A stretch of DNA of 64,000 nt, from positions 1,612,001 to 1,676,000 of the forward strand of contig NZ_CP012559.1 of assembly GCF_000831645.3 (NCBI RefSeq), given 5' to 3'. This DNA comes from Companilactobacillus heilongjiangensis (GTDB lineage: Bacteria > Bacillota > Bacilli > Lactobacillales > Lactobacillaceae). The notes below the pieces were generated by a model. That model was not told where the DNA came from, did no database searches, and worked only from the letters and a program-made list of their open reading frames with translations. Shown piece after piece: positions 1-64,000 of the stretch. Positions within the stretch are counted from its first letter, which is position 1. Each line of letters begins with the position of its first letter. Both the position numbers and the translations under genes were made by a program.

Positions 1-72
1 TCTGTTTTTAATAATGTTAATATGATAGCATTATAGTAAATATAATGCTGTTTTTTGAAAGGAGATTTTTCT

Positions 73-501
73 ATGGATGATTGCATCTTTTGCAAAATAA
101 TCAACAATGAAATTCCTAGTACAACAATCTATGAGGACGATGACATCAAGGCATTCTTTGATATTTCTCAAGTTACCCCAGGTCACACGCTTGTAGTACC
201 TAAGAAACATGTTCAAGATATCTTTGCCTATGACGAAGATTTAGCTGAACGTGTTTTCAAGAAGGTCCCTATGATTGCTCGTGCTATTAAAGCTTCAAAT
301 ACTGACATTATCGGTATGAACATCTGCCAAAACAATGGTGAGATTGCTTATCAAAGTGTTATGCACTCACACATCCACCTAGTGCCCCGCTATTCAAAAG
401 ACGATGATTTCTCAATGCACTGGGGAGATAACACCGGTCTAGTAAGTAATGAAGAACTACAAGCACGTGCCGACAAGATTAAACAAAACTTGGAGGACTA
501 A
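73..501 (+). CDS. hit: HIT family nucleotide-binding hydrolase
   Basis: A 142-residue histidine-triad protein. Members of the family hydrolyse or transfer nucleotide monophosphates (AMP-lysine or dinucleoside polyphosphate type substrates); the in vivo substrate here is unknown. The diagnostic triad HSHIHLVPR lies near residue 100, and an N-terminal CIFC pair suggests the zinc-binding branch. I start at the ATG at 73, preceded by AAAGGAGA at 58-65, rather than the in-frame TTG at 55, which falls on top of that site. It is followed after one base by a YtxH-like gene and then by prsA, the same hit-yhaH-prsA neighbourhood known from Bacillus. Cytoplasmic. Identification is secure. Confidence 0.93.
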   Translation: MDDCIFCKIINNEIPSTTIYEDDDIKAFFDISQVTPGHTLVVPKKHVQDIFAYDEDLAERVFKKVPMIARAIKASNTDIIGMNICQNNGEIAYQSVMHSHIHLVPRYSKDDDFSMHWGDNTGLVSNEELQARADKIKQNLED

Positions 502-502
502 T

Positions 503-796
503 ATGAAATTCTTTGCTGGATTCGTAGTTGGAACAATTTCTGGCGTTGCCGTACAGTTGTTCCAATCAAAAGACACCACACCTAGTATCAATGATACCAA
601 GTTATTTCAGAATATAAAAGATTTTAAAGATATATTAGCTGATCTCCAAAAAAATTCAGCCGTAGTTCCCGAAGTTCTCTCTGGCATTCAAAGTGACCTT
701 TCCAAATATTCCGAAAGTATCAAGCCAGATATCGAAGAATTGCAAAGTTCAATCCACGATATGCAAGAGAACCTTGATAACCTCAAGAAAAATTAG
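503..796 (+). CDS. YtxH-like small membrane-anchored protein
   Basis: A 97-residue protein with one N-terminal hydrophobic segment (about residues 2-18, with a GFVVGTISG glycine-rich motif typical of YtxH proteins), followed by a charged helical tail that probably forms a coiled coil. The start at 503 has TGGAGGA just upstream, inside the end of hit; the hit stop codon lies one base before it, so the two are translationally coupled. Function is not known. The position between hit and prsA matches the yhaH gene of Bacillus, which supports orthology by context only. It may act at the membrane near PrsA, but that is inference. Confidence 0.8.
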   Translation: MKFFAGFVVGTISGVAVQLFQSKDTTPSINDTKLFQNIKDFKDILADLQKNSAVVPEVLSGIQSDLSKYSESIKPDIEELQSSIHDMQENLDNLKKN

Positions 797-902
797 TGCC
801 AAATATGAATTTTTTGTGATTTTTTCCTAAAATGATAAACTATTCACTATTTTTTATGGTAGTCTTTTCAATTGTAGACATATTAATTAAGGATGTGTAA
901 AG

Positions 903-1808
903 ATGAATAAACGATTAACTAAATGGATCTTGGCTATCGCCGGTCTATTTATGATTACAGTTGTTGCTGCTGGTTGTTCAAGTAACAAGACTGTTGCTAC
1001 TCTAAAGGGTGGAAGAATTACCCAAGACGAATACTACAAAGAAATGAAGAGTTCTTCGTCAGGTAAACAAACACTTCAAACAATGATCATCACAAAAGCC
1101 CTTGAAGACCAATATGGTAAGGATGTATCCACAAAGCAAGTAAACAGTGAATACAACAAGTACAAGAGTCAATATGGTTCATCATTCAGCTCTATTCTTC
1201 AACAAAATGGTATGACAACTGCTCAATTCAAGAAGAACATTCGTACTAACCTTCTAACAAAGGTTGCTTTGAAGAAGAACAAGACAGTTTCAAATGCAGA
1301 TCTTAAGAAGGAATGGAAGAGTTACCAACCTAAGATTCAAGTTGCACAAATTCTTGTAAGTAAAGAAGACACTGCTAAAGAAGTTATTACAAAACTTCAA
1401 AACGGTGAAGACTTCGCCAAGTTAGCTAAGGAATACTCAACTGACTCAGCTACAAAAGACAAAGGTGGTAAGATGGCTGCCTTTGATAACGATACAACAA
1501 GCATCGATACTGACTTTAAGACAGCTGCATACAAGTTAGCTAAAGTCGGCGACTACTCAGATACACCTGTTAAGACAAGCTACGGTTACAGTGTTATCAA
1601 ACTTGTTAAGAAACCTGCTAAGGGTAAGATGAGCGATCACACAGCAGAACTTAAATCTAAGCTATATGCTTCATGGATGCAAGATTCAACTGTTATGCAA
1701 AAGGTTATCTCTAAAGTCTTGAAGAAGGCTGATGTATCTATTAAAGATAGCGACTTGAAGGATGTTCTTTCAGGTTACGTTTCATCAACTTCATCAGCAA
1801 AGAAATAA
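903..1808 (+). CDS. prsA: Foldase lipoprotein PrsA
   Basis: A 301-residue lipoprotein of the parvulin-type peptidyl-prolyl isomerase family that helps secreted proteins fold outside the membrane. The N-terminus has a basic start, a hydrophobic core and a lipobox VAAGC with Cys25 as the lipidated residue. A parvulin domain spans about residues 140-235, from the IQVAQILV strand to GYSVIKLV. Flanking helical regions are Lys- and Ser-rich. The ATG at 903 has AAGGATG about seven bases upstream. An intrinsic terminator follows directly. Length and layout are normal for the family. Confidence 0.95.
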   Translation: MNKRLTKWILAIAGLFMITVVAAGCSSNKTVATLKGGRITQDEYYKEMKSSSSGKQTLQTMIITKALEDQYGKDVSTKQVNSEYNKYKSQYGSSFSSILQQNGMTTAQFKKNIRTNLLTKVALKKNKTVSNADLKKEWKSYQPKIQVAQILVSKEDTAKEVITKLQNGEDFAKLAKEYSTDSATKDKGGKMAAFDNDTTSIDTDFKTAAYKLAKVGDYSDTPVKTSYGYSVIKLVKKPAKGKMSDHTAELKSKLYASWMQDSTVMQKVISKVLKKADVSIKDSDLKDVLSGYVSSTSSAKK

Positions 1809-1822
1809 TTTAATAAACAATC

Positions 1823-1856
1823 AATAACGTTGGTAAATTCCAGCGTTATTTTTTTT
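1823..1856 (+). terminator. Terminator of prsA
   Basis: Arms AATAACGTTGG and CCAGCGTTATT around a six-base loop, followed by eight T. It ends the hit-prsA transcript before the repeat copy downstream. Confidence 0.85.
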
Positions 1857-1878
1857 GCTCTTGTTTATATATATATGT

Positions 1879-2060
1879 GCCGTCTCCGGTTGTCAGTAAA
1901 TATAGTCCCCAGTGAGGACCGGTCCGAGCCAAGGTCTCGTACCTCGATTTGAAGCCTTGCCATAGTTCGGCAAGTCTCCAAAGTCGCCCTGTGGTGTAAA
2001 GGCTGAAGCCTTAACGCCACCTCCACTGTTTACTATATTTACTGACAACCTCCGACTATT
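1879..2060 (+). repeat. Structured intergenic repeat, copy R1
   Basis: Full copy in the orientation that starts GCCGTCTCC and ends CCGACTA. The outer arms at 1888-1906 and 2032-2050 are 19/19 complementary. Inside lie hairpin 1 (GTCCGAG/CTCGTAC, loop CCAAGGT), hairpin 2 (CTTGCC/GGCAAG) and hairpin 3 (TAAAGGC/GCCTTAA, loop TGAA). It lies about 20 bases past the prsA terminator, in the same sense as prsA. Confidence 0.9.
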
Positions 2061-2464
2061 TTATTTCTGACAACTAACTTCTTCCATAGATTTGATGCAG
2101 TGGTTTTCAAATTAGACCTGCAATTAAAAAATATTTTTATAACTTTAAAAGAAGCTTGCTTGGCTATTCATTAAATTAATAATTGTTCATACATCCTAAA
2201 CAAAAAGTTCAAGCTGACAACGCTAATATCTCCGTTACTTAAAAACTATTTTTAAGAATTCCTCAATATCTGATACAACAGCCACAATAATAATTATAAT
2301 TAGAATGAATGTTGTTATTTAACATCAATGACATTAAGTTTTATCTTGGGATTCAACCAGAGTCTCTCCATTCCTTATTGTTAACTAAAATTAACTTTCT
2401 AGAATTACAATTTATTAACTCTATTAATTTATTTTTAGAGGCTCTTTATTGCGGCTTCTTTCAC
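2061..2464. other. Long AT-rich intergenic region upstream of usp
   Basis: About 400 bases with no convincing gene. A 60-codon open frame at 2309-2491 lacks a ribosome site and has no recognisable protein character. I see no strong hairpin-plus-T signal. Structured RNAs are known upstream of usp genes in some lactobacilli, but I cannot recognise one here by eye. Confidence 0.5.
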
Positions 2465-2492
2465 TTGTGTTGCCATTTTGTACATGTATGAT
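2465..2492 (+). promoter_or_regulatory. Likely usp promoter
   Basis: TTGTGT at 2465-2470 and TATGAT at 2487-2492 with a 16-base spacer. It would give a leader of about 18 bases before the strong AGGAGG site of the stress protein gene. Confidence 0.5.
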
Positions 2493-2516
2493 AATGGTAT
2501 TAGGAGGAAATATTTT

Positions 2517-2978
2517 ATGGATAATAAAGAAATTCAAGATCCTTTAATTTACAGACGTATTTTACTTACGGTTGATGAGGACGATCACGAGTCTACTACC
2601 CGTGCTTTTCGTTTTGCCATCACCCTTGCTCACGATTACGATGCCACTTTGGGAATTGTTTCTGTTATGGAAAGTGAAGATATTAACATTTTCGATTCTT
2701 TAACTCCATCTAAAATCAGTGAGAAACGTGAAGATTTAAAGAAATCAGTTCAAGAATACGTTAAAGCAGCTGAAGATAATGGTTTGAAAAAGGTTGAACC
2801 GCTTGCTTATGAAGGTGGCGACGTTGACGACGTCATCCTAGAACGTGTGATTCCAGATTTTAAACCGGATTTGATAGTAACTGGAGCTGACACTCAATTC
2901 CCCCACTCTAAAATTAGTGGTGCGATTGGACCTAGATTAGCTAAGCGTGCCCCTGTTTCAGTTATTGTCGTTCGTTAA
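2517..2978 (+). CDS. Universal stress protein UspA family
   Basis: A 153-residue single-domain UspA protein. The family binds ATP or AMP in an alpha/beta fold and modulates stress survival. Visible features are the N-terminal strand RRILLTVD with the first acidic residues, and a C-terminal strand region LIVTGAD...APVSVIVVR. The usual G-2x-G-9x-G-S/T nucleotide loop is degenerate, so it may not hydrolyse ATP. I start at the ATG at 2517 because AGGAGG lies at 2503-2508; the upstream ATG at 2478 has no such site. mntH follows after 53 bases in the same direction with no terminator between, so the two probably form one transcript. Confidence 0.9.
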   Translation: MDNKEIQDPLIYRRILLTVDEDDHESTTRAFRFAITLAHDYDATLGIVSVMESEDINIFDSLTPSKISEKREDLKKSVQEYVKAAEDNGLKKVEPLAYEGGDVDDVILERVIPDFKPDLIVTGADTQFPHSKISGAIGPRLAKRAPVSVIVVR

Positions 2979-3031
2979 AAAAGGAACCTCACAAGTAGAA
3001 TTAACAAACTACGAAAAGAGGTCTTGTCATT

Positions 3032-4399
3032 TTGAAACACAAGAATGATAAAGAACACGAAAGCAAATTCATCGAGGATACTGGCAAGCAACGAAAGAGT
3101 CTTGACGAGATCAATGGCTCAATCGATGTTCCTGACAATGCCGGTTATTTTAAAACTCTATTAGCCTACACTGGACCAGGGGCGCTAATTGCGGTTGGTT
3201 ACATGGATCCTGGTAACTGGATTACATCTATCGGTGGTGGTGCGCAATTCAAATACATCCTGCTGAGCGTTGTTTTACTATCTAGTTTAATTGCGATGTT
3301 GTTGCAGGCAATGTCAGCTCGCTTAGGTATTGTTACCGGACGTGACTTGGCACAACTAACCCGTGAACGAACTTCAAAAACTGGTGGCCTTATCCTGTGG
3401 ATTATCACTGAGGCTGCTATCATGGCAACTGATGTGGCGGAAATCATCGGTTCTGGTATTGCACTGGAATTGCTATTCGGATTTCCACTGATTCTCGGTA
3501 TTACTATCACTGCCTTTGATGTTTTGATCTTATTGTTCCTAATGCGTTTAGGATTTCATAAAATTGAAGCGATTGTCGCTACTTTAGTTGCCGTTATCCT
3601 GTTTGTCTTCGCATATGAAGTATTTTTGTCAAAGCCTGATGCCTTAGGTGTTTTGGGTGGATATGTCCCTAGAGCTAAAATTCTAACTAATCAACCAATG
3701 TTGTACATGGCCCTAGGTATCGTTGGTGCAACCGTTATGCCCCATGACTTATACCTTGGTTCATCAATTTCTCAAACTAGAAAGTATGATATTCATGATC
3801 ATGCTTCAGTCAAAAAGACAATTAGGTTTACGATTGCTGATTCAAATATTCAATTAACACTCGCCTTTGTCGTCAATAGTTTGTTACTGATCTTAGGTGC
3901 TGCTTTATTTTACGGAACTCATAGTGATTTAGGCCGTTTCGCCGACTTATTCAATGCTTTAAGTGATTCGAAAATCGTTGGTGCGATTGCCAGCCCAATG
4001 TTGAGTATGCTTTTCGCAATTGCCCTCCTAGCTTCTGGTCAAAGTTCAACAATCACCGGGACCCTTGCTGGACAGATGATTATGGAAGGATTTATTCACT
4101 TGAGAATGCCTCTTTGGGCACAAAGACTTTTAACACGTCTAATCTCAATCACCCCAGTTTTGGCCTTCGCCATTTATTACAAAGGTAACGAAGCTAAAAT
4201 TGAAAGTCTATTAACATTCTCACAGGTCTTCCTATCAATAGCGTTGCCATTTGCAATGATCCCATTGATTATCTTTACTAGTGATAAGAAGTTGATGGGG
4301 TCATTTGTTAATCGGAAATGGGTCAAGTATGTCTCTTGGGTCGTGGCTGTCATTTTGATTATTTTAAATCTTCAGTTGATTTGGACTACATTGTTTTAG
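3032..4399 (+). CDS. mntH: Manganese/divalent metal transporter, NRAMP family
   Basis: A 455-residue NRAMP transporter with about 11 membrane helices that takes up Mn(II) by proton symport. The metal-site motif DPGNW in helix 1 and [11 protein letters not shown] in helix 6 are both present, including the Met-Pro-His that favours Mn over Ca. The start is a TTG at 3032 with AAAGAGG about 10 bases upstream; no better start precedes the conserved region. A close paralogue lies at 31221-32594 with the same DEINGSI motif before helix 1. The stop codon is followed after four bases by repeat copy R2, with no classical terminator between. Confidence 0.94.
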
Positions 4400-4437
4400 G
4401 GTTTGCCGTTTCCAGAACTGAGAGTATTCATCTGCTG

Positions 4438-6323
4438 ATCGAGTAGGAGGTATCTCACGATACCGACCTCTCACACCACCGTACGTACGGTTCCGTATAC
4501 GGCGGTTCATTAATTTAAGCATTTTGCAAAGACTGGAGTCTTTTGGTCATGTCTATTAGGCCAAAAGATTCTAGCTTTTTCTTGCTTAGGGCGTGTTGCA
4601 CCACACTGCTGTGCGCTGTTCGCCAGTATCCTTTACTGGAGTTTGCACAGATAAACGCTTGACGCCGTGTCACGCCTAATTTAACCAACTTCCTATACTT
4701 TGCTTTGGGTCTTTTCCATGACTTCCAAATATATTGTCTAATACGTGCTCGCAACCAAGAATCAAGTTTTCTGATAAAATCCTTCATCGCACCAATTCCA
4801 TAGTAATTGAGCCATCCAACCATCTTTTGTCTTATTTCTTTCAGGATAACTTCAAGCTTTCGACCTCGATTCCTCTTTGTGAGTTTTCTTAGCGATTGCT
4901 TGACCCTCTTTTCGGCTTGATAGCTCGGGCGTAAACATACGCCCTTGTTGGTAAAGCCTAAAGAGAATCCTAAAAACTTTGACTTTGTTGGCACTGTAAT
5001 TTTGGTCTTTTCTTGGTTTAAAGTTAGCTTTAAACCACTTTCTAGGAACCTTGAAATACTATTCAGGACTCTTCTTCCTGCTCGTTTACTTTTGACATAA
5101 ATATTACAGTCATCAGCGTAGCGGACGAATTTATGACCACGGGTGGTCAATAACTTGTCCAGCTCATTTAAATATATGTTGGCCAAGAGTGGAGAAAGGT
5201 TACCGCCTTGAGGCGTACCTTTTTCCATTTCTTGAAATAGTTTTCCATCCATTACGCCACTGGTTAGGAACTTACGAATTAGATTTAACAACCATTCATC
5301 ATCAGTATATTGCTTGATGAACTTGATAAGTAAATCATGGTTCACCGTGTCGAAGTAAGACTTTAGGTCAAGGTCTATCACAACGTGATAGCCTTGCTTG
5401 TAAAAACTCACAACCTGTTTTACTGCGTCATGGGCACTTCGATTTGGTCTAAATCCAAAGCTGTTGTTAGAGAAGATTTTCTCAAAGATAGGGCTCATAA
5501 CCTGCGCCACTGCTTGTTGTACCACACGGTCGAAGACTGTTGGTATACCAAGCTTACGCATAGTCCCATTTGGCTTAGGTATTTCTACCCTTTTGACGGG
5601 GCTAGGTTTATAAGTTGAATCACTTAAGGACTTAAGTAGTGCTTCCTTGTTCTTACGAATATAGTCGAACAAGTCATAGACAGTCATTCCATCTATGCCA
5701 GCTCCACCCTTGTTTTCCTTGACTCGCTTATAGGCTCTATTGAGATTATTTTCATCTAAAACTAGTTGCTTAAATGAAATGCCATTCTTATTCGTATTTT
5801 CGCCAGAAGCGGCGCTACGTACCATCATTTGTTCACATATGTGAGCATTAAAATGGTCGAATTTACATTCTATTTTCTGCGATTGTCGCATCGCTTCCAC
5901 CTCCAATATCGAAAAGAATTATTAATGTTCAGTCCTTCGTCGCAAAGCGACTACTATGACCTCTGCTGACTTCTGCATCGTTCAGTTAGACATCACGGCC
6001 TAATTTGTCTGTAGGACTCATTTCGAGTCCTTGCCAGACATTCGATACAGACCTCCCTGGGTAAGAACGTTAACTTTCGTACCATGTAGCTGTTGGCTCT
6101 ACTTGATTTGCCCTTGCAGTAGTGATCGGATTTGAATTCCGCGGCACCCTTATCCTGCAAATCCAGCCTTATAGCCACTTCTTGTACATCAGCTCGGTAC
6201 TTTGCCTTGGACTTCCTTCAGATTCCACCTCACGATGGACACCCTTGTCCTAAGCTAGTGATTCCGACTACTACGGTTCACAGAGGACTTTCACCTCTAA
6301 GTTAACGCCCATGCCAGGCGCAC
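4438..6323 (-). mobile_element. Group II intron with maturase ORF
   Basis: An 1886-base intron read on the minus strand. The 5' end is GTGCGCC at 6323. Domain V (about 4468-4507) shows the CCGTATACGG and CCGTACGTACGG stem typical of bacterial group II introns. Domain VI follows and the 3' end is ...TCGAT at 4438, giving the usual terminal AY. Both boundaries are fixed by comparison with uninterrupted repeat copies: the empty site reads CCGCG-CAGCAG, as in copy R7. The element is therefore a complete, probably recent insertion within a structured repeat. Confidence 0.9.
4515..5891 (-). CDS. ltrA: Group II intron reverse transcriptase/maturase
   Basis: A 458-residue intron-encoded protein. Reverse transcriptase blocks run from about residue 60 to 320, with GIPTVFDRVVQQA, the NSFGFRPNRSAHDA block and the catalytic YADD. 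They are followed by a maturase X domain with the WLNYYGIGAM stretch. No HNH endonuclease domain is visible at the C-terminus, as in introns that insert into single-stranded or hairpin DNA. I start at the ATG at 5891 (MRQSQ), which has GGAGG eight bases upstream; the frame also opens at 5906. It splices and mobilises the host intron. Confidence 0.93.
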   Translation of the reverse strand: MRQSQKIECKFDHFNAHICEQMMVRSAASGENTNKNGISFKQLVLDENNLNRAYKRVKENKGGAGIDGMTVYDLFDYIRKNKEALLKSLSDSTYKPSPVKRVEIPKPNGTMRKLGIPTVFDRVVQQAVAQVMSPIFEKIFSNNSFGFRPNRSAHDAVKQVVSFYKQGYHVVIDLDLKSYFDTVNHDLLIKFIKQYTDDEWLLNLIRKFLTSGVMDGKLFQEMEKGTPQGGNLSPLLANIYLNELDKLLTTRGHKFVRYADDCNIYVKSKRAGRRVLNSISRFLESGLKLTLNQEKTKITVPTKSKFLGFSLGFTNKGVCLRPSYQAEKRVKQSLRKLTKRNRGRKLEVILKEIRQKMVGWLNYYGIGAMKDFIRKLDSWLRARIRQYIWKSWKRPKAKYRKLVKLGVTRRQAFICANSSKGYWRTAHSSVVQHALSKKKLESFGLIDMTKRLQSLQNA

Positions 6324-6536
6324 CGCGGTACGGTTCGAGCCAAAGAGCGGTCTCGAACCTCGGTTGAAGCCTTTCCAAAACCCGGAAAGTCTCCAACACG
6401 CCCGGTGGTGTAATTGCTAAAGCAATAACGCCACTTTCGCTGCTGATGAATACCCTCAGTTCTTCCAACTAATTTATTTTTTAAATTAATAAATAATCAA
6501 ACTAAAAATATTTTTTAAAATTAACTTATACAATTC

Positions 6537-6581
6537 AAAAAAGTTTAGCAACCAATCAATCTGGTTACTAAGCTTTTTCGT
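6537..6581 (-). terminator. Bidirectional terminator 3' of rsgA
   Basis: Arms AGTTTAGCAACCA and TGGTTACTAAGCT flanked by A and T runs. It ends rsgA leftward and could also stop rightward transcription from the repeat. Closely related hairpins occur at 8046-8088 and 30522-30561. Confidence 0.8.
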
Positions 6582-6621
6582 TTCAGTTAAGGTCATCTAG
6601 ACATTTCAGCTAAACCACAGT

Positions 6622-7692
6622 CTATCTTTTTCCCATTTTGCGATATTTTTTTATGTGCGCCTTCATTTCTTTTTTACTGCCAAACAATCGATTTATTTTT
6701 TCATTTTCTAACTGCTTCGAATTCAATCCATTGTATGACATTTCGTGTTGCAACTTTTGATAACTTTTAAATCTATCGGGATCTAAATCTCCGACTTCAA
6801 TGGCAGCTTTTATTGCACACCCTGGTTCATTGGTATGTGTGCAATTTCTAAACTTGCATTGTCCTGCTAATTCTTCGATGTCATCAAATGTTTTTGACAA
6901 GTTACCTGTAAATATTTTTAACTCACGCATTCCTGGGGTGTCTATTACGACTCCGCCATTGGGTACTGGTAACATTTGTCGATGTGTCGTTGTGTGTCTT
7001 CCCTTGCCATCATCTGCTCTAATCGTCTTAGTTGTTAAAACTGCTTTACCGATTAAATGATTTATCAAAGTCGACTTACCAACGCCTGATGATCCGACTA
7101 GAGCAACTGTTTTTCCGGCCACAGTATATTTGTCTAAGTTTTCAAATCCTTCATTATTTTCCGCTGAACAGACGACAATATCCGTCCCTAAACTTACTTC
7201 TTCTAACTCAAGCATCTTTTCTTCCAAGTCTTGGCATAAATCTGATTTTGTCAAAACAATAACTGGTGTTGCACCACTATCCCAAACGACTGTCAGATAA
7301 CGTTCAATTCTGCGGACATTGAAGTTTTCATTCAGCGACATACAGATGAGAATATAATCAACATTGGCAACAATCACTTGCCCTGACTTCTGTGAACCAG
7401 ACGAACTTCGTTTCATTAAACTTTTACGTTTCAAAATATTATGAATTATCGCTTGCGTATCATCAATAATGGAAACCATTACCCAATCTCCCACTGCTGG
7501 AAAACCATCCTGTGAATCAGATTGATACTCAAACTTACCTGAAACTTTGGCATTCAATTCACCTTCAGCACTTATCACTTTATACATATTACGTTGCTGT
7601 TCAATTACACGAGCAAGACTTAAATCATTATATTGCTTTGATTCCAATTCAATTTTTTCTGTTAATCCGTATTTTTTTAAAGTATTATTCAA
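6622..7692 (-). CDS. rsgA: Ribosome small subunit-dependent GTPase RsgA (probable paralogue)
   Basis: A 356-residue circularly permuted GTPase. An N-terminal OB-fold (about residues 25-95) is followed by the G4 motif TKSD, then the P-loop GSSGVGKST, the G3 motif DTPGMREL and a C-terminal zinc finger (CKFRNCTHTNEPGC). The family matures or checks the 30S subunit. The usual firmicute rsgA sits beside prpC-prkC-rpe; here the gene stands alone behind a terminator-bearing leader, so it may be a second, condition-specific copy. The start is a TTG at 7692 with AAGGGA about 11 bases upstream. Confidence 0.88.
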   Translation of the reverse strand: MNNTLKKYGLTEKIELESKQYNDLSLARVIEQQRNMYKVISAEGELNAKVSGKFEYQSDSQDGFPAVGDWVMVSIIDDTQAIIHNILKRKSLMKRSSSGSQKSGQVIVANVDYILICMSLNENFNVRRIERYLTVVWDSGATPVIVLTKSDLCQDLEEKMLELEEVSLGTDIVVCSAENNEGFENLDKYTVAGKTVALVGSSGVGKSTLINHLIGKAVLTTKTIRADDGKGRHTTTHRQMLPVPNGGVVIDTPGMRELKIFTGNLSKTFDDIEELAGQCKFRNCTHTNEPGCAIKAAIEVGDLDPDRFKSYQKLQHEMSYNGLNSKQLENEKINRLFGSKKEMKAHIKKYRKMGKR

Positions 7693-7739
7693 TTTTTATT
7701 TTTCCCTTCGCGTTGGGCATACCCACAACTCGCGAGAAC

Positions 7740-7764
7740 AAAAAAGCGCAGTTACCCACTGCGC
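7740..7764 (-). terminator. Attenuator terminator in the rsgA leader
   Basis: Minus-strand hairpin GCGCAGT/ACTGCGC at 7746-7764 followed by six T, about 50 bases upstream of the rsgA start and about 150 bases downstream of the promoter. Its position between a strong promoter and the gene is that of an attenuator rather than of a gene end. Confidence 0.75.
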
Positions 7765-7875
7765 ACAAATAACTAGAAGTAATGAGAGCTACGCTTCTTC
7801 AGTTATCAATAAGGTGGGTACACTAAACAAAGCAGAACATTGTCTGCTAAAATTTTGTGTTCGTTTAAAACTACC

Positions 7876-7908
7876 TTATTGAATATCCAGCATATACGTA
7901 CCTCTCAT
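7876..7908 (-). CDS. Putative 10-residue leader peptide
   Basis: ATG to TAA encoding MRGTYMLDIQ at the very start of the rsgA leader, about seven bases from the predicted transcription start. No Shine-Dalgarno site is visible, so it would need near-leaderless initiation. Its stop codon overlaps the CAATAAGGT pairing strand, so ribosome stalling could change the leader fold. Translation is unproven. Confidence 0.35.
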   Translation of the reverse strand: MRGTYMLDIQ

Positions 7909-7921
7909 ATTTATTAGGCAT

Positions 7922-7951
7922 ACAATATCACGATATGAAGTTAATTGTCAA
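7922..7951 (-). promoter_or_regulatory. Promoter of the rsgA leader
   Basis: Consensus TTGACA (complement of 7946-7951) and TATTGT (complement of 7922-7927) with an 18-base spacer. Predicted start near 7915. Confidence 0.75.
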
Positions 7952-7959
7952 TTTGTACC

Positions 7960-7997
7960 GCCGTTTCCAGAACTGAGAGTATTCATCCAACTAATTT
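7960..7997 (+). repeat. Repeat remnant R3 (end fragment)
   Basis: GCCGTTTCC plus the arm AGAACTGAGAGTATTCATC, identical to the start of R2, joined directly to the far end CCAACTAATTT, which also matches R2. The whole interior is missing, so this is an internal deletion of an R2-like copy. Confidence 0.8.
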
Positions 7998-8045
7998 TTT
8001 TATTGATGGTAAATTTAATCAACTTCCATCACACATCCCAATACC

Positions 8046-8088
8046 TAAAAAAGCTTAGTAACCAAAGAATCTGATTACTAAGCTTTTT
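8046..8088 (-). terminator. Terminator 3' of yhaM
   Basis: Arms AGCTTAGTAACCA and TGATTACTAAGCT (imperfect) between A and T runs, about 100 bases past the yhaM stop codon. Confidence 0.7.
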
Positions 8089-8186
8089 ACCTATTCAAAT
8101 AAATCTAATTTAACTACATCAATTCAAAATACTATAATCATACTACTTTTCACAAAACATGAGGCAACCTCTGGCGGAATCCCAAG

Positions 8187-9131
8187 TTAACTGTGTTTAT
8201 AAAATGCTCGATTATCTAAACCAAAGATTCGTTCAGAAAACTTGCCATTCTCTGTCTTGTCGATTGCCTTAGTAATCATGTTGATTGAAGCATCCATCAT
8301 ATCGATATTATGCAAAACTTCGGCTTCCAAAATTTTAGGTCTTTCTGGTGAACCATATTCCAATAATCCGTGATGCGACAAGATCATATGACGAAGTAAG
8401 ATCATATCTTCGCTTTCAAGGCTGATATTTAGCTCCTGAGCAGCTTTTACAATTTCTTCATCAACTATCGTAATGTGGCCTAACATGTTACCTTCGAAGG
8501 TATATTCAATATCTAGGCTACCTGTCAATTCGATAATTTTACCAAAATCATGCAAACATGCACCGGCAATTAGTAATGCTCGGTTAATTTGTGGATATTG
8601 GTCAGAAATACTTTCAGCCATCCGTACCATGCTCAATGTATGATAAGCTAAGCCACCTTGGAAATCGTGGTGATTGCTCTTAGCTGCAGCACTGGTAAAG
8701 AAGCGGTCGTGATACTTCTTAAATAGAAATCTGACAATTCGATTCCATGCACCATTGGTAATTTGTAAGAAAACATCGTCAAATTCATTTTCCATATCGA
8801 CTTTTTTCATTGGAGCAGTCTGAACGAACTGTGACATGTCGACTGTCTCAGGGTCTAATAGGCCCAAACGAGTAATATTAACTTGAGGTTTACCCTGGTA
8901 CAAGTCGCGTCGGCCTTCTAGTTGAACAATCGTGCCTACGTGATATTTTTCGGCATCGGCTTCACTAGCATCCCAATATTTACCAGGGATTTGACCTGAC
9001 TTGTCTTCAAATACTAATGACAAGAAATTTTTACCATTCTTGGCTAAACGAAAGTCGGAACGTTTGATAATAACTTCCAAACTCATGTCTTCGCCCTTAT
9101 TAAAATCAATTATTTGTTTAGGCAATCTCAT
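8187..9131 (-). CDS. yhaM: 3'-5' exoribonuclease YhaM
   Basis: A 314-residue protein with an N-terminal OB-fold nucleic-acid domain (about residues 18-95) and an HD hydrolase domain with YHTLSM and HDFGK motifs that bind the metal ions. The family degrades RNA, and to a lesser degree DNA, from the 3' end. The start ATG at 9131 overlaps the end of yhaN by 14 bases and has GGAGGAG upstream. A start at the later Met16 is possible, but the longer form aligns better with Bacillus YhaM around the GED motif. It is last in a yhaO-yhaN-yhaM run. Confidence 0.92.
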   Translation of the reverse strand: MRLPKQIIDFNKGEDMSLEVIIKRSDFRLAKNGKNFLSLVFEDKSGQIPGKYWDASEADAEKYHVGTIVQLEGRRDLYQGKPQVNITRLGLLDPETVDMSQFVQTAPMKKVDMENEFDDVFLQITNGAWNRIVRFLFKKYHDRFFTSAAAKSNHHDFQGGLAYHTLSMVRMAESISDQYPQINRALLIAGACLHDFGKIIELTGSLDIEYTFEGNMLGHITIVDEEIVKAAQELNISLESEDMILLRHMILSHHGLLEYGSPERPKILEAEVLHNIDMMDASINMITKAIDKTENGKFSERIFGLDNRAFYKHS

Positions 9132-11550
9132 TCTCCTCCAATTTCAGAATATGGTCTTCTGGAACACCTTCAGGCTGATTAGCTGTCACGTAAATAACTT
9201 GATTCGTCTCGGCAATCTCTTGAATCAATTCGAACACGTTCTCTTTACGAGAAAGGTCGAAATCAACGAAAGCATCGTCAATCAAAATTGGCAACTTGAT
9301 CAAATCAGAAATTTCAGTGACAAAGGCCAAGCGTAGAGCTAAATACAACTGAATCGTTGTTGCTTTTGATAACTCATGGACATCGAAAACATTCTTATTG
9401 GCACTCGTGACCACAATATCTCGGCTCTTGAAATCAATTTTAATATAATGATGATTCGTCAGCAAACTAAAATACTGCGTTGCCTTCTCAATCATCTTTG
9501 GATAACGATTTTCAGTCGCAATATTCAACATATTCCGAATCCAACTGCTGGCCAATTTGTTGGAAATCCATTCATCATAGTTTTCAATAATATCCTGCTT
9601 ATTTTGAGCCAATTCACTAACAATATGTTGATACTGTTTATTGTCAAAAATCTGTTGCATCTGTTCCTTCAATGAACCCATCTGACGACTCAACTCATTG
9701 TTTTTGTCAGCCAGAGCATTCTTCTTGGAAGTGGCCTGATTCAACTCTTCACTCAAAGTATTGTGATCCGCATACTTTTGTAATTCTGACAGATCATTTC
9801 CAAGGAAGTCCTTGTCTTGTTTAATTTGAGACAAAGTCTTTTGGTTTTCAATTTGTTGCGTATGCATCTGCGTGAACATATTCATATTAACAGCTTGATA
9901 CTTCTGCAAAATAGCAAAAATTTCCTTATTCAACTGATGCAAACGTCTATCTCGATTGTCAGCAATCTTTTGTGTCTGAGCCTGACTCTGTTCAGCAATA
10001 TCAGCTTTAGCTTGAATTTGGTCCAAACGAGCAAAGTATTTTTCAATCTGTTCATTATAATTATCATCTTTGTAAGATTCATCAACCACATTCAATTCCA
10101 ACAAAATATTGCGCCACTTGTTCAGGTCAACCTCAATCGACTTGATGCCATCAGCCAAACCCTTTTGAGTCGTGTGATAGTTATCCAAAGCAATTACCGT
10201 TCCTTGAATACCTAAAATTGCTTCTCGAGATAGTCCAACGTAACCTTTCTCCTGCAAAAATGGATAATTGCCCAAGTCAGCCTTGGCACTATTAACACGT
10301 TCTTGATACCAATACCAACCACCACTAGCAATAGCAGCTAACACGAATACCCAACGTAATGGATTGATGATAAAAGCTAGAATTACGGCCACACCACAGA
10401 CAATCAATGGCATATTATTTGCCTTATTAGCTTGTGGCGTCAACTGATCAATCTCATCCCCAGTCAACGGCAACATATGCTCCGACAATTCGGGATGATT
10501 TTTGAAGAGCTGGTCCACTTGTGTATCAACTTTCAAAAGCTTGGAATTCATATCGTCACGGTGAAATTGTAAGTTTTGTAATTCAAACTTCTGATTCCGA
10601 ACATAATCCAATCGTGTCTGATTAATTCGATAATTTTTGAGAACGTTCTTTTCAACGTTATCTAAATCGGCAATTTTATTAGGGGTTGAGGTTTCCTTGA
10701 GCGTGCTCAATTCCTGATTAGCTTTTAAAACTCGCTCCCAGTCTTCATTTTGAATCAATCGGCTTGGCGTATGATTCGGATCGTGGCTCTGTTGCAATTG
10801 CTCGTAACGTGACCACTTCTTATCTAAATTACGTAAGTTATTTTCAGCTTCACTAGCTTGTTTCAATAAAACGGCATTATCGTCAAAGTCTTTTTCAGTT
10901 TTATCTAATTCTGACTTGACTCGTTGATACGCCACTTGTTGATTCTCAATCTCAGACTTATCTTCAACTAACTCTGTTTCCTTTTTCAAATTGACAACTA
11001 ACGGTTGTTTTTGACCACGAGGCTTATAAATATCGTCAGCCGCATGTTCCAAACTATCCGCAGTAGCCAACCATTCTTTACTACCAACAGCACCAATCGA
11101 CATGACTTCAGTTTCCAATTTGGTCTCGTCTAAGCCATAGATTGAGAGAATACTTTTATCGTCAAAAACATGAGTATTCTCAAAGTCATCTTTTGTAAAG
11201 CTACCGATAATTTCCGACAACAAACTAACTGGAACTTCGTCATCCCCATGATAAAGTGTCACCTCTCCATCACCTTTACCATCGACTCGACGTACAGTCC
11301 AGAGACTTTCATCATCAGCCTTAAAAACTAATTCACCACCGTATTTACCACTGTTACGGGGTTTATATTGTAAAAATTTATTATCGCCACGTGCTGAAGC
11401 AAATCCAAAGAGAATGCTTTGAATAAAGTTCAACAGTGTCGTTTTTCCAGCCTCGTTATCACCAAAAATAACCTGATAATCTTGTTCAAAGTTAAATTTT
11501 TGGTCGATCCATTTACCGAAACCGTAGATATTTGCTTTAACTAATTTCAC
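9118..11550 (-). CDS. yhaN: SMC-like ATPase YhaN
   Basis: An 810-residue AAA/ABC-type ATPase with a split nucleotide-binding domain. Walker A GDNEAGKTT lies near residue 30, and the signature helix (HELSKATTIQLYL) and Walker B (LPILIDDAFVDFD) lie near the C-terminus. Long coiled-coil arms fill the middle, interrupted by two hydrophobic stretches around residues 380-415 that look like a membrane hairpin. It pairs with the nuclease YhaO in the manner of SbcC with SbcD or Rad50 with Mre11, so a DNA-end role is likely. The start is GTG, two bases after the yhaO stop codon. Confidence 0.88.
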   Translation of the reverse strand: MKLVKANIYGFGKWIDQKFNFEQDYQVIFGDNEAGKTTLLNFIQSILFGFASARGDNKFLQYKPRNSGKYGGELVFKADDESLWTVRRVDGKGDGEVTLYHGDDEVPVSLLSEIIGSFTKDDFENTHVFDDKSILSIYGLDETKLETEVMSIGAVGSKEWLATADSLEHAADDIYKPRGQKQPLVVNLKKETELVEDKSEIENQQVAYQRVKSELDKTEKDFDDNAVLLKQASEAENNLRNLDKKWSRYEQLQQSHDPNHTPSRLIQNEDWERVLKANQELSTLKETSTPNKIADLDNVEKNVLKNYRINQTRLDYVRNQKFELQNLQFHRDDMNSKLLKVDTQVDQLFKNHPELSEHMLPLTGDEIDQLTPQANKANNMPLIVCGVAVILAFIINPLRWVFVLAAIASGGWYWYQERVNSAKADLGNYPFLQEKGYVGLSREAILGIQGTVIALDNYHTTQKGLADGIKSIEVDLNKWRNILLELNVVDESYKDDNYNEQIEKYFARLDQIQAKADIAEQSQAQTQKIADNRDRRLHQLNKEIFAILQKYQAVNMNMFTQMHTQQIENQKTLSQIKQDKDFLGNDLSELQKYADHNTLSEELNQATSKKNALADKNNELSRQMGSLKEQMQQIFDNKQYQHIVSELAQNKQDIIENYDEWISNKLASSWIRNMLNIATENRYPKMIEKATQYFSLLTNHHYIKIDFKSRDIVVTSANKNVFDVHELSKATTIQLYLALRLAFVTEISDLIKLPILIDDAFVDFDLSRKENVFELIQEIAETNQVIYVTANQPEGVPEDHILKLEENEIA

Positions 11551-11552
11551 GA

Positions 11553-12716
11553 TTACTCTCCAGTATATTTTTGATTGATCGTATTACGAGTCATTTCCGT
11601 GATGACTTTCAAGAAATCAGGATCATTAATATGATCACGGATAATACTTGATGAATACAACTTACTATCGAGATCCTTAATATCATCTAAATTAATGGCC
11701 TTTTGTTCAGCCTCATCCCAATACTTCTGGTCAATTTGTGACAATTGCGGATTGTCATTGAATTTCAAATAGATTTTATACAGAACACTTTGCGTTTGAA
11801 CTTGATTAAAGTGTTGCAAAATTTCATTACGATTAATAGTTTTTACTACATCAGCACTCAACTTCTGAGCGTTATTAATATTCAACGTCAACAATACAGC
11901 CGGATTATCCAACATATCGGTGATTTTATTGATCAAGGAGTCCACGGTATCTTCAGCTCGGGCTTCAATCGTAGCTTTGTCCCAAGTGTAAATACTACTC
12001 TTAACGAACTTCATCTCCGTAACGTGATTCTCAACTGAAACGATGTAAAAGCCTTTTGGAGTAATATCATTTTGGTTACGTCCCTGAATGTCACCAGAGT
12101 AAACGACCATTGGCGATTCATGAAGAATCTGACGTTTATGAATGTGTCCCAAAGCCCAGTAATCATAGCCTTTTTGCAACAGATCACTGACTTGGAATGG
12201 CGCATAATTGTCATCCCCGACACCAGCGTGCAAAATCCCAATTTGATAGTCAAAGTCGCCACGGTTAGGATATTCTTTACCAATTGCTTGATTAATATGT
12301 TGTTGGTGATAACTAAAACCAGTCAGCCCAACACGTTGACCGTCTTTAGTTATCTGTTCAACAGTTGAAACTTCTGGTCCAAAAACTGTCACATTACTAG
12401 GAAATTTCACCACAGCAAAATTATTACGATAATAATCATGATTACCGTAAATTAAATATACCTTGATATTGGCTTGGTTCAATTTTTCAAACTCGTCTCG
12501 CAAAAACATCTGTGCTTTCAGTGAACTGTCGGTATCATCAAAGATATCGCCCGCTAAAATAACGAAATCAACTTGTTCAGCTAACGCGGTTTCAAAGAGT
12601 TTCTTAGCCGCTTGATAAGTTGAATCTTGCAACTGCTTTTGTAACTCTTTTGAAAAATTGCTAATGCCAATAAAAGGTGTGTCTAAATGTAAATCTGCTG
12701 CGTGCAAAAACTTCAT
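11553..12716 (-). CDS. yhaO: Metallophosphoesterase YhaO (SbcD/Mre11-like nuclease)
   Basis: A 387-residue calcineurin-like phosphoesterase. The metal ligands appear in order: DLHLDTPF at residue 8, AGDIFDD near 57, YGNHDYY near 91, and HAGVGDD followed by GHIHKR. The C-terminal part probably caps the active site and contacts YhaN. It is likely a DNA nuclease working with the ATPase whose gene follows after two bases. The ATG at 12716 has AAGGGAG upstream. A terminator lies between it and yheA, so yhaO may also have its own promoter. Confidence 0.88.
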   Translation of the reverse strand: MKFLHAADLHLDTPFIGISNFSKELQKQLQDSTYQAAKKLFETALAEQVDFVILAGDIFDDTDSSLKAQMFLRDEFEKLNQANIKVYLIYGNHDYYRNNFAVVKFPSNVTVFGPEVSTVEQITKDGQRVGLTGFSYHQQHINQAIGKEYPNRGDFDYQIGILHAGVGDDNYAPFQVSDLLQKGYDYWALGHIHKRQILHESPMVVYSGDIQGRNQNDITPKGFYIVSVENHVTEMKFVKSSIYTWDKATIEARAEDTVDSLINKITDMLDNPAVLLTLNINNAQKLSADVVKTINRNEILQHFNQVQTQSVLYKIYLKFNDNPQLSQIDQKYWDEAEQKAINLDDIKDLDSKLYSSSIIRDHINDPDFLKVITEMTRNTINQKYTGE

Positions 12717-12738
12717 GCTAAAACTCCCTTGTAAAAGA

Positions 12739-12772
12739 AAAGGACTTGAGCAAATTACTTAAGCCCTAAGTC
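12739..12772 (-). terminator. Terminator between yheA and yhaO
   Basis: Minus-strand arms AAGGACTTA and CAAGTCCTT followed by TTCTTTT. It could partly separate pbp-yheA from yhaO-yhaN-yhaM. Confidence 0.65.
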
Positions 12773-12776
12773 CTTG

Positions 12777-13118
12777 TTATTTATCTTGATAAATTTCTGC
12801 GATAGGCTTTGAAATGATTTTGTTCAATTCATCCATCATCGAATTCATCTTTTGCTCTTTTTCCATTAAGTTTTGGATTTCAGTGTAATTTGAAAGTTGA
12901 TCTGTCAATTCACGCATTGCTTTAATGTCGTCGTCTGTAATTTCTTGACCTTGCATTTGTTTTTGTTGAAGTTCAAATTGTTTGTTTTGAACTTTGTCGA
13001 AAAGCTTGTAAGCCAAATCGTTAGCTTTAACAGCTTCGAAAGCAAGCTTCAAATCAGCAACTTCAGTTGTCTTTCTCAAATCTTGTTCAAGTTGATTGGC
13101 GCTATCGTAAATGTTCAT
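12777..13118 (-). CDS. yheA: YheA/YmcA-YlbF family protein
   Basis: A 113-residue, almost wholly helical, highly charged protein of the YlbF/YmcA/YheA group. In Bacillus, YlbF and YmcA form a complex that stimulates RNase Y. YheA itself has no firm role. The gene starts at ATG 13118 with AGGAGG upstream, nine bases after the stop codon of the penicillin-binding protein gene, so the pair is probably co-transcribed. Its presence next to yhaOMN matches the Bacillus neighbourhood. Confidence 0.85.
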   Translation of the reverse strand: MNIYDSANQLEQDLRKTTEVADLKLAFEAVKANDLAYKLFDKVQNKQFELQQKQMQGQEITDDDIKAMRELTDQLSNYTEIQNLMEKEQKMNSMMDELNKIISKPIAEIYQDK

Positions 13119-13127
13119 ATAGTCCTC

Positions 13128-15200
13128 CTATTGACCAAAAAAGTTCTTAATATCATTATACCATTCTGTAGCTTTATTTTTAACGTTGTTTACCCCATCT
13201 TGGATAGATTTAGCAATATCGTTATCACCACTATCAGATGTGTTGCCTTGGGCTAAACTGGAAGCATCTTTAACACCAAAACTAGTAGCTTTTGTCGCAG
13301 GTAGAATATTAGTCATTTCGTTCTTAAACAAGGTCGACATACCATTCTCATTAGCTCCGGAGAGGAAGTGATTCTGGTCAGTATTGTCAAATCCCATCCA
13401 ACTAGCGACTACGACGTCTGGCGTATAACCAATCATCCACTGATCCTTGGTACCGGCATAACCGTAAGATTCAGGAACTTCAGTACTACCAGTCTTACCA
13501 GCAATTTGATAGCCAGCAGGCTTAGCAAGTTTACCAGTACCCTCGTTGTAGACGCCAAGCATCATACTAGTCATTTCCTTCGCAGTATTTTTACTGATAA
13601 TCTGCTTAGTTGAATTGCTTGTATTGTTGACCAAAACAGTCCCAGTTGAATCAACAACTTTTGTAATAAAGTGAGTATCAGAAAGTCTACCTTCATTAGC
13701 AAAGGCTGTATATGCACGTGCCATTTGAATTGGTGAAACACCTGTCTCCAACCCACCTAAAGCTAAGGCCAAGTTTTGATCATTCTTGTGTACCTTGATT
13801 CCAAAGTTTTCAACTGAATTGACACCCTTTTTGACACCAATCTTATCCAACAACGCTACAGCAGGAACGTTTTCACTTTGATACAAAGCCTTGTACATTG
13901 GCAATGAATCTTGATAAATTCCATCAGCATTCGTTGGTGTATACTTATTTTTACCAAAACTAGTGATTTTATCAGGCAATTCTGAATCGTAACTGTAACC
14001 ATTTTCAATAGCTGGCGTATAAACGGCTAATGGTTTAATTGTTGAACCCGGCTGACGTCTCATCTGAGTAGCTCGATTAAAGCCACGGAAAGTATGATCT
14101 CCACGACCACCAACAACGGCTAAAATACCACCAGTTTTTGGATCAACTGCAACTGAAGCACCTTGTACCTTGGTTCCATCAGCAGCATTATTTGGGAACA
14201 AGTAGCTACTATCAAATGATGACTGCATTGAGCCTTGAATTCTCTGATCCAAAGTTGTGTAAATCTTATAACCTTTATTCAAAATATCGTCTTCTTTGAG
14301 ACCATACTTATTAACAGCTTCATCAATAACAGCATCAAAGAAATATGGATACTTGTAAGAACTGCTGACTTCATAATTGTCATTCAAGGCAATTGCGGTA
14401 TTCTTATAATATGTGGCTTGAGAAGCTGTCAATTTATTATTTTCAACCATCAAGTCCAATACTAAATTACGGCGAGCAGTCGAATTACTCATGCTGTCAA
14501 TTGGATTATAATTATTTGGAGCCTTTAAAATACCAGCCAAATCGGCAGCTTCAGCGGGATTCAATTCAGATGCATTTTTACCGAAATATTTTTCGGAAGC
14601 ATCTTGAACACCCCAGACCCCATTACCAAAGTAAGCGTTATTCAAATACATGGTGATAATTTCTTTCTTTGAATAAACTCGATTAATTTCAATCGATAAG
14701 AAAAGTTCCTCACCTTTTCTAGCTAAAGTCTGTTTCTGAGTTAAAAGTGAATTCTTAGCCAATTGTTGCGTTAAAGTACTACCACCACCGGAAATACCAT
14801 GGTGAATGACGTAACCGATTGCCGCTCTAGCGTAACCTTTAATACTAAAACCTGGATTAGTCCAAAAAGTTCGGTCCTCAGTTGAAGTAACTGCATTCTG
14901 AATATTTTTGGAAATTTTATCATAACTAACGTAAGTACCCTTATTAGCGTAAAGCTGACCGGCATCATCGCCGTCTTTATCTAAAATAGTCGTCTTCGTT
15001 TGCAATGATGACTGTAAATCGTCCACGTTACTTGTCTTAGCCTTATATGTCCAATAACTACTCAAGACTAGGATCAATGTCAAAACAAGCAAGATTAACC
15101 ATCTAGTAAGCTGATATCTCTTCCAATATTTTTTTATAAAAGACCAAGCAACTAGTAATTTAGGCTTAAGCCAAGCCCAAAAACCATTGTTATTATTCAT
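13128..15200 (-). CDS. Class A penicillin-binding protein (PBP1A/2A type)
   Basis: A 690-residue bifunctional peptidoglycan synthase. A single membrane helix at about residues 33-52 is followed by a glycosyltransferase-51 domain with EDRTFW (near residue 107, catalytic Glu), GGSTLTQQLAKN and the NNAYFGNGVWG motif. The transpeptidase domain has PGSTIKPLA (SxxK serine), SEN and KTGST. The tail after about residue 640 is low in complexity and short. It polymerises and cross-links glycan strands outside the membrane. The ATG at 15200 has AGAGGTA nine bases upstream. Confidence 0.95.
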   Translation of the reverse strand: MNNNNGFWAWLKPKLLVAWSFIKKYWKRYQLTRWLILLVLTLILVLSSYWTYKAKTSNVDDLQSSLQTKTTILDKDGDDAGQLYANKGTYVSYDKISKNIQNAVTSTEDRTFWTNPGFSIKGYARAAIGYVIHHGISGGGSTLTQQLAKNSLLTQKQTLARKGEELFLSIEINRVYSKKEIITMYLNNAYFGNGVWGVQDASEKYFGKNASELNPAEAADLAGILKAPNNYNPIDSMSNSTARRNLVLDLMVENNKLTASQATYYKNTAIALNDNYEVSSSYKYPYFFDAVIDEAVNKYGLKEDDILNKGYKIYTTLDQRIQGSMQSSFDSSYLFPNNAADGTKVQGASVAVDPKTGGILAVVGGRGDHTFRGFNRATQMRRQPGSTIKPLAVYTPAIENGYSYDSELPDKITSFGKNKYTPTNADGIYQDSLPMYKALYQSENVPAVALLDKIGVKKGVNSVENFGIKVHKNDQNLALALGGLETGVSPIQMARAYTAFANEGRLSDTHFITKVVDSTGTVLVNNTSNSTKQIISKNTAKEMTSMMLGVYNEGTGKLAKPAGYQIAGKTGSTEVPESYGYAGTKDQWMIGYTPDVVVASWMGFDNTDQNHFLSGANENGMSTLFKNEMTNILPATKATSFGVKDASSLAQGNTSDSGDNDIAKSIQDGVNNVKNKATEWYNDIKNFFGQ

Positions 15201-15271
15201 TGTTTAAATACCTCTGTATAAGAACAAATTTTATCACATTATCTGAAGATTTAAAAAGTTGTTTGGGAATG

Positions 15272-15459
15272 GCCGTCTACGGGCATCAGTAATATAGTCC
15301 TGCCATGAGGACCGGTCCGAGCCACAGTGCGGTCTCGAACCTCGGTTTGAAGCCTTTCCACAGACCGGAAAGTCTCCAAACTCGCCCTGTAGTGTAATGG
15401 CTAAAGCCATAACGCTACCTCCATGGCATGACTATATTACTGATACCCTTCGACTAGTT
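15272..15459 (+). repeat. Structured repeat copy R4
   Basis: Full copy in the divergent region between pbp and the pseudouridine synthase gene. Outer arms GGGCATCAGTAATATAGTC and GACTATATTACTGATACCC pair with one mismatch. Hairpin 2 is CTTTCC/GGAAAG, a compensated change from R1, and hairpin 3 is TAATGGC/GCCATAA. Confidence 0.9.
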
Positions 15460-15621
15460 TGACTTGAACTCAAGATAGTACGTTTTAGCAATAAAATAAT
15501 TACGCAAAATAATTACTATAATTAAAAAAATTATTTACCAATAAGAACCATAAAAAGATTAGTTTCCAATTTAATAAATAATTTACCTGAATTACACAAA
15601 CCAATCATCTACTAAAATAAT
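15460..15621. other. AT-rich spacer between repeats R4 and R5
   Basis: About 160 bases, very AT-rich, with no gene, clear promoter or hairpin that I can support. It separates two repeat copies lying in opposite orientations. Confidence 0.5.
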
Positions 15622-15797
15622 CTAGCCTCCGGTTGTCAGTAATGCAGTCCGCAGTGCAAGTTGTGTTAGGCTTTAGCCCTTACACAACCGACGTATTTTG
15701 AGATTTGCGAACCTTGCAAATCTCAAAATCGAGGCGCGAGACCTTGGCTCGCACCGGTCGCACCGCAGACTGACATTACTGACAACCGGAGGCGGCA
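15622..15797 (-). repeat. Structured repeat copy R5
   Basis: Full copy of the CTAGCC...GGCGGC end type. Outer arms at 15629-15644 and 15774-15789 are 16/16 complementary and related to R1 and R21. Hairpin 1 has the short loop CCAAGGT when read on the minus strand. Its end touches the AAAGGAG ribosome site of the gene downstream. Confidence 0.9.
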
Positions 15798-15816
15798 TAT
15801 TTAAAGGAGCCCTAAA

Positions 15817-16731
15817 ATGTATCAAAAAATCATCACGTATCACCGTGAAAACAATGAAGAATTGTCCATTCGGGAACTCTTGAAAAAATGGCTGATTCCT
15901 AAAAAATGGCAGCACTTCTTTCGTATTCAAGAGGATGTTCTCATCAACGGGCAATACCATTCTTTTAACACAATTGTCCAAGACCAGGATGTCGTTACTT
16001 TAAACTTTGACTTTCCACCGCGGACTGAGCAACACTACTTGCCTGGGCATGACCCTGTCGATGTTGTTTATGAAGATGATGATATTATTGTCGTCAATAA
16101 GGTTGCTGGTAAGAAAACTCATCCCAACTTATCCACTGAAGATGACTCTTTAATGAATGATGTTGAAACTTATCTCAAGGATGGGCATCCCTACATGGTT
16201 CATCGAATTGATATGGAAACGTCTGGATTGGTTTTAATCAGTAAAACTCCTTATTTGGTTCCCATTTTCAATCGCCAATTGAGTAGTAAAACGTTGCATC
16301 GTGAATATTTGGCCTTGGTCAATTTGGATGCTCCAATTAATGACTCTGGAACAATTGATCAACAGATTGGTCAAGATCCGACTGATGTTCGTAAACGCAT
16401 GGTTACAGAAGATGGTTTGAGCGCCACGACTAACTATCAAGTTATTGAGAAAAATGCCGATTTTGCCCTCTTAAAACTAAATTTATTGACCGGTCGAACT
16501 CATCAATTGCGTGTCCACTTGGCACATAATCATTGGCCAATCGTAAATGATATTCTTTATAATCCCCATAAAAAGGCGGGAATGTTACTATTATTTGCTC
16601 ATAAATTGACATTTAGCCAACCTTTTACGGGAAAATCTAAAATTATTCAAGCAAAATTACCCGAAAATATGTATAATTTAATATGTGCTGATTTAAAGCA
16701 ACCAAAAAGCTCACCTAATCCCGACAATTAG
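15817..16731 (+). CDS. RluD-type 23S/tRNA pseudouridine synthase
   Basis: A 304-residue RluA/RluD family enzyme that isomerises uridine in structured RNA. An N-terminal S4-like segment (about residues 14-60) precedes the catalytic core. The catalytic motif HRIDMETSGLVL gives the active aspartate, and LTGRTHQLRVHLAH marks the second conserved block. The ATG at 15817 has AAAGGAG upstream, itself immediately next to the end of repeat R5, so the repeat lies in or at its 5' leader. The exact RNA target cannot be told from sequence. Its stop codon lies inside the terminator hairpin. Confidence 0.9.
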   Translation: MYQKIITYHRENNEELSIRELLKKWLIPKKWQHFFRIQEDVLINGQYHSFNTIVQDQDVVTLNFDFPPRTEQHYLPGHDPVDVVYEDDDIIVVNKVAGKKTHPNLSTEDDSLMNDVETYLKDGHPYMVHRIDMETSGLVLISKTPYLVPIFNRQLSSKTLHREYLALVNLDAPINDSGTIDQQIGQDPTDVRKRMVTEDGLSATTNYQVIEKNADFALLKLNLLTGRTHQLRVHLAHNHWPIVNDILYNPHKKAGMLLLFAHKLTFSQPFTGKSKIIQAKLPENMYNLICADLKQPKSSPNPDN

Positions 16732-16746
16732 GTGAGCTCTTCTTTT
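16703..16746. terminator. Convergent terminator
   Basis: Arms GCTCACCTAAT (16709-16719) and ATTAGGTGAGC (16727-16737), perfect, with A and T runs on both sides. It serves the pseudouridine synthase gene rightward and the prenyltransferase gene leftward. Confidence 0.85.
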
Positions 16747-16802
16747 ATATTCAGAAAGAAGTTTTAGGAGTGATTTTTTGACTTTTTCTGATTCGACTGT
16801 AA

Positions 16803-17723
16803 TTAAATCACTGACATAACTAATTTAATAACTGCCCCGACAGCAATTAATAAAATATATGTTACGGAGAATTTGCTTACAGCTTTGATTACTAAAGGAT
16901 ACGTCATTGTTTTAACTTGTTCCTTCAGATAAGGACGAATGTCGTCCCAAATACTTGGATAAAGCAGCACGATTAACAGTGTAATGTAAGGCACTACTTT
17001 TAAAATAGCTAAAATTGGAACTAGCAGGAAGGCTAAGGACCAACTAGCTTTGAACAAACTTAATGCATTGGCTTTTCCTACTTTACTAACCAATGTATGA
17101 CGACCATTTTTAATGTCTGCTTCTAGATCACAAGTCCCATTGCTCAACTCCGCACAGAAGAATGCGAATGTATTGGGCAAACAGATTATGATTACCGAAA
17201 TGGCAGTACTAGAATCAAACTTAGCTGTTCCGACTAGCCCTAGATAGGAGTAGGCCATTGGAACTAGCTGGCTTATGGCAATAGCCACCGCTGCTTCCCC
17301 AAACATTGTTGAGTTCAGCGGCTTAGGACCTGCTGAGTATAACAAACCGATTAAAACTCCGACGACCCCGATCGCCAATGTAATCCAACCCGTTTTATAT
17401 ACTAGATAGGCCCCAATAATTAATGGAAAAATGGCCAAACCGTACATCCATTTTCTGACTATTGCCAATGATTCGCGATTAATACCGATGGTACTAATTT
17501 TTTCACGATACTCTTCGCTAGTTGAATTCTTATAATCCATATAATTATTATGGAAGTTAATAAATAAATGAATAAAGAACACAACTATGAAACCTAAGAG
17601 ACCATAGAAGAAATTGAAAGTTTCATAATTCAGATAAGAGAAACCTATTGCCAGTAACAACCACGCTAAATCTAGTGTGGTTGTTTTTATTTCTGATAGT
17701 TCGCTGAAAAGTTTTCTATCCAA
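16803..17723 (-). CDS. UbiA-family prenyltransferase (MenA-like)
   Basis: A 306-residue polytopic membrane protein with about eight helices. The first prenyl-diphosphate motif reads NNYMDYKNS (near residue 57) and the second DLEADIKNGRHT. This pattern fits transfer of a polyprenyl chain to an aromatic acceptor such as dihydroxynaphthoate in menaquinone synthesis; the real acceptor is not proven, and some lactobacilli carry only part of that pathway. The start is a TTG at 17723 with AGGGTGA upstream, 12 bases after the argS stop codon, so it is probably in the T-box controlled argS transcript. Confidence 0.8.
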   Translation of the reverse strand: MDRKLFSELSEIKTTTLDLAWLLLAIGFSYLNYETFNFFYGLLGFIVVFFIHLFINFHNNYMDYKNSTSEEYREKISTIGINRESLAIVRKWMYGLAIFPLIIGAYLVYKTGWITLAIGVVGVLIGLLYSAGPKPLNSTMFGEAAVAIAISQLVPMAYSYLGLVGTAKFDSSTAISVIIICLPNTFAFFCAELSNGTCDLEADIKNGRHTLVSKVGKANALSLFKASWSLAFLLVPILAILKVVPYITLLIVLLYPSIWDDIRPYLKEQVKTMTYPLVIKAVSKFSVTYILLIAVGAVIKLVMSVI

Positions 17724-17735
17724 AACTGATTCACC

Positions 17736-19430
17736 CTACATTTCTTCTGGGGCTTTAACACCTAATAGTCCTAATGACATTTGTAGCACGACTGAAACTG
17801 ACTTAACTAATGCAAGTCTAGCCTTCAAGCCTTCGTCATCAGCCAAAATCTTACTGTGTGCATAGTATTGGTTGAAACTCTTAGCAAGCTTCAAAACATA
17901 CTTAGCAATAACTGATGGTTCGTAATCCTTAGCGGCACGTTCTACAACGCTAGGGAAACTTTGAAGTAACTTGATAGTATCCCAAGCTTCTGGAGCTGTA
18001 ACAGCTAAGTCTTTGGCATCGCTATAATCAACTTCGCCAGCTTTTCTCAAGATACTTAATGCACGAGCGTTTGTGTATTGAACGTAAGGGCCAGTTTCAC
18101 CTTCAAAACGAACAACTTCTTCAAGGTTAAAGTCGAAACTGTCACGACGATCATTCTTCAAATCATGGAAGACAACCGCACCGACACCAACTGCTTCAGC
18201 AACGGCATCTTTGTTCTTAAGATCTGGGTTCTTTTCTTCGATTTGTTTCTTAGCAAGGTTAACAGCGTCGTTTAGCACGTCGTCAAGCAAGATAACGTTA
18301 CCTTTACGTGTTGAAAGCTTCTTACCACCTGTTGTGATCAAACCAAATGGGATGTAGTCAATATCATCTGACCAGTCGTAGCCCATCTTCTTCAAAACAA
18401 TCTTTAACTTAGTAAAGTGTTCTGCTTGTTCACTACCAACAACATAAAGTGATTTAACAAAGTCGAAAGTATCTTTACGGTACTTAGCAGCGGCCAAGTC
18501 ACGAGTGATGTAAAGTGTTGCACCATCAGTCTTCTTAATCAAAGCTGGTGAAAGGTCGTATTCTGACAAGTCAACGATTTCAGCACCGCGACTTTCTTTT
18601 AGAAGGCCTTTTTCTTCAAGTGTATCAACGATAGCGTCCATCTTGTCGTTGTAGAATGATTCACCAGTAAAGTGATCAAATTGAACATCAAGACGATCGT
18701 AGATTGTTTGGAATTCCTTCAATGAAAGTTCCTTGAACCATGACCAAAGTGCTAGGGCTTCTTTGTCGCCATCTTCCATCTTCTTGAACCAAGCACGAGC
18801 TTCGTCATCAAGTTCTGGCTTATCTTCTGCTTCCTTGTGGAAACGTACGTAATACTTCAAAAGGTTATTGATTGGGTCAGCTTCAACTTCAGCTTCAGAA
18901 CCCCACATCTTGTAACCAACAATCAACTTACCAAATTGAGTTCCCCAGTCACCCAAGTGATTGATCTTAACTGGTTGGTAGTTTAATTTAGAAATAATTT
19001 TAGCAATTGAGTTACCAATAACAGTTGAACGTAAGTGTCCCATTGACATTGGTTTAGCAATATTAGGTGATGACATATCGATAGGAACGTTGCGTCCTTT
19101 ACCGTCATCAGCATTACCATATTCATTTTGTTCTGTTAGAACTTCGTGTAATACATTATCTGAGAAAGCTGCTTTATCTAAGAAGAAATTGATGTAGGCA
19201 CCAGTGTTTACAACCTTTTCAAAGCCGGTTGTATCGATTTTGCCAACCAAATCCTCAGCAATCATGTTAGGTGCTTTGTGCAATGTCTTTGCCAAGATAA
19301 ATGTTGGGAAAGCATAGTCACCAAGATCTGAAGTCTTAGGCTTCTCAATCAAGTTTGAAACTTGTTCCTCTGTAATTTCTGCTGGTAAAACCTTAACTAG
19401 TGTATCTACTACTTGTTGTTTAAAATCCAT
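17736..19430 (-). CDS. argS: Arginyl-tRNA synthetase
   Basis: A 564-residue class I synthetase that charges tRNA-Arg. An N-terminal Arg-specific domain (residues 1-90) precedes the catalytic fold with SSPNIAKPMSMGHLRS, the HIGH-equivalent. The KMSKS loop is replaced by KLSTRKGNV, as in many ArgRS. The C-terminal DALR anticodon-binding domain covers about the last 120 residues. The ATG at 19430 follows AAAGGAGG. Expression is set by the T-box leader just upstream, so the gene responds to uncharged tRNA-Arg, a useful link to the arginine-degrading cluster beside it. Confidence 0.96.
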   Translation of the reverse strand: MDFKQQVVDTLVKVLPAEITEEQVSNLIEKPKTSDLGDYAFPTFILAKTLHKAPNMIAEDLVGKIDTTGFEKVVNTGAYINFFLDKAAFSDNVLHEVLTEQNEYGNADDGKGRNVPIDMSSPNIAKPMSMGHLRSTVIGNSIAKIISKLNYQPVKINHLGDWGTQFGKLIVGYKMWGSEAEVEADPINNLLKYYVRFHKEAEDKPELDDEARAWFKKMEDGDKEALALWSWFKELSLKEFQTIYDRLDVQFDHFTGESFYNDKMDAIVDTLEEKGLLKESRGAEIVDLSEYDLSPALIKKTDGATLYITRDLAAAKYRKDTFDFVKSLYVVGSEQAEHFTKLKIVLKKMGYDWSDDIDYIPFGLITTGGKKLSTRKGNVILLDDVLNDAVNLAKKQIEEKNPDLKNKDAVAEAVGVGAVVFHDLKNDRRDSFDFNLEEVVRFEGETGPYVQYTNARALSILRKAGEVDYSDAKDLAVTAPEAWDTIKLLQSFPSVVERAAKDYEPSVIAKYVLKLAKSFNQYYAHSKILADDEGLKARLALVKSVSVVLQMSLGLLGVKAPEEM

Positions 19431-19448
19431 ATTTTCCTCCTTTAGATA

Positions 19449-19665
19449 AAAAAAACGCCTCTCTCAATAAACAGTTGTTCATTGAAAGAGACGAGATTTC
19501 CCGCGGTACCACTCTAATTGATTAATATCCACTCATTAATTGAATTATTTAATTTTATTAAGACGGGTGCGACTTGATCTTCGAAATGGCTAACTCTCAC
19601 CAACGCTTAGCCTCGCTTTAATTCTCACGATCAATTAATCCCTCTTTTGCACAAGTATGATAGCA
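19449..19665 (-). promoter_or_regulatory. T-box riboswitch of argS
   Basis: On the minus strand the antiterminator core AGAGTGGTACCGCGGG is followed by a terminator with CGTCTCTTTCAAT/ATTGAGAGAGGCG arms and eight T. Upstream, TTGATC/GATCAA closes a stem I with a GTGAGAA (kink-turn like) segment. The specifier is probably CGA in TTCGAAGATC, an Arg codon, but that assignment is by eye. Confidence 0.9.
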
Positions 19666-19703
19666 CATAAAACTATCAATAACAATAATATTTTTAAATA
19701 TTT

Positions 19704-19887
19704 GCCGTCTCCAGGTCAGAGAATATTCACCTGCTATGCGGACCGGCTCGAGCCACAGTACGGTCTCGAGCCTCGGTTTGAAGCCTTGACACAGTTCGTC
19801 AAGTCTCCAAACTCGCCCGGTGGTGTAAGAGCTAAAGCTCTAACGCCACACCCACAGCGGGTAAATATTCTCTGCCCTTACGACTCT
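19704..19887 (+). repeat. Structured repeat copy R6
   Basis: Full copy. Hairpin 1 is a perfect GCTCGAG/CTCGAGC, hairpin 2 is CTTGAC/GTCAAG and hairpin 3 is TAAGAGC/GCTCTAA; all are compensated relative to other copies. The outer arms around AGAGAATATT are shorter and less perfect. It lies upstream of the argS leader, antisense to argS. Confidence 0.88.
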
Positions 19888-20122
19888 TTTAGCATGACAC
19901 GAACGTATTTGAAACCATCGTAATAAAATTTATATCTTCTTTGAATTTTCCCAATCTTAAATAATTCATATCAATTACGATTCACATATTTATATCTTAT
20001 TTTTCTGAAGGAAGAAAATTGAATCTGTAATTACATATTAAATTTCTGAATATTTTTATACTCAATCAAAAGTCGATAAACAAAAACCAAATATGAACAT
20101 TTCATCATCCACAAAAACAAAT
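19888..20122. other. AT-rich spacer between repeats R6 and R7
   Basis: About 235 bases without a recognisable gene or strong hairpin. It probably contains the promoter of the argS leader only at its left side, outside this spacer; nothing else is visible. Confidence 0.45.
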
Positions 20123-20302
20123 CAGTTGGAAGAGCTGGGAGCATTCATTGGCCGCGAAAGTGGCGTTATTGCTTTAGCAATTACACCACCGGACGTGTTG
20201 GAGACCTGCCGGTTTTGCAGGGCTTCAACCGAGGTTCGAGACCGCTCTTTGGCTCGGACCGTGCCGCGCAGCAGATGAATGCTCCCAGCTCTGGAGACGG
20301 CA
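20123..20302 (-). repeat. Structured repeat copy R7
   Basis: Full copy whose outer arms at 20132-20148 and 20275-20291 are 17/17 complementary. It starts (minus sense) 10 bases after the arcC stop codon in the same sense as arcC. Its sequence CCGCGCAGCAG shows the empty intron site seen filled in R2. Confidence 0.9.
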
Positions 20303-20311
20303 GACAATTTA

Positions 20312-21253
20312 TTATTTGTGAATAACTGTTCCTTTATTTCCTGCAATAATTTCTTTAACATCATCCAAAGCACCGATAACGGCTGGTTTGCCTGTTGCTT
20401 TAACGAAGGCAACCGCAGCTTGAACTTTAGGCATCATGCTGCCTTTAGCAAATTCGTCATTATCAATATGCTTTTGAATATCGTCGGCACTAACATCAAA
20501 AATTTCTTCTTGATTAGGTTTGCCGAAGTTATAGAATACTCCCCCCACAGAAGTCAAAATAATCAACTGATCAGCGTCTACTAATTGAGCAATCTTTGAG
20601 GCACCGAAGTCTTTATCAATAACAGCTTCTTTACCGATTAAACGGTCGCCGTCTTTCACTACTGGAATACCGCCACCACCGGCAACGATAGGAATTACAC
20701 CAGCTTTTGAAATTGCTTCAATTGCTGGATATTCGTTAATTTCAACTGGCTTTGGTGATGGAACTACACGTCTGTAGCCACGGCCAGCGTCTTCAACAAT
20801 TGTCCAATCTGGATGGTCTGCTTGAAGGCCTGGAACTTCATCTTCTGTATAAAATGGTCCGATTGGCTTTGTTGGATCTTTGAAAGCTGGATCATCTTTG
20901 TCAACAATTGTTTGAGTGATCAAAGTCACAACTTGCTTGTTAATATCATTTTTAAGCATGACTTCTTTCATTGAGTTTTGGAACCAATAACCGATACTTC
21001 CCTCTGTCATGGCACCACATGTATCAAGTGGCAAAGCTGGATTCTTTACACTGTCAGCAGCAGCTTGTTGCAATAACAAGTTACCGACTTGCGGACCATT
21101 ACCATGAGTAATAATCAAATCTTTGTCACTTTTAACGAATTCAACTAGTGATTCACAAGTCTTCTTAACAGCTTCTTGTTGAGCTTTTGCACTTGCGTCT
21201 GTACTTAAAATAGCGTTACCACCTAAAGCAACCACAATACGTTCTTTTGTCAT
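20312..21253 (-). CDS. arcC: Carbamate kinase
   Basis: A 313-residue amino-acid-kinase family enzyme that turns carbamoyl phosphate and ADP into ATP, ammonia and CO2, the energy-yielding last step of the arginine deiminase route. Conserved signatures are the N-terminal VALGGNA, the THGNGPQVG block, and the IVAGGGGIPVV and IDKDF nucleotide/substrate loops. The ATG at 21253 has GAGGAGA upstream. It is the last gene of the arc cluster, 34 bases after the aminotransferase gene; repeat R7 stands where a terminator would be expected. Confidence 0.96.
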   Translation of the reverse strand: MTKERIVVALGGNAILSTDASAKAQQEAVKKTCESLVEFVKSDKDLIITHGNGPQVGNLLLQQAAADSVKNPALPLDTCGAMTEGSIGYWFQNSMKEVMLKNDINKQVVTLITQTIVDKDDPAFKDPTKPIGPFYTEDEVPGLQADHPDWTIVEDAGRGYRRVVPSPKPVEINEYPAIEAISKAGVIPIVAGGGGIPVVKDGDRLIGKEAVIDKDFGASKIAQLVDADQLIILTSVGGVFYNFGKPNQEEIFDVSADDIQKHIDNDEFAKGSMMPKVQAAVAFVKATGKPAVIGALDDVKEIIAGNKGTVIHK

Positions 21254-21287
21254 AATCGTTTTCTCCTCAGAATAAGCGAATTTGTTT

Positions 21288-22394
21288 TTAATTGTCTTGT
21301 AAATATGCTCCTAAAACTTCTAAACCTTTGGTAAGAGTTGCGTGCGGTGCACAGTAACCTAACCTTGCATAGCCGGGTACATCGAATGCTTCACCTGGGA
21401 CAAGTAGAACCCCAGTATCTTTTAATAAATCACGGCAAAATTCTAAGCTTGATTTCTCAGTCTCTAATTTAACAAATGACGTCGACACACCATTTGGAAA
21501 GACACAGCTGACCTTGGGAGTTTTCTTCACCCAGTCTTTGAAATAAGCTAAATTATCTAAAACTATCTTCTGATTACGTGCCAAAACTTTCGCCTTGTTC
21601 TCTAAAACTAAACAAGCCATTTGGTCACTGAAGACTCCGGAACAGATCATCGTGTAGTCACGATATTTACGAAAAATATCAGCCAGCTCACTATTAGTTG
21701 CCGTCCAACCAACACGAATTCCGGGCATGGAATAAGTTTTAGACAATGAATTTGTCGAAATACCTTTTTCATAAAGATCAACAATCGGTGCGAAATCAAC
21801 TGATTCGTCAAATGGTAAATACACCTCATCCACTAAAATATAAGCACCAACTTCTCGTGCAATTGCGACAACCCGTTCCAGAAACTTCCTATCCAAAATT
21901 GTTCCAGTCGGATTGTTAGCATTATTAATGCAAATCATTTTAGTATCGGGACGAATCAATTCTTTTAATTCTTCAATATCTGGATACCAATTCTTTTCTT
22001 CACGTAATTTCCAAAAGCTAACCTCAGCTCCTAATGATCTCGGGATATCGTAGAGTTGTTGATAACTTGGATAAACACTGATGATATGGTCACCAGGCTC
22101 AATCAGTGAATAAATTGCTAAGAGATTGGCACCCGTTGCGCCATTTGTCTGCAGAATATTATCGGGGTCAACATTCTGATACATCTGACTAACTTCTTTT
22201 TTAAACGTTGGTGAACCTTCAATCCACCCATAATTCATTTTTTGTTCATCAAGCTGACCGTAGATATCAGCCTGTGTTAAATTTTGGAGTTCATTCATTG
22301 AAAATGAAGTAATCGTACTCTGAGCTAAATCATATTTAGCCTCTCGTTCGTGGACATTCAACCACTCTTCAACACCAAATCCGGCTATTTTCAT
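21288..22394 (-). CDS. arcT: PLP aminotransferase of the arc cluster (ArcT-like)
   Basis: A 368-residue fold-type I aminotransferase. The PLP lysine is in SLSKTYSMPGIRVGW, with the upstream NNANNPTG loop and the DEVYLPF aspartate that holds the cofactor. Genes of this kind sit in arginine deiminase clusters of lactic acid bacteria and are called arcT; the substrate is not settled. I place the start at 22394 (MKIAGFG), where AGGATG lies about nine bases upstream. The open frame extends further to 22457, but that part lacks the family's usual start. Confidence 0.85.
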   Translation of the reverse strand: MKIAGFGVEEWLNVHEREAKYDLAQSTITSFSMNELQNLTQADIYGQLDEQKMNYGWIEGSPTFKKEVSQMYQNVDPDNILQTNGATGANLLAIYSLIEPGDHIISVYPSYQQLYDIPRSLGAEVSFWKLREEKNWYPDIEELKELIRPDTKMICINNANNPTGTILDRKFLERVVAIAREVGAYILVDEVYLPFDESVDFAPIVDLYEKGISTNSLSKTYSMPGIRVGWTATNSELADIFRKYRDYTMICSGVFSDQMACLVLENKAKVLARNQKIVLDNLAYFKDWVKKTPKVSCVFPNGVSTSFVKLETEKSSLEFCRDLLKDTGVLLVPGEAFDVPGYARLGYCAPHATLTKGLEVLGAYLQDN

Positions 22395-22490
22395 TTCAAC
22401 ACATCCTAATGCAGGATACCGATAATATTTCATCGTCCAAAAATAATATAAATACATTTGTATATTTTATATTCAATGTAATAAACGATT

Positions 22491-22689
22491 AACTAGTCGG
22501 AAGAGCTGGGAAATATTTGTGTGCCGTGGTAGTGGTATAAGTACGGGAGGAATCTCCCGTACTTATACCACCGGGCGTGTTTGGAGACTTGACGAACTAT
22601 GTCAAGACTTCAAACCGAGGTTCGAGACCGCACTTTGGCTCGGACCGTTCCGCACAGCTAGAGAATATTTTCCGGCTCTGGAGACGGCA
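22491..22689 (-). repeat. Structured repeat copy R8
   Basis: Full copy, 15 bases beyond the arcD stop codon and in its sense. Hairpin 3 is replaced by a longer one, GTGGTATAAGTACGGGAG against its complement. Hairpin 2 is CTTGAC/GTCAAG type. Nearly identical to R13 and to the ends of R9. Confidence 0.9.
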
Positions 22690-22704
22690 TATTTAACTAG
22701 CATC

Positions 22705-24117
22705 CTATATTTTAATTGCTCCTGTTGCGACCATGAAAACACTTATAATTGCGAAAGCTACGATCAAAATTGACCAGAAGATTTCCGCTTTAGTAAGCTT
22801 TCCACCATCTAAGTTGTAATCTTTCTTAGCTCGGTAATAGAAGTAAATTCCTGGTAGATAACCGATACAAACTAACATTAAGAAATGCAGTCCCGCTAAG
22901 ACAATGGCAATAACTTGAAAGGCAGCTGCGAAGATTCCTATCCAAAGTTGTTTCATATCTTTATTTTGGAGTGAAAATTTGATTTGGTATAAACCAACAA
23001 AGATATAGCAAACGACGATAGCTGCCGTACAAAGTGAAAGCGCAAAGTTATAAGCTTCTTGAGAGAACAATAGAACAACTAAAAACACTTGAATCAATGA
23101 AGCTGTTAACACCAATGAAAAGGTTGGTGCACCATTTTTATTCTTTTTACCAAATGAAGCTGGCAAGAGTTTTTCTTCAGCCATCAACATTGTCGTATCT
23201 GCTGGCAGCATTGTCCATGACAACCAAGCTCCAACGATTGCAACCACTAAACCAACGCCAATGAAAACGCCGCCCCATTTTCCGACCATTGCTTGGAAAA
23301 TATAAAGCATAGCTGGTTGATCGATTCGAGCTAACTCGCTTTGTGACAAGTAACCATATGGCAAAACTGATGCTAAAACATAAATAACTAATAAACTGAT
23401 AATTCCGATGATTGTAGCTTTTCCAGCATCATTCTTATCTTGAGCACGTGATGACAACATACTTGCTCCTTCGACACCTACGAAAACCCACATCATAATC
23501 ATCAAACAAGATCTAAACTGTCCACTGACACTAGTATTTCCTGCTACTCCAGAAGCCACGTTCGACCAGAAGTGAGCTGTGAAAATACCACCTTTGAAAA
23601 CAAAGATACCTATTACAATAAATGCAAACAGTGGAATCAACTTACAAATAGTAATGATCGTATTCATTGCTGCAGCTGATTCAACACCGCGATTAACAAT
23701 AAAGGTCAACGTCCAGGAAACGATACTCGCGAAGATTACCGACGGAATGTTTTGTCCACCTTTAAAGACTGGGAAGAAATAACCTAACGAACTCATCAAT
23801 ACAGTCGCGAAGGCCACATTTCCGAGCCATGCACTTAACCAATACCCCCATCCGCTGACAAAGCCAGCAAAGTTGCCGAATCCAGCTTGTGCATAAGCTT
23901 GGATCCCTTCTGATTCAGGTTGTTTCAGTAACAAGTTATTCAGCGATAAAGCCAACATCATGATACCGAACCCAACCACTAACCATGCTAGTAAAACCGG
24001 ACCAGGGGCAGCTCCTCCTGCAAGTGAGCTCGTTAAGGTAAATACACCTGAGCCAATGGAACTCGTAACAACAGCCGCTGTCAGAGCTCCTAGTGATAGA
24101 CCCTTCTTTTCTTCCAT
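22705..24117 (-). CDS. arcD: Arginine/ornithine antiporter
   Basis: A 470-residue APC-superfamily transporter with about 12-13 membrane helices that exchanges external arginine for ornithine. The first helix motif SSIGSGVFTLTSSLAGGAAPGP is present in part as SIGSGVF followed by GGAAPGP. The ATG at 24117 (MEEKKG) has AAAGGAAT ten bases upstream; a longer frame to 24168 lacks a ribosome site. The upstream region contains GTTGATA...TATCAAC, an inverted repeat around the likely -10 box. It is separated from arcB by a terminator and repeat R9, so it probably has its own promoter. Confidence 0.92.
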   Translation of the reverse strand: MEEKKGLSLGALTAAVVTSSIGSGVFTLTSSLAGGAAPGPVLLAWLVVGFGIMMLALSLNNLLLKQPESEGIQAYAQAGFGNFAGFVSGWGYWLSAWLGNVAFATVLMSSLGYFFPVFKGGQNIPSVIFASIVSWTLTFIVNRGVESAAAMNTIITICKLIPLFAFIVIGIFVFKGGIFTAHFWSNVASGVAGNTSVSGQFRSCLMIMMWVFVGVEGASMLSSRAQDKNDAGKATIIGIISLLVIYVLASVLPYGYLSQSELARIDQPAMLYIFQAMVGKWGGVFIGVGLVVAIVGAWLSWTMLPADTTMLMAEEKLLPASFGKKNKNGAPTFSLVLTASLIQVFLVVLLFSQEAYNFALSLCTAAIVVCYIFVGLYQIKFSLQNKDMKQLWIGIFAAAFQVIAIVLAGLHFLMLVCIGYLPGIYFYYRAKKDYNLDGGKLTKAEIFWSILIVAFAIISVFMVATGAIKI

Positions 24118-24146
24118 ACTAATCATTCCTTTAGCGCATAGTGCTA

Positions 24147-24178
24147 GTTGATAATTTATTATAAACATTCATATCAAC
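24147..24178 (-). promoter_or_regulatory. Inverted repeat at the arcD promoter
   Basis: GTTGATA (24147-24153) and TATCAAC (24172-24178) are perfect inverted arms flanking a TATAAT read on the minus strand (complement of 24158-24163). It could be an operator or promoter element. A near copy of this whole segment occurs at 34919-34975. Confidence 0.45.
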
Positions 24179-24240
24179 AGTATTTCAGTAACTAACGTTG
24201 GCTGAATATTAAGGGATTTTAATATTTTTACATTCGACTA

Positions 24241-24309
24241 ATTAGTCGGAAGAGTTGGAAAATATTTGTGTGCCGTGGTAGTGAATATTTTCCAGCTCTG
24301 TAGACGGGA
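24241..24309 (-). repeat. Repeat copy R9, internally deleted
   Basis: Both conserved ends are present, but only about 69 bases remain: GAAAATATTTGTGTGCCGTGGTAGTGAATATTTTC keeps the outer arms while the three hairpins are lost. The breakpoint lies inside GTGGTAGTG, the edge of hairpin 3 in R8 and R13. Confidence 0.85.
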
Positions 24310-24354
24310 TATTTAACTAGCACTACACGTTTCCTTTATTAAAAATTCAGAATG

Positions 24355-24393
24355 AAAAAAGGGCCAACCATTACGATTAGCCCCTTCTCCAAT
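24355..24393 (-). terminator. Terminator of arcB
   Basis: Minus-strand arms AAGGGGCTAA and TTGGCCCTT followed by six T, just past the arcB stop codon. Confidence 0.8.
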
Positions 24394-24399
24394 AACTGA

Positions 24400-25443
24400 T
24401 TAAACCTTAGGGATGAACAAGTTACCTAGAGTTGCTGCCATAATGGCTTTAATGGAGTGCATTCTGTTTTCAGCTTCTTCAAATTGACGTGCATATTTGC
24501 TTCTGAAGACTTCGTCTGTTACTTCCATTTCATTTAGACCATATTTAGCCTTGATGTCTTGTCCATACTTTGTATTTGTATCATGGAAAGCAGGTAGACA
24601 GTGCATGAAGATGATTTGGTCATCTGGTTGACCTGTCTTCTTGATCATATCCATATTTACTTGATATGGTTTGAGTAATTTAATTCTTTCGTCCCATTGA
24701 CTTTCTTCACCCATTGATACCCATACGTCAGTATAGATAACGTTAGTGCCTTTAACACCTTCTTCAATGTTGTCAGTAATCATGAACTTGCTGCCTGACT
24801 TGTCAGCATATGCTTGAGCAGTGTCAACAACACTTTGTTCTGGGAACAATTCCTTAGGAGCAACGATATGGATGTTTACACCCAACATTGAACCTGTAAC
24901 TAAGAAACTGTTTGCCATGTTATTACGACCGTCACCAACGAATGTCAAAGTCTTACCTTTGATGTCGCCAAATGTTTCTTTCATTGTCATGAAATCAGCA
25001 AGCATTTGTGTTGGGTGCCATTCATCTGTCAAACCATTCCATACAGGAACGCCTGAGAATTTAGCAAGCCCTTCAACAGTCTTTTGTGAGAATCCACGGA
25101 ATTCGATACCGTCGAACATACTACCAAGTACACGACCTGTATCTTCAACACTTTCCTTGCTTCCAAGTTGAATGTCGTTTGATCCTAAGAATTCTGGATG
25201 TGCGCCTAAATCAATAGCTGCAGTTGTGAAAGCTGAACGTGTACGTGTTGAATTCTTTTCGAATAACAATGCGATGTTCTTGCCTTCTAGATAATGATGA
25301 GGAATACCCTTCTTCTTTAGGGCCTTTAAATGTAGTCCGAAATCAATTAAATATTCTAATTCTTCTGGTGTGTAGTCCTTTTCTGCTAATAGACTTCTAC
25401 CTTGAAATACTGAAGTTTCTTTACCTTTATAATCCAAAATCAT
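24400..25443 (-). CDS. arcB: Catabolic ornithine carbamoyltransferase
   Basis: A 347-residue enzyme that splits citrulline with phosphate into ornithine and carbamoyl phosphate. The carbamoyl phosphate motif STRTRS, the ornithine/citrulline loop HPTQMLADF and [10 protein letters not shown] are all intact. Start choice is uncertain: the ATG at 25443 lies only a base or two after AGGAGG, which is too close, while the TTG two codons later at 25437 has ideal spacing. It is 54 bases downstream of arcA with no terminator between, so arcA and arcB share a transcript. Confidence 0.95.
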
Positions 25444-25497
25444 TCCTCCTAGTGAGTATTAGAATTAGTTTATCACTTAGTTCTAATTATATTAAAA

Positions 25498-26727
25498 CTA
25501 TTTTAAGTCTTCACGAACTAATGGCATACTCATACAACGAGGGCCCCCACGACCACGTGATAATTCACTTGAAACTGTCTCCAAAACTTTCAAGCCGTGT
25601 TGTCTTAGGATTTCGTTCGATACGTAGTTTCTATCATAAGTAACTACGACACCGGGTGCGATTGCCAAAGTGTTTGAACCATCATTCCATTGCTCTCTAG
25701 GTGCAATGATTGGATCACCGTTACCTGTTGGAATCAAATCAAGGTCATCTAGGTTAAGTACATTCTTTAGTACACCCTTCAAGTCTTGACTGTGTTCCAT
25801 TGTTAAGTCGCCATCTTTACCTGGATGGATTGTCCATGTATCGATCTTGCCACCTTCACCAAGAATACCTGGGTGAACTGTAAATTGATCGTAGTTGATC
25901 ATTGTAAATACAGTGTCCAAATGCATCATTGCGTGGTTATGTGGAATCTTGATAGCAACAACTGTATCGTATGTGCCCTCAGCGAATAGATTTCTAGCAA
26001 TATCTTGAATAGCAGTTGCTGATGTTCTTTGAGAAACACCAATTGCTAAGACGTGATCACTAAGAACTAATTCGTCTCCACCTTCGATACGGTGTGTGTG
26101 GTTTCTGTTACGCCATACATGTAAACCTTTGTCAGCAAAACGTGGGTGGTGGTCAATGATTGCTTCCATAAACATTGATTCACGTTGTCTTGCAGCGAAA
26201 GTCATATGGTTGATACTTAGTCCTTCACCGATTGAAGCTGCCGGGTCTCTAGTGAAATAGAGGTTTGGCATAGGATCCATGAAGAATGGATAATCTGAGT
26301 CTTCAGCGGCACTGACAAGGTCTGTCGGGGTAAAGTCAATGTCATTCTTACGAACACCGATCATCAATTGATTAACTAAAGCTGGTGTGTCAAGACTCAT
26401 CAAGAATTCCTTCAATGCGTCATGATCTGCGCCAGTAGCGTAATCAGATTCGCGAAGCATCTTTTCAACGAAAGCATCTTTGATGTTTCCGGCGTCGATT
26501 GCTTCAGCAGCTAAATCATCAAGATAAAGGACTTCTGTTCCGTTATCCCTCAAAATTTGTGCAAAGTTATCATGCTCTTTTTGAGCAATTGGTAAATATG
26601 GGATGTCATCGAACAATAGTCGGGGCATTGTGTCGGGTGTAATGTTTTCAACTTCCTGTCCGGGACGTTTCAACATTACTACATCTAATTTGCCAATTTC
26701 TGAAGTAACATGGATTGGTTTTGTCAT
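25498..26727 (-). CDS. arcA: Arginine deiminase
   Basis: A 409-residue guanidino-group hydrolase that turns arginine into citrulline and ammonia, the first step of the pathway. Near the C-terminus the catalytic cysteine lies in [11 protein letters not shown]. The substrate Asp/Glu and His lie in IEGGDELVL and [12 protein letters not shown]. The ATG at 26727 has AAGGAGTG upstream. The promoter has a near-perfect cre site over its -35 box, so repression by CcpA during growth on preferred sugars is expected. arcB follows at once. Confidence 0.97.
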
Positions 26728-26768
26728 AAAAAATCACTCCTTAATTTTGAATTTCGTTACCGACATCT

Positions 26769-26797
26769 ACTATATCGGACAGCTATACCTTTTGCAA
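26769..26797 (-). promoter_or_regulatory. arcA promoter
   Basis: TTGCAA (complement of 26792-26797) and TATAGT (complement of 26769-26774) with a 17-base spacer, about 40 bases upstream of the arcA start. Confidence 0.75.
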
Positions 26798-26807
26798 GCG
26801 GTTTCAT
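26792..26807. promoter_or_regulatory. cre site (CcpA box) at arcA
   Basis: TTGCAAGCGGTTTCAT fits the WTGNAANCGNWNNCW consensus. It covers the -35 hexamer, a position at which CcpA binding blocks RNA polymerase. Confidence 0.75.
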
Positions 26808-26829
26808 AACTATTTTACTTCATGGTATA

Positions 26830-27012
26830 TATATTTTAATTTTACAACGAATCACGATTGGCTCCATATCTAGCAAGGGATAGAACTAATTAAAAAATTT
26901 CTAATCAAAAATAAATTTTTAAAATGGGCAAAATGCAGGACAAGATATTGTAAGTGCTTTCTGAAATCAACCGATTTATAATATTTTGTGCAATAAAAAA
27001 GTCAAAAAAGAA
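26830..27012. other. AT-rich intergenic stretch upstream of arcA
   Basis: No gene recognised. An ArcR- or ArgR-type box may lie here, but I cannot pick one out with confidence. Confidence 0.4.
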
Positions 27013-27050
27013 TCAAAAAAAGACCATTCAATTTTGGAATTGAATGATCT
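27013..27050 (-). terminator. Second terminator downstream of lipoprotein gene
   Basis: Arms AGATCATTCAATT and AATTGAATGGTCT with a short loop and seven T on the minus strand. It lies about 110 bases beyond another terminator, so it is either a backup or the end of a small unannotated RNA. Confidence 0.65.
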
Positions 27051-27161
27051 GAGTTAATTTATAATTGTAAACTAGTTGATGGATTGGGATTTATTTAGTT
27101 TTTTCTTATACGTTAAAAAGATTATCGTTTTATAAGTCTATTCTTATTTGAAAGTTGAGTA

Positions 27162-27192
27162 CAAAAAAAGAGAGGCAATTGATTGCCTCTCC
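27162..27192 (-). terminator. Terminator of lipoprotein gene
   Basis: Perfect GGAGAGGCAAT/ATTGCCTCTC arms followed by seven T, directly past the stop codon at 27203. Confidence 0.85.
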
Positions 27193-27202
27193 TTACATTA
27201 CG

Positions 27203-27685
27203 TTATTTACCGTTCTTTTGAACAGCTTTAACTGCTTGCTTGTGTGTACCGTTGTATAGTTTCCATTTCTTGCCATCAGGAGTTTTAATAGTTGTCTTGC
27301 CTGTCTTAACGAAGACCCAGTTGTTAAAGTCAGGTTCTCTCATAACTCTGAAACCGTCAATCTTGAACTTCTTTGGATCTTTCTTATCCATAACTAACTT
27401 AGATTTCTTAAAGTCAGAAATAACTGTCTTTGAACCATTCTTTGCGACACGAACGAATTGAACTGTCTTGTGATCCTTACCAGTAAAGAATGTAAGGTAC
27501 TCATCCTTATTGCCATCACTTACACCAACGTAGTCATGGTTCTTGATTTCAGATTTTGTAATCTTTTTAGCTGAATGTTGTTCAACTTGCTTTGTACTGT
27601 TTGTGTTAGAACAACCAGTAGCAACGGTAGCAAAACCACCCATTAATGAAACAGCGGCCAAAAAAGTAACCAATGTCTTTTTCAT
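27203..27685 (-). CDS. Small lipoprotein of unknown function
   Basis: A 160-residue exported protein. The ATG at 27685 has AAGGAGA upstream, and the N-terminus reads as a lipoprotein signal with lipobox TVATGC (Cys25). The mature part is Lys-rich, with alternating beta-like segments (LTFFTGKDHKTVQFVRV, WVFVKTGKTTI), compatible with a small beta domain. I do not recognise the family. It lies alone between the arc promoter region and tRNA-Gly, with its own terminator. The extra N-terminal codons open to 27766 are untranslated leader. Confidence 0.8.
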   Translation of the reverse strand: MKKTLVTFLAAVSLMGGFATVATGCSNTNSTKQVEQHSAKKITKSEIKNHDYVGVSDGNKDEYLTFFTGKDHKTVQFVRVAKNGSKTVISDFKKSKLVMDKKDPKKFKIDGFRVMREPDFNNWVFVKTGKTTIKTPDGKKWKLYNGTHKQAVKAVQKNGK

Positions 27686-27850
27686 TATAATCTTCTCCTT
27701 GAAGCAATTTATTGATAGAAATCTATCATTACTTCTGATTTTATGGTAATGAAAACCAAAAATCAATTTATATTGTAAATTCTCCGAACAATTTTAGATA
27801 AACTTTATCTTTTTGGAAAAAGTTATTGTATAATAAGAGAGTTGTGAAAT

Positions 27851-27921
27851 GCGAACTTAGTTTAATGGTAAAATACCAGCTTCCCAAGCTAGTGTCGCGA
27901 GTTCGATTCTCGTAGTTCGCT
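27851..27921 (+). tRNA. tRNA-Gly (anticodon CCC)
   Basis: Acceptor GCGAACT/AGTTCGC, anticodon loop TTCCCAA in a CCAGC/GCTAG stem, and T-arm loop GTTCGATTC. The CCC anticodon reads GGG, a rare glycine codon in this window. It stands alone, not in a tRNA cluster. Confidence 0.93.
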
Positions 27922-27958
27922 TTAGAGCTTTTTCAAGTAGTGAAACAATGTTATATCA

Positions 27959-27989
27959 AACGTTAGTCTTAATTGACTAGCGTTTTTTT
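27959..27989 (+). terminator. Terminator of tRNA-Gly
   Basis: AACGTTAGTC/GACTAGCGTT arms, loop TTAATT, seven T. Confidence 0.85.
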
Positions 27990-28026
27990 GTTTTTAGAAA
28001 TATTTCAATATTAATCTAATTTATCT

Positions 28027-28575
28027 TTACTGTGCAGTAAAACTACTAATACCTTTTCGAAATAACTTTTCAAAGAATGTATCTAATTCCTCAACACTCA
28101 TTTCCGGATGACTCAACCAATATTTAACCAATCCCAACAAAGCTGAAGAAATATATTGAGCCAACAGTTCCTTCTGCCTACTATCTAATCCATTGAAACG
28201 GTGTGAATTCTCAATTGTCTTTAAACCTTTGGCGGTTAAGAAATTAACAAAACTATCATAGAACTTAGAATCACCATTAGGACTCAACAAAATGGTGATA
28301 ATCGCTCTTTTTTCATTAATCGATTCTAAGACCTTTAACACTTGAGATCTATCATCCTCTTCACTAATTCCATATTGATCAATTTTATCCAGACCATTCA
28401 AAATATCATTTTCGATAGCTTCCAAAATAGCCAGTTTATTAACATAATGACGATAAACTGTAGTCCGGTTGACCTTGCTGTAGTCGGCAATTGCCATAAT
28501 CGTGATTTCTTCCAAACTTTTTTCTTTCATCAACACCAATAAGGCTGTCTGAATTTTTTCATCTGTATTATTCAT
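28027..28575 (-). CDS. TetR/AcrR family regulator
   Basis: A 182-residue transcription factor with an N-terminal TetR helix-turn-helix (IAIAD-type block: ITIMAIADYSKVNRTTVYRHY, split here as ITIMAIADYSK and VNRTTVYRHY) and a helical ligand domain. I start at the ATG at 28575 (MNNTDEK), with AAGGGAG about eight bases upstream; the frame also opens with a GTG at 28638 that lacks a site. There is no partner gene next to it, so its target is unknown. The C-terminal domain resembles DhaS/TetR_C_7-like regulators in length only. Confidence 0.85.
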   Translation of the reverse strand: MNNTDEKIQTALLVLMKEKSLEEITIMAIADYSKVNRTTVYRHYVNKLAILEAIENDILNGLDKIDQYGISEEDDRSQVLKVLESINEKRAIITILLSPNGDSKFYDSFVNFLTAKGLKTIENSHRFNGLDSRQKELLAQYISSALLGLVKYWLSHPEMSVEELDTFFEKLFRKGISSFTAQ

Positions 28576-28786
28576 AATTATCTCCCTTGCAACAAATTCA
28601 ACTAACTTGTGGCTTAAAAATATTTCCTTATTTTCCACTATTTTGGTAGCGAATACAATACGGTTTTTGAATTAAAAAACATTGAATAAAATGTATTTCA
28701 CCATGGATTTATTGATAGAAACATCCCTGTTAAATTAGCATGTAATACTTATGATGACGTATTCATTTACTAATTATTTTTATAAG

Positions 28787-28810
28787 AATACTCTCAGCTC
28801 TGGAAACGAC
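28787..28810 (-). repeat. Repeat remnant R10
   Basis: AATACTCTCAGCTCTGGAAACG matches the last arm plus a slightly decayed GCCGTCTCC end (minus sense) of the R2/R11 type. The rest of the element is absent. Confidence 0.65.
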
Positions 28811-28815
28811 CAAAA

Positions 28816-28846
28816 TAAAAAGACCACTTCATCGGAAGTGATCCCT
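28816..28846 (-). terminator. Terminator of the 40-residue gene
   Basis: Minus-strand ATCACTTC/GAAGTGGT arms with CTTTTTATTTT after them. Confidence 0.75.
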
Positions 28847-28862
28847 TAAATTAAACTTTAAA

Positions 28863-28985
28863 TTAAGCCATCTTTAATTTTCCGACAGCTTCTTCAATTG
28901 TTTTACCATCTGCAAAAACGTGAGTGTTTTTATCTTCAACAGTAAACAACTGAGATTTTGTATTTAATTCTACGCGATACTTCAT
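28863..28985 (-). CDS. Small 40-residue protein of unknown function
   Basis: A short gene with a strong GGGAGGT ribosome site six to seven bases before its ATG and its own terminator after the stop codon. The product begins MKYRVELNTKSQLF and ends AVGKLKMA. The pattern is two or three beta-strands followed by a helix, with no signal or membrane segment. The good translation signals and separate terminator argue that it is real. I do not recognise the family, and nothing in the neighbourhood points to a role. Confidence 0.75.
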   Translation of the reverse strand: MKYRVELNTKSQLFTVEDKNTHVFADGKTIEEAVGKLKMA

Positions 28986-29171
28986 TTGTCTACCTCCCAA
29001 TTAATTATTTCTTTATATCTGCTCAACGGATAATAAATGAAATTATATTCTTTATTTATTAAAATGCAAGCCCTTTCTTTTTAATAAATTGACCTAATGA
29101 TGATTTTTACAGTGGCATAATTTTTAAATTCTCGATATAATGAGGTACAGAGTATAAGGAGAAGATGCAAA

Positions 29172-29327
29172 ATGAAGAACATGTCCAAAAAAGAATATCC
29201 GTCGTGGTACCCTCGTAAACGGGGGCATAACACAGTAGAGTTTAATAAGCCAGATAAATGGTACGAATGGTCGGCCATTCTGGATGTTATCTTTTTTGCG
29301 ATTTTTTTACTTATCATAAATCATTAG
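29172..29327 (+). CDS. Small 51-residue single-pass membrane protein
   Basis: The ATG at 29172 follows AAGGAGA, and an upstream TATAAT lies in the expected region. The product has a charged, Trp/Tyr-rich N-terminal half (YPSWYPRKRGHN, DKWYEWS) and one C-terminal helix (ILDVIFFAIFLLII). A terminator follows the stop codon within about five bases, so it is a free-standing gene. The family is unknown to me. Orientation by the positive-inside rule would leave the N-terminal part in the cytoplasm. Confidence 0.75.
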   Translation: MKNMSKKEYPSWYPRKRGHNTVEFNKPDKWYEWSAILDVIFFAIFLLIINH

Positions 29328-29330
29328 ACT

Positions 29331-29377
29331 AAAGGAGCAACGTTTGGATCATATATTCCAAACACTGCTCCTTTTTT
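29331..29377 (+). terminator. Terminator of small membrane protein gene
   Basis: AGGAGCAACGTTTGGA and TTCCAAACACTGCTCCT pair with few mismatches, followed by six T. Confidence 0.85.
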
Positions 29378-29480
29378 ATTGTCAAAATTCAGCAAGATCA
29401 ATGTACAAACCAAATATTAACAACTAATGTTATATTTTTATATTCCAAATTTGCTATAATTAAATTAAGGAGGCGGTAAC

Positions 29481-29762
29481 ATGGCTTTGAATATTAACTT
29501 GGTAAACGGCCGTAGCATTCATATCACTGACGAAACATATATTATTGCATGGAAATATCAATCATCAATGATGGCAAGTAATGCGGACCACTATTATCTA
29601 GATTGTATTTTTAAGGGTGGTTTTGAGGACGGCAAGATCACTGAAGAAGACGAAGAGAACAAATTGGAAGGTCTTATCAGCGCAGCCGATTGGTTGACAA
29701 TTGGTAAAGACAACAAGAACTCTTTGAAAACTACCGCTGTTTTAAGTATCACCAGAGATTAA
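29481..29762 (+). CDS. Conserved-looking hypothetical protein
   Basis: A 93-residue acidic cytoplasmic protein with AAGGAGG upstream of the ATG at 29481 and a terminator just after it. The N-terminal LNINLVNGRSIHI looks like a beta hairpin; the middle is Glu/Asp-rich. No motif I can name. It forms a one-gene unit between two other small units. Real on the strength of its signals; function unknown. Confidence 0.75.
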   Translation: MALNINLVNGRSIHITDETYIIAWKYQSSMMASNADHYYLDCIFKGGFEDGKITEEDEENKLEGLISAADWLTIGKDNKNSLKTTAVLSITRD

Positions 29763-29771
29763 TTGCACACT

Positions 29772-29804
29772 AAAAAGGACCCAGTCAATTGACTGGGTCC
29801 TTTA
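29772..29804 (+). terminator. Terminator of the 93-residue gene
   Basis: Perfect AAAGGACCCAGTCAATT palindrome ending in TCCTTTA. Confidence 0.8.
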
Positions 29805-29900
29805 TGCTCTCTGGGGGAAAGCAGTAATCAGAATTTTGATTACGCCAAATCTTAACATGAAAAAAACACAAATTCCAGAGAAAAGCCTGTATACAAATAT

Positions 29901-30338
29901 TTAGTTATTCATTGATTGACAAGCTTTTGAAGTAGCTTTCAATGTACCACAAAAATTCTCTAAACCATCTTCTGATCCATTGTTACAAGCTGCCTCAAAA
30001 TACTTAACTTTATAATCAAGTTTCTTCAAATATCTCTGTGATTGTTCAATTTGTTTCATAACTTCATCACGTTGACGCTTAAACATTTCCAATCTCGCCT
30101 GCAAAGTATCATTACCTGCCATCGACATGTTGATAAACTCACGGATTTCCTTCAGGGACATCCCTGTTTCTTTCAAACACGCAATCAAATCTACAAAGTC
30201 CATATCATCGTCAGTAAATTCACGGCGACCACCATTCCCACGATGTACAAATGGCATTAAACCCTCTTTATCGTAATAACGTAGTGTGTAGCTGGAAAGA
30301 CCAGTCTTCTCTGCCACTTCTCCAATTGAATAAGCCAT
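29901..30338 (-). CDS. MerR family transcriptional regulator
   Basis: A 145-residue MerR protein: winged helix at residues 1-70 (YSIGEVAEKTGLSSYTLRYY, i.e. the standard IGEVAEKTGLS...TLRYYDKEGL), then a dimerisation helix (about 80-115). The C-terminal tail has two Cys (EAACNNG and FCGTLK, plus KACQS), which could sense thiol stress or metal, but MerR proteins of the AdhR type also carry such tails. RBS AGGGAGA precedes the ATG. No enzyme gene is adjacent; the GTATAC-centred promoter of its own gene may be its operator. Confidence 0.86.
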   Translation of the reverse strand: MAYSIGEVAEKTGLSSYTLRYYDKEGLMPFVHRGNGGRREFTDDDMDFVDLIACLKETGMSLKEIREFINMSMAGNDTLQARLEMFKRQRDEVMKQIEQSQRYLKKLDYKVKYFEAACNNGSEDGLENFCGTLKATSKACQSMNN

Positions 30339-30521
30339 ATTGGTCTCCCTCTTTTCTTTAAAAAATATTAATACCAGTATACCTTTACTAACAAAATTTT
30401 TGTACTTTTATAGATTTCAAACTGAACTATTACAAAAAAAAAACAGGCTGTGACATAACTATTCTTGTCTTAAATATGCAGCATAAACGTGCAACAAAAC
30501 ATAGATTTTTACGCTTAAAAC

Positions 30522-30561
30522 AAAAAAACTAGCAATCCAAAATCGGATTACTAGTTTTTTT
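30522..30561 (-). terminator. Terminator of tetR-mntH2 region
   Basis: AAACTAGTAATCCGAT against its near-perfect complement with T runs on both sides; functions in either direction. Related to the hairpins at 6537 and 8046. Confidence 0.8.
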
Positions 30562-30600
30562 GCCTTAATACTCGAAAGCTGACGATGTTTTGTCACACTT

Positions 30601-31212
30601 TCATTTTTTAATCAACTGAATCAGTAGATGTATCTGTGACATTGTTTTATCACGAATATCATCACTGATTATTTTTTTATTTTTAATAATTAATTCTTCA
30701 TAAATAGATCTCTGCAAAATTGAAACTACCGTATCGACCAAACTGCCTATCTCTTCGTCATTGGCAATCTTGGTTTTATCCTGAATCGACTTCACGCTGA
30801 TAACTAAACTGCTCTTCAGTCGATCCAAAATTTGGGAAATCCATTTCGACTGGTCATTTGATAAAATTGCACGCTCTCGAATCGTAATCATAAAGGAACG
30901 ATAACCTTCTTCATTTGAGAATAGCTCACATATTCCTTCATAAATACTATCAATCAACTTTTCAAAACCAGCTAAGTCATTTATATCAAGATGTATTTCA
31001 TGAACGAAATGTTCTCGATAATCCATTCCTTTTTGAACAATTAAATCCAAGATTTGTTTCTTACCCTTTGGAAAATAATAGTAAAGTGAACCATCAGATA
31101 TATCAACGGAACGACTAATTTCACGAGTTGTTGTGGCTTCGAAGCCTTTTTTAACAAATAAATCTTGAGCAACTTCTAAAATTTTTTCTTTTTGGATGTC
31201 GCTTTTCTTCAT
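30601..31212 (-). CDS. TetR/AcrR family regulator next to mntH2
   Basis: A 203-residue TetR protein with the N-terminal HTH (ATTTREISRSVDISDGSLYYY, in two parts TTTREISRSVDIS and GSLYYYFPKG). The ligand domain matches QacR/YcdC-like regulators only in general layout. It starts eight bases after the mntH2 stop codon, so the two genes share a transcript. A perfect 7-bp inverted repeat upstream of mntH2 is the natural operator candidate. That would make metal uptake subject to a TetR-type sensor rather than only to MntR, which is unusual. Confidence 0.86.
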   Translation of the reverse strand: MKKSDIQKEKILEVAQDLFVKKGFEATTTREISRSVDISDGSLYYYFPKGKKQILDLIVQKGMDYREHFVHEIHLDINDLAGFEKLIDSIYEGICELFSNEEGYRSFMITIRERAILSNDQSKWISQILDRLKSSLVISVKSIQDKTKIANDEEIGSLVDTVVSILQRSIYEELIIKNKKIISDDIRDKTMSQIHLLIQLIKK

Positions 31213-31220
31213 ATATACCT

Positions 31221-32594
31221 CTAGGCTCCCATTATTGTTTGGAAAATAAGATAAACATTCAAGATGATTAAGACGATTGTTGCGAACCAGGCACTGTATT
31301 TAACCCAATTCTTATTCTTGAAATCTCCCATCAACTTCTTATCACTTGTGAAAATAACTAGTGGAATGATGGCAAATGGCAACGCTACACTCAAGAATAC
31401 TTGTGAGAAAGTTAAAAGATTTTCAATTTTAGCTTCATTATCATGATAGTAAATGGCGAAAATCAAAACTGGTGTTACTGACAAAAGTCTTGTTAACAAA
31501 CGTTGTGCCCAAAGTGGCATCTTTAATCTGATGAAACCTTCCATGATGATTTGTCCGGAAAGTGTTCCTGTAATAGTTGAACTTTGACCTGATGACAACA
31601 GTGCGATGGCGAATAACATACTCAAGATTGGACTGGCGATTGCACCAACGACTTGCTTGTTGCTCAATGCATTGAACAAATCAACGAAACGTCCCAAATC
31701 ACTGTTAGTACCATAGAACAATGCAGCTCCTAAGATTAACAATAAACTATTAACGATAAAAGCTAAGAATAATTGAATATTTGAATCGATTGTTGAGAAT
31801 TTAATTGCCTTAGCAACGTCTTTCTTATTACTACGATCAACTCTTCTAGTTTGTGAAATTGATGAACCTAAGTACAAATCATGTGGCATAACAGTCGCAC
31901 CAACGATACCCAATGATAGGTAAAGCATTGATTTGTTAGTAATGATACTACTTGCTGGCAAGTAACCTTCCATAATTCCCGAAATACTTGGCTTAGCTAA
32001 AAATACTTCATATAAAAATACTAATAAAATAACTGTAACCAAAGTAGCTACGATAGCTTCAATCTTTCTGAAGCCCAATTTCATTAGCAACAACAGAATC
32101 AAAACATCGGCTGCGGTAATCAAAATACCCACAATCAGTGGAATATTGAACAACAATTTAATAGCAATACCAGAACCGATGATTTCAGCGATATCAGTCG
32201 CCATAATAGCTAGTTCAGCAATTATCCAAAGAATGAATCCTCCGGTCTTAGAAGTCTTCTCACGCGTCAATTGAGCCAAATCCTTACCTGTGACGATTCC
32301 AAGCTTGGCTGACATTGATTGTAACAACATCGCAATCAAACTGGAGATAAGTACCACTGACAAAAGTGTGTACTTAAATTGTGCTCCACCAGCGATTGAT
32401 GTGATCCAATTACCAGGATCCATGTATCCAACCGCGATTAAAACACCGGGACCAGTAAAGGTCATTAATGTTTTCCAGAATCCAGCGTTTTCCGGCACTT
32501 CAATACTGCCGTTGATTTCATCTAGACTCTTGTTATCAGCTGTACTTGAGCTGACAAATTTCTTGTTTGTTTCTGTTTCACTACCATCCCTCAT
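31221..32594 (-). CDS. mntH: NRAMP metal transporter, second copy
   Basis: A 457-residue paralogue of the transporter at 3032-4399, with the same DPGNW and [11 protein letters not shown] metal-site motifs and about 11 helices. The N-terminal tail differs, except for a shared DEINGSI segment. The ATG at 32594 has AAAGAGGT upstream. Two copies with different partners (usp for one, tetR for the other) suggest separate regulation of manganese uptake. Lactobacilli rely on high Mn(II) against oxygen damage, so redundancy is plausible. Confidence 0.93.
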
Positions 32595-32734
32595 AGTAGT
32601 ACCTCTTTTCTATTGGTTTAGAAATTCGGTGATATATTATCATTTGAACTTATGACGTTATCTCCGTATTTTTCAGACAAATTAAGCACACGATTAAACT
32701 ATACAGCTATATAAATTATTATATTTTGAATAAT

Positions 32735-32750
32735 TTGAGCGTGCGCTCAA
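32735..32750. promoter_or_regulatory. Palindromic operator upstream of mntH2-tetR
   Basis: TTGAGCG and CGCTCAA, perfect 7-bp arms with TG between, in the promoter region about 140 bases upstream of the mntH2 start. Typical size and symmetry for a TetR-family binding site. Confidence 0.6.
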
Positions 32751-32823
32751 TTAACCATTGATACTATATCACGATTTACAGAAAAATACAGGCTTTTTTT
32801 TACGATTTTACAAATATTTTTGC

Positions 32824-32867
32824 AAAAAAAAGACTTATTCCGAAATATTCCGAAATAAGTCTTTTTA
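32824..32867 (-). terminator. Terminator beyond glnA and repeat R11
   Basis: AAAGACTTATT and AATAAGTCTTT arms with A and T runs. A glnA transcript would pass through R11 before reaching it. Confidence 0.8.
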
Positions 32868-32944
32868 TTTACATTTAAAAAATTAAGCTCAATACGAATT
32901 ACCTGTTTAATTCTATTATTTAAAAAACTAAAAAAATAGAATCA

Positions 32945-33122
32945 AACTAGTCGGAAGAACTGAGAGTATTATCAGCAGTGAAAGTGATGTAAGGACTAAA
33001 GTCCTTACATCACCGGACGAATTTGGAGACTTGCGGTTTATGCAAGGCTTCAAATCGAGGGGCGAGACCTTGGCTCGACCCGGTCCGCACAGCAGATAGA
33101 TACTCTCAGTTCTGGAGACGGC
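32945..33122 (-). repeat. Structured repeat copy R11
   Basis: Full copy ending two bases before the glnA stop codon, in the sense of glnA. Outer arms AGAACTGAGAGTAT and ATACTCTCAGTTCT pair perfectly. Hairpin 3 is GTAAGGAC/GTCCTTAC, a compensated variant. Hairpin 1 has the short loop. Confidence 0.9.
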
Positions 33123-33124
33123 AA

Positions 33125-34453
33125 TTAATATTGTGACATATAAGTATCACGTTCCCATTGGGAAACTGTTTGTTGGTATCTAGCCCATTCAGCATTCTTG
33201 GCAGCGAAGAAACTGTTTGTTAGACCCTTACCAAGTGATTGTTGAACATATTCATCTTTACGTAGTGCTTTCAAGGAGTTGTGTAAAGTTGAAGGAAGAT
33301 CGACAATACCTTCTTCACGACGTTTGTCTTCTGACATTTCGTAGATATTATCTTTAACTTCTGGCATCAAATCGTAATCGCTCTTAATACCATCAAGACC
33401 GGCATCAAGGATACATGCGATTGCTAAGTATGGGTTAGTTGTTGGATCAACACTTCTCATTTCAATACGTTTTGACTTACCTTTAGCAGCAGGTACACGT
33501 ACAAGTGGTGAACGGTTCTTACTTGACCAAGCAATGTAAGTTGGTGCTTCATAGCCTGGTACTAAACGTTTATATGAGTTAACTGTTGGATTATTGACAG
33601 CAGTCAAGGCACGAGCATGTTTCAAAATACCACTCAAGAATTTCTTGGCTGTATCTGACAACATATCGTTTTCATCGTCAAAGATATTGTCCTCGCCGTT
33701 AAATAATGACATGTTAATGTGCATACCTGAACCATTGATACCTTGCATTGGCTTTGGCATAAATGTGGCATACAAACCATGTTCTTTAGCAATTGTCTTA
33801 ACAACAAGCTTGAATGTTTCGATACTGTCCGCAGCTGACAAAGCATCTTCGTACTTAAAGTCAATTTCTTGTTGTCCTGGTGCAACTTCATGGTGACTAG
33901 CTTCAACTTCAAAGCCCATCTTTTCAAGTCCGAGAACGATATCCTTACGAACATTTACACCTAAATCAACTGGTGAAAAGTCGAAGTAACTACCATCATC
34001 ATTAAGGTGAAGTGTTGGATTACCATGTTCATCTGTATTGAATAAGAAGAATTCTGGTTCTGGTCCGATATTAAAGTTAGTGTAGCCCATGTCACGCATC
34101 TTCTTGATGATTCTCTTCAAGTTTACACGAGGATCACCTTCAAATGGTGTGCCGTCTGTCTTGTAAATATCACAAATCAAACGAGCAACCTTCCCATGTT
34201 CTTCACCCCATGGGAAAATCAACCATGTTGATAAGTCGGGATGTAGTAGCATATCACTTTCTTCAATACGTGTGAAACCATCGATTGATGAACCATCAAA
34301 AGTAATCTTGTTTGCTAGAACCTTATCTAGTTGAGAAACAGGAACTTCAACGTTCTTAATGATTCCGTTGATATCTGTAAACATTAGACAGATAAATTCA
34401 ACGTTTTCATCGTTAACCATTTTTGTAATATCTTCTGCAGTATAATGTTGCAC
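33125..34453 (-). CDS. glnA: Glutamine synthetase type I
   Basis: A 442-residue enzyme joining ammonia to glutamate at the cost of ATP. The short firmicute GSI-alpha form lacks the adenylylation loop. Signatures include FDGSSIDGF near the N-terminus, [13 protein letters not shown], the GSGMHINMS block and [17 protein letters not shown]. The start is a GTG at 34453 with AGGAGTGG upstream. glnR, which usually precedes glnA in related genera, is absent; the stretch upstream has a strong promoter but no clear GlnR box by eye. Repeat R11 directly follows the stop codon. Confidence 0.96.
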
Positions 34454-34538
34454 TTTTAACCACTCCTATTGGATATACCGATTTTTTTGAGACAACTAAC
34501 AAACGTTATTAATATACCGTTCTATTAATAATATGATG

Positions 34539-34567
34539 ATAATACCAATTACAAATCATAGTGTCAA
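34539..34567 (-). promoter_or_regulatory. glnA promoter
   Basis: Consensus TTGACA (complement of 34562-34567) and TATTAT (complement of 34539-34544), 17-base spacer, about 80 bases upstream of the GTG start. Confidence 0.75.
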
Positions 34568-34611
34568 ATATTTTCATTATCATTTTCAATAATTTTAATA
34601 TTTAACACGGG

Positions 34612-34797
34612 GCCGTCTCCAGGACTGAGAACATTTACCTGCTATGCGGACCGATCCGAGCCGAAGTGCGGTCTCGAATCTCGGTTTGAAGCCTTACCAA
34701 AACCCGGTAAGTCTCCAAACTCGCCCGGTGGTGTAACGGCTAAAGCCGTAACGCCACACCCACAGCTGGCAAATGTTCTCAGTCCTTCCGACTAATT
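34612..34797 (+). repeat. Structured repeat copy R12
   Basis: Full copy upstream of the glnA promoter, antisense to glnA. Outer arms AGGACTGAGAACATTT and AAATGTTCTCAGTCCT are perfect. Hairpin 2 is CTTACC/GGTAAG and hairpin 3 is TAACGGC/GCCGTAA, both compensated variants. Confidence 0.9.
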
Positions 34798-34918
34798 TAT
34801 TTTAATAAATAATTAAATGAAAATATCCAATTGTCATAAATAGATTACAAATTGTATTGTTAGAATACTGGTCACAATTTATTTCTTTCAGTTTTCATTT
34901 TCACAATTACTGAATAAA

Positions 34919-34975
34919 ACATAGTACTAGTTGATAATTCATTATAAACATTTGTATCAACTATATTTCAATATC
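34919..34975. repeat. Duplicate of the arcD promoter segment
   Basis: TAGTTGATAATTCATTATAA and what follows match 24143-24195 (upstream of arcD) at most positions, including the GTTGATA/TATCAAC arms. The match continues on the far side of repeats R13 and R9. Confidence 0.7.
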
Positions 34976-34997
34976 TAAAAGGAACTAATCATAGACA

Positions 34998-35194
34998 AAC
35001 TAGTCGGAAGAGCTGGGAAATATTTGTGTGCCGTGGTAGTGGTATAAGTACGGGAGGACCTCCCGTACTTATACCACCGGACGTGTTTGGAGACTTGACG
35101 AACTGTGTCAAGGCTTCAAACCGAGGTTCGAGACCGCTCTTTGGCTCGGACCGTTCCGCACAGCTAGTGAATATTTCCCAGCTCTGTAGACGGA
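34998..35194 (-). repeat. Structured repeat copy R13
   Basis: Full copy upstream of guaC, nearly identical to R8, with the extended hairpin 3 (GGTATAAGTACGGGAGG and complement). The flank after its end (CTTAACCAGCACTAC) matches the flank of R9 near arcD. Confidence 0.9.
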
Positions 35195-35264
35195 ATACTT
35201 AACCAGCACTACAAATTGCATATGAAAATTTTATCATAATTAAACCCATTAATCGTATAAATAG

Positions 35265-35293
35265 TTTGACTTATTTCCTTTTTCCCGTTAAAT
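35265..35293 (+). promoter_or_regulatory. guaC promoter (approximate)
   Basis: TTGACT, a 17-base spacer and TAAATT, followed directly by TATAG. It lies about 70-95 bases upstream of the guaC start. Coordinates are good to a few bases. Confidence 0.55.
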
Positions 35294-35299
35294 TATAGA

Positions 35300-35338
35300 T
35301 ACGAACGAAATGAAATATAAAAATAATAATTGTTCGTT
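35300..35338. promoter_or_regulatory. Possible PurR box pair upstream of guaC
   Basis: ACGAACGAAAT on the plus strand and, facing it, AACGAACAAT on the minus strand (complement of ATTGTTCGTT). Opposed CGAAC-containing boxes are how PurR sites are arranged, and guaC is a PurR target in Bacillus. The match to the full consensus is partial. Confidence 0.35.
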
Positions 35339-35359
35339 ATTAATGGAGTGAATGATAAA

Positions 35360-36337
35360 ATGCAAGTATTTGATTATGAAGATATTCAACTAATACCGAA
35401 TAAATGTATCGTCGATAGTCGTTCAGAATGTAATACTGAGATCAAATTTGGTCCAAAAACATTTAAAATTCCGGTTGTCCCTGCCAATATGCAGACAATC
35501 ATCGATGAAAAGCTGGCTGAAAAATTAGCTGCGAACGATTATTTTTACGTTATGCATCGTTTTGAACCCGAAACACGTGTTGATTTCATTAAAGATATGA
35601 ATCAAAAAGGATTATTTACTTCCATCAGCGTTGGTATCAAAAAGGACGAATTTAAATTCATTGATTCCCTTGTTGCTGAACACTTAAAGCCCGATTACAT
35701 TACCATTGACGTGGCTCACGGTCACAGTGATCGTGTCATCGAAATGATTAAATATATCAAAACAAACCTACCTGAATCTTTTCTAATCGCCGGTAACGTT
35801 GGTACTCCTGAAGGTGTACGCGAGTTGGAAAATGCCGGAGCTGACGCAACTAAAGTCGGAATCGGACCTGGTAAAGTATGCATCACTAAATTAAAGACAG
35901 GTTTCGGTACTGGTGGTTGGCAATTAGCTGCTGTAAGACTCTGTGCCAAAGCCGCAAGTAAGCCCATCATCGCTGACGGTGGCGTTAGAAATGACGGCGA
36001 CATCGCCAAATCTATCCGTTTTGGAGCTGATATGGTCATGATTGGTTCCCTACTAGCTGGTCATAAAGAATCACCCGGCAAAATTATTGAAAAAGATGGT
36101 CAAAAATTCAAAGCATACTTCGGTTCAGCTTCACAATTTCAAAAAGGTGAATACAAGAACGTTGAAGGAAAACGTATGTTAGTTCCATATAAAGGCGAAA
36201 TCATGGATACATTGACTGAGATGCAACAAGATTTACAATCATCAATTTCCTACGCCGGTGGCAAAGATCTCAAATCCCTTCGTAAAGTAGATTACGTAAT
36301 CGTAAAGAACTCTATTTACAATGGTGATGTTTACTAA
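35360..36337 (+). CDS. guaC: GMP reductase
   Basis: A 325-residue TIM-barrel enzyme of the IMPDH/GMPR family that converts GMP to IMP with NADPH, returning guanine nucleotides to the common pool. The catalytic cysteine lies in [11 protein letters not shown], followed by [12 protein letters not shown]; the nucleotide site [14 protein letters not shown] and the ending KNSIYNGD are as in Bacillus GuaC, and no CBS domains are present. I start at ATG 35360 ([10 protein letters not shown]) with GGAGTGA upstream; the frame opens earlier at 35330 without a site. A strong terminator follows. Confidence 0.96.
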
Positions 36338-36387
36338 TCTTAAATTAGATAAATATTAGATATTGACTTCAAAAATTAAATATTCAA

Positions 36388-36435
36388 AAAAAAGCAGGTT
36401 CCTGAGGATGAATTCAGCCGGAACCTGCTTTTTTT
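36388..36435 (+). terminator. Terminator of guaC
   Basis: AAAGCAGGTTCC and GGAACCTGCTTT arms with seven T after them. Confidence 0.88.
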
Positions 36436-36442
36436 CAATACC

Positions 36443-36626
36443 CTAGCCTGAGGGTTCGAGGGATGGGGTCAGCAGTGATAGTGGTGTTAGGTCGGTGAAC
36501 TTCCGGCCTTACACCACAGGACGTATTTTGAGACGTGGTCTTCGGCTCAAAATCGAGGGTCGAGACCGCACTTTGGCTCGAGCCGGTCCCACAGCAGACC
36601 CCAATCCCTCGAATCCTCAGGCGGCA
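36443..36626 (-). repeat. Structured repeat copy R14
   Basis: Full copy of the CTAGCC...GGCGGC end type, directly after the guaC terminator. Outer arms at 36448-36470 and 36597-36620 pair over about 22 bases with one bulge and one mismatch; their sequence is unlike other copies except for distant likeness to R19. Confidence 0.9.
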
Positions 36627-36640
36627 TATTTAGACAAAAA

Positions 36641-36685
36641 GAAAAAGAAGCAGACGACTGGGTGTTCGTCAGCTTCTTTTTTTAT
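36641..36685 (-). terminator. Bidirectional terminator
   Basis: GAAGCAGACGA and TCGTCAGCTTC arms with T runs either way. It probably ends the leftward glycosyltransferase transcript. Confidence 0.75.
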
Positions 36686-36689
36686 GAAT

Positions 36690-36924
36690 GGGATAGTTCA
36701 TGTTCAATTTGATATAATCGGTTGTCCATCAAACAACTTTAGAAGTATCAAATTTATCATTACTGTAACACATTACCAGATAATTAAAAAGCGTGAAAAC
36801 TTTTAAGGTAAAAAAGATTTTTTCTAATTTTTTCAGACTATACATCTAGTAATGAACTACATTTGTCAGATATTTAAAAATTTGGTAGGACAATTTGTCT
36901 TTTTAAAATATCGGTTGCACTCGA
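36690..36924. other. AT-rich 3' region of the glycosyltransferase gene
   Basis: About 235 bases with no gene or clear signal recognised. Confidence 0.4.
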
Positions 36925-37893
36925 TTAATTATTCATCTGGCGAGTGGTAAAATGATGGATTCCTTTATTTCGTTCTTCGAACCCTTCAGTCTTGCTAACG
37001 ATAAATCTAGGACGATTGTTGACTTGATCCAAAACACGGCCTAAGTAACTGCCTAAAATTCCAATCGATAGCATCAATAATCCTAATGTAAACAAGAGAA
37101 TCGTTACGCCGACACCAGCTAAACTAAAACTTCCACTTGCAATCATATAGCCAAGTGAGAAAACACCACTGACCAATGGCACGATTGAAAAAATATTGAC
37201 GAATTGCAATGGTTTCATTGAGAAAGACGTAATTCCGTCCAAGGCTAACTTAACCATTTTGGAAAGTGGATACTTTGTTTCACCAGCAAGGCGCTCTTGA
37301 CGGTGATATTGCACACTAGTCTGCTTGAAACCAATCCAAGTAACTTGTCCACGGACAAATGGATCTTGTTCATGCAATTTCAACAATTGATGAATAGCTT
37401 TTCTATCCATTAGTCGAAAATCACCAGTATCAAGTGGCATGTCAATCGTGGCTAACTTCTTGAACGTCCGATAGAACATTTTAGCAGTGAATTTCTTGAA
37501 AAATGTCTCACCATCACGTTGCATTCGCTTGCCATAGACAATTTCATAACCTTCATTCCACTTCTTAATCATTTGCGGAATGACTTCTGGAGGGTCTTGC
37601 AAGTCAGCATCCATAACGACAACGGCATCCCCTTTGGTATATTGCAAACCAGCGGTAATGGCCAGTTGATGTCCAAAGTTACGGGAAAACTCGACCAACT
37701 TAATATTATCGTGTTGTTCAAGTGCACGTTTGATAATTCGAACTGATTTATCCTGTGATCCATCATCAACGAATATTAGTTCATATTTCTCTTCTTGTTG
37801 TTCGATATAATTTAATAACGTATCAATCGTCGCTTGAATCCCAGCCTCTTCATTAAAAACTGGTAGGACGATTGAAATTAATTGATCTTTCAT
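36925..37893 (-). CDS. Family 2 glycosyltransferase, polyprenyl-phosphate type (YkcC/GtrB-like)
   Basis: A 322-residue GT-A enzyme: VLPVFNEE at residue 9, FVDDGSQD near 41 and the metal motif DADLQDPPE near 95. Two C-terminal membrane helices follow (about residues 230-290). The form fits loading a sugar onto undecaprenyl phosphate. It lies downstream of a family-39 transferase gene in the same direction, which would use the lipid-linked sugar outside the membrane; Bacillus ykcB-ykcC is the matching pair. RBS AAAGGAAAG precedes the ATG. The sugar cannot be read from sequence. Confidence 0.88.
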   Translation of the reverse strand: MKDQLISIVLPVFNEEAGIQATIDTLLNYIEQQEEKYELIFVDDGSQDKSVRIIKRALEQHDNIKLVEFSRNFGHQLAITAGLQYTKGDAVVVMDADLQDPPEVIPQMIKKWNEGYEIVYGKRMQRDGETFFKKFTAKMFYRTFKKLATIDMPLDTGDFRLMDRKAIHQLLKLHEQDPFVRGQVTWIGFKQTSVQYHRQERLAGETKYPLSKMVKLALDGITSFSMKPLQFVNIFSIVPLVSGVFSLGYMIASGSFSLAGVGVTILLFTLGLLMLSIGILGSYLGRVLDQVNNRPRFIVSKTEGFEERNKGIHHFTTRQMNN

Positions 37894-37977
37894 AAGCGAG
37901 CTTTCCTTTCATTGATTGATTCGTTTGAAAGTTAGTGTGCCTCAACTGCTGACGATATTATTGTCAACATCCGAAAA

Positions 37978-38001
37978 AATACTCTCAGCTCTGGAGACGC
38001 C
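37978..38001 (-). repeat. Repeat remnant R15
   Basis: AATACTCTCAGCTCTGGAGACG: the last arm plus the GCCGTCTCC end (minus sense, slightly altered), two bases beyond the mannosyltransferase-like gene's stop codon. The rest is missing. Confidence 0.75.
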
Positions 38002-38003
38002 AA

Positions 38004-40427
38004 CTACTTGTAGATACTTGATAAATCGTAAAGTGTACCTGACTGACCACCAGGTCCACCCATGCCACCACCCATTGATGGTGTACCAGATTTACCGGAT
38101 TTCTTCATTTGTGCTTTCATTTTCTTGAGTTGTGCTTTAGTCAACTTCTTCTTACCTGTTGGTGCCTTAGTACCAGATGGTGCTTTGGTGCCACTAGGTG
38201 CTGTTCCTGAAGGAGCTTGACCACTGTTAGAACCACTTGGCTTAGCAGGTGGTGTTGAACTAGAACTTGAACCGGATGAGCCAGGAGCTGTTCCACTTGG
38301 AGCTTGTCCAGTTGTACTTGCAGAACTTACTTCTGAAGCTACAGTAACTGAACTGGAGTTATTCGTTGCAGTACTACTACTATTAGATAATTTAACTTTC
38401 TTGGCATGTTTCTTGATCCATGAAACAATCTCGCTATTATTACCACCAGTTTTACCACCGGAATAGTAATACTTAATCTTGCCTTCTTTAACAAGTTTCT
38501 TAAATTGCTTCAAAGTAATCGCATTATCAGTTCCGTTAAATCCACCCATTGCCATAACAGCTTTACCGGTAGAAATAATATATGGTGCAGCGGTACTTGA
38601 ATCATCGGTTGCGAATAAGTATTCAGCATTACCTTGATGTTTTTCAAGATATTTAAGCAAAGTTGAATCCACTTTGGAATCTCCCATGCCACCGCCACCA
38701 CCTGCGGCTGATAATAATGATGGACCAGCACTTGGAATACCGTCACTTGAGCCAGCTAAAGTTGGAGTTAATGACCACCACGTTGGAGCCAACATGACGA
38801 TAATCAAGGCGGCTATCGGCCAAACGCGTTTGTTCTTTAGACGAATGGCAATCCAAGGCAATACGAACAGTGGAATTGAGATAATGATCCCGGCAATCAA
38901 CAATACCCAAGCTAATGTTGGATAATAATCCGTCAAATACCAAGCTTGCAAAATACTTGTCGACAAAATCGAAACTGGTAAAAGCATTGACCAAATTGAC
39001 TTTTCACGCCACTGCTTAATCATGGTATAAATTCCAACTCCGGCTAAAACTGCCATCGCTGGAGCTAACATGATTGTGTAATATGGATGGAAGAAACTGG
39101 CAACGGAGAAGAATCCCGCTACTGGAACCATCCAACCAAGCCATAGCCAGAGTTCTTTTCTTTGATTATTAAGCGAATACCATTTTTTCTTAGGGTCTCG
39201 ATAGTAAATGTAACTAGAAATTACGCCAAAAACTGCCAGTAACATCAACCAACTAATTTGAGGTCCCAATTCTTTTTGAAGCAATCTGAATGGTCCAGCT
39301 GTACCAATATTAAAGGCACCGCCACCGGCACCACCTGTACCATTTCCACCACCAGTTGCTTTAGTTCCTCCAGGTCCACCTTTGGCTGAACCAGATGGCT
39401 TAGCTGGAGGCATTCCATTAGCAGATTTCTTTGATCCACTTGGAGTTGTTGGAGCATTACTTGAAGACTTCATACCACTAGGTTTCTTAGACCTACTGCC
39501 ACTTGGCGGCGTCATTGATTTATTGTTGCCCTTTTTAGAAGAACTGTTACCCATACCAGGAAAAGCTCCACCAGTACCAGTAGTTTGACCAAGTAAACGT
39601 TGGGTACCGTTATATCCAAAGGCCAATTCCAAAGCTGAGTTTGTTTCCGAACCACCTTCATAAGGACGACTACTTGAATTAGTCATATCAACTGACAAAG
39701 GCCAGAATAAGGTGAAGACCGCTAGAAAAATTGTTGCAATTGATAAGTGTACCAATTTCTTCTTCCAATTGACTTTCGCTGCTAACCAATAATAAAGGTA
39801 TAGTGCCGGCGAAATCATGAAAGCTTGTAACATTTTGATATTGAATGAAAAGCCCATTAAGGCAAATCCAATCCAAAGATAACGTTGCTGCTCCTTTAAC
39901 ACAGCTTTTTGCACAAACCAGATTGACAACAATAGGAAGAACACTAAAGTGGCATCCATATTATTAGTTCTGGAATCAGCTACCACGATTGGTGTTAGAG
40001 TCATAATCAAGGACGCAATTCGAGCTGGAATTCTACCAAAACGTTTTGACACCAGATTGTAGATCAAATATACCGAGCCAATTCCAAAGAGAATCGACGG
40101 TAAAACGACACTCCAACCATGTACACCAAAAATTTTGGCACTGATAGTCATAAACCAGAGAGCTACCGGAGGCTTATCAACTGTAATGAACCCCGCAGGA
40201 TCAAAACTGGCATACCAGAAATTTTTAAAACTTTTCGTCATACTGACAATTGCAGCGGTGTAGAAGCTATTAGCTTCCCCTGCCTCCCAAATGTTCCAAG
40301 CATACAAGAATGCTGCCAGGATCAAAATGGCAATTAACCAGTAATCATACTTAATATTTCTTAACTTATTGAAAAAACTAAATTTTTCATTTTTCTGAAC
40401 ACGTGTGGATTCTTTTGATTCCATCAT
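38004..40427 (-). CDS. Family 39 glycosyltransferase (YkcB/PMT-like) with low-complexity insert and tail
   Basis: An 807-residue polytopic membrane protein. The N-terminus has the PMT/ArnT layout: helix 1 at about 30-48, then GEANSFYTAAI and the acidic DKPPVALW loop needed for lipid-phosphate sugar donors. About 12 helices run to residue 560. Two regions are odd: a Gly/Ser/Pro/Lys-rich insert at about 290-370 and a tail after about 690 built from PSGTAPSGTKAPSGTK-like repeats, both likely outside the membrane. Between them is a globular extracellular part. It probably transfers a sugar from polyprenyl phosphate made by the gene downstream. Confidence 0.86.
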   Translation of the reverse strand: MMESKESTRVQKNEKFSFFNKLRNIKYDYWLIAILILAAFLYAWNIWEAGEANSFYTAAIVSMTKSFKNFWYASFDPAGFITVDKPPVALWFMTISAKIFGVHGWSVVLPSILFGIGSVYLIYNLVSKRFGRIPARIASLIMTLTPIVVADSRTNNMDATLVFFLLLSIWFVQKAVLKEQQRYLWIGFALMGFSFNIKMLQAFMISPALYLYYWLAAKVNWKKKLVHLSIATIFLAVFTLFWPLSVDMTNSSSRPYEGGSETNSALELAFGYNGTQRLLGQTTGTGGAFPGMGNSSSKKGNNKSMTPPSGSRSKKPSGMKSSSNAPTTPSGSKKSANGMPPAKPSGSAKGGPGGTKATGGGNGTGGAGGGAFNIGTAGPFRLLQKELGPQISWLMLLAVFGVISSYIYYRDPKKKWYSLNNQRKELWLWLGWMVPVAGFFSVASFFHPYYTIMLAPAMAVLAGVGIYTMIKQWREKSIWSMLLPVSILSTSILQAWYLTDYYPTLAWVLLIAGIIISIPLFVLPWIAIRLKNKRVWPIAALIIVMLAPTWWSLTPTLAGSSDGIPSAGPSLLSAAGGGGGMGDSKVDSTLLKYLEKHQGNAEYLFATDDSSTAAPYIISTGKAVMAMGGFNGTDNAITLKQFKKLVKEGKIKYYYSGGKTGGNNSEIVSWIKKHAKKVKLSNSSSTATNNSSSVTVASEVSSASTTGQAPSGTAPGSSGSSSSSTPPAKPSGSNSGQAPSGTAPSGTKAPSGTKAPTGKKKLTKAQLKKMKAQMKKSGKSGTPSMGGGMGGPGGQSGTLYDLSSIYK

Positions 40428-40443
40428 TTATCTTCTCCTATCT

Positions 40444-40530
40444 CTAAAAAGCTATATTTACAAAAAAACAAATGATTGAATAAACAAATATTGAAAATAA
40501 GATTGGCTTTAATTGCAAATTATTTTTCAT
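40444..40530 (-). CDS. Putative 28-residue membrane peptide upstream of the family 39 transferase
   Basis: ATG at 40530 with AAAGGAATT about 10 bases upstream. The product begins MKNNLQLKPILF and is one hydrophobic helix (ILFSIFVYSIICFFV). It ends 14 bases before the ribosome site region of the transferase gene, so it would be co-transcribed. Too short for family assignment; it may be a small partner or a translated leader. Confidence 0.5.
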   Translation of the reverse strand: MKNNLQLKPILFSIFVYSIICFFVNIAF

Positions 40531-40647
40531 CTGTTTTAATTCCTTTCTTAACAACAGGGACAAGATTAGACAAACTAACTTAAATTAAGCTTAAATCGAA
40601 ATTTATGCTTTATAATTATGAGTAAATAATAGTGGCTATTTAAATAT

Positions 40648-40831
40648 GCCGTCTCCGGCGCTGATAGTATTCCCCTGCTGTGCGGAACGGCTCGAGCCAA
40701 AGAACGGTCTCGAACCTCGGTTTGAATCCTTGCAAAAAACGCAAGTATCCAAACTCGTCCGGTGGTGTAATGGCTAAAGCCATAACGCCACTTCCACTGC
40801 GAGTAAATACTATCAGCGCCTCCGACTAGTT
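40648..40831 (+). repeat. Structured repeat copy R16
   Basis: Full copy in the divergent region between the transferase and the response regulator. Outer arms GGCGCTGATAGTATT and AATACTATCAGCGCC are perfect. Hairpin 2 is shortened to TTGC/GCAA with matched flanking changes. Confidence 0.9.
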
Positions 40832-40942
40832 ATTTCTTTTCTAATTGGATATAAAAAGTTTAGATAATTTATGGAAACTACTGATTTAACCTCATTTCTA
40901 ATGAATTAGTAGATATTCGGATTGTAATAAAAAATGATGGAA

Positions 40943-40982
40943 TATACTCAGTAATTCACATCTCTGGAGACGGGAGACGGCT
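40943..40982 (-). repeat. Repeat remnant R17
   Basis: TCTCTGGAGACGGGAGACGG carries the GCCGTCTCC end (minus sense) with a short duplication of GAGACGG; the preceding ATATACTCAG is a weak arm remnant. It abuts the response regulator's ribosome site. Confidence 0.6.
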
Positions 40983-41005
40983 AAACATTAATAAAGGAGT
41001 GCTTT

Positions 41006-41698
41006 ATGTCAAATAACATTAGAATTTTGGTAGTTGAGGATGATGAAAACTTAGCTAATAATATTGCTTCCTTCCTATCTGATTTTTCTGAAGTCGATAT
41101 TGAAAACGATGGTCTTAGTGGTAAATTTGCGGCTACCGAAGATGTCTACGATTTAATAATTTTGGATATCATGTTGCCAGAAATGAACGGTTATGATGTG
41201 CTGAAAAATATTCGTAACGATAAAATTAATACACCTGTTTTAATCTTGACTGCCAAAGCTGAAATTGACGATAAAATCCATGGTTTCAACCTTGGAGCTG
41301 ACGATTATCTGACTAAGCCCTTCCACCGTGAGGAGTTGCAAGCTCGTGTTAAGGCGCTCTTGAAACGGAGTGGTATCTTAGCTGATGATTCAATCTTAAA
41401 AATTAAAAATCTTGAAGTAAATTTGAATAACCATGAGATTGACGCTGCTGGCGAACAAATTGCACTCAATGGTAAGGAATATGATTTATTAGTTTATTTA
41501 TTGCAAAATAAAAATACTATTCTAACTAAAGACCAAATTTTCGAACGTATCTGGGGCTTTGACTCTGACACATCAATTACCGTTGTTGAAGTGTATATGA
41601 GTAATTTGCGCAAAAAGCTACGTCCTTCAAAGAATGATAATTTAATCAAGACGATTAGAAATGTTGGGTATATTTTCCAAGATGACACAGAAAACTAG
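41006..41698 (+). CDS. OmpR/PhoB-type response regulator
   Basis: A 230-residue two-domain regulator. The receiver has the acidic pair VVEDDE, the phospho-acceptor Asp in LIILDIMLPEMNG (near residue 53), the Thr in LTAKAE and Lys in TKPF. A winged-helix DNA-binding domain covers about 130-225 (EYDLLVYLLQNKN...VEVYMSNLRKKL). RBS AAAGGAG precedes the ATG. It overlaps the start of the kinase gene, so the two are coupled. The divergent glycosyltransferase genes are the nearest candidate targets. Confidence 0.95.
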   Translation: MSNNIRILVVEDDENLANNIASFLSDFSEVDIENDGLSGKFAATEDVYDLIILDIMLPEMNGYDVLKNIRNDKINTPVLILTAKAEIDDKIHGFNLGADDYLTKPFHREELQARVKALLKRSGILADDSILKIKNLEVNLNNHEIDAAGEQIALNGKEYDLLVYLLQNKNTILTKDQIFERIWGFDSDTSITVVEVYMSNLRKKLRPSKNDNLIKTIRNVGYIFQDDTEN

Positions 41699-42995
41699 AC
41701 AAAATAAAATCACCCGCCGCCAGCAATTTAAACTCTTTCTATCAATCATGGGCGCCTTTGCGATTCTCTTTTTGACACTTGGGATTATCATTTTCAACCT
41801 CTTCCAGTCATCAACTTATCACAGCATTGATAAGGATATCCGTAACCAAGTCACTGCCATTCAAAAGCAACCGAATATGGCAAAACGAGTTGGCCCTGCT
41901 CTCAACCACCAAATGAATAAAAATAAAAAACCAGACCCCAAAGCTCCATTTCAAGCTTCGATTCTGGTTTTTGATGATAAAGGCAAATTACTAAACAAGA
42001 CTAGCCTTGGTAATCGCTATTCTGTTCTAAAAAATATTAAATTACGTAAAAAAAACGTTAACGTGAAACAAACATTGCTCGTCAATAAAATGAGTTTTCG
42101 TTCAATATTGATTAAGGTTTCTAAAAAGAACAATAATCCCATGTATGCCGGTAATTATATTCTAATCATGCAGAATATTGATACACAAATCCAAGCAATT
42201 AATAACTTTGAAGAAATATTAATTATTACTTTCTTTATATTCTGGATCATTGCTCTGGTTATTTCTTACTTCCTAGCTCGTATCAATATGTTGCCGATTG
42301 TTAAATCGTGGAAGCAGCAAACTGAATTCGTCAACGACGCTGCCCATGAATTGCGTACGCCACTGACAATTATTCAGGGAAAGTTGGAGTACATGCTGAC
42401 GAAGCCAAATAAAACTATTCTTGATGAAGCCGAAGCAATCTCTGTTTCATTGGATGAAGTTAGCCGACTAAACTCATTGACCAATAATCTATTAGTTTTG
42501 GCTCGTTCGGATTCAGCTACCACGAAGTATAATTTTGAAATGACTACGCCAGACTTTTTCTTAAAAGATCCTATTGAACCTTTCAAGGATATCATCAATT
42601 CTCAATCAAAAGTCTTTCAAATCAACCTTTATCACACACCGACACTTTATTTGGACCGTGATAAAATTAAGCAATTATTGATCATTCTTTTGGATAACGC
42701 CACCAAATACACGCCTAAAAATGGCACTATTAAGATTTACGATCAGGTTGAAGGTGCAAAATATCAACTTGTTATTTCCGATACCGGTATTGGTATTAAC
42801 GACAAAGATAAAGATAAGATTTTTGGACGTTTCTATCGAGTTGATAAATCACGTAATAGCAATAGCGGTGGTCACGGCTTGGGTCTAGCCATCGCCAAAC
42901 AAATCGTCGATATCCACCACGGACACATTTTTGTACGCGATAATTTGCCTCAAGGCAGTGAATTCGTCGTTGAACTTCCAATCAAACACAACTAA
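41682..42995 (+). CDS. Sensor histidine kinase
   Basis: A 437-residue membrane kinase. One helix lies near residues 20-43, followed by an extracellular sensor of about 130 residues (Lys-rich, no named domain) and a second helix near 180-200. The HisKA box is NDAAHELRTPLTIIQG with the phospho-His. N box LLDNATKY, G1 SDTGIGI, F box FGRFYRVD and G2 GGHGLGLAIAK are all intact. I use the ATG at 41682, giving a 17-base overlap with the regulator; an ATG seven codons earlier is possible. Partner of the upstream regulator. Confidence 0.93.
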   Translation: MTQKTRQNKITRRQQFKLFLSIMGAFAILFLTLGIIIFNLFQSSTYHSIDKDIRNQVTAIQKQPNMAKRVGPALNHQMNKNKKPDPKAPFQASILVFDDKGKLLNKTSLGNRYSVLKNIKLRKKNVNVKQTLLVNKMSFRSILIKVSKKNNNPMYAGNYILIMQNIDTQIQAINNFEEILIITFFIFWIIALVISYFLARINMLPIVKSWKQQTEFVNDAAHELRTPLTIIQGKLEYMLTKPNKTILDEAEAISVSLDEVSRLNSLTNNLLVLARSDSATTKYNFEMTTPDFFLKDPIEPFKDIINSQSKVFQINLYHTPTLYLDRDKIKQLLIILLDNATKYTPKNGTIKIYDQVEGAKYQLVISDTGIGINDKDKDKIFGRFYRVDKSRNSNSGGHGLGLAIAKQIVDIHHGHIFVRDNLPQGSEFVVELPIKHN

Positions 42996-43012
42996 TAAAG
43001 AGGTATTAATTC

Positions 43013-43459
43013 ATGGATAAAGAAAAAATTAAAAAATACTGGTTCGACTTTTTAAAAGACAAGAATCCACTTGACTACCCTCTAGGCGACATCACGCTCT
43101 TTGGTGGCGATGATCCTGACACATTGGCCCAATTAGTTTACAAAGGCACTAAAACTGCCACTACCTCTTCATACGCTCTGTACGAACCAACAGAATACAT
43201 GCCTCAAGTTGGTGACTACAACATTATTTTAGACGGTCAAGAAAATCCACTCTGTATTACGAAAACACTTGTAACTGAAGTTGTCCCTTTCAATCAAGTC
43301 AGTGCTGAGCATGCTTACCATGAAGGTGAAGATTCACGGACGCTGGAAGAATGGCGCAAAGTTCATGAACATTTCTTTAGAGAAGAATATAAAGAATTTG
43401 GTCAAGAATTTACTTTCGATATGCCCTGCTTGTGTGAAGTATTTGAACGTATATATTAA
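43013..43459 (+). CDS. ASCH domain protein
   Basis: A 148-residue protein with an ASCH fold of the YqfB/EVE-like RNA-binding superfamily. The conserved start of the domain is LVYKGTKTATTS (near residue 45), followed by the VGDYNIILD strand and ITKTLVTEV. ASCH proteins are thought to bind RNA or nucleotides; some are amidohydrolases. AAAGAGGT lies upstream of the ATG, 17 bases after the kinase stop codon, so it is likely the third gene of the two-component operon, though that does not prove a shared role. Confidence 0.86.
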   Translation: MDKEKIKKYWFDFLKDKNPLDYPLGDITLFGGDDPDTLAQLVYKGTKTATTSSYALYEPTEYMPQVGDYNIILDGQENPLCITKTLVTEVVPFNQVSAEHAYHEGEDSRTLEEWRKVHEHFFREEYKEFGQEFTFDMPCLCEVFERIY

Positions 43460-43496
43460 AAAAAGTTTGAGACTTAATTAGCCTCAAACTTTTTTA
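43460..43496. terminator. Convergent terminator
   Basis: AAAAAGTTTGAG and CTCAAACTTTTT arms; serves the ASCH gene rightward and mscL leftward. Confidence 0.85.
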
Positions 43497-43889
43497 CTTG
43501 TCAGATTTTTCATCCAAAGATTCTGAAATTTTCTTAAGATACATAACAATTTCTTCTTCCTTCGAATCGTCCTCTGCTTCTGTTTCTTCCTCTTCTTCAC
43601 GACCCTTGATAATCTTATTCATCATTTTGACTAACAAGAACACTACAAAGGCAATGATCAAGAAATTAATGATGGACTCAATGAAAGTCCCATATTTGAA
43701 TGTTGCATCCCCAACTTTGAATACCAAGTTACTGAGATCAATTTTTCCTAAAAACAAACCAATCAGTGGATTAATCAAGTTGCTAACTAATGATTGAACG
43801 ATTGCTGTAAAAGCAGCACCCATAATGACACCGACAGCCAAGTCCATCACATTTCCACGACTAATGAAGTCTTTAAATTCTTTTATCAT
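43494..43889 (-). CDS. mscL: Large-conductance mechanosensitive channel
   Basis: A 131-residue channel subunit that opens under high membrane tension to release solutes. An amphipathic N-terminal helix ([13 protein letters not shown]) is followed by TM1 with the gate segment [18 protein letters not shown], an outer loop and TM2 (about 68-90). The cytoplasmic tail is strongly acidic ([18 protein letters not shown]), longer than in many orthologues. RBS TTAGGAGA precedes the ATG. Monocistronic. Confidence 0.96.
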
Positions 43890-44055
43890 ATTCCCAATCT
43901 CCTAAAAATGATTTCTACCCCTAATTATGAATGTTTACCAGCGTTTTGTGCAAATTTTTCGCCGGAATATTCTATACGTATCGTCAAAAAAGTTCATTTT
44001 AAACTGAGTTTTGAAAAGCTTTTCATTTATAATTGATATGAAAGGCCGTGAAAGT

Positions 44056-44442
44056 ATGAATAAATTTGATATTTATAAAATGATTCTAGAAATTATCTCC
44101 GAAAAAAATCCCAAGGATTTCCAAGAACTATTAGACGATGCTCAAAAGTACCAAATCGTTAAAGACTACATTGCCAGCGACAATCCCAATCAATTTCTGA
44201 TCCAAGACTTGCAAGATTACGTAATCAGCATGGTCAATGATGGCTTGATTGCAGGAATTATTAGTCCCTTGAAGTACGTTACTTTAATTAAGATCAACGG
44301 TCTAACTATTGAGGGATTCCAATATCTCAAGAAAATGAAGGAAGACGACGTTGAAAAAGAAGTTAAGGCTATCTTAGATAGTAATAACCAACCAGTAAAT
44401 CCTAAGACATTAACATCGGCATTGTCTTCACTAATATTTTAA
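44056..44442 (+). CDS. YjcQ-like winged-helix protein
   Basis: A 128-residue cytoplasmic protein. The pattern of an N-terminal helix (MNKFDIYKMILEIISEKNP), a DYVISMVNDGLIAGI block, a short beta part (VTLIKINGLTIEGFQYL) and a helical tail matches the YjcQ winged-helix fold found in prophages and elements. Start at ATG 44056 with AAAGGCCGTGAAAG upstream; the frame opens earlier without a site. It may mark the left side of the degraded island. Assignment is moderate. Confidence 0.6.
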   Translation: MNKFDIYKMILEIISEKNPKDFQELLDDAQKYQIVKDYIASDNPNQFLIQDLQDYVISMVNDGLIAGIISPLKYVTLIKINGLTIEGFQYLKKMKEDDVEKEVKAILDSNNQPVNPKTLTSALSSLIF

Positions 44443-44536
44443 TTATTACGAACGGAATAAAAAAGTTTCCATATTGAATCTTTACCGATTCTAAGCTGTA
44501 AGCACTATTTGTAATTTTAATTGCTTTTTCATCCTT

Positions 44537-44555
44537 TTATCACAATATATGATAA
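44537..44555. promoter_or_regulatory. Operator of the XRE regulator
   Basis: TTATCA and TGATAA, perfect arms with a seven-base spacer, over the likely promoter about 30-50 bases upstream of the XRE gene. Fits autoregulation by a phage-type repressor. Confidence 0.55.
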
Positions 44556-44585
44556 TTTATTACTTGTAAGGAGTTGGGTGTATAC

Positions 44586-44897
44586 ATGACAACTGGACAA
44601 CGCATAGCAAAATTAAGGATAAAAAAGGGCCTATCACAACCACAATTAGCAGACATTTTACATTTAAGTCAAAGTAGCGTAGCTATGTGGGAATCAGATA
44701 AGCGTAATGTCAGCAATAAAGATTTAAAAAATTTATCTAAGTATTTTAAAGTTTCTATAGACTACCTGCTTGAAAATAGTGAAGAACCGACTTTATTAGC
44801 AAACCATTTGGATATTGACTATAAAAACCTCTCACCTTATCAAAAACAACAAGTAGACAATTTTATAAATTTTATAAGAAATCAAGATAAAGATTAG
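44586..44897 (+). CDS. XRE family (phage repressor-like) regulator
   Basis: A 103-residue protein with a Cro/CI helix-turn-helix at residues 4-60 (RIAKLRIKKGLSQPQLADIL, then LSQSSVAMWESDKRNVS). A short helical tail gives dimerisation at most; there is no peptidase domain. The ATG at 44586 lies 12 bases after AAGGAG; a TTG adjoining that site is too close. A matching inverted repeat lies at its promoter. It opens a rightward run of two unknown genes, so it probably controls them. Confidence 0.88.
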   Translation: MTTGQRIAKLRIKKGLSQPQLADILHLSQSSVAMWESDKRNVSNKDLKNLSKYFKVSIDYLLENSEEPTLLANHLDIDYKNLSPYQKQQVDNFINFIRNQDKD

Positions 44898-44980
44898 AAA
44901 TGCACAGATAAACAAATTTGAATATTCACAAAATAATCAATACTATTATTATTAAAATGTTTAATCAAGGAGACAAAAAT

Positions 44981-45478
44981 ATGGAAAATCCATTTGACAA
45001 ATACGCTATACTTAATGATCCGAGCGTTGTAAAGTTCGATATTAAATTAGTTAATGGAAAATTAAATGTTGAATCTACTGACGATTCAAACGTAAAGTTA
45101 AATCTAACTGCCGATATCTACATTCCTTTCGGGGGTCATACAATTAAATCACTCGACTTCAATTTGTATACCATGAATGATAAATTGGACACTGAAAATT
45201 CAAACGATACTACCTACTTAAAACCAATTATGGGATTAAAAACAAACGTTAGTAGAATCAGAAAATCCAATAATCTAAAATTAAGGTCTGAAAATGGTAT
45301 TTTTAAATTGAACTATAATTTTGAATTTACCTCTCCGTTTATTGGAACCGATTTTAACTTGCTTGGAATCAATATCGTTACTAATAATGAGTCCATGAAA
45401 AATGGAGAAATAACAAAGAAAAATATTTTTACTACTGTTATTCCTACATATTATCTTGAAGGGGATAGCGATGAATAA
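44981..45478 (+). CDS. Unknown protein of the XRE-linked island
   Basis: A 165-residue soluble protein with alternating polar/hydrophobic strands (VKFDIKLVNGKLNVES, VKLNLTADIYIPFGG, SLDFNLYTMNDKL), suggesting an all-beta fold. The ATG at 44981 has AAGGAGA upstream. I cannot name a family; a SecB-like or other beta chaperone fold came to mind but is not supported by any motif. Its end overlaps the next gene by eight bases, so the two products are made together. Base composition is more AT-rich than the neighbours, consistent with transfer. Confidence 0.65.
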   Translation: MENPFDKYAILNDPSVVKFDIKLVNGKLNVESTDDSNVKLNLTADIYIPFGGHTIKSLDFNLYTMNDKLDTENSNDTTYLKPIMGLKTNVSRIRKSNNLKLRSENGIFKLNYNFEFTSPFIGTDFNLLGINIVTNNESMKNGEITKKNIFTTVIPTYYLEGDSDE

Positions 45479-45812
45479 AAATGTAGTTAACATAACGGAT
45501 TATAAAGAGGTTGCTCCAGGTGACATGGATTCCTTCAATGATGGTACAAATATTAAAAAAAACAGTGGCAATTCGAATAATCGTAATAATGATGGAGGTA
45601 ATCATAATATGGATAAGTTTGCTACAAAAGAAGAATTAAAACATACCCAAGAGTTACTATCCGAAAAAATCGATCACAGGTCCGATGTAATTGAAGAAAA
45701 AATTGTGAGTGTAAAGTCTCAAATAGAATCAAGCAATAAAATATTATATTGGATTTTAGGAATTTTCGGTACCATTCTCACTTCACTACTAATTAAACTA
45801 CTTACTAAATAA
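45471..45812 (+). CDS. Tail-anchored coiled-coil membrane protein (XhlA-like)
   Basis: A 113-residue protein: a polar Asn/Gly-rich N-terminal half (about residues 30-50), then a coiled coil (TKEELKHTQELLSEKIDHR...VKSQIESS), then one C-terminal helix (YWILGIFGTILTSLLIKLL). The coiled coil plus terminal helix recalls haemolysin/holin-associated XhlA proteins of prophages, or effectors that act on the membrane. Overlap with the preceding stop codon shows coupling. Whether this is a phage relic or a small immunity module is open. Confidence 0.65.
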   Translation: MNKNVVNITDYKEVAPGDMDSFNDGTNIKKNSGNSNNRNNDGGNHNMDKFATKEELKHTQELLSEKIDHRSDVIEEKIVSVKSQIESSNKILYWILGIFGTILTSLLIKLLTK

Positions 45813-45813
45813 C

Positions 45814-46041
45814 CGTTTCTTTCTTAAACTTCTTTTTGACTATCTCCTATATGAAAGTACAAATGGTACTATATCAAATTCAGTATCTCTATCAAAAAAA
45901 TCTACTGAGATTTATCTAAATAACCTTATAACCAAATGTAAGAACAAAGCCGATTTGAGGCATACACACGTCTCCCATTTATTTGAGCATGGATTTAGTC
46001 CACTTTATATTTCTCGCAGGGTCGAACATGCTAACACTTAA
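45814..46041 (+). pseudogene. Tyrosine integrase, C-terminal remnant
   Basis: In the frame ending with TAA at 46039-46041 the sequence reads DYLLYESTNGTIS, then KCKNKADLRHTHVSHLFEHG, then FSPLYISRRVEHANT. This is the LRHTH...GHAN core of a phage-type tyrosine recombinase. The N-terminal two thirds, including the first catalytic Arg, and the terminal catalytic Tyr are missing, and no start codon fits. It lies 230 bases from tRNA-Leu, a normal integration target, and so marks a decayed integrated element. Confidence 0.82.
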
Positions 46042-46074
46042 AAGTGTACTTACGTCTAATGGAAAGGAGTACCA

Positions 46075-46131
46075 ATGATTAGAATAGTAAAATTGATTCT
46101 TTATTTTCGTAAAAGTGTTCATAATCCGTGA
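46075..46131 (+). CDS. Possible 18-residue peptide
   Basis: ATG with AAAGGAG seven bases upstream, encoding MIRIVKLILYFRKSVHNP: one short hydrophobic/basic helix. It lies in the debris after the integrase remnant. It may be chance. Confidence 0.3.
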   Translation: MIRIVKLILYFRKSVHNP

Positions 46132-46197
46132 ACACCTTTATCTTACGTAAAATTCTGGGCAAAACATATTTAAAAACTCCTATTATTTGTATAAAGT

Positions 46198-46239
46198 AAA
46201 AAAATAGAAATGCCTTTGTAAAAGCACTTCTATTTTTTT
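46198..46239. terminator. Terminator of tRNA-Leu (bidirectional)
   Basis: AAATAGAAATGC and GCACTTCTATTT arms with T runs on both sides. Confidence 0.75.
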
Positions 46240-46274
46240 GACCGTAGTCTTTTTATTCTATTTTGCTCTTTTAA

Positions 46275-46359
46275 TGCCACTGACAAGAGTCGAACTTGCA
46301 CTCGGGAAACCCGAACAGCGACCTGAACGCTGCGCGTCTGCCAATTCCGCCACAGTGGC
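46275..46359 (-). tRNA. tRNA-Leu (anticodon CAG)
   Basis: Class II tRNA with acceptor GCCACTG/CAGTGGC, anticodon loop TTCAGGT in a CAGCG/CGCTG stem, long variable arm, T-loop GTTCGACTC and discriminator A. The CAG anticodon reads CUG. A decayed integrase gene lies beyond its 3' end. Confidence 0.93.
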
Positions 46360-46426
46360 TTTATAATTCAAATAATTACTTATTTAGATTACAATGAAAA
46401 TGATACTACAAATGGAGGGTCTTGTA

Positions 46427-47269
46427 ATGGAAAAAATTAGTAAAAATATCTTAAATCAAGTAATTCTGCCCCGCAATCCTGAATCCTACAAGGGAAATTA
46501 CGGTAAAGTCCTAATTATTGCTGGATCAACTCACTTCGGAGGTGCCGCAATCTTGGCCAGCAGTGCTGCCGTTCACTCTGGGGCTGGTCTAGTAACCGTC
46601 GCAACGACTCCTGAAAAGTTCACAGCAATCAATACTCGTATTCCAGAAGCAATGACCATTGATTATCACAACAAGAAAGAATTATTAACCGCTATTCTAA
46701 ATAACAACGTTATTGCTATCGGCCCCGGACTTGGTACATCAAGTGTTGCCATCGGTTTAGTTAAAGCAGTCTTGAATAATACCAAAACTGACCAAACAGT
46801 GATTTTAGATGCCTCAGCTTTAACAATCATTGCTGAAGAAAAGATTCCACTACAAACCACTGCCCACATCATTCTCACACCACATCAAGGCGAATGGAGA
46901 CGACTTTCACAATTGGAAATACCTGAGCAGACCGAGCTCAATAATTTCGAAAAACTTCAAGATATTAATCCTGAAGCCGTCCTAATTTTAAAAAAGCACA
47001 ATTCAGAAATTTACTTCCAAGACATGTCATTTAAAATAACTGCTGGAAATGCCGGCATGGCAACTGGTGGCATGGGTGACACTTTAACGGGAATCATGGC
47101 TGGATTCATTGGTCAATTTGGTTACTCTCTAGCGACGATTCAAGCGGCTCTATTGATTCACAGCGTTATCGGTGACAAACTATTTGAAAAAGAATATGTT
47201 GTCTTACCTTCTAAAATCATCGAAAAACTTCCAAAGTATATGCAAAAGTTTAGTTTACTGAACAAATAA
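46427..47269 (+). CDS. nnrD: ADP-dependent NAD(P)H-hydrate dehydratase
   Basis: A 280-residue ribokinase-fold enzyme (YjeF C-terminal type, CARKD) that repairs hydrated NADH/NADPH using ADP or ATP. The N-terminal GNYGKVLIIAGS, the GPGLGTS loop and the GNAGMATGGMGDTLTGI nucleotide motif with the catalytic Asp are intact. No YjeF N-terminal epimerase domain is present, so the epimerase must be encoded elsewhere. I start at ATG 46427, with TGGAGGG upstream. Ends in a convergent terminator. Confidence 0.93.
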   Translation: MEKISKNILNQVILPRNPESYKGNYGKVLIIAGSTHFGGAAILASSAAVHSGAGLVTVATTPEKFTAINTRIPEAMTIDYHNKKELLTAILNNNVIAIGPGLGTSSVAIGLVKAVLNNTKTDQTVILDASALTIIAEEKIPLQTTAHIILTPHQGEWRRLSQLEIPEQTELNNFEKLQDINPEAVLILKKHNSEIYFQDMSFKITAGNAGMATGGMGDTLTGIMAGFIGQFGYSLATIQAALLIHSVIGDKLFEKEYVVLPSKIIEKLPKYMQKFSLLNK

Positions 47270-47326
47270 AAAAGACGTAATGATATCTCCAAGCAACGAT
47301 TGGATAAATATCATTATGTCTTTTAT
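47268..47326. terminator. Convergent terminator nnrD / flippase
   Basis: AAAGACGTAATGATAT and ATATCATTATGTCTTT arms with a long loop, A and T runs at the ends. Confidence 0.8.
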
Positions 47327-47329
47327 TTT

Positions 47330-49015
47330 TTATCTAATATTAAAAATTCTTCTAATTCTTTCCACTCGAGGTCCTAAAATCTTATCAGCTAAAGAAGTCT
47401 TCAAAACCAAGTAACCATATATAACGCCACCCAATCCAGCTTCTATTACCAATACGACCACGGAAATGATTCGATCTGAATTACCAACAAAGTGGAATAC
47501 TACCCAGTTAACAAACATAACTGAAACGAACATAATCAATGAGAACAAAATTATCCCACTGATACGACGAGAGATTCGACCAGTATTGAATGGATAAATC
47601 ACATGTAATTCACGTATCATTAACCAGCACACCACAGCCATACCAATACTTGTAGCAATCAATGGTCCAAACTCATGGAACAAGCCAATCATTGGCAATT
47701 GCACAACAACCTTAACAATCAAGCCATATACAAAGTATTTGATTGCCAATCTGTTACGATATAACGCCTGTAAAACAGCTGATAAAACAGTGAACAATCC
47801 CAGTAAGATAGAGATAATTGATGAGAATTGTAACATCAAAACACCGAGTGCATCATAACGATAAAATGTTGTCCATAATGGTTGTGCCACGGCGTACATC
47901 CCTAGTGATGCGGGAATCATAATGAAAAAGAACAATTCCAAAGTGTTTGAAATTTGATTTTCAATATTTTTCTTATCACCTTTAGAATACAATCCTGACA
48001 AGATTGGAACGGCTGTAACGGCCATAGCGGTCGACAGCGAAACGATAATCATAATTAATTTGTTAGCTTGGAAACCAAATAATGAATAATAATTATCCAA
48101 TTGGGCTCCAGTAGCGTTAACAAACATTCGCATAAATTGATTGAATGTTGACTGATCAAACAAATTAAAGAATGTTATTCCGGCATCCAAAATAATAAAT
48201 GGAACAGCCTGTTGGAAAATTTCACGAGTAAAGTTTCGCTCATTCACATTAGCAATTGGCTGACCATTACGCGATAATCGCCTCAGCTTTGGCAAACGCC
48301 TCAACAATGCTAAAACTAAAATCCCAATGGCAACTGCTGCCCCAATAAAAGCAGCAAAAGTCGATTGAACAACGGCATTGATATAGCTTCCCTTGTTCAC
48401 AATCATAATGACATATGTCGCCAAAAGCATATAGATAACACGAGCAATTTGTTCGATAAATTGTGATATAGCGGATGGGGCCATATCAGAATATCCCTGT
48501 AGATAACCTCTCAAAATACTCAAAATTGGAATAATCAAAACGGCAACTGCCAAAGATTTGATAACTGGGATACTTCTTGGATCACCGTCAGTAAATATAG
48601 CGGCCAAAACTGGCGCTCCAAAATACATAACGGCTCCAAAAATCACACCCATGAATGTCATAATCTTTAGACCGTGCTTAAACAATTTATTACCAGTTGC
48701 ATACTGATCAAGTGCGTTATAATGTGAAATCTGTTTTGATATCGCACCAGGAATTCCGGCTGTAGAGATAATCAAGAACAGACTATAAATGTTATAACCT
48801 TTAGCATACAAGGCATTAGCTGCGGGATAATATGATCCCATCCACGCCATCCATGGAATGATATATATCGCACCTAAAATACGAGAAAAAATACTACCAG
48901 CAGTCATCCATGCTGAACCCTTCAGCATTGTGTCTTGCGAAGAAGGCTCAGGATCAATCACTGGCATTACTTCTTCATCATCATGGCTATTATTTGCGCC
49001 CAAAACCTGCACCAC
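47330..49015 (-). CDS. MurJ/YtgP-like lipid II flippase of the MOP superfamily
   Basis: A 561-residue membrane protein with about 14 helices in the MATE/PST exporter fold. After a hydrophilic 30-residue head comes GSAWMTAGSIFSRILGAIY, the typical helix 1 of SpoVB/YtgP proteins. Bacillus YtgP is the MurJ that flips lipid II; this protein is the likely orthologue, though polysaccharide flippases share the fold. The start is GTG at 49015 with AAAGGA about 12 bases upstream. Confidence 0.86.
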   Translation of the reverse strand: MVQVLGANNSHDDEEVMPVIDPEPSSQDTMLKGSAWMTAGSIFSRILGAIYIIPWMAWMGSYYPAANALYAKGYNIYSLFLIISTAGIPGAISKQISHYNALDQYATGNKLFKHGLKIMTFMGVIFGAVMYFGAPVLAAIFTDGDPRSIPVIKSLAVAVLIIPILSILRGYLQGYSDMAPSAISQFIEQIARVIYMLLATYVIMIVNKGSYINAVVQSTFAAFIGAAVAIGILVLALLRRLPKLRRLSRNGQPIANVNERNFTREIFQQAVPFIILDAGITFFNLFDQSTFNQFMRMFVNATGAQLDNYYSLFGFQANKLIMIIVSLSTAMAVTAVPILSGLYSKGDKKNIENQISNTLELFFFIMIPASLGMYAVAQPLWTTFYRYDALGVLMLQFSSIISILLGLFTVLSAVLQALYRNRLAIKYFVYGLIVKVVVQLPMIGLFHEFGPLIATSIGMAVVCWLMIRELHVIYPFNTGRISRRISGIILFSLIMFVSVMFVNWVVFHFVGNSDRIISVVVLVIEAGLGGVIYGYLVLKTSLADKILGPRVERIRRIFNIR

Positions 49016-49106
49016 CTTAAAAACTATCCTTTTAATTATAGCAAAGTTATCTACCTAAAAAATTTAAATTACACTTAAATTAAGTAAAAAGCAAATTAAT
49101 TTTGCA

Positions 49107-49288
49107 AGCTCCGGGTGCCAGTACAATGCTTAGCCTGCTGTGCGACCGGTGCGAGCCAAGGTCTCGCACCTCGATTTTGAACTTCGAGAAAATCACTCGA
49201 ATTTCAAAATACGTCGGTATTGTAAGGGATAAATCCCTAACAATACCTGCACTGCTGGCTAAACATTGTACCGTCACCCTCCGACTAT
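49107..49288 (+). repeat. Structured repeat copy R18
   Basis: Full copy of the AGCTCCGGG end type. Hairpin 1 is a perfect GTGCGAG/CTCGCAC with loop CCAAGGT. Hairpin 2 is recast as TTTTGAACTTCGAG against CTCGAATTTCAAAA, shared with R20. Hairpin 3 is TAAGGGA/TCCCTAA. Outer arms pair over about 26 bases with three mismatches. Confidence 0.9.
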
Positions 49289-49289
49289 T

Positions 49290-49517
49290 TCTAATAACTA
49301 ATTGGATACTTTCCTTTTTATTAGTCCGTATAAATATACTGAATGTATTCTATTTTAATATTACGAAAACTTTGAATTCGATTACCTATGCATCCCTATT
49401 GATTAAAACACGTTCTCTAACTTTAGTCTCTAGTCATTTTGACCAATACTATTCAACACTTTATATCTAAGCAGTTAAAACCGCCACATATAGGAAACCA
49501 AAGCTTTTTTTAATACA
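49290..49517. other. Spacer between repeats R18 and R19
   Basis: About 230 AT-rich bases, no gene, tRNA or strong hairpin seen. Confidence 0.4.
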
Positions 49518-49709
49518 CTAGCCAGAGCTTGCGAGGGATTGAGTTCAGCAGTGATAGTTATTGTTAGGCTGGCGGTTTTCCAGTCTTACATAACAGGACG
49601 TCTTTTGAAATTCGCGAACTTTGCGAAGTTCAAAAGCGAGGGTCGAGACCGCACTACGGCTCGAGCCGGTCCCACAGCGAACTCAATCCCTCGCAAGCTC
49701 TGGCGGCAT
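49518..49709 (-). repeat. Structured repeat copy R19
   Basis: Full copy of the CTAGCC...GGCGGC end type. Outer arms 49522-49546 and 49679-49703 are 25/25 complementary, the longest perfect arm in the window, with a sequence found in no other copy. Hairpin 3 reads GTTATTGTTAGGCTGG, more degenerate than elsewhere. Confidence 0.9.
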
Positions 49710-49777
49710 ACCACTGATTTTTACAAAATAAGAAAATTGTAAAGCGCGTTATCGTTTAAACAATGATAGAATAATCT

Positions 49778-49922
49778 TGTTGCAGGTTAGAAAGCAAGCA
49801 ATTAATTAATTGAACTCACCTAAAAATCTCTATTTTGCAATTATTCACACAAGTTTGAAATTCCTTCATATAATATATAAGACGCTTAAACAATATTATT
49901 TTCAGCTTGCTTTCTACGCAAC
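49778..49922. other. Inverted-repeat bounded intergenic element
   Basis: GTTGC...TAGAAAGCAAGC and GCTTGCTTTCTA.GCAAC pair over 17 bases with a small bulge and enclose about 100 AT-rich bases, just before the leuS terminator. Unrelated in sequence to the R repeats. Could be a small RNA or a 3' structure. Confidence 0.45.
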
Positions 49923-49959
49923 CAAAAAAGACTCCGGAAAAATTTCCGAAGTCTTTTTT
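49923..49959 (-). terminator. Terminator of leuS
   Basis: AAAGACTTCGGAAA and TTTCCGGAGTCTTT-type arms with six T; works both ways. Confidence 0.85.
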
Positions 49960-49967
49960 ATTTGTCA

Positions 49968-52382
49968 TTATTTAACTACGATATTAACAATCTTGTTAGG
50001 GATAACAATCACCTTAACGATGTTCTTACCTTCGATAAATTTTTGAACTTTTTCATCTGTTGTAGCAAGTTTTTCAAGATCATCTTTTGAAGTTCCGTTA
50101 GCAACTTCAACCTTATCTCTCAACTTACCATTAACTTGCACGATGATTTCAACTGTGTCAGAAACAAGTTTTGCTTCATCATAAGTTGGCCATTTAGCAT
50201 AAGAAATTGATTCTGTGTGACCAAACTTACTCCATAGCTCTTCCATCATGTGTGGTGCGATTGGAGCCAACAATTGAACTAATCCTTCAGCGTAAGCCTT
50301 TGGCATTGTATCAACCTTGTGTGCTTCATTTACGAAGACCATCATTTGTGAAATTGCAGTGTTAAAGTGCAATGCATCGTAATCTTCAGTAACTTTCTTA
50401 ACTGTCTCATTATAAACTTTATCAAGTTTACCATCGTTTGAATCAGTCAAGTAGCCATCTTTCAATGTACTGTAGTCATCGTCGTTGATAAATAGGTTCC
50501 AGACACGGTCCAAGAACTTGTATGCACCTGACAAGCCATTTTCTGACCAAGCAATTGACGCATCCAAAGGACCCATGAACATTTCGTAAACTCTCAACGT
50601 ATCGGCACCATATTGTTCAACTACATCGTCAGGGTTAACAACGTTACCCTTTGATTTAGACATCTTTTCATGACCTTTACCAAGAATCATACCTTGGTTA
50701 AATAGCTTTTGGAAAGGTTCCTTTGTTGGAACAACGCCCAAATCATACAATACCTTGTGCCAGAATCTGGCATATAGCAAGTGAAGCACGGCATGTTCTG
50801 CACCACCGATATATAGATCAACTGGTAGCCATTGCTTCAATAGATCGTAATCAGCTAGTGCTTTGTCATTATTAGGATCGATATATCTCAAGTAATACCA
50901 TGATGAACCGGCCCATTGTGGCATTGTGTTAGTTTCACGACGACCTTTACGACCGTTCTTATCAACCACATTAACCCAATCAGTTAGGTTAGCTAGTGGA
51001 CTCTCACCAGTACCTGAAGGCTTGATATTAGTATCTTCAGGCAATTTAAGTGGCAATTCATCTTCTGGAACAAGTGAAGTTGTACCATCTTCCCAGTGAA
51101 TGACAGGAATTGGTTCACCCCAGTATCTTTGACGTGAGAAGACCCAATCACGGAGACGGTAGTTAACTTTCTTTTCACCGAAACCTTTGTCTTCCATATA
51201 TTCGATTGCACGTTCAATCGCATCAGCTTTGTTCAAACCGTTCAAGAAATCGGAATTGATATGCTTGCCATCTTCCGTTATAACGCCGTTATCAAGGTCA
51301 CCTTCAATAACTTGAGTCATTGGTAGATCAAACTTCTTAGCAAAAGCATAGTCACGTTCATCATGTGCAGGAACAGCCATAACGGCACCTGTACCATAAG
51401 TTACAAGAACATAGTCTGAAATCCAGATTGGAAGTTTCTTGCCATTAACTGGGTTGATTGCGTAAGCACCAGTGAAGACACCAGTCTTTTCGTCATTCAA
51501 ATCAGTTCTATCAAGATCTGACTTGTGAGAAATTTCTTCCTTGTAAGCTTCAACAGCAGCTTTTTGTTCAGGAGTTGTAATCTTCTCAACAAGTTTGTGT
51601 TCTGGTGCCAAAGTCATGTATTCAACACCGAAGATTGTATCAGGTCTAGTTGTAAAGACGTTGATCTTGTCATCTGTGCCGGCTACATCAAAAGTAACTT
51701 GAGCTCCAACAGAACGGCCAATCCAATTTCTTTGCATTTCTTTGATATTTTCAGGCCAATCAATATCATCAAGGTCATCGAGCAATCTGTCAGCGTAAGC
51801 TGTGATTTTTAACATCCATTGACGCATTGGTTTTCTAACAACTGGGAAACCACCACGTTCCGTCTTACCATCAATGATTTCCTCGTTGGCAACAACAGTA
51901 CCCAAATCAGGTGACCAGTTAACCAATGTTTCTGACTCGTAAGCCAAACCCTTTTTGTACATTTGTTCGAAAATCCACTGTGTCCATTTGTAGAACTTAG
52001 GATCAGTTGTTTGAACTTCACGTTCCCAATCATATGAGAACCCTAGTGAATTGATTTGACGCTTAAAGTTTTGAATATTCTTTTCAGTAAATTCAGCAGG
52101 ATTGTGACCTGTGTTCAAAGCATATTGTTCTGCAGGCAATCCAAAAGCATCAAAGCCCATTGGATGCAATACGTTGTAACCTTCAGCACGTTTCATTCTA
52201 GCAATAATATCTGTAGCTGTGTAACCTTCTGGATGTCCAACGTGAAGACCTTGGCCTGATGGATATGGGAACATATCTAAGGCATAAAAGTTCTTCTTGT
52301 TTGGATCCTCAGTTGTTTTAAAAGTATTATTTTCTTTCCAATACTTTTGCCATTTCTTTTCTACGGTATTGTGATTGTACAT
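49968..52382 (-). CDS. leuS: Leucyl-tRNA synthetase
   Basis: An 804-residue class I synthetase. HIGH is present as [12 protein letters not shown] near residue 45 and KMSKS as [10 protein letters not shown] near 575. An editing (CP1) domain with [11 protein letters not shown] lies at about 225-420, and a C-terminal anticodon domain ends in a [20 protein letters not shown] tail. The ATG at 52382 has AGGAGGA upstream; the frame opens six codons earlier. A T-box leader lies directly upstream, so the enzyme is induced when tRNA-Leu is uncharged. Confidence 0.97.
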
Positions 52383-52394
52383 GTTTCTCCTCCT

Positions 52395-52625
52395 ATACAA
52401 AAAAAGTCCTATGATTATAAATTAATCATAGGACGAGTTATCGCGTTACCACCTAAGTTCCGCACCACAAAATAAGTACGACTCTCAAAATCCTTAACGA
52501 GGATTATTCGTAGTCACTTACTAAAGGTTCGGCAACTATTATCAGTGGACGAGTTCGAAAATAAAATTCTACGCATTCACATCCCCATGCGCTTTCTGAA
52601 AAGAAATTTTATTATCTACTACTTC
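52395..52625 (-). promoter_or_regulatory. T-box riboswitch of leuS
   Basis: Minus-strand antiterminator core AGGTGGTAACGCG, then a terminator with CGTCCTATGATTA/TAATCATAGGACT arms and seven T. Stem I pairs ATAATAAAATTT with AGAATTTTATT. CTC in CGAACTCGTCC is the probable Leu specifier. Confidence 0.9.
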
Positions 52626-52637
52626 CGTGTTTATATC

Positions 52638-53891
52638 TTATACCATTAATGTTTGTCCGACAACCAATAAATCAGAATTTAAATCATTTAATTGACGAAC
52701 GTTATCAACAGTTGTTCCAGCTTTTGAAGCGATAGAGTCAATCGTATCACCGCTTTTAACGGTTACTGACATACTCTTTTGATTGCTTGAATCACTATCA
52801 TTTGAGCTGTAATCATTTTGGACATTGATTGATGATGAGTCAGATGAATCATTTTCTGATGGGACAAACTTCTTCACGCCATCACGTTCATCTTGAACCA
52901 TAACTGGTGCTTGTTGACTGCCGTAAGCATCCCCAACATTGCCAGTATCAGTTGTATTTGAAGTCCTATTAGCCAAGTTAGTTACTGCCAATGGTTGACC
53001 GTTAGCGCCAATTACTTGCGTAATCGTCAAAGTCTTACCCGGATAAATATAATTATCAGTCTTCAAATTATTCAAACTCATCAACGTATCAGTTGTCATG
53101 TTAAACTTATCGGCAATTGATTGTAATGTGTCGCCTTGGGCAACTGTATAAGTTTGGTCCTTATCAGTGGCAGCAGTATCGTATTGCGTTAAATTGTATT
53201 TTTCAATAACACTATTCAACTTATCAGCATATGTTGTATCGGTAGCATAACGGCCAGTCAAATACTTAGTAGCATCTTTATATGATGCGGTATTACTCTT
53301 CCAAGTACCAGCATAAATTTGTGAATTGCCTGAAGTTCCACCACGAAGCAATGAAACATAATCTTCAAGTGATTCCTTATATGAAGGATACTTTCTGAAG
53401 TCAGAGCTAATCGAGTAAAGACTACCTGTACCGTCGTCTTCTTGTGTACCCATATTAACAGAGGCGCCTTTATAATCTCCCTTAATACCAAAAAGATTAT
53501 AATTAGGTGCAGTAGCTAGTCCACTTGTACCCCAGCCACTTTCAACCATTGCTTGCGCAATCATTACTGAAGCGTAGAGATCGTTATTTGCGGCCAACTT
53601 ACGAGCTGAATTACCAATGTAGTCAACAAATTGTTGATCACCAACACCAGTCGAAGTAACTGGAGCAGCAATCGCAGAATTTTGATTCAACAAATTATTA
53701 ACAGACAATGCTTCGGCTTTAACAGGTGTCGGAGCAGAAATATTAGTAATCTCTGCCACCGCAGCACCAACAAACATGCTTGATCCTAAAATCGTCATAT
53801 TTTTGCGTAAGTTTGCGTTCTTACTTCTTTTATTATTTAATCTAGTCAAACGACTATCTTCGATTTTGCGTTCATGACGTGTCATAACCAT
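52638..53891 (-). CDS. Cell-wall glucosaminidase with two LysM domains
   Basis: A 417-residue exported autolysin. After a basic start a hydrophobic segment (MTILGSSMFVGAAVAE, near residues 32-48) serves as signal. The GH73 domain runs from about 85 to 235, with the catalytic Glu in AMVESGWGTS and the YNLFGIKG motif. LysM 1 (YTVAQGDTLQSIADKF) is near 255 and LysM 2 (VTVKSGDTIDSIASKAG) at the C-terminus, separated by a Ser/Asp-rich linker. It cleaves peptidoglycan glycan chains, probably in cell separation. The ATG at 53891 follows GAGGGAGAG. Confidence 0.93.
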   Translation of the reverse strand: MVMTRHERKIEDSRLTRLNNKRSKNANLRKNMTILGSSMFVGAAVAEITNISAPTPVKAEALSVNNLLNQNSAIAAPVTSTGVGDQQFVDYIGNSARKLAANNDLYASVMIAQAMVESGWGTSGLATAPNYNLFGIKGDYKGASVNMGTQEDDGTGSLYSISSDFRKYPSYKESLEDYVSLLRGGTSGNSQIYAGTWKSNTASYKDATKYLTGRYATDTTYADKLNSVIEKYNLTQYDTAATDKDQTYTVAQGDTLQSIADKFNMTTDTLMSLNNLKTDNYIYPGKTLTITQVIGANGQPLAVTNLANRTSNTTDTGNVGDAYGSQQAPVMVQDERDGVKKFVPSENDSSDSSSINVQNDYSSNDSDSSNQKSMSVTVKSGDTIDSIASKAGTTVDNVRQLNDLNSDLLVVGQTLMV

Positions 53892-53971
53892 AAATATCTG
53901 CTCTCCCTCAAAATCTTTATACTTTATTATATTTCTTAACAAAAACTTAAACAATAGAGAGATCAAAAAAT

Positions 53972-54622
53972 ATGAAAATATCTAAAAAAATATCCATCTT
54001 TAATGTGTTTTTACTGTTGCTTTTTGTCTTCTGGACCATTAATGTTTCACAACACACTAATCTCATCAAAAATTTCGATACAGCCTTGATTAGTCAAATT
54101 TATCATCACAATACTCTGACACTTGGCATCTTTCGGTTCATAACGAGTATCGGTGACACTTTTGCGACTATCGTTGTAACCGCAATTATTTTTCTACTTT
54201 TAATTGTTAAAAAATATCATTATGCAGCGATTTTTTTAGTGCTGAACAAAGTAGTCATTTCCGGAACTAACAGCATCATTAAAACTATTATTGACCGTCC
54301 ACGCCCAAGTCATCATCATTTTGTTTATGCTGGTGGCTACAGCTTTCCCAGTGGACACTCGGCTAGTTCATTTGCGTTATACATTTCGGTTTTGATTATC
54401 AGTCTCTATATTTTCAAAAAACTCAGCTTAAAGATTGTTATCAGTGCCATTTGTATTGCTATGGTACTGCTGATTGGATACAGTCGTATCTTTCTAGGAG
54501 TTCACTACCCTAGCGACGTTTTCGGTGGCTATCTTTTGGCAGCTACTATCATAACTTTCAATACTCTATTATTTAGAGCCAAGAATCTTTCGGTTCTTCA
54601 GCTCAAAGGCGTTAAGAATTAG
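53972..54622 (+). CDS. PAP2 family membrane phosphatase
   Basis: A 216-residue protein with about six helices and the three-part phosphatase signature: KTIIDRPRP, the PSGHS motif (SFPSGHSASS) and SRIFLGVHYPSDVFGG. Such enzymes dephosphorylate undecaprenyl pyrophosphate or phosphatidyl glycerophosphate outside the membrane; the substrate here is not clear. AGAGAG lies upstream of the ATG, weak. Its last 54 bases overlap the convergent MFS gene. Confidence 0.9.
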   Translation: MKISKKISIFNVFLLLLFVFWTINVSQHTNLIKNFDTALISQIYHHNTLTLGIFRFITSIGDTFATIVVTAIIFLLLIVKKYHYAAIFLVLNKVVISGTNSIIKTIIDRPRPSHHHFVYAGGYSFPSGHSASSFALYISVLIISLYIFKKLSLKIVISAICIAMVLLIGYSRIFLGVHYPSDVFGGYLLAATIITFNTLLFRAKNLSVLQLKGVKN

Positions 54623-56044
54623 ACCCACTATTAATAATACAAGAGTAGCGACGTAGATATTATGCAATCCTGAAAAAAGAATTTGTCTCATTTTGGGTAA
54701 AAGCTGATGTGGCAAGGAGTTAGCGGTCTGTGGATCAATCAATTTATTCATCATATCGACCGTAATATGCTTGTTTCCGGCAGCACCTTTTGCTAAAGCT
54801 GTATTTAAAACGATTCCGTAAACTGAAACCATCATTGATTGACCAATAGTTCTCAATAAAGTATTGAAACTTGTGGCAACTCCGACATTCTCCGGTTCAA
54901 CAACAGTCTGTGATGTAACGGTAGTTGTCGTGATTGTTAGACCAAAACCAAGTCCAGCGATTCCGGCTAACATGCAGAAGTACCAGAACGGTGTTGTTGG
55001 TCCAGCAGCTAATAATAATGCATTAGCAATGGCTAAGAAGAATAGACTGATATAAATGACTCGATTGGGAGCCATTTTTTTTATCAATGAACCAGCCCAG
55101 AATGATCCAAAAATCCAAACGATTGAACTTGGTGTAACGGCGAATCCACCCATTGATGGACTCAAACCTAGAATACCTTGCATCCAAGTTGGAATATAAG
55201 CTTCGAATCCAATCAAGAAGCCACTGACCAACAAAGCTAAAACATTTTGAATAACGAAAGTTTTATTCTTAAATAATTCCAAAGGTAAAATTGGATCAGC
55301 AACATGTTTTTCAACATGAATAAAGACAAATATCGAAATAATTGAAACTAAAACTAAACCAATTGGCAAAACCATTGCGCTAGTACCAATATTTTGTAAT
55401 GCCAGCATCAATGGCAACAATACTAAAATCAACATGATAGTTCCCATGTAGTCAATTCTAATTTTCTCATGCTCTCGTTTGTCTTCTTTAAAGAAGATCC
55501 AAATCAAAGCCATCGTCAATAAACCAACTGGTAAATTGATTAAGAAAACCCAGTGCCAGCTCAAGCGTTCAACGATAAATCCACCTAATAACGGTGCTAT
55601 AACGGCAGCAATCCCCCACGCTGAACCGTTTAAGCCCAGGATACGAGCACGTTTTTCCAATGGATATATATCCGCAATAATCGTAAATGTTAACGGTTGG
55701 ATTGCTCCAGAACCGATACCTTGGATTACACGCGCCAAGATTAACGTCAACATTGAATTCGACATCGCACACAAAGTCGAACCAATGACGAAGATCACTA
55801 AACCAATCAATAGAACTGGTTTACGACCGACTATATCTGATAATTTTCCATAAATTGGTGTCGCTACGGCAGTCATCAGCAGATAAACTGAGAAGACCCA
55901 GTTCATCAAACTGACCCCATGTAGACTCCCGATAATTGTCGGCATCGCAGTCGAAACGATAGTTCCCTCAATTGCCGTCATGAATGTCGCAATAAATACC
56001 GCAATCGTGACGATTACAACATTTGACTGATTTTTTTGTTCCAT
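54569..56044 (-). CDS. MFS drug exporter, DHA2 (EmrB/QacA) family
   Basis: A 491-residue transporter with 14 predicted helices. Motif A is YGKLSDIVGRKPVLL and motif C resembles GSAWGIAAVIAPLLGGFI. Family members export toxic cations or drugs with the proton gradient; the substrate is unknown. GGGAGGA precedes the ATG. It lies downstream of metK beyond a terminator and overlaps the PAP2 gene tail to tail by 54 bases, so read-through of either gene would make antisense RNA to the other. Confidence 0.92.
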   Translation of the reverse strand: MEQKNQSNVVIVTIAVFIATFMTAIEGTIVSTAMPTIIGSLHGVSLMNWVFSVYLLMTAVATPIYGKLSDIVGRKPVLLIGLVIFVIGSTLCAMSNSMLTLILARVIQGIGSGAIQPLTFTIIADIYPLEKRARILGLNGSAWGIAAVIAPLLGGFIVERLSWHWVFLINLPVGLLTMALIWIFFKEDKREHEKIRIDYMGTIMLILVLLPLMLALQNIGTSAMVLPIGLVLVSIISIFVFIHVEKHVADPILPLELFKNKTFVIQNVLALLVSGFLIGFEAYIPTWMQGILGLSPSMGGFAVTPSSIVWIFGSFWAGSLIKKMAPNRVIYISLFFLAIANALLLAAGPTTPFWYFCMLAGIAGLGFGLTITTTTVTSQTVVEPENVGVATSFNTLLRTIGQSMMVSVYGIVLNTALAKGAAGNKHITVDMMNKLIDPQTANSLPHQLLPKMRQILFSGLHNIYVATLVLLIVGLILNAFELKNRKILGSK

Positions 56045-56057
56045 TAAATAATTCCTC

Positions 56058-56110
56058 CCATAAAAAAAGAGACCTTCCCTAAAGTAAAAACTTTAAAGAA
56101 CGCCTCTGTA
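56058..56110 (-). terminator. Terminator of metK
   Basis: Minus-strand AGAGGCGTTCTTTAAAG and CTTTAGGGAAGGTCTCT pair imperfectly, with seven T after them. Confidence 0.65.
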
Positions 56111-56118
56111 ATCACCGA

Positions 56119-57312
56119 TTAAATTTTCAAGAAACTCTTAATATCATTAACTTTATCAAGTTTTTCCCATGGTAAATCGATATCTGTACGTCCGAAGTGG
56201 CCATATGCGGCCGTCTTCTTATAGATTGGTCTTTGTAGATCAAGCATTTTAATGATACCTAGTGGACGTAGGTCGAAGAACTTGTTGATAACTTCCTCAA
56301 GTTGTTCTTCGGAATAATCACTAGTACCAAATGTATCAACGTGAATTGACACAGGTTTTGCCACACCGATAGCGTAAGCAATTTGAATCTCAACCTTTTC
56401 AGCTACACCAGCAGCTACAAGGTTTTTAGCAATGTATCTGGCAGCGTAACTAGCTGAACGGTCAACTTTAGTAGCATCCTTACCTGAGAAGGCACCACCA
56501 CCGTGACGAGCAAAACCACCGTATGTATCAACGATAACTTTACGTCCTGTAAGTCCGGAATCTCCTTCTGGACCACCGATAACGAAACGACCAGTAGGAT
56601 TAATTAAAATCTTTGTCTTGTCGTCCATCATGTTTGCTGGGACAACTTCATCGATAACATATTTCTTGATATCTTTTTGAACTTGTTCCAAACTTGCTTC
56701 AGCTTTGTGCTGTGTACTCAAAACAATTGTATCGACACGAACTGGATGATCATTTTCATCATATTCAATTGTGACTTGTGACTTAGCGTCCGGCATCAAG
56801 TAGTCGATAGTACCGTTCTTTCTAACTTCGGCCGTCTTTCTCATCAACTTGTGAGCGAGAGAAATTGGCAATGGCATGAATTCTTTAGTTTCATTTGTAG
56901 CGAAACCGAAAACAAAACCTTGATCTCCGGCACCGATTTGATCCAATGGATCCTTATCGTCGTTACCACGTTCTTCCAATGCATCGTCAACACCCTGAGC
57001 AATATCAGGAGATTGTTCATCTAGTGCAACTAATACGGCACAACTATTACCATTGAAGCCTGGGTTTGAACCATCATAGCCAATATCGGTAATTGTTTTA
57101 CGTACGACACTTTGAATATCAACATATGCAGAAGTTGAAATTTCACCTACAACTAGTACTAAACCAGTTGTAACAGTTGTCTCGCAGGCAACACGCGCAT
57201 CTTTATCCTTTGCTAAAATAGCATCGAGAATTGCATCACTTATTTGATCAGCAACTTTATCTGGATGTCCTTCTGAAACTGATTCAGAAGTAAATAAATA
57301 ATTTTTTGACAT
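56119..57312 (-). CDS. metK: S-adenosylmethionine synthetase
   Basis: A 397-residue enzyme making SAM from methionine and ATP. The N-terminal [13 protein letters not shown], the ATP loop [10 protein letters not shown] and the later [16 protein letters not shown] (phosphate loop) are intact. I start at ATG 57312 (MSKNYLF), since the SMK box overlaps exactly the ribosome site AAGGTGG in front of it; the frame opens 14 codons earlier inside the riboswitch. High SAM should block its translation. Confidence 0.97.
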
Positions 57313-57316
57313 ATCT

Positions 57317-57378
57317 TTTCCACCTTTTCGGTTACAGGGCCTCTCCTTAAACAAAAAAAGGATCCCATCAGGAACCTT
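57317..57378 (-). promoter_or_regulatory. SMK box (SAM-III) riboswitch of metK
   Basis: Minus strand: CCCTGTAACCGAAAAGGTGG matches the conserved SMK core, including the ribosome site. Pairing as in the known fold is possible: TTCC with GGAA (P1), GGG with CCC (P2) and TCCTT with AAGGA (P3). P3 has a long U-rich loop, a variant. Confidence 0.87.
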
Positions 57379-57479
57379 TTAATAGGTTAACACAAAATTA
57401 ATTCATTTTCATGAAAAAACTCGGTTTGACGTGCAACTTTTTCTACATTAATATGTTTTTATGAGCCAAAGGAGTTCAC

Positions 57480-58154
57480 ATGGATAAATTAAAATCTAAA
57501 AAAATATTATCAGCCTTTATTGAATTCATTAGCTACCATATTTTTCCGTTTATCTTCATTTTCGTCCACGATTTGAATAATTACTCACTACACGGATTTT
57601 TAATCATCATGGTGGCGATGGTAGCTTTATATAAGGAATACATTTTAACGTTGAATCCCAATAAGTACTTCCATATTTTATACAGTGTCATCTATATATT
57701 ATTGGCTGCGCTGTCGTTGCATTCACTGAATCTTTTCGTAATAGTTTTAGTCTTTGCACAATTAGCTTTCCTATATATGACAAGATATTTACCAGATAAA
57801 TATCAAAACTTGGTTTCATTAGTGGAAGATTTCGTTGTTCCAAGTTTCATGTCAATAGCTTTAGCCTTCACTTACATGCACTTTATTTCGGTAAACTTTG
57901 TTGTCCCACTATTGTTGGTCAATCTAGCGACCGTGTTGATCAATTACTTTGAAGGAACTAAAGCTGATTACATCGAATTAGCAGTTATTTCAGGTCTTTG
58001 TGTGATTTTATTCCTGCTAAATTACATCAGCCTGTGGACAGCCTTAGCAATCATCGTATTTATAGTTGCGATGTCATTATTGAAAAAATATAAAAATTTC
58101 AACCAGTCGAATCTTTTTTATCGAGTTATTGGCAATTTGATTCTTGTTGTTTAG
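57480..58154 (+). CDS. Polytopic membrane protein of unknown function
   Basis: A 224-residue protein with six or seven hydrophobic helices and short loops. AAAGGAG lies before the ATG. Charged residues are few: DKLKSKK at the start, YLPDKY and the LLKKYKNF end. I see no motif of a known transporter, rhomboid or CAAX protease. It is divergent from metK. Its stop codon TAG is shared with the first bases of repeat R20, so no spacer remains between gene and repeat. Confidence 0.78.
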   Translation: MDKLKSKKILSAFIEFISYHIFPFIFIFVHDLNNYSLHGFLIIMVAMVALYKEYILTLNPNKYFHILYSVIYILLAALSLHSLNLFVIVLVFAQLAFLYMTRYLPDKYQNLVSLVEDFVVPSFMSIALAFTYMHFISVNFVVPLLLVNLATVLINYFEGTKADYIELAVISGLCVILFLLNYISLWTALAIIVFIVAMSLLKKYKNFNQSNLFYRVIGNLILVV

Positions 58155-58332
58155 CTCCGGGTACAAAAAAAGATGAAGTCTGCTGTGCGACCGACTTGAG
58201 CCAAGGTCTCAAGTCTCGATTTTGAACTTCGAGAAAATCACTCGAATTTCAAAATACGTCGGTATTGTAATGGCTAAAGCCATAACAATACTTGCACTGC
58301 GGACTTCATCTTTTTTGTACCCTCCGCCTTTT
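58153..58332 (+). repeat. Structured repeat copy R20
   Basis: Full copy beginning inside the stop codon of the gene before it, same sense. Outer arms are GGGTACAAAAAAAGATGAAG and its complement with one bulged A; the T-rich right arm could act as a terminator. Hairpin 1 ACTTGAG/CTCAAGT is fully compensated relative to R18, while hairpin 2 is identical to R18. Confidence 0.92.
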
Positions 58333-58427
58333 TTGTATTGGGCAGTGGATTAGTTTAACTAATGGATATTTCTCATTTCCTTAAATTCAACTAAAATCCA
58401 TATATATATTAAAAGAAAAAAATCGGC

Positions 58428-59649
58428 GAATTTTATAATCAAGTTAGCCACTTTCAATAAAAGCTCAAAATAAAAACACCAAGACGAAAAAATCAGGTAT
58501 CATTGGAGTTCCTACACAAACAATGAAAGAGGTTTTTCGTCTTGATGCAAGAAAATGATACCATAATACGACCTAAGGGACACCATTTAACTGAAATTGA
58601 ACGTGGTGAAATAGCTTCGCTTCACCTTTTGGGATTCTCAAATCGTAAGATTGCTCACGCCGTTGGCGTTTGCCCTCAAACTATTAATAATGAGATCCGC
58701 AGAGGGACCGTAAGACAGGTTAAAAAGGTTAATGGGAAACAATATTTCTCTAATGATTATTACCCTGATACCGCTCAATTACGTTATGACACGCTGCGTA
58801 AGCAGTGTCATCGACCTTCTAAGTTTAATCGAGTTAAACAATTCCTAAGCTACTTTGTAGAACAGTTCAAACAGGGGTGGTCTCCAGATATAATCGCAGG
58901 TAGATCACGTGTCGATGGGTTATTCTTTAAAGATGAAATGGTATCAACTACCACTCTTTATAAGTACATCGATGAACAACGTTTAGAGATACGTAATATA
59001 GACTTAACCGACAAAATGAATAGATCTACCAAGCTACACGTTTCGAAGAAACATAAGCGTCTATTGGGTAGAAGTATCGAGGAACGTCCTGAGAGCGTTG
59101 ACTTGCGAGAAGATTTTGGTGACTTTGAAATTGATACTATCGTTGGTAAGAGAAATGGTCACGAGAGCGTAGTCTTAACACTTATTGAGCGTAAATCCAG
59201 ATTCGAGATAATGCGACTTATTGACGGTAGAGATGCCGACTCTGTTGATTACGCTATGGAAGAGATCAAACATAATTACGGTCACATTATCAACTCGATA
59301 ACCGCAGATAATGGTCCTGAATTTGCTAATCTCGATTCTGTTATGTCTGGAGTTTCAGATGTTTATTTTGCACATCCATATACTTCCTCAGAAAGAGGAA
59401 CCAATGAAGCACATAATAGAATGATTCGTCGTGACTTGCCCAAAGGGCTGTCACTCGATTCTATTGCTCCAGATTTAGTATCCTCTATTGAATCAAAGCT
59501 CAATGATATGCCTAGAAAGTTGTTGAACTACAAAACTCCACGGGAACTATTCACTAGTTTCTGTGGAGTTTAGAAATGCACTTTTCTGGCACTGATATAT
59601 TTCGTATTTATTTTTTGGACAAGTGGCTAACTTGTTCTTGTAATTTTCG
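58428..59649 (+). mobile_element. IS30-family insertion sequence
   Basis: About 1.22 kb. CAAGTTAGCCACTT at 58440-58453 is inverted at 59621-59634 (AAGTGGCTAACTTG), with weaker matching outward (about 26-base imperfect terminal repeats). It encloses one transposase gene. Exact ends and target duplication could not be fixed by eye. Confidence 0.85.
58545..59573 (+). CDS. IS30-family transposase
   Basis: A 342-residue DDE transposase, apparently intact. The N-terminal HTH (LTEIERGEIASLHLLGFSNR, then KIAHAVGVCPQTI) binds the ends. The catalytic triad lies in FEIDTIVGKRNG, TADNGPEFAN and SSERGTNEAHNRMIRR. AAAGAGG is 12 bases before the ATG at 58545; a TTG one codon earlier is an alternative. IS30 elements are often active and frequently insert near palindromes; this one lies 95 bases from R20 and 60 bases from R21. 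Confidence 0.94.
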   Translation: MQENDTIIRPKGHHLTEIERGEIASLHLLGFSNRKIAHAVGVCPQTINNEIRRGTVRQVKKVNGKQYFSNDYYPDTAQLRYDTLRKQCHRPSKFNRVKQFLSYFVEQFKQGWSPDIIAGRSRVDGLFFKDEMVSTTTLYKYIDEQRLEIRNIDLTDKMNRSTKLHVSKKHKRLLGRSIEERPESVDLREDFGDFEIDTIVGKRNGHESVVLTLIERKSRFEIMRLIDGRDADSVDYAMEEIKHNYGHIINSITADNGPEFANLDSVMSGVSDVYFAHPYTSSERGTNEAHNRMIRRDLPKGLSLDSIAPDLVSSIESKLNDMPRKLLNYKTPRELFTSFCGV

Positions 59650-59710
59650 AAAGAAAAAAATCCATACAAAAGTGCTTTAACATCAATTAAAATTGAAGTT
59701 AACAATAAAC

Positions 59711-59894
59711 TTAGCCTCCGGTTGTCAGAAATATAGTCTGCAATGGAGGCGGCGTTACAGCTTTAGCCGTTACACCACGGGACGAGCTTGGAGACTTGCG
59801 GTTTTTGCAAGGCTTCAAGTCGAGGTTCGAGACCGCTCTTCGGCTCGGACCGGTCCCCATAGCAGAACTATATTTCTGACAACCGAAGGCGGCA
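59711..59894 (-). repeat. Structured repeat copy R21
   Basis: Full copy of the CTAGCC-like end type. Outer arms 59719-59737 and 59867-59885 are 19/19 complementary and related to R1 and R5. Hairpin 3 has the constant loop (CTTTAG on this strand). Confidence 0.9.
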
Positions 59895-59959
59895 AATATA
59901 TATACAAAGACATAAAAAAACACCTAACAATTAAGTTAGATGTTTAAGCGCTTTTGGTA

Positions 59960-60032
59960 TGGAGGATACAGGGATCGAACCTGTGACCTCCTGCTTGTAA
60001 GGCAGATGCTCTCCCAGCTGAGCTAATCCTCC
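59960..60032 (-). tRNA. tRNA-Val (anticodon TAC)
   Basis: Acceptor GGAGGAT/ATCCTCC, D-arm AGCTCAGCTGGGAGAGC, anticodon loop CTTACAA and T-arm GGTTCGATCC. Precedes tRNA-Glu with five bases between. Confidence 0.96.
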
Positions 60033-60037
60033 AAAAG

Positions 60038-60109
60038 TGACTCCTACGGGATTTGAACCCATGTTACCGCCGTGAAAGGGCGGTGTCTTAACCACTTGAC
60101 CAAGGAGTC
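60038..60109 (-). tRNA. tRNA-Glu (anticodon TTC)
   Basis: Acceptor GACTCCT/AGGAGTC, anticodon loop CTTTCAC in a CCGCC/GGCGG stem, T-arm GGGTTCAAATCCC. Transcribed leftward, first of the tRNA pair. Confidence 0.96.
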
Positions 60110-60234
60110 ATAAATATTTAATTGATATATTGCTCTCTCAAGCACAAGAAATATAATACAATAATAATAAAGGTGTAGCAAGCTTTTTTTTACATTTTTT
60201 CGAACTTTTTTTAAAAACAGGAGGATAATGAACT

Positions 60235-60858
60235 TTGAACGTGCAAAAATACTTTGAAACCGGTAAAACTATGGACTTGGCCCAAGATATGCTTGGACAT
60301 ACTTTTACTTACAAATCTGACGAAGGTACCTTCTCAGGCTTAATCGTTGAGACTGAAGCCTACTTGGGACCAATCGATATGGCGGCCCACAGTTACAATG
60401 GTCGTCACACCCCTGCCAATGATCCACTCTACCAAGCCGGTGGAACAATTTACATTTATTCAATTCACAGTTGGCTTGATATGGATATTAGCATTCAAAC
60501 AGCTGGCACTCCAAACGGCATTCTTATTCGCGCTCTGCAACCAATTGAGGGTATTGAGCAAATGGAAGTCAATCGTAATAGAACTGGCTTTGAGACGACT
60601 AACGGGCCTGCTAAATGGATGGCGGCCTTTGGCATCAAAGATAAATCACTCTCTGGCACTAAGTTGAATGAAAATAATTTCATTTTTTCAGCAAAAAAAG
60701 TCCAGACTCCCCAAAACATTTTAGCAACACCACGTATTGGTGTGAAAAATAAGGAGCCATGGACTTCGAAAAATATGCGTTTTATTGTTGAAGGTAATCC
60801 TTATGTTTCAAAATTACCAAAACGTGATATGAATCTTGACACTTACGGTTGGCTATAA
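60235..60858 (+). CDS. DNA-3-methyladenine glycosylase, AAG/MPG type
   Basis: A 207-residue base-excision repair enzyme that removes alkylated purines. The catalytic Glu lies in VETEAYLGPIDMAAHS and the DNA-contact region GRHTPANDPLYQAGG follows. IHSWLDMDI replaces the commoner YGMHWCLNV segment, a divergent but alignable form. The start is TTG at 60235 with AGGAGGA eight bases upstream; the ATG at 60228 is in another frame. Overlaps the convergent ATPase gene by six bases. Confidence 0.88.
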   Translation: MNVQKYFETGKTMDLAQDMLGHTFTYKSDEGTFSGLIVETEAYLGPIDMAAHSYNGRHTPANDPLYQAGGTIYIYSIHSWLDMDISIQTAGTPNGILIRALQPIEGIEQMEVNRNRTGFETTNGPAKWMAAFGIKDKSLSGTKLNENNFIFSAKKVQTPQNILATPRIGVKNKEPWTSKNMRFIVEGNPYVSKLPKRDMNLDTYGWL

Positions 60859-62652
60859 ACGGTCGCTACGAGCACGCAAGGCATAAAGGATTGCTACGGT
60901 ATCGACAACTTCTTGGAGCAATGCCCCGATAACGGTTGGGATTAGTCCAAAGGCAGCAATGATCATCAAAGCAATACAGATGAATATACCGATCAAGACG
61001 GCTTCACGAGCTACTTTCATCGTATCGTGAGCAATTTTAACGACTAGACTCACCTTGCTGAGGTCATCTTGTAAAATAACCGCATCGGCGGATTCACTGG
61101 CGGCGTTGGCACCCTTGTAACCCATTGCGATACCGACATCCGCTAAAGCTAAGGCAGGCGCATCATTGACACCATCCCCGACCATAACAGTTGGGTGATA
61201 TTCTTTACTTAAACCGTTGATAATCTTAACTTTATCAGCTGGTAAACTCGAAGGATAAGCCTTCGTAATACCTACTTCTGAAGCGACCATTTCGGTGGCT
61301 TCTTTTTTGTCCCCAGAAATCATTAAGATATTTTTGATACCGAAATCTTTTAACTTCTGAATAGTTGATTTAGATTCCGGACGAATTTGATCCAACAAGC
61401 TGTAAACACCGGCATATTTGCCATCAATTGAAATGTAAACTCCTGAGCCTTTAACTTCATCAACTACTTCATTGGTAACAAACTCACCTTGACCAACTTT
61501 AACTACATGTCCGTCAATCGTACCAACAATACCTTCGGCTGTAACTTCCTTCAAATCTTCGGCATCTGTCAATGTTAAATTACGTTCTTTGGCATAATTA
61601 ACAATCGCTTCAGCCATGACATGACTAGAATTTTGCTCAATCGAAGCAGCATAAGCCATAACAGTTTCTGGCTTAAAATTATTAGCTGCTTTAAATTGAT
61701 CAACAACTAATTTTCCCATTGTGATCGTACCTGTTTTGTCAAAGGCAACTGTCTGAGCAGAGTTCAATTTTTCCAAAGCGGTCCCAGATTTAATAATGAT
61801 ACCGTTTCTACTTGTACGACTCATACCTGAGACAAAAGCAATTGGTGCTGCCAAAATCAATGGACAAGGTGAAGCAACAACTAATACTTGCGCAATTCTA
61901 ATCGGATCTTTGGAAACGTACCATGCGATACCCGCAATAATGTAGGCAATCAAAGTAAAGGGTACGGCATAACGGTCAGCTAAACGAACAAAATGTGCTG
62001 GATGTGTTTCTGATTCTTTAACTAATTTAACGATAGCTTGATATTCAGAATCAGCAGCGACTTTATCAGCTGTAATCTTGAACGGATTTTCACCATTGAT
62101 GGAGCCTGACATGACATACTTACCTTTTGCTACATTAACTGGAACGGATTCACCAGTCAGTGATGATTCATCAACTTCTGATTGGCCGTCAAAAACCGTC
62201 CCATCAACTGGAACTTGTTCTTTCGGACGAATTAAGAGTTCATCACCGATTTTTACATCATCAATATCAACATCCTTAATATGCCCGTTATCAATCATAT
62301 GAGCTTTCGATGGCGTATTATCTAGCAAAGACTTCAATTCACTCTTAGCCTTGTTAGCGGCATACTCCTCAAGCGTATCTCCACCAGTCAGCATCAATAG
62401 AACAATCCAACCAGCCCAATATTGACCAAGGCTGATAGTTGCCACGATGGCGGTAATTGCCAACAAATCGATACCAAAGTTACCCGACTTGAGAACTTTG
62501 ATCATGTCAACAAACATAATTAACGCCAATAATAAACCAAGGATACTAATAATCAGTTGGGCATAACCGTTTAAATGAAATCCGAATTCCAAAACGGCTG
62601 CGATAAAACCAATTGTTAACGTTCCATATAATTTAATCTTGTCTGAGTTCAT
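60853..62652 (-). CDS. P1B-type heavy-metal ATPase (SPC motif)
   Basis: A 599-residue metal-exporting P-type ATPase. The intramembrane motif is VASPCPLIL, i.e. SPC rather than CPC, the mark of the P1B-4 group (Co, Fe or Zn efflux). DKTGTIT with the phosphorylated Asp, the TGES actuator loop (SLTGESVPV) and GDGVNDAPAL are intact. The HP locus reads SSHVMAEAI, with Val for the usual Pro. No N-terminal metal-binding domain. The last helix carries LLQEVVDTVAI in place of HEGGT. RBS GGAGGG precedes the ATG. Confidence 0.88.
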   Translation of the reverse strand: MNSDKIKLYGTLTIGFIAAVLEFGFHLNGYAQLIISILGLLLALIMFVDMIKVLKSGNFGIDLLAITAIVATISLGQYWAGWIVLLMLTGGDTLEEYAANKAKSELKSLLDNTPSKAHMIDNGHIKDVDIDDVKIGDELLIRPKEQVPVDGTVFDGQSEVDESSLTGESVPVNVAKGKYVMSGSINGENPFKITADKVAADSEYQAIVKLVKESETHPAHFVRLADRYAVPFTLIAYIIAGIAWYVSKDPIRIAQVLVVASPCPLILAAPIAFVSGMSRTSRNGIIIKSGTALEKLNSAQTVAFDKTGTITMGKLVVDQFKAANNFKPETVMAYAASIEQNSSHVMAEAIVNYAKERNLTLTDAEDLKEVTAEGIVGTIDGHVVKVGQGEFVTNEVVDEVKGSGVYISIDGKYAGVYSLLDQIRPESKSTIQKLKDFGIKNILMISGDKKEATEMVASEVGITKAYPSSLPADKVKIINGLSKEYHPTVMVGDGVNDAPALALADVGIAMGYKGANAASESADAVILQDDLSKVSLVVKIAHDTMKVAREAVLIGIFICIALMIIAAFGLIPTVIGALLQEVVDTVAILYALRARSDRL

Positions 62653-62727
62653 AAAAACACAACCCTCCCAAATATAATCCTTCTTTTACCCTGATTATAC
62701 ATTCTTTAGTTACGAAAGTGAACCTTC

Positions 62728-62750
62728 ATCTGGAATCATTCTCATTTAAA
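62728..62750. promoter_or_regulatory. Possible Fur/PerR-like box upstream of the ATPase
   Basis: Minus strand TGAGAATGATTCCA contains the GAATnATTC core and matches about 10 of 15 positions of a 7-1-7 Fur-type box, roughly 80-95 bases upstream of the start. Iron-efflux P1B-4 pumps are Fur/PerR regulated elsewhere. Weak evidence. Confidence 0.3.
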
Positions 62751-62867
62751 TATCATTTCAAATAAACGCTTATAATTAGCTACAATAGTAGACTTTTGGC
62801 ATACTTTTTCAATTGGAAAGATATTCATTTACTCAATATTATGTCAAATTAAGGTCATTTTTGGCAA

Positions 62868-62906
62868 AGAAAAACAGTCATATCCAATTTCGATATGACT
62901 GTTTGC
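62868..62906 (-). terminator. Terminator of nrdG
   Basis: Perfect AAACAGTCATAT/ATATGACTGTTT arms; T-rich on the minus strand. Confidence 0.85.
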
Positions 62907-62934
62907 TTTATTCTTATTTATCAATTGATAATTA

Positions 62935-63516
62935 TTATTTAACTAGCTTTTCCCAGATCACTACATCCCCACTGGCTAGAGACTTGGGCACATCGATAAT
63001 TCTTTGGTTAGATGACCCTCGAAATTGTAGCGTTAAGTCCTTCTTACGTAATAAAAACCGACCATCGACTAAGATGTCAATCAATGACAGCATTTCTAAT
63101 TTATCATCTGATTCCTGCATTAATTCGTCCCATGAATAACCAGTCCATGACCAGATATCTTTCGTATGACCAAACTCTTTTCTAATTCGCTTGCATAACG
63201 ATAAACAGACTTCAGTATTGAGAAATGGCTCCCCGCCAAGTAACGTCAAACCTTGTACATAGCTTTGCCCAAGGTCTTTGATGATCTGATCTTCGAGCTC
63301 TTTAGTGTAAGGTTTTCCATAACGAAAATCTTGTGCTGCAACGTTATAACACCCTGGACATCTAAAAAGACAGCCAGAAACATACAGACTGCATCTAACA
63401 CCTTCACCATCTACAAAGTTAAATGGCTTATAGTCTGCAATTCTTTTAAGACTGTGGTCCTTGCTTAACCATTCTTTGGGAGTCGGATTGTTTGGCTCTC
63501 TCATATTTTGCCGCAT
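62935..63516 (-). CDS. nrdG: Anaerobic ribonucleotide reductase activating protein
   Basis: A 193-residue radical-SAM enzyme that makes the glycyl radical on NrdD. The iron-sulphur cluster motif CLFRCPGC (Cx3Cx2C) lies near residue 49 and the GGEPFLN SAM motif near 95. The ATG at 63516 has CGGAG upstream and overlaps nrdD by 71 bases; the next ATG, 63504, starts MREPNNPTP as in other lactobacilli but has no nearby site. Needed for DNA precursor synthesis without oxygen. Confidence 0.95.
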   Translation of the reverse strand: MRQNMREPNNPTPKEWLSKDHSLKRIADYKPFNFVDGEGVRCSLYVSGCLFRCPGCYNVAAQDFRYGKPYTKELEDQIIKDLGQSYVQGLTLLGGEPFLNTEVCLSLCKRIRKEFGHTKDIWSWTGYSWDELMQESDDKLEMLSLIDILVDGRFLLRKKDLTLQFRGSSNQRIIDVPKSLASGDVVIWEKLVK

Positions 63517-64000
63517 GCTGTATCATCTCCGAAGTCATATTTTTTCTACGTGAAGCAATTTCGACGTGTCGACCGTGAATCATTGGACGTTGTTGTGGAT
63601 TGCCTAAATATCCACAGGTTCTTTTAACAACATCACATGTTTGTGGATCATGATTGCCACATTGCGGACAAACGAACCCGCGTGCTGTGGCATTGAACTC
63701 ACCTTTAAATCCGCATTCAAAGCATTGGTCAATGGAAGTATTCGTTCCCAAATAACCAACATGGTCATAAGCCCAATCCCAAACAGCTTCCAATGCTTTA
63801 GGATTCTGACGCAAATTAGGATATTCACAGTAATGAATGAACCCACCCGATGCGTACTTCGGAAACGCCTCTTCAAAAGTCAGCTTCTCAAATGGATTAG
63901 GATGCTTTCTAACATCAAAGTGGAAACTATTTGTGTAGTATTCTTTCTCCGTTATGTTTGGTATAACGCCAAATTTCTCTAAATCGTCGCGACAAAATGT
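63446..64000 (-). CDS. nrdD: Anaerobic ribonucleoside-triphosphate reductase, C-terminal part
   Basis: The 3' 184 codons of nrdD, running out of the window at 64000. The segment begins TFCRDDLEKFGVIP and includes the glycyl-radical motif RTCGYLGNP and the zinc ribbon with CFECG and CPQCG. The enzyme reduces ribonucleotides to deoxyribonucleotides in the absence of oxygen. nrdG overlaps its end, so the two are one transcript. The tail after the Gly motif is longer than in many NrdD. Confidence 0.96.
   Translation of the reverse strand, partial: TFCRDDLEKFGVIPNITEKEYYTNSFHFDVRKHPNPFEKLTFEEAFPKYASGGFIHYCEYPNLRQNPKALEAVWDWAYDHVGYLGTNTSIDQCFECGFKGEFNATARGFVCPQCGNHDPQTCDVVKRTCGYLGNPQQRPMIHGRHVEIASRRKNMTSEMIQHAAKYERAKQSDSQRMVKQGPQS

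Follow-up and report, generated by a model that had tools for sequence, protein, structure and literature searches.

ERIC elements are about 127 bp long, with a TA duplication and a single hairpin-like palindrome, and bcr1 of the Bacillus cereus group, a Gram-positive genus, is a structured repeat of the mobile type of about 150 bp. In PMC10969869, 711 ERIC copies are given for Photorhabdus luminescens, and QMITE2 of Coxiella burnetii is described with 78 copies, terminal repeats of 23–29 bp and 7–9-bp direct repeats. The CGTC-tagged REPs are said in PMC3733652 to be without a dedicated transposase.

The repeats studied here were analyzed starting from a stretch of 64,000 nucleotides of the Companilactobacillus heilongjiangensis genome, referred to as the window. 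As with ERIC, very many intergenic, folded copies are present, whereas size, TA duplication and single palindrome, compared by description, set ERIC apart. The likeness to bcr1 as a structured mobile-type repeat likewise concerns its description. With prokaryotic MITEs, as PMC10969869 describes them, the repeats share short, non-coding sequences, an intergenic position in AT-rich DNA and a stable predicted fold, as well as terminal inverted repeats, 7–9-bp duplications and ends common to an insertion sequence, the latter seen here in units of type a. They differ from known MITEs in their covarying multi-hairpin core, found over hundreds of copies and under two or more kinds of ends, in the mostly tail-to-tail position of neighbours and in being a group II intron target. 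Many copies, hairpins and inverted dimers are also known for REPs and REPINs (PMC3733652), but these measure 20–40 bp, whereas the present repeats are about 190 bp long, are accompanied by target duplications and reach high copy numbers in two genomes, G002 and C. nantensis (G006), in which no Y1/RAYT transposase was found.

Within the window, 16 copies on both strands were located between positions 1879 and 59893 (Table 1). The strict motif also gave 16, and all of the full copies claimed in the earlier note proved to be real. The mobile unit is longer than the 175–200 bp given there, and truncated and core-deleted copies exist too. That they lie only between genes was found to be nearly always correct, since 3 of 93 copies overlap the end of a predicted ORF, a count made after discarding every ORF of which a copy covers more than roughly one third. 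The flanks were analyzed for 93 of the 99 copies; the others were short or lay too close to the edge of a stretch.

Table 1. Repeat copies, remnants and associated elements in the window (G010, C. huachuanensis; G006, C. nantensis).
Feature	Position	Strand	Details
Copy 1, full	1879..2058	+	core 1907-2030
Copy 2, 5' part (5' arm), interrupted by group II intron	4405..4437	+	remainder 6324-6471
Group II intron within copy 2; RT/maturase ORF 4515-5906	4438..6323	-	Rfam, TIGR04416, junctions
Copy 2, 3' part (HP1-HP3 and 3' arm)	6324..6471	+	
Remnant, 5' arm fused to 3' end, interior deleted	7960..7992	+	
Full copy, tail-to-tail with 15623..15796	15273..15456	+	
Full copy, tail-to-tail partner of 15273..15456	15623..15796	-	
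Full copy, pair with 20123..20301; entire pair missing from G002	19704..19886	+	
Full copy, partner of 19704..19886	20123..20301	-	
Full copy, type c left end at 22705; empty site in G010 and G002	22494..22688	-	
Type c MITE, structured core deleted, both terminal repeats retained	24132..24332	-	
Full copy; empty site in G010	32948..33122	-	
Full copy, left of pair; entire pair missing from G002	34612..34794	+	
Type c MITE unit, imperfect ends, contains copy 35001-35194	34915..35218	-	terminal repeats
Full copy, right of pair with 34612..34794	35001..35194	-	
Full copy; G010, G002 and G006 without copy here	36444..36625	-	
Full copy; G006 without copy, G010 and G002 with pairs	40648..40828	+	
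Full copy	49107..49287	+	
Full copy, tail-to-tail with 49107..49287	49519..49707	-	
Full copy	58153..58330	+	
Full copy	59712..59893	-	

The proposed design of an outer stem followed by three hairpins (HP1 to HP3) was recovered in the 16 copies, for which RNAalifold predicted 49 pairs, 30 of them with changes on both sides. In an alignment of 110 cores from four genomes (99 from the own genome, six from C. huachuanensis, three from G002 and two from C. nantensis), fitted to the structure tested, 96.3% of the cells were paired, compared to 85.9% in shuffles, and 403 cells were changed on both sides, compared to 103, none of 500 shuffles reaching the observed value. Sliding the partner by one to three columns lowered the paired cells to 31–41%. 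The covariation described in the earlier note is thus far above the controls. Helix changes are mostly Watson–Crick on both sides, the sequence of the outer stem varies widely among copies with self-complementarity retained, and conserved unpaired bases are present. No Rfam match overlapped any copy in the window, neither at the gathering score nor at E ≤ 1, in line with the earlier note, whose author did not recognise a named RNA; in 11 distant loci the sole match at the gathering score was glmS, located elsewhere in L275.

Strong covariation and conserved unpaired bases are also expected for a functional structured RNA, namely a leader, sRNA or mRNA 3' element spread across transcripts and selected as folded RNA. 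On the sense strand, two pairs have a wobble as their consensus (HP3 T-G, 67 cells; P1 G-T, 48 cells), which points the same way. So does a relative of the fold that is present as a single copy in ten genomes from a different family, located between infB and rbfA in the five genomes fetched; it shows that the fold can persist without mobility. However, besides the lack of Rfam matches to the copies, the four gene-orientation contexts hold 26, 16, 20 and 31 of 93 copies, with no preference, and copies were confined to one side in 38 of the 72 intergenic alignments between species. Sporadic G-T cells were not favoured over A-C cells either, with 16 versus 38 in one count and 22 versus 20 in another, the test being limited to pairs that are at least 88% Watson–Crick. 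Against pairing at the DNA level, G-T was the starting or end state in 35 of 108 and in 15 of 44 one-sided changes between close relatives (wobble columns counted). Because G-T is not favoured, all four contexts are occupied and copies turn over between species, the data lean away from RNA, the two wobbles standing opposite, and a selected RNA is very unlikely to explain the family. Hence, of the fold in RNA or single-stranded DNA suggested earlier, the conserved, covarying fold stands and the RNA option is disfavoured. The evidence leans toward pairing retained as DNA, presumably through selection for hairpins in the single-stranded element at transposition or replication, together with arm-to-arm copying.

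The strict motif was counted in 36 Companilactobacillus genomes. The own genome (2.79 Mb) contains 548 copies, followed by C. huachuanensis (476), a further species, G002 (351), and C. nantensis (270); 22 of the 36 contain none, and the reversed-pattern control gave zero in all 36. Of 80 genera sampled across the order, 9 gave matches to the covariance model, with up to 8 hits counted per genome; in two other scans with the model the counts went up to 150, and up to 57 per genome, so that such counts are lower bounds. In viral contigs, the strict motif matched at least 120 stretches, which we take to be chance matches given the size of the collection, and a search of plasmids with one query copy yielded one weak match, covering 35% of the query, in Limosilactobacillus reuteri.

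Among the comparisons between species, a whole tail-to-tail pair lay opposite no copy in nine (seven places) and the reverse was seen in four, and several sites in relatives are empty with a precision of a few bases. The absence of a copy denotes here the absence of a match to model R1, and remnant arms or ends persist at some of these places (L084 3480 and L089 3903 in C. huachuanensis, L087 9093 in G002 and window position 34602 in C. nantensis). Of the 24 copies that occupy corresponding positions, no more than 2 were reciprocal best matches, indicating fast turnover.

One sample of own-genome stretches covers 284 kb (the window and L078–L091); such stretches were chosen around known copies or introns, so that densities derived from them are biased. 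Of close neighbours, 53 of 58 were arranged tail to tail. This arrangement, the hairpins and a CGTC close to the 5' end, like that of the CGTC-tagged REPs (PMC3733652), would suit a REPIN-like element, in which folded single strands are copied by an HUH (Y1/RAYT) transposase and the pair is the unit. However, spacers inside pairs are mostly not shared and the members are often of different types, for which reason the pair was set aside as a single replicating unit; in the one pair inspected by eye (L085 7010–7616), each member has its own ends. Moreover, the Y1 transposase (PF01797) was not found in the high-copy genomes G002 and C. nantensis, so an HUH transposase was rejected as the driver, and units of type a show 7–9-bp target duplications and terminal repeats of the IS4 family. 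A REPIN-like origin is accordingly extremely improbable. A retron- or DGR-like reverse transcriptase was rejected as well, since RVT_1 was not found in C. huachuanensis and G002 and the reverse transcriptase in the window is that of the group II intron (TIGR04416). The own genome has seven group II introns, of which six are inserted in copies and one adjoins a copy.

The clearest evidence for mobility was obtained from C. huachuanensis, where the core of type a copies lies just inside one end of units of about 320 bp with the terminal repeats CTRAAGGTTGAAAG. This terminal repeat occurs 522 times in that genome, versus six times for the control pattern. Of 25 type a readings there, 22 measure 196–334 bp and one 86 bp, and two of 454 and 488 bp span a nested or neighbouring element. 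Among 17 fetched units of ordinary size, ten are flanked by target duplications of 7–9 bp with at least seven exact bases and seven have no exact duplication; a duplication of at least seven bases was also found in five of eight further readings. In random pairs, at least seven of eight bases match in 0.05% of cases without shifts, and as one-base shifts were allowed in the counts of 10/17 and 5/8, chance lies some fold above this value there. In a separate set without shifts, 3 of 19 readings, chance pairs included, had eight of eight bases duplicated; the own genome supplies two of these 19, one of them without a core. Three units lacking the core (196, 205 and 242 bp) differ from one another in both deletion and duplication and therefore look like deletions after insertion, which disfavours an amplified core-less line.

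The type a ends are also found on larger elements. An element of 1,052 bp in C. huachuanensis combines them with a 7-base duplication and an IS4-family fragment (NF049925, E 7e-22), and one of 1,475 bp in genome G020 has perfect type a ends and three IS4-family pieces. In a further C. huachuanensis element with the ends CTAAAGGTTACAAG, the IS4-family piece scored 266 bits, above the family cut-off. All transposase copies examined are broken, the own genome gave zero matches to the IS4-family fragment, and at seven of eight IS4-family remnant loci the model found no core, the eighth (L302, genome G005) having two cores outside the remnant.

Type c units have different ends (TACGCGTGGTGCTAGTT), and clear terminal repeats could not be made out in the b group (35 of 93 copies). 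An interval of 1.64 kb between type c ends was discarded as a parent, as it contains an ordinary gene and no transposase, and no parent was found among the 100 of 111 type c places listed; these units were presumably moved by another, unseen transposase. The same module under two different terminal repeats could suggest an independent mobile element inserted into several unrelated MITEs, whose ends would be those of the hosts, and two copies without such ends start at or near GCC with short junction overlaps, as judged by eye (L087 1061–1390, window 32883–33124). In types a and c, however, the module occupies the same position, about 25–30 bp in from the left end and preceded by a common stretch (GTTAA-TATGCCG). 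This resembles shared ancestry followed by divergence of the ends, and separate insertions are quite unlikely.

Taken together, the repeats probably represent a three-hairpin DNA module, in its clearest cases inside MITEs of about 320 bp that share terminal repeats with the IS4 family and were likely mobilised in trans by its transposase. In these cases the module sits just inside one end of the non-autonomous MITE. An IS4-family transposase borrowed in trans would move MITEs with matching ends, and the hairpins would arise while transposition or replication leaves the element single-stranded, selection keeping them and arm copying helping. The moving enzyme was presumably of the IS4 family, and the own-genome copies, few of which preserve type a ends, probably spread likewise. 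Compared with the features of MITEs, the units are short, non-coding and multicopy (as in the 22 C. huachuanensis readings and the 548 own-genome cores), terminal inverted repeats are present in types a and c, target duplications in type a, and ends common to an autonomous element in type a only, the corresponding IS4-family elements of C. huachuanensis and G020 being broken. The repeats are an elaborate variant of this known class of mobile DNA. Where the earlier note named a catalogued MITE as an outcome that would speak against it, the module is indeed MITE-borne, and no catalogued family was found in the searches run; the open-access literature searched yielded no description of the family. 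A bolder reading appears unlikely, in which the module is a portable DNA device repeatedly acquired by different IS ends because its single-stranded fold raises transposition or survival of the carrier, and in which it drives tail-to-tail settling, provides group II introns with their homing site and became domesticated on one occasion, between infB and rbfA in Streptococcus-like genomes.

For C. heilongjiangensis, the repeats amount to an estimated 100 kb of intergenic DNA (548 copies of 190 bp on average), a large share. They also carry the warning that covariation by itself is no proof of RNA. Bacterial MITEs are usually explained via their ends alone; here conservation is highest in the interior, a multi-branched fold with two-sided Watson–Crick changes in hundreds of copies and with at least two sets of ends, which offers a testable case of internal DNA structure under selection within a non-autonomous transposon.

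The three-hairpin repeat is real and is strong as an observation. The sixteen full copies described in the earlier note were recovered on both strands of the window (contig positions 1,612,001–1,676,000) with lengths of about 175–195 bp, and in each copy a closed outer stem enclosed the three proposed hairpins (HP1, HP2, and HP3). Covariation was likewise confirmed, since RNAalifold applied to the 16 copies predicted 49 pairs, 30 of them with changes on both sides. The covariance model of this core (R1) was used to align 110 copies from the window and from fetched stretches of four genomes. In this alignment, 96.3% of the helix cells were paired (85.9% in shuffles), both-sided changes were found in 26 of 39 pairs and 403 cells (103 in shuffles), and the pairing signal was lost once the partner was slid. 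The outer-stem arms were often unrelated between copies, yet self-complementary, and within several sub-groups one arm was common to several copies. Among 93 copies from sampled stretches, conserved ends were T-GCCG[T/C]C on the left (68 anchored) and G[A/G]CTA with a T-rich stretch on the right (89 anchored). The earlier note did not recognize the repeat as a named RNA, and no Rfam match overlapped a copy in the window.

To estimate abundance, a strict motif (GAGCC, 2–9 bases, GGTCTC, 4 bases, CTCG), which recovers all 16 window copies, was searched in 36 Companilactobacillus genomes. It was found 548 times in the C. heilongjiangensis genome (2,790,548 bp, single contig), 476 times in C. huachuanensis, 351 times in genome G002 and 270 times in C. 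nantensis, with 5–39 copies in ten other genomes and none in 22; the reversed pattern, serving as control, gave no match in the 36. In several motif-free genomes the looser R1 detected related designs (e.g., 39 in G031 and 23 in G023). It gave matches at E ≤ 0.01 in 31 of 60 genomes searched, the own genome included, and at E ≤ 1e-4 in 32 of the 395 genomes sampled across the order (9 of 80 genera). Stretches L044–L059, mostly from Companilactobacillus and otherwise from further genomes, also contained designs that resemble the repeat at the ends and in the outer stem, in part lacking HP1. Two copies from a genome of another family (L275 and L276) combine GAGCC-TAT-GGTCTC with a very long outer stem, and L275 includes a glmS riboswitch at another position. 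Furthermore, a relative of the fold present as a single copy (HP2, HP3 with TAAA loop, CACTTTCACCAC) matched once in each of ten genomes and, in all five of these that were fetched (L270–L274), occupied the same spacer, flanked by genes which we take to be infB and rbfA of Streptococcus. It had no Rfam match in L270–L274, and R1 at E ≤ 0.01 found nothing in three genomes of that Streptococcus-like genus. This relative may represent either a domesticated copy or convergence.

The fold was previously attributed to RNA or single-stranded DNA. The fold itself holds, whereas the ratio of G-T to A-C mismatches leans away from the RNA option. An RNA under selection is expected to tolerate G-U on one strand. 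For pairs that were at least 88% Watson–Crick (34 of 39 in each of two core alignments, A3 and A4), sporadic G-T was not commoner than A-C (16 vs. 38 in A3, 22 vs. 20 in A4). Between nearest neighbors sharing at least 85% identity (69 and 27 copy pairs), Watson–Crick replacements on both sides (88 and 47) were about as numerous as one-sided changes of every kind (108 and 44). With wobble columns counted, 35 and 15 of the latter, respectively, had G-T as the starting or the resulting pair. We read this as pairing that would be kept in DNA, through selection on hairpins and by one arm being copied from its partner. In favor of an RNA function, the sense-strand consensus shows a wobble at two positions, so that the DNA reading is probable rather than certain. 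Gene context suggested no fixed link to transcription, the four combinations of neighbor orientation being represented by 26, 16, 20, and 31 of the 93 copies. The proposed restriction to intergenic regions applied to most copies; three of the 93 overlapped the end of a predicted ORF, after ORFs covered by a copy over more than about one-third had been dropped.

The junctions showed that the repeat of about 175–200 bp described in the earlier note is part of a larger unit. Two types of MITE unit, a and c, were distinguished by their terminal repeats (see table).

Units, intron, and further features in the window and in fetched stretches
Feature	Location	Size	Description
Type a unit		~320 bp	Terminal repeats CTRAAGGTTGAAAG
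Type c unit		~220–370 bp	Ends TACGCGTGGTGCTAGTT
Type a unit, interrupted	L316, 152–639		HP1 interrupted by further small inverted-repeat element
Group II intron	Window, 4438–6323		Inside a copy
Minus-copy remnant	Window, ~40940–40980		Opposite copy at 40648; full pair there in C. huachuanensis and G002
Second high-copy repeat	Window, ~30447–30605		Terminator-like hairpin, ends GGCTGTGACATAA / TTTTGTCACA; comparable pieces in C. nantensis, G002, G005, G009, and at L264, 1561–1670
T-box-like leader	Window, 19484–19650		64.6 of 93 bits (below gathering score), upstream of arginine-tRNA ligase gene argS

In type a, the core lies just inside the left end, with a tail of about 110 bp at the right; type a ends with at most one mismatch were found 522 times in C. 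huachuanensis (control pattern: 6). An exact duplication of 7–9 bases flanked 10 of 17 ordinary-size units (L284–L300) and was missing in seven, and it was present in five of eight further readings. In a separate set of 19 readings, three had 8 of 8 matching flank bases. Random flank pairs agree at 7 or more of 8 bases in 0.05% of cases, a shift-free value, whereas the counts of 10/17 and 5/8 allow one-base shifts. Type c units had no clear flank duplication. The b group (35 of 93 copies), assigned by a rough 3′-arm criterion, had no clear ends, and the short overlaps seen at a few junctions are no more than suggestive.

Three type a intervals longer than the MITE were fetched from among the first hundred places listed for C. 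huachuanensis (L281–L283). L281 (1,052 bp) contained an IS4-family fragment (NF049925, E 7e-22), with a Pfam DDE_5 match just below the cut-off. This fragment matched five of the 36 genus genomes (G005, G015, G020, C. huachuanensis, and C. nantensis), and neither the own genome nor G002 gave a match. G020 harbored a 1,475-bp element with perfect type a ends and three IS4-family pieces, and C. huachuanensis contained further such elements, one piece reaching 266 bits (cut-off 250). The R1 core was not found in seven of eight IS4-family loci; at the eighth (L302, from G005), one core lay 47 bp outside the IS end and another beyond a host gene. Thus, type a MITEs consist of IS4-family ends around a structured core that is absent from those elements. 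All transposase copies examined were broken; the MITEs would probably have been moved in trans by an IS4-family enzyme.

Mobility was also evident between species. C. heilongjiangensis stretches were aligned with their counterparts in C. huachuanensis, G002, and C. nantensis, yielding 72 intergenic comparisons in which one or both sides had a copy, and in 38 of these an R1 match occurred on one side only. A complete pair stood against no copy in nine comparisons (seven places), with the reverse in four; several sites in the relatives were empty to within a few bases, and four copy-free places retained a remnant of arms or ends. Only 2 of 24 copies at matching position and orientation were mutual best matches, indicating that copies are replaced quickly or re-insert in the same spacers. 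Neighbors less than 700 bp apart in the own genome were arranged plus-then-minus in 30 of 34 cases (minus-plus 1, plus-plus 1, minus-minus 2), and tail-to-tail pairs made up 53 of 58 close neighbors in four genomes (other arrangements 1, 2, and 2). Outside this count, a plus-plus arrangement (L285) and a minus-minus neighborhood (L300) were seen at later C. huachuanensis loci with type a ends. Core-to-core spacers measured 150–335 bp and were mostly not common to pairs. Two possible origins of the tail-to-tail habit are insertion targeted to the flank of a resident end and loss of the other arrangements.

The own genome gave seven RVT_1 matches (in the window and in own-genome stretches L078–L083). 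Six of them belong to near-identical introns, each inserted at one and the same position of a copy; the repeat therefore looks like a homing site of these group II introns. The seventh belongs to a 75%-identical intron with the 5′ arm of a copy on one side only.

Taken together, the repeats are best explained as a new and elaborate MITE-borne family rather than as a new type of regulatory RNA; still odd are the conserved core, its occurrence with two sets of ends, and the preference for a tail-to-tail arrangement.
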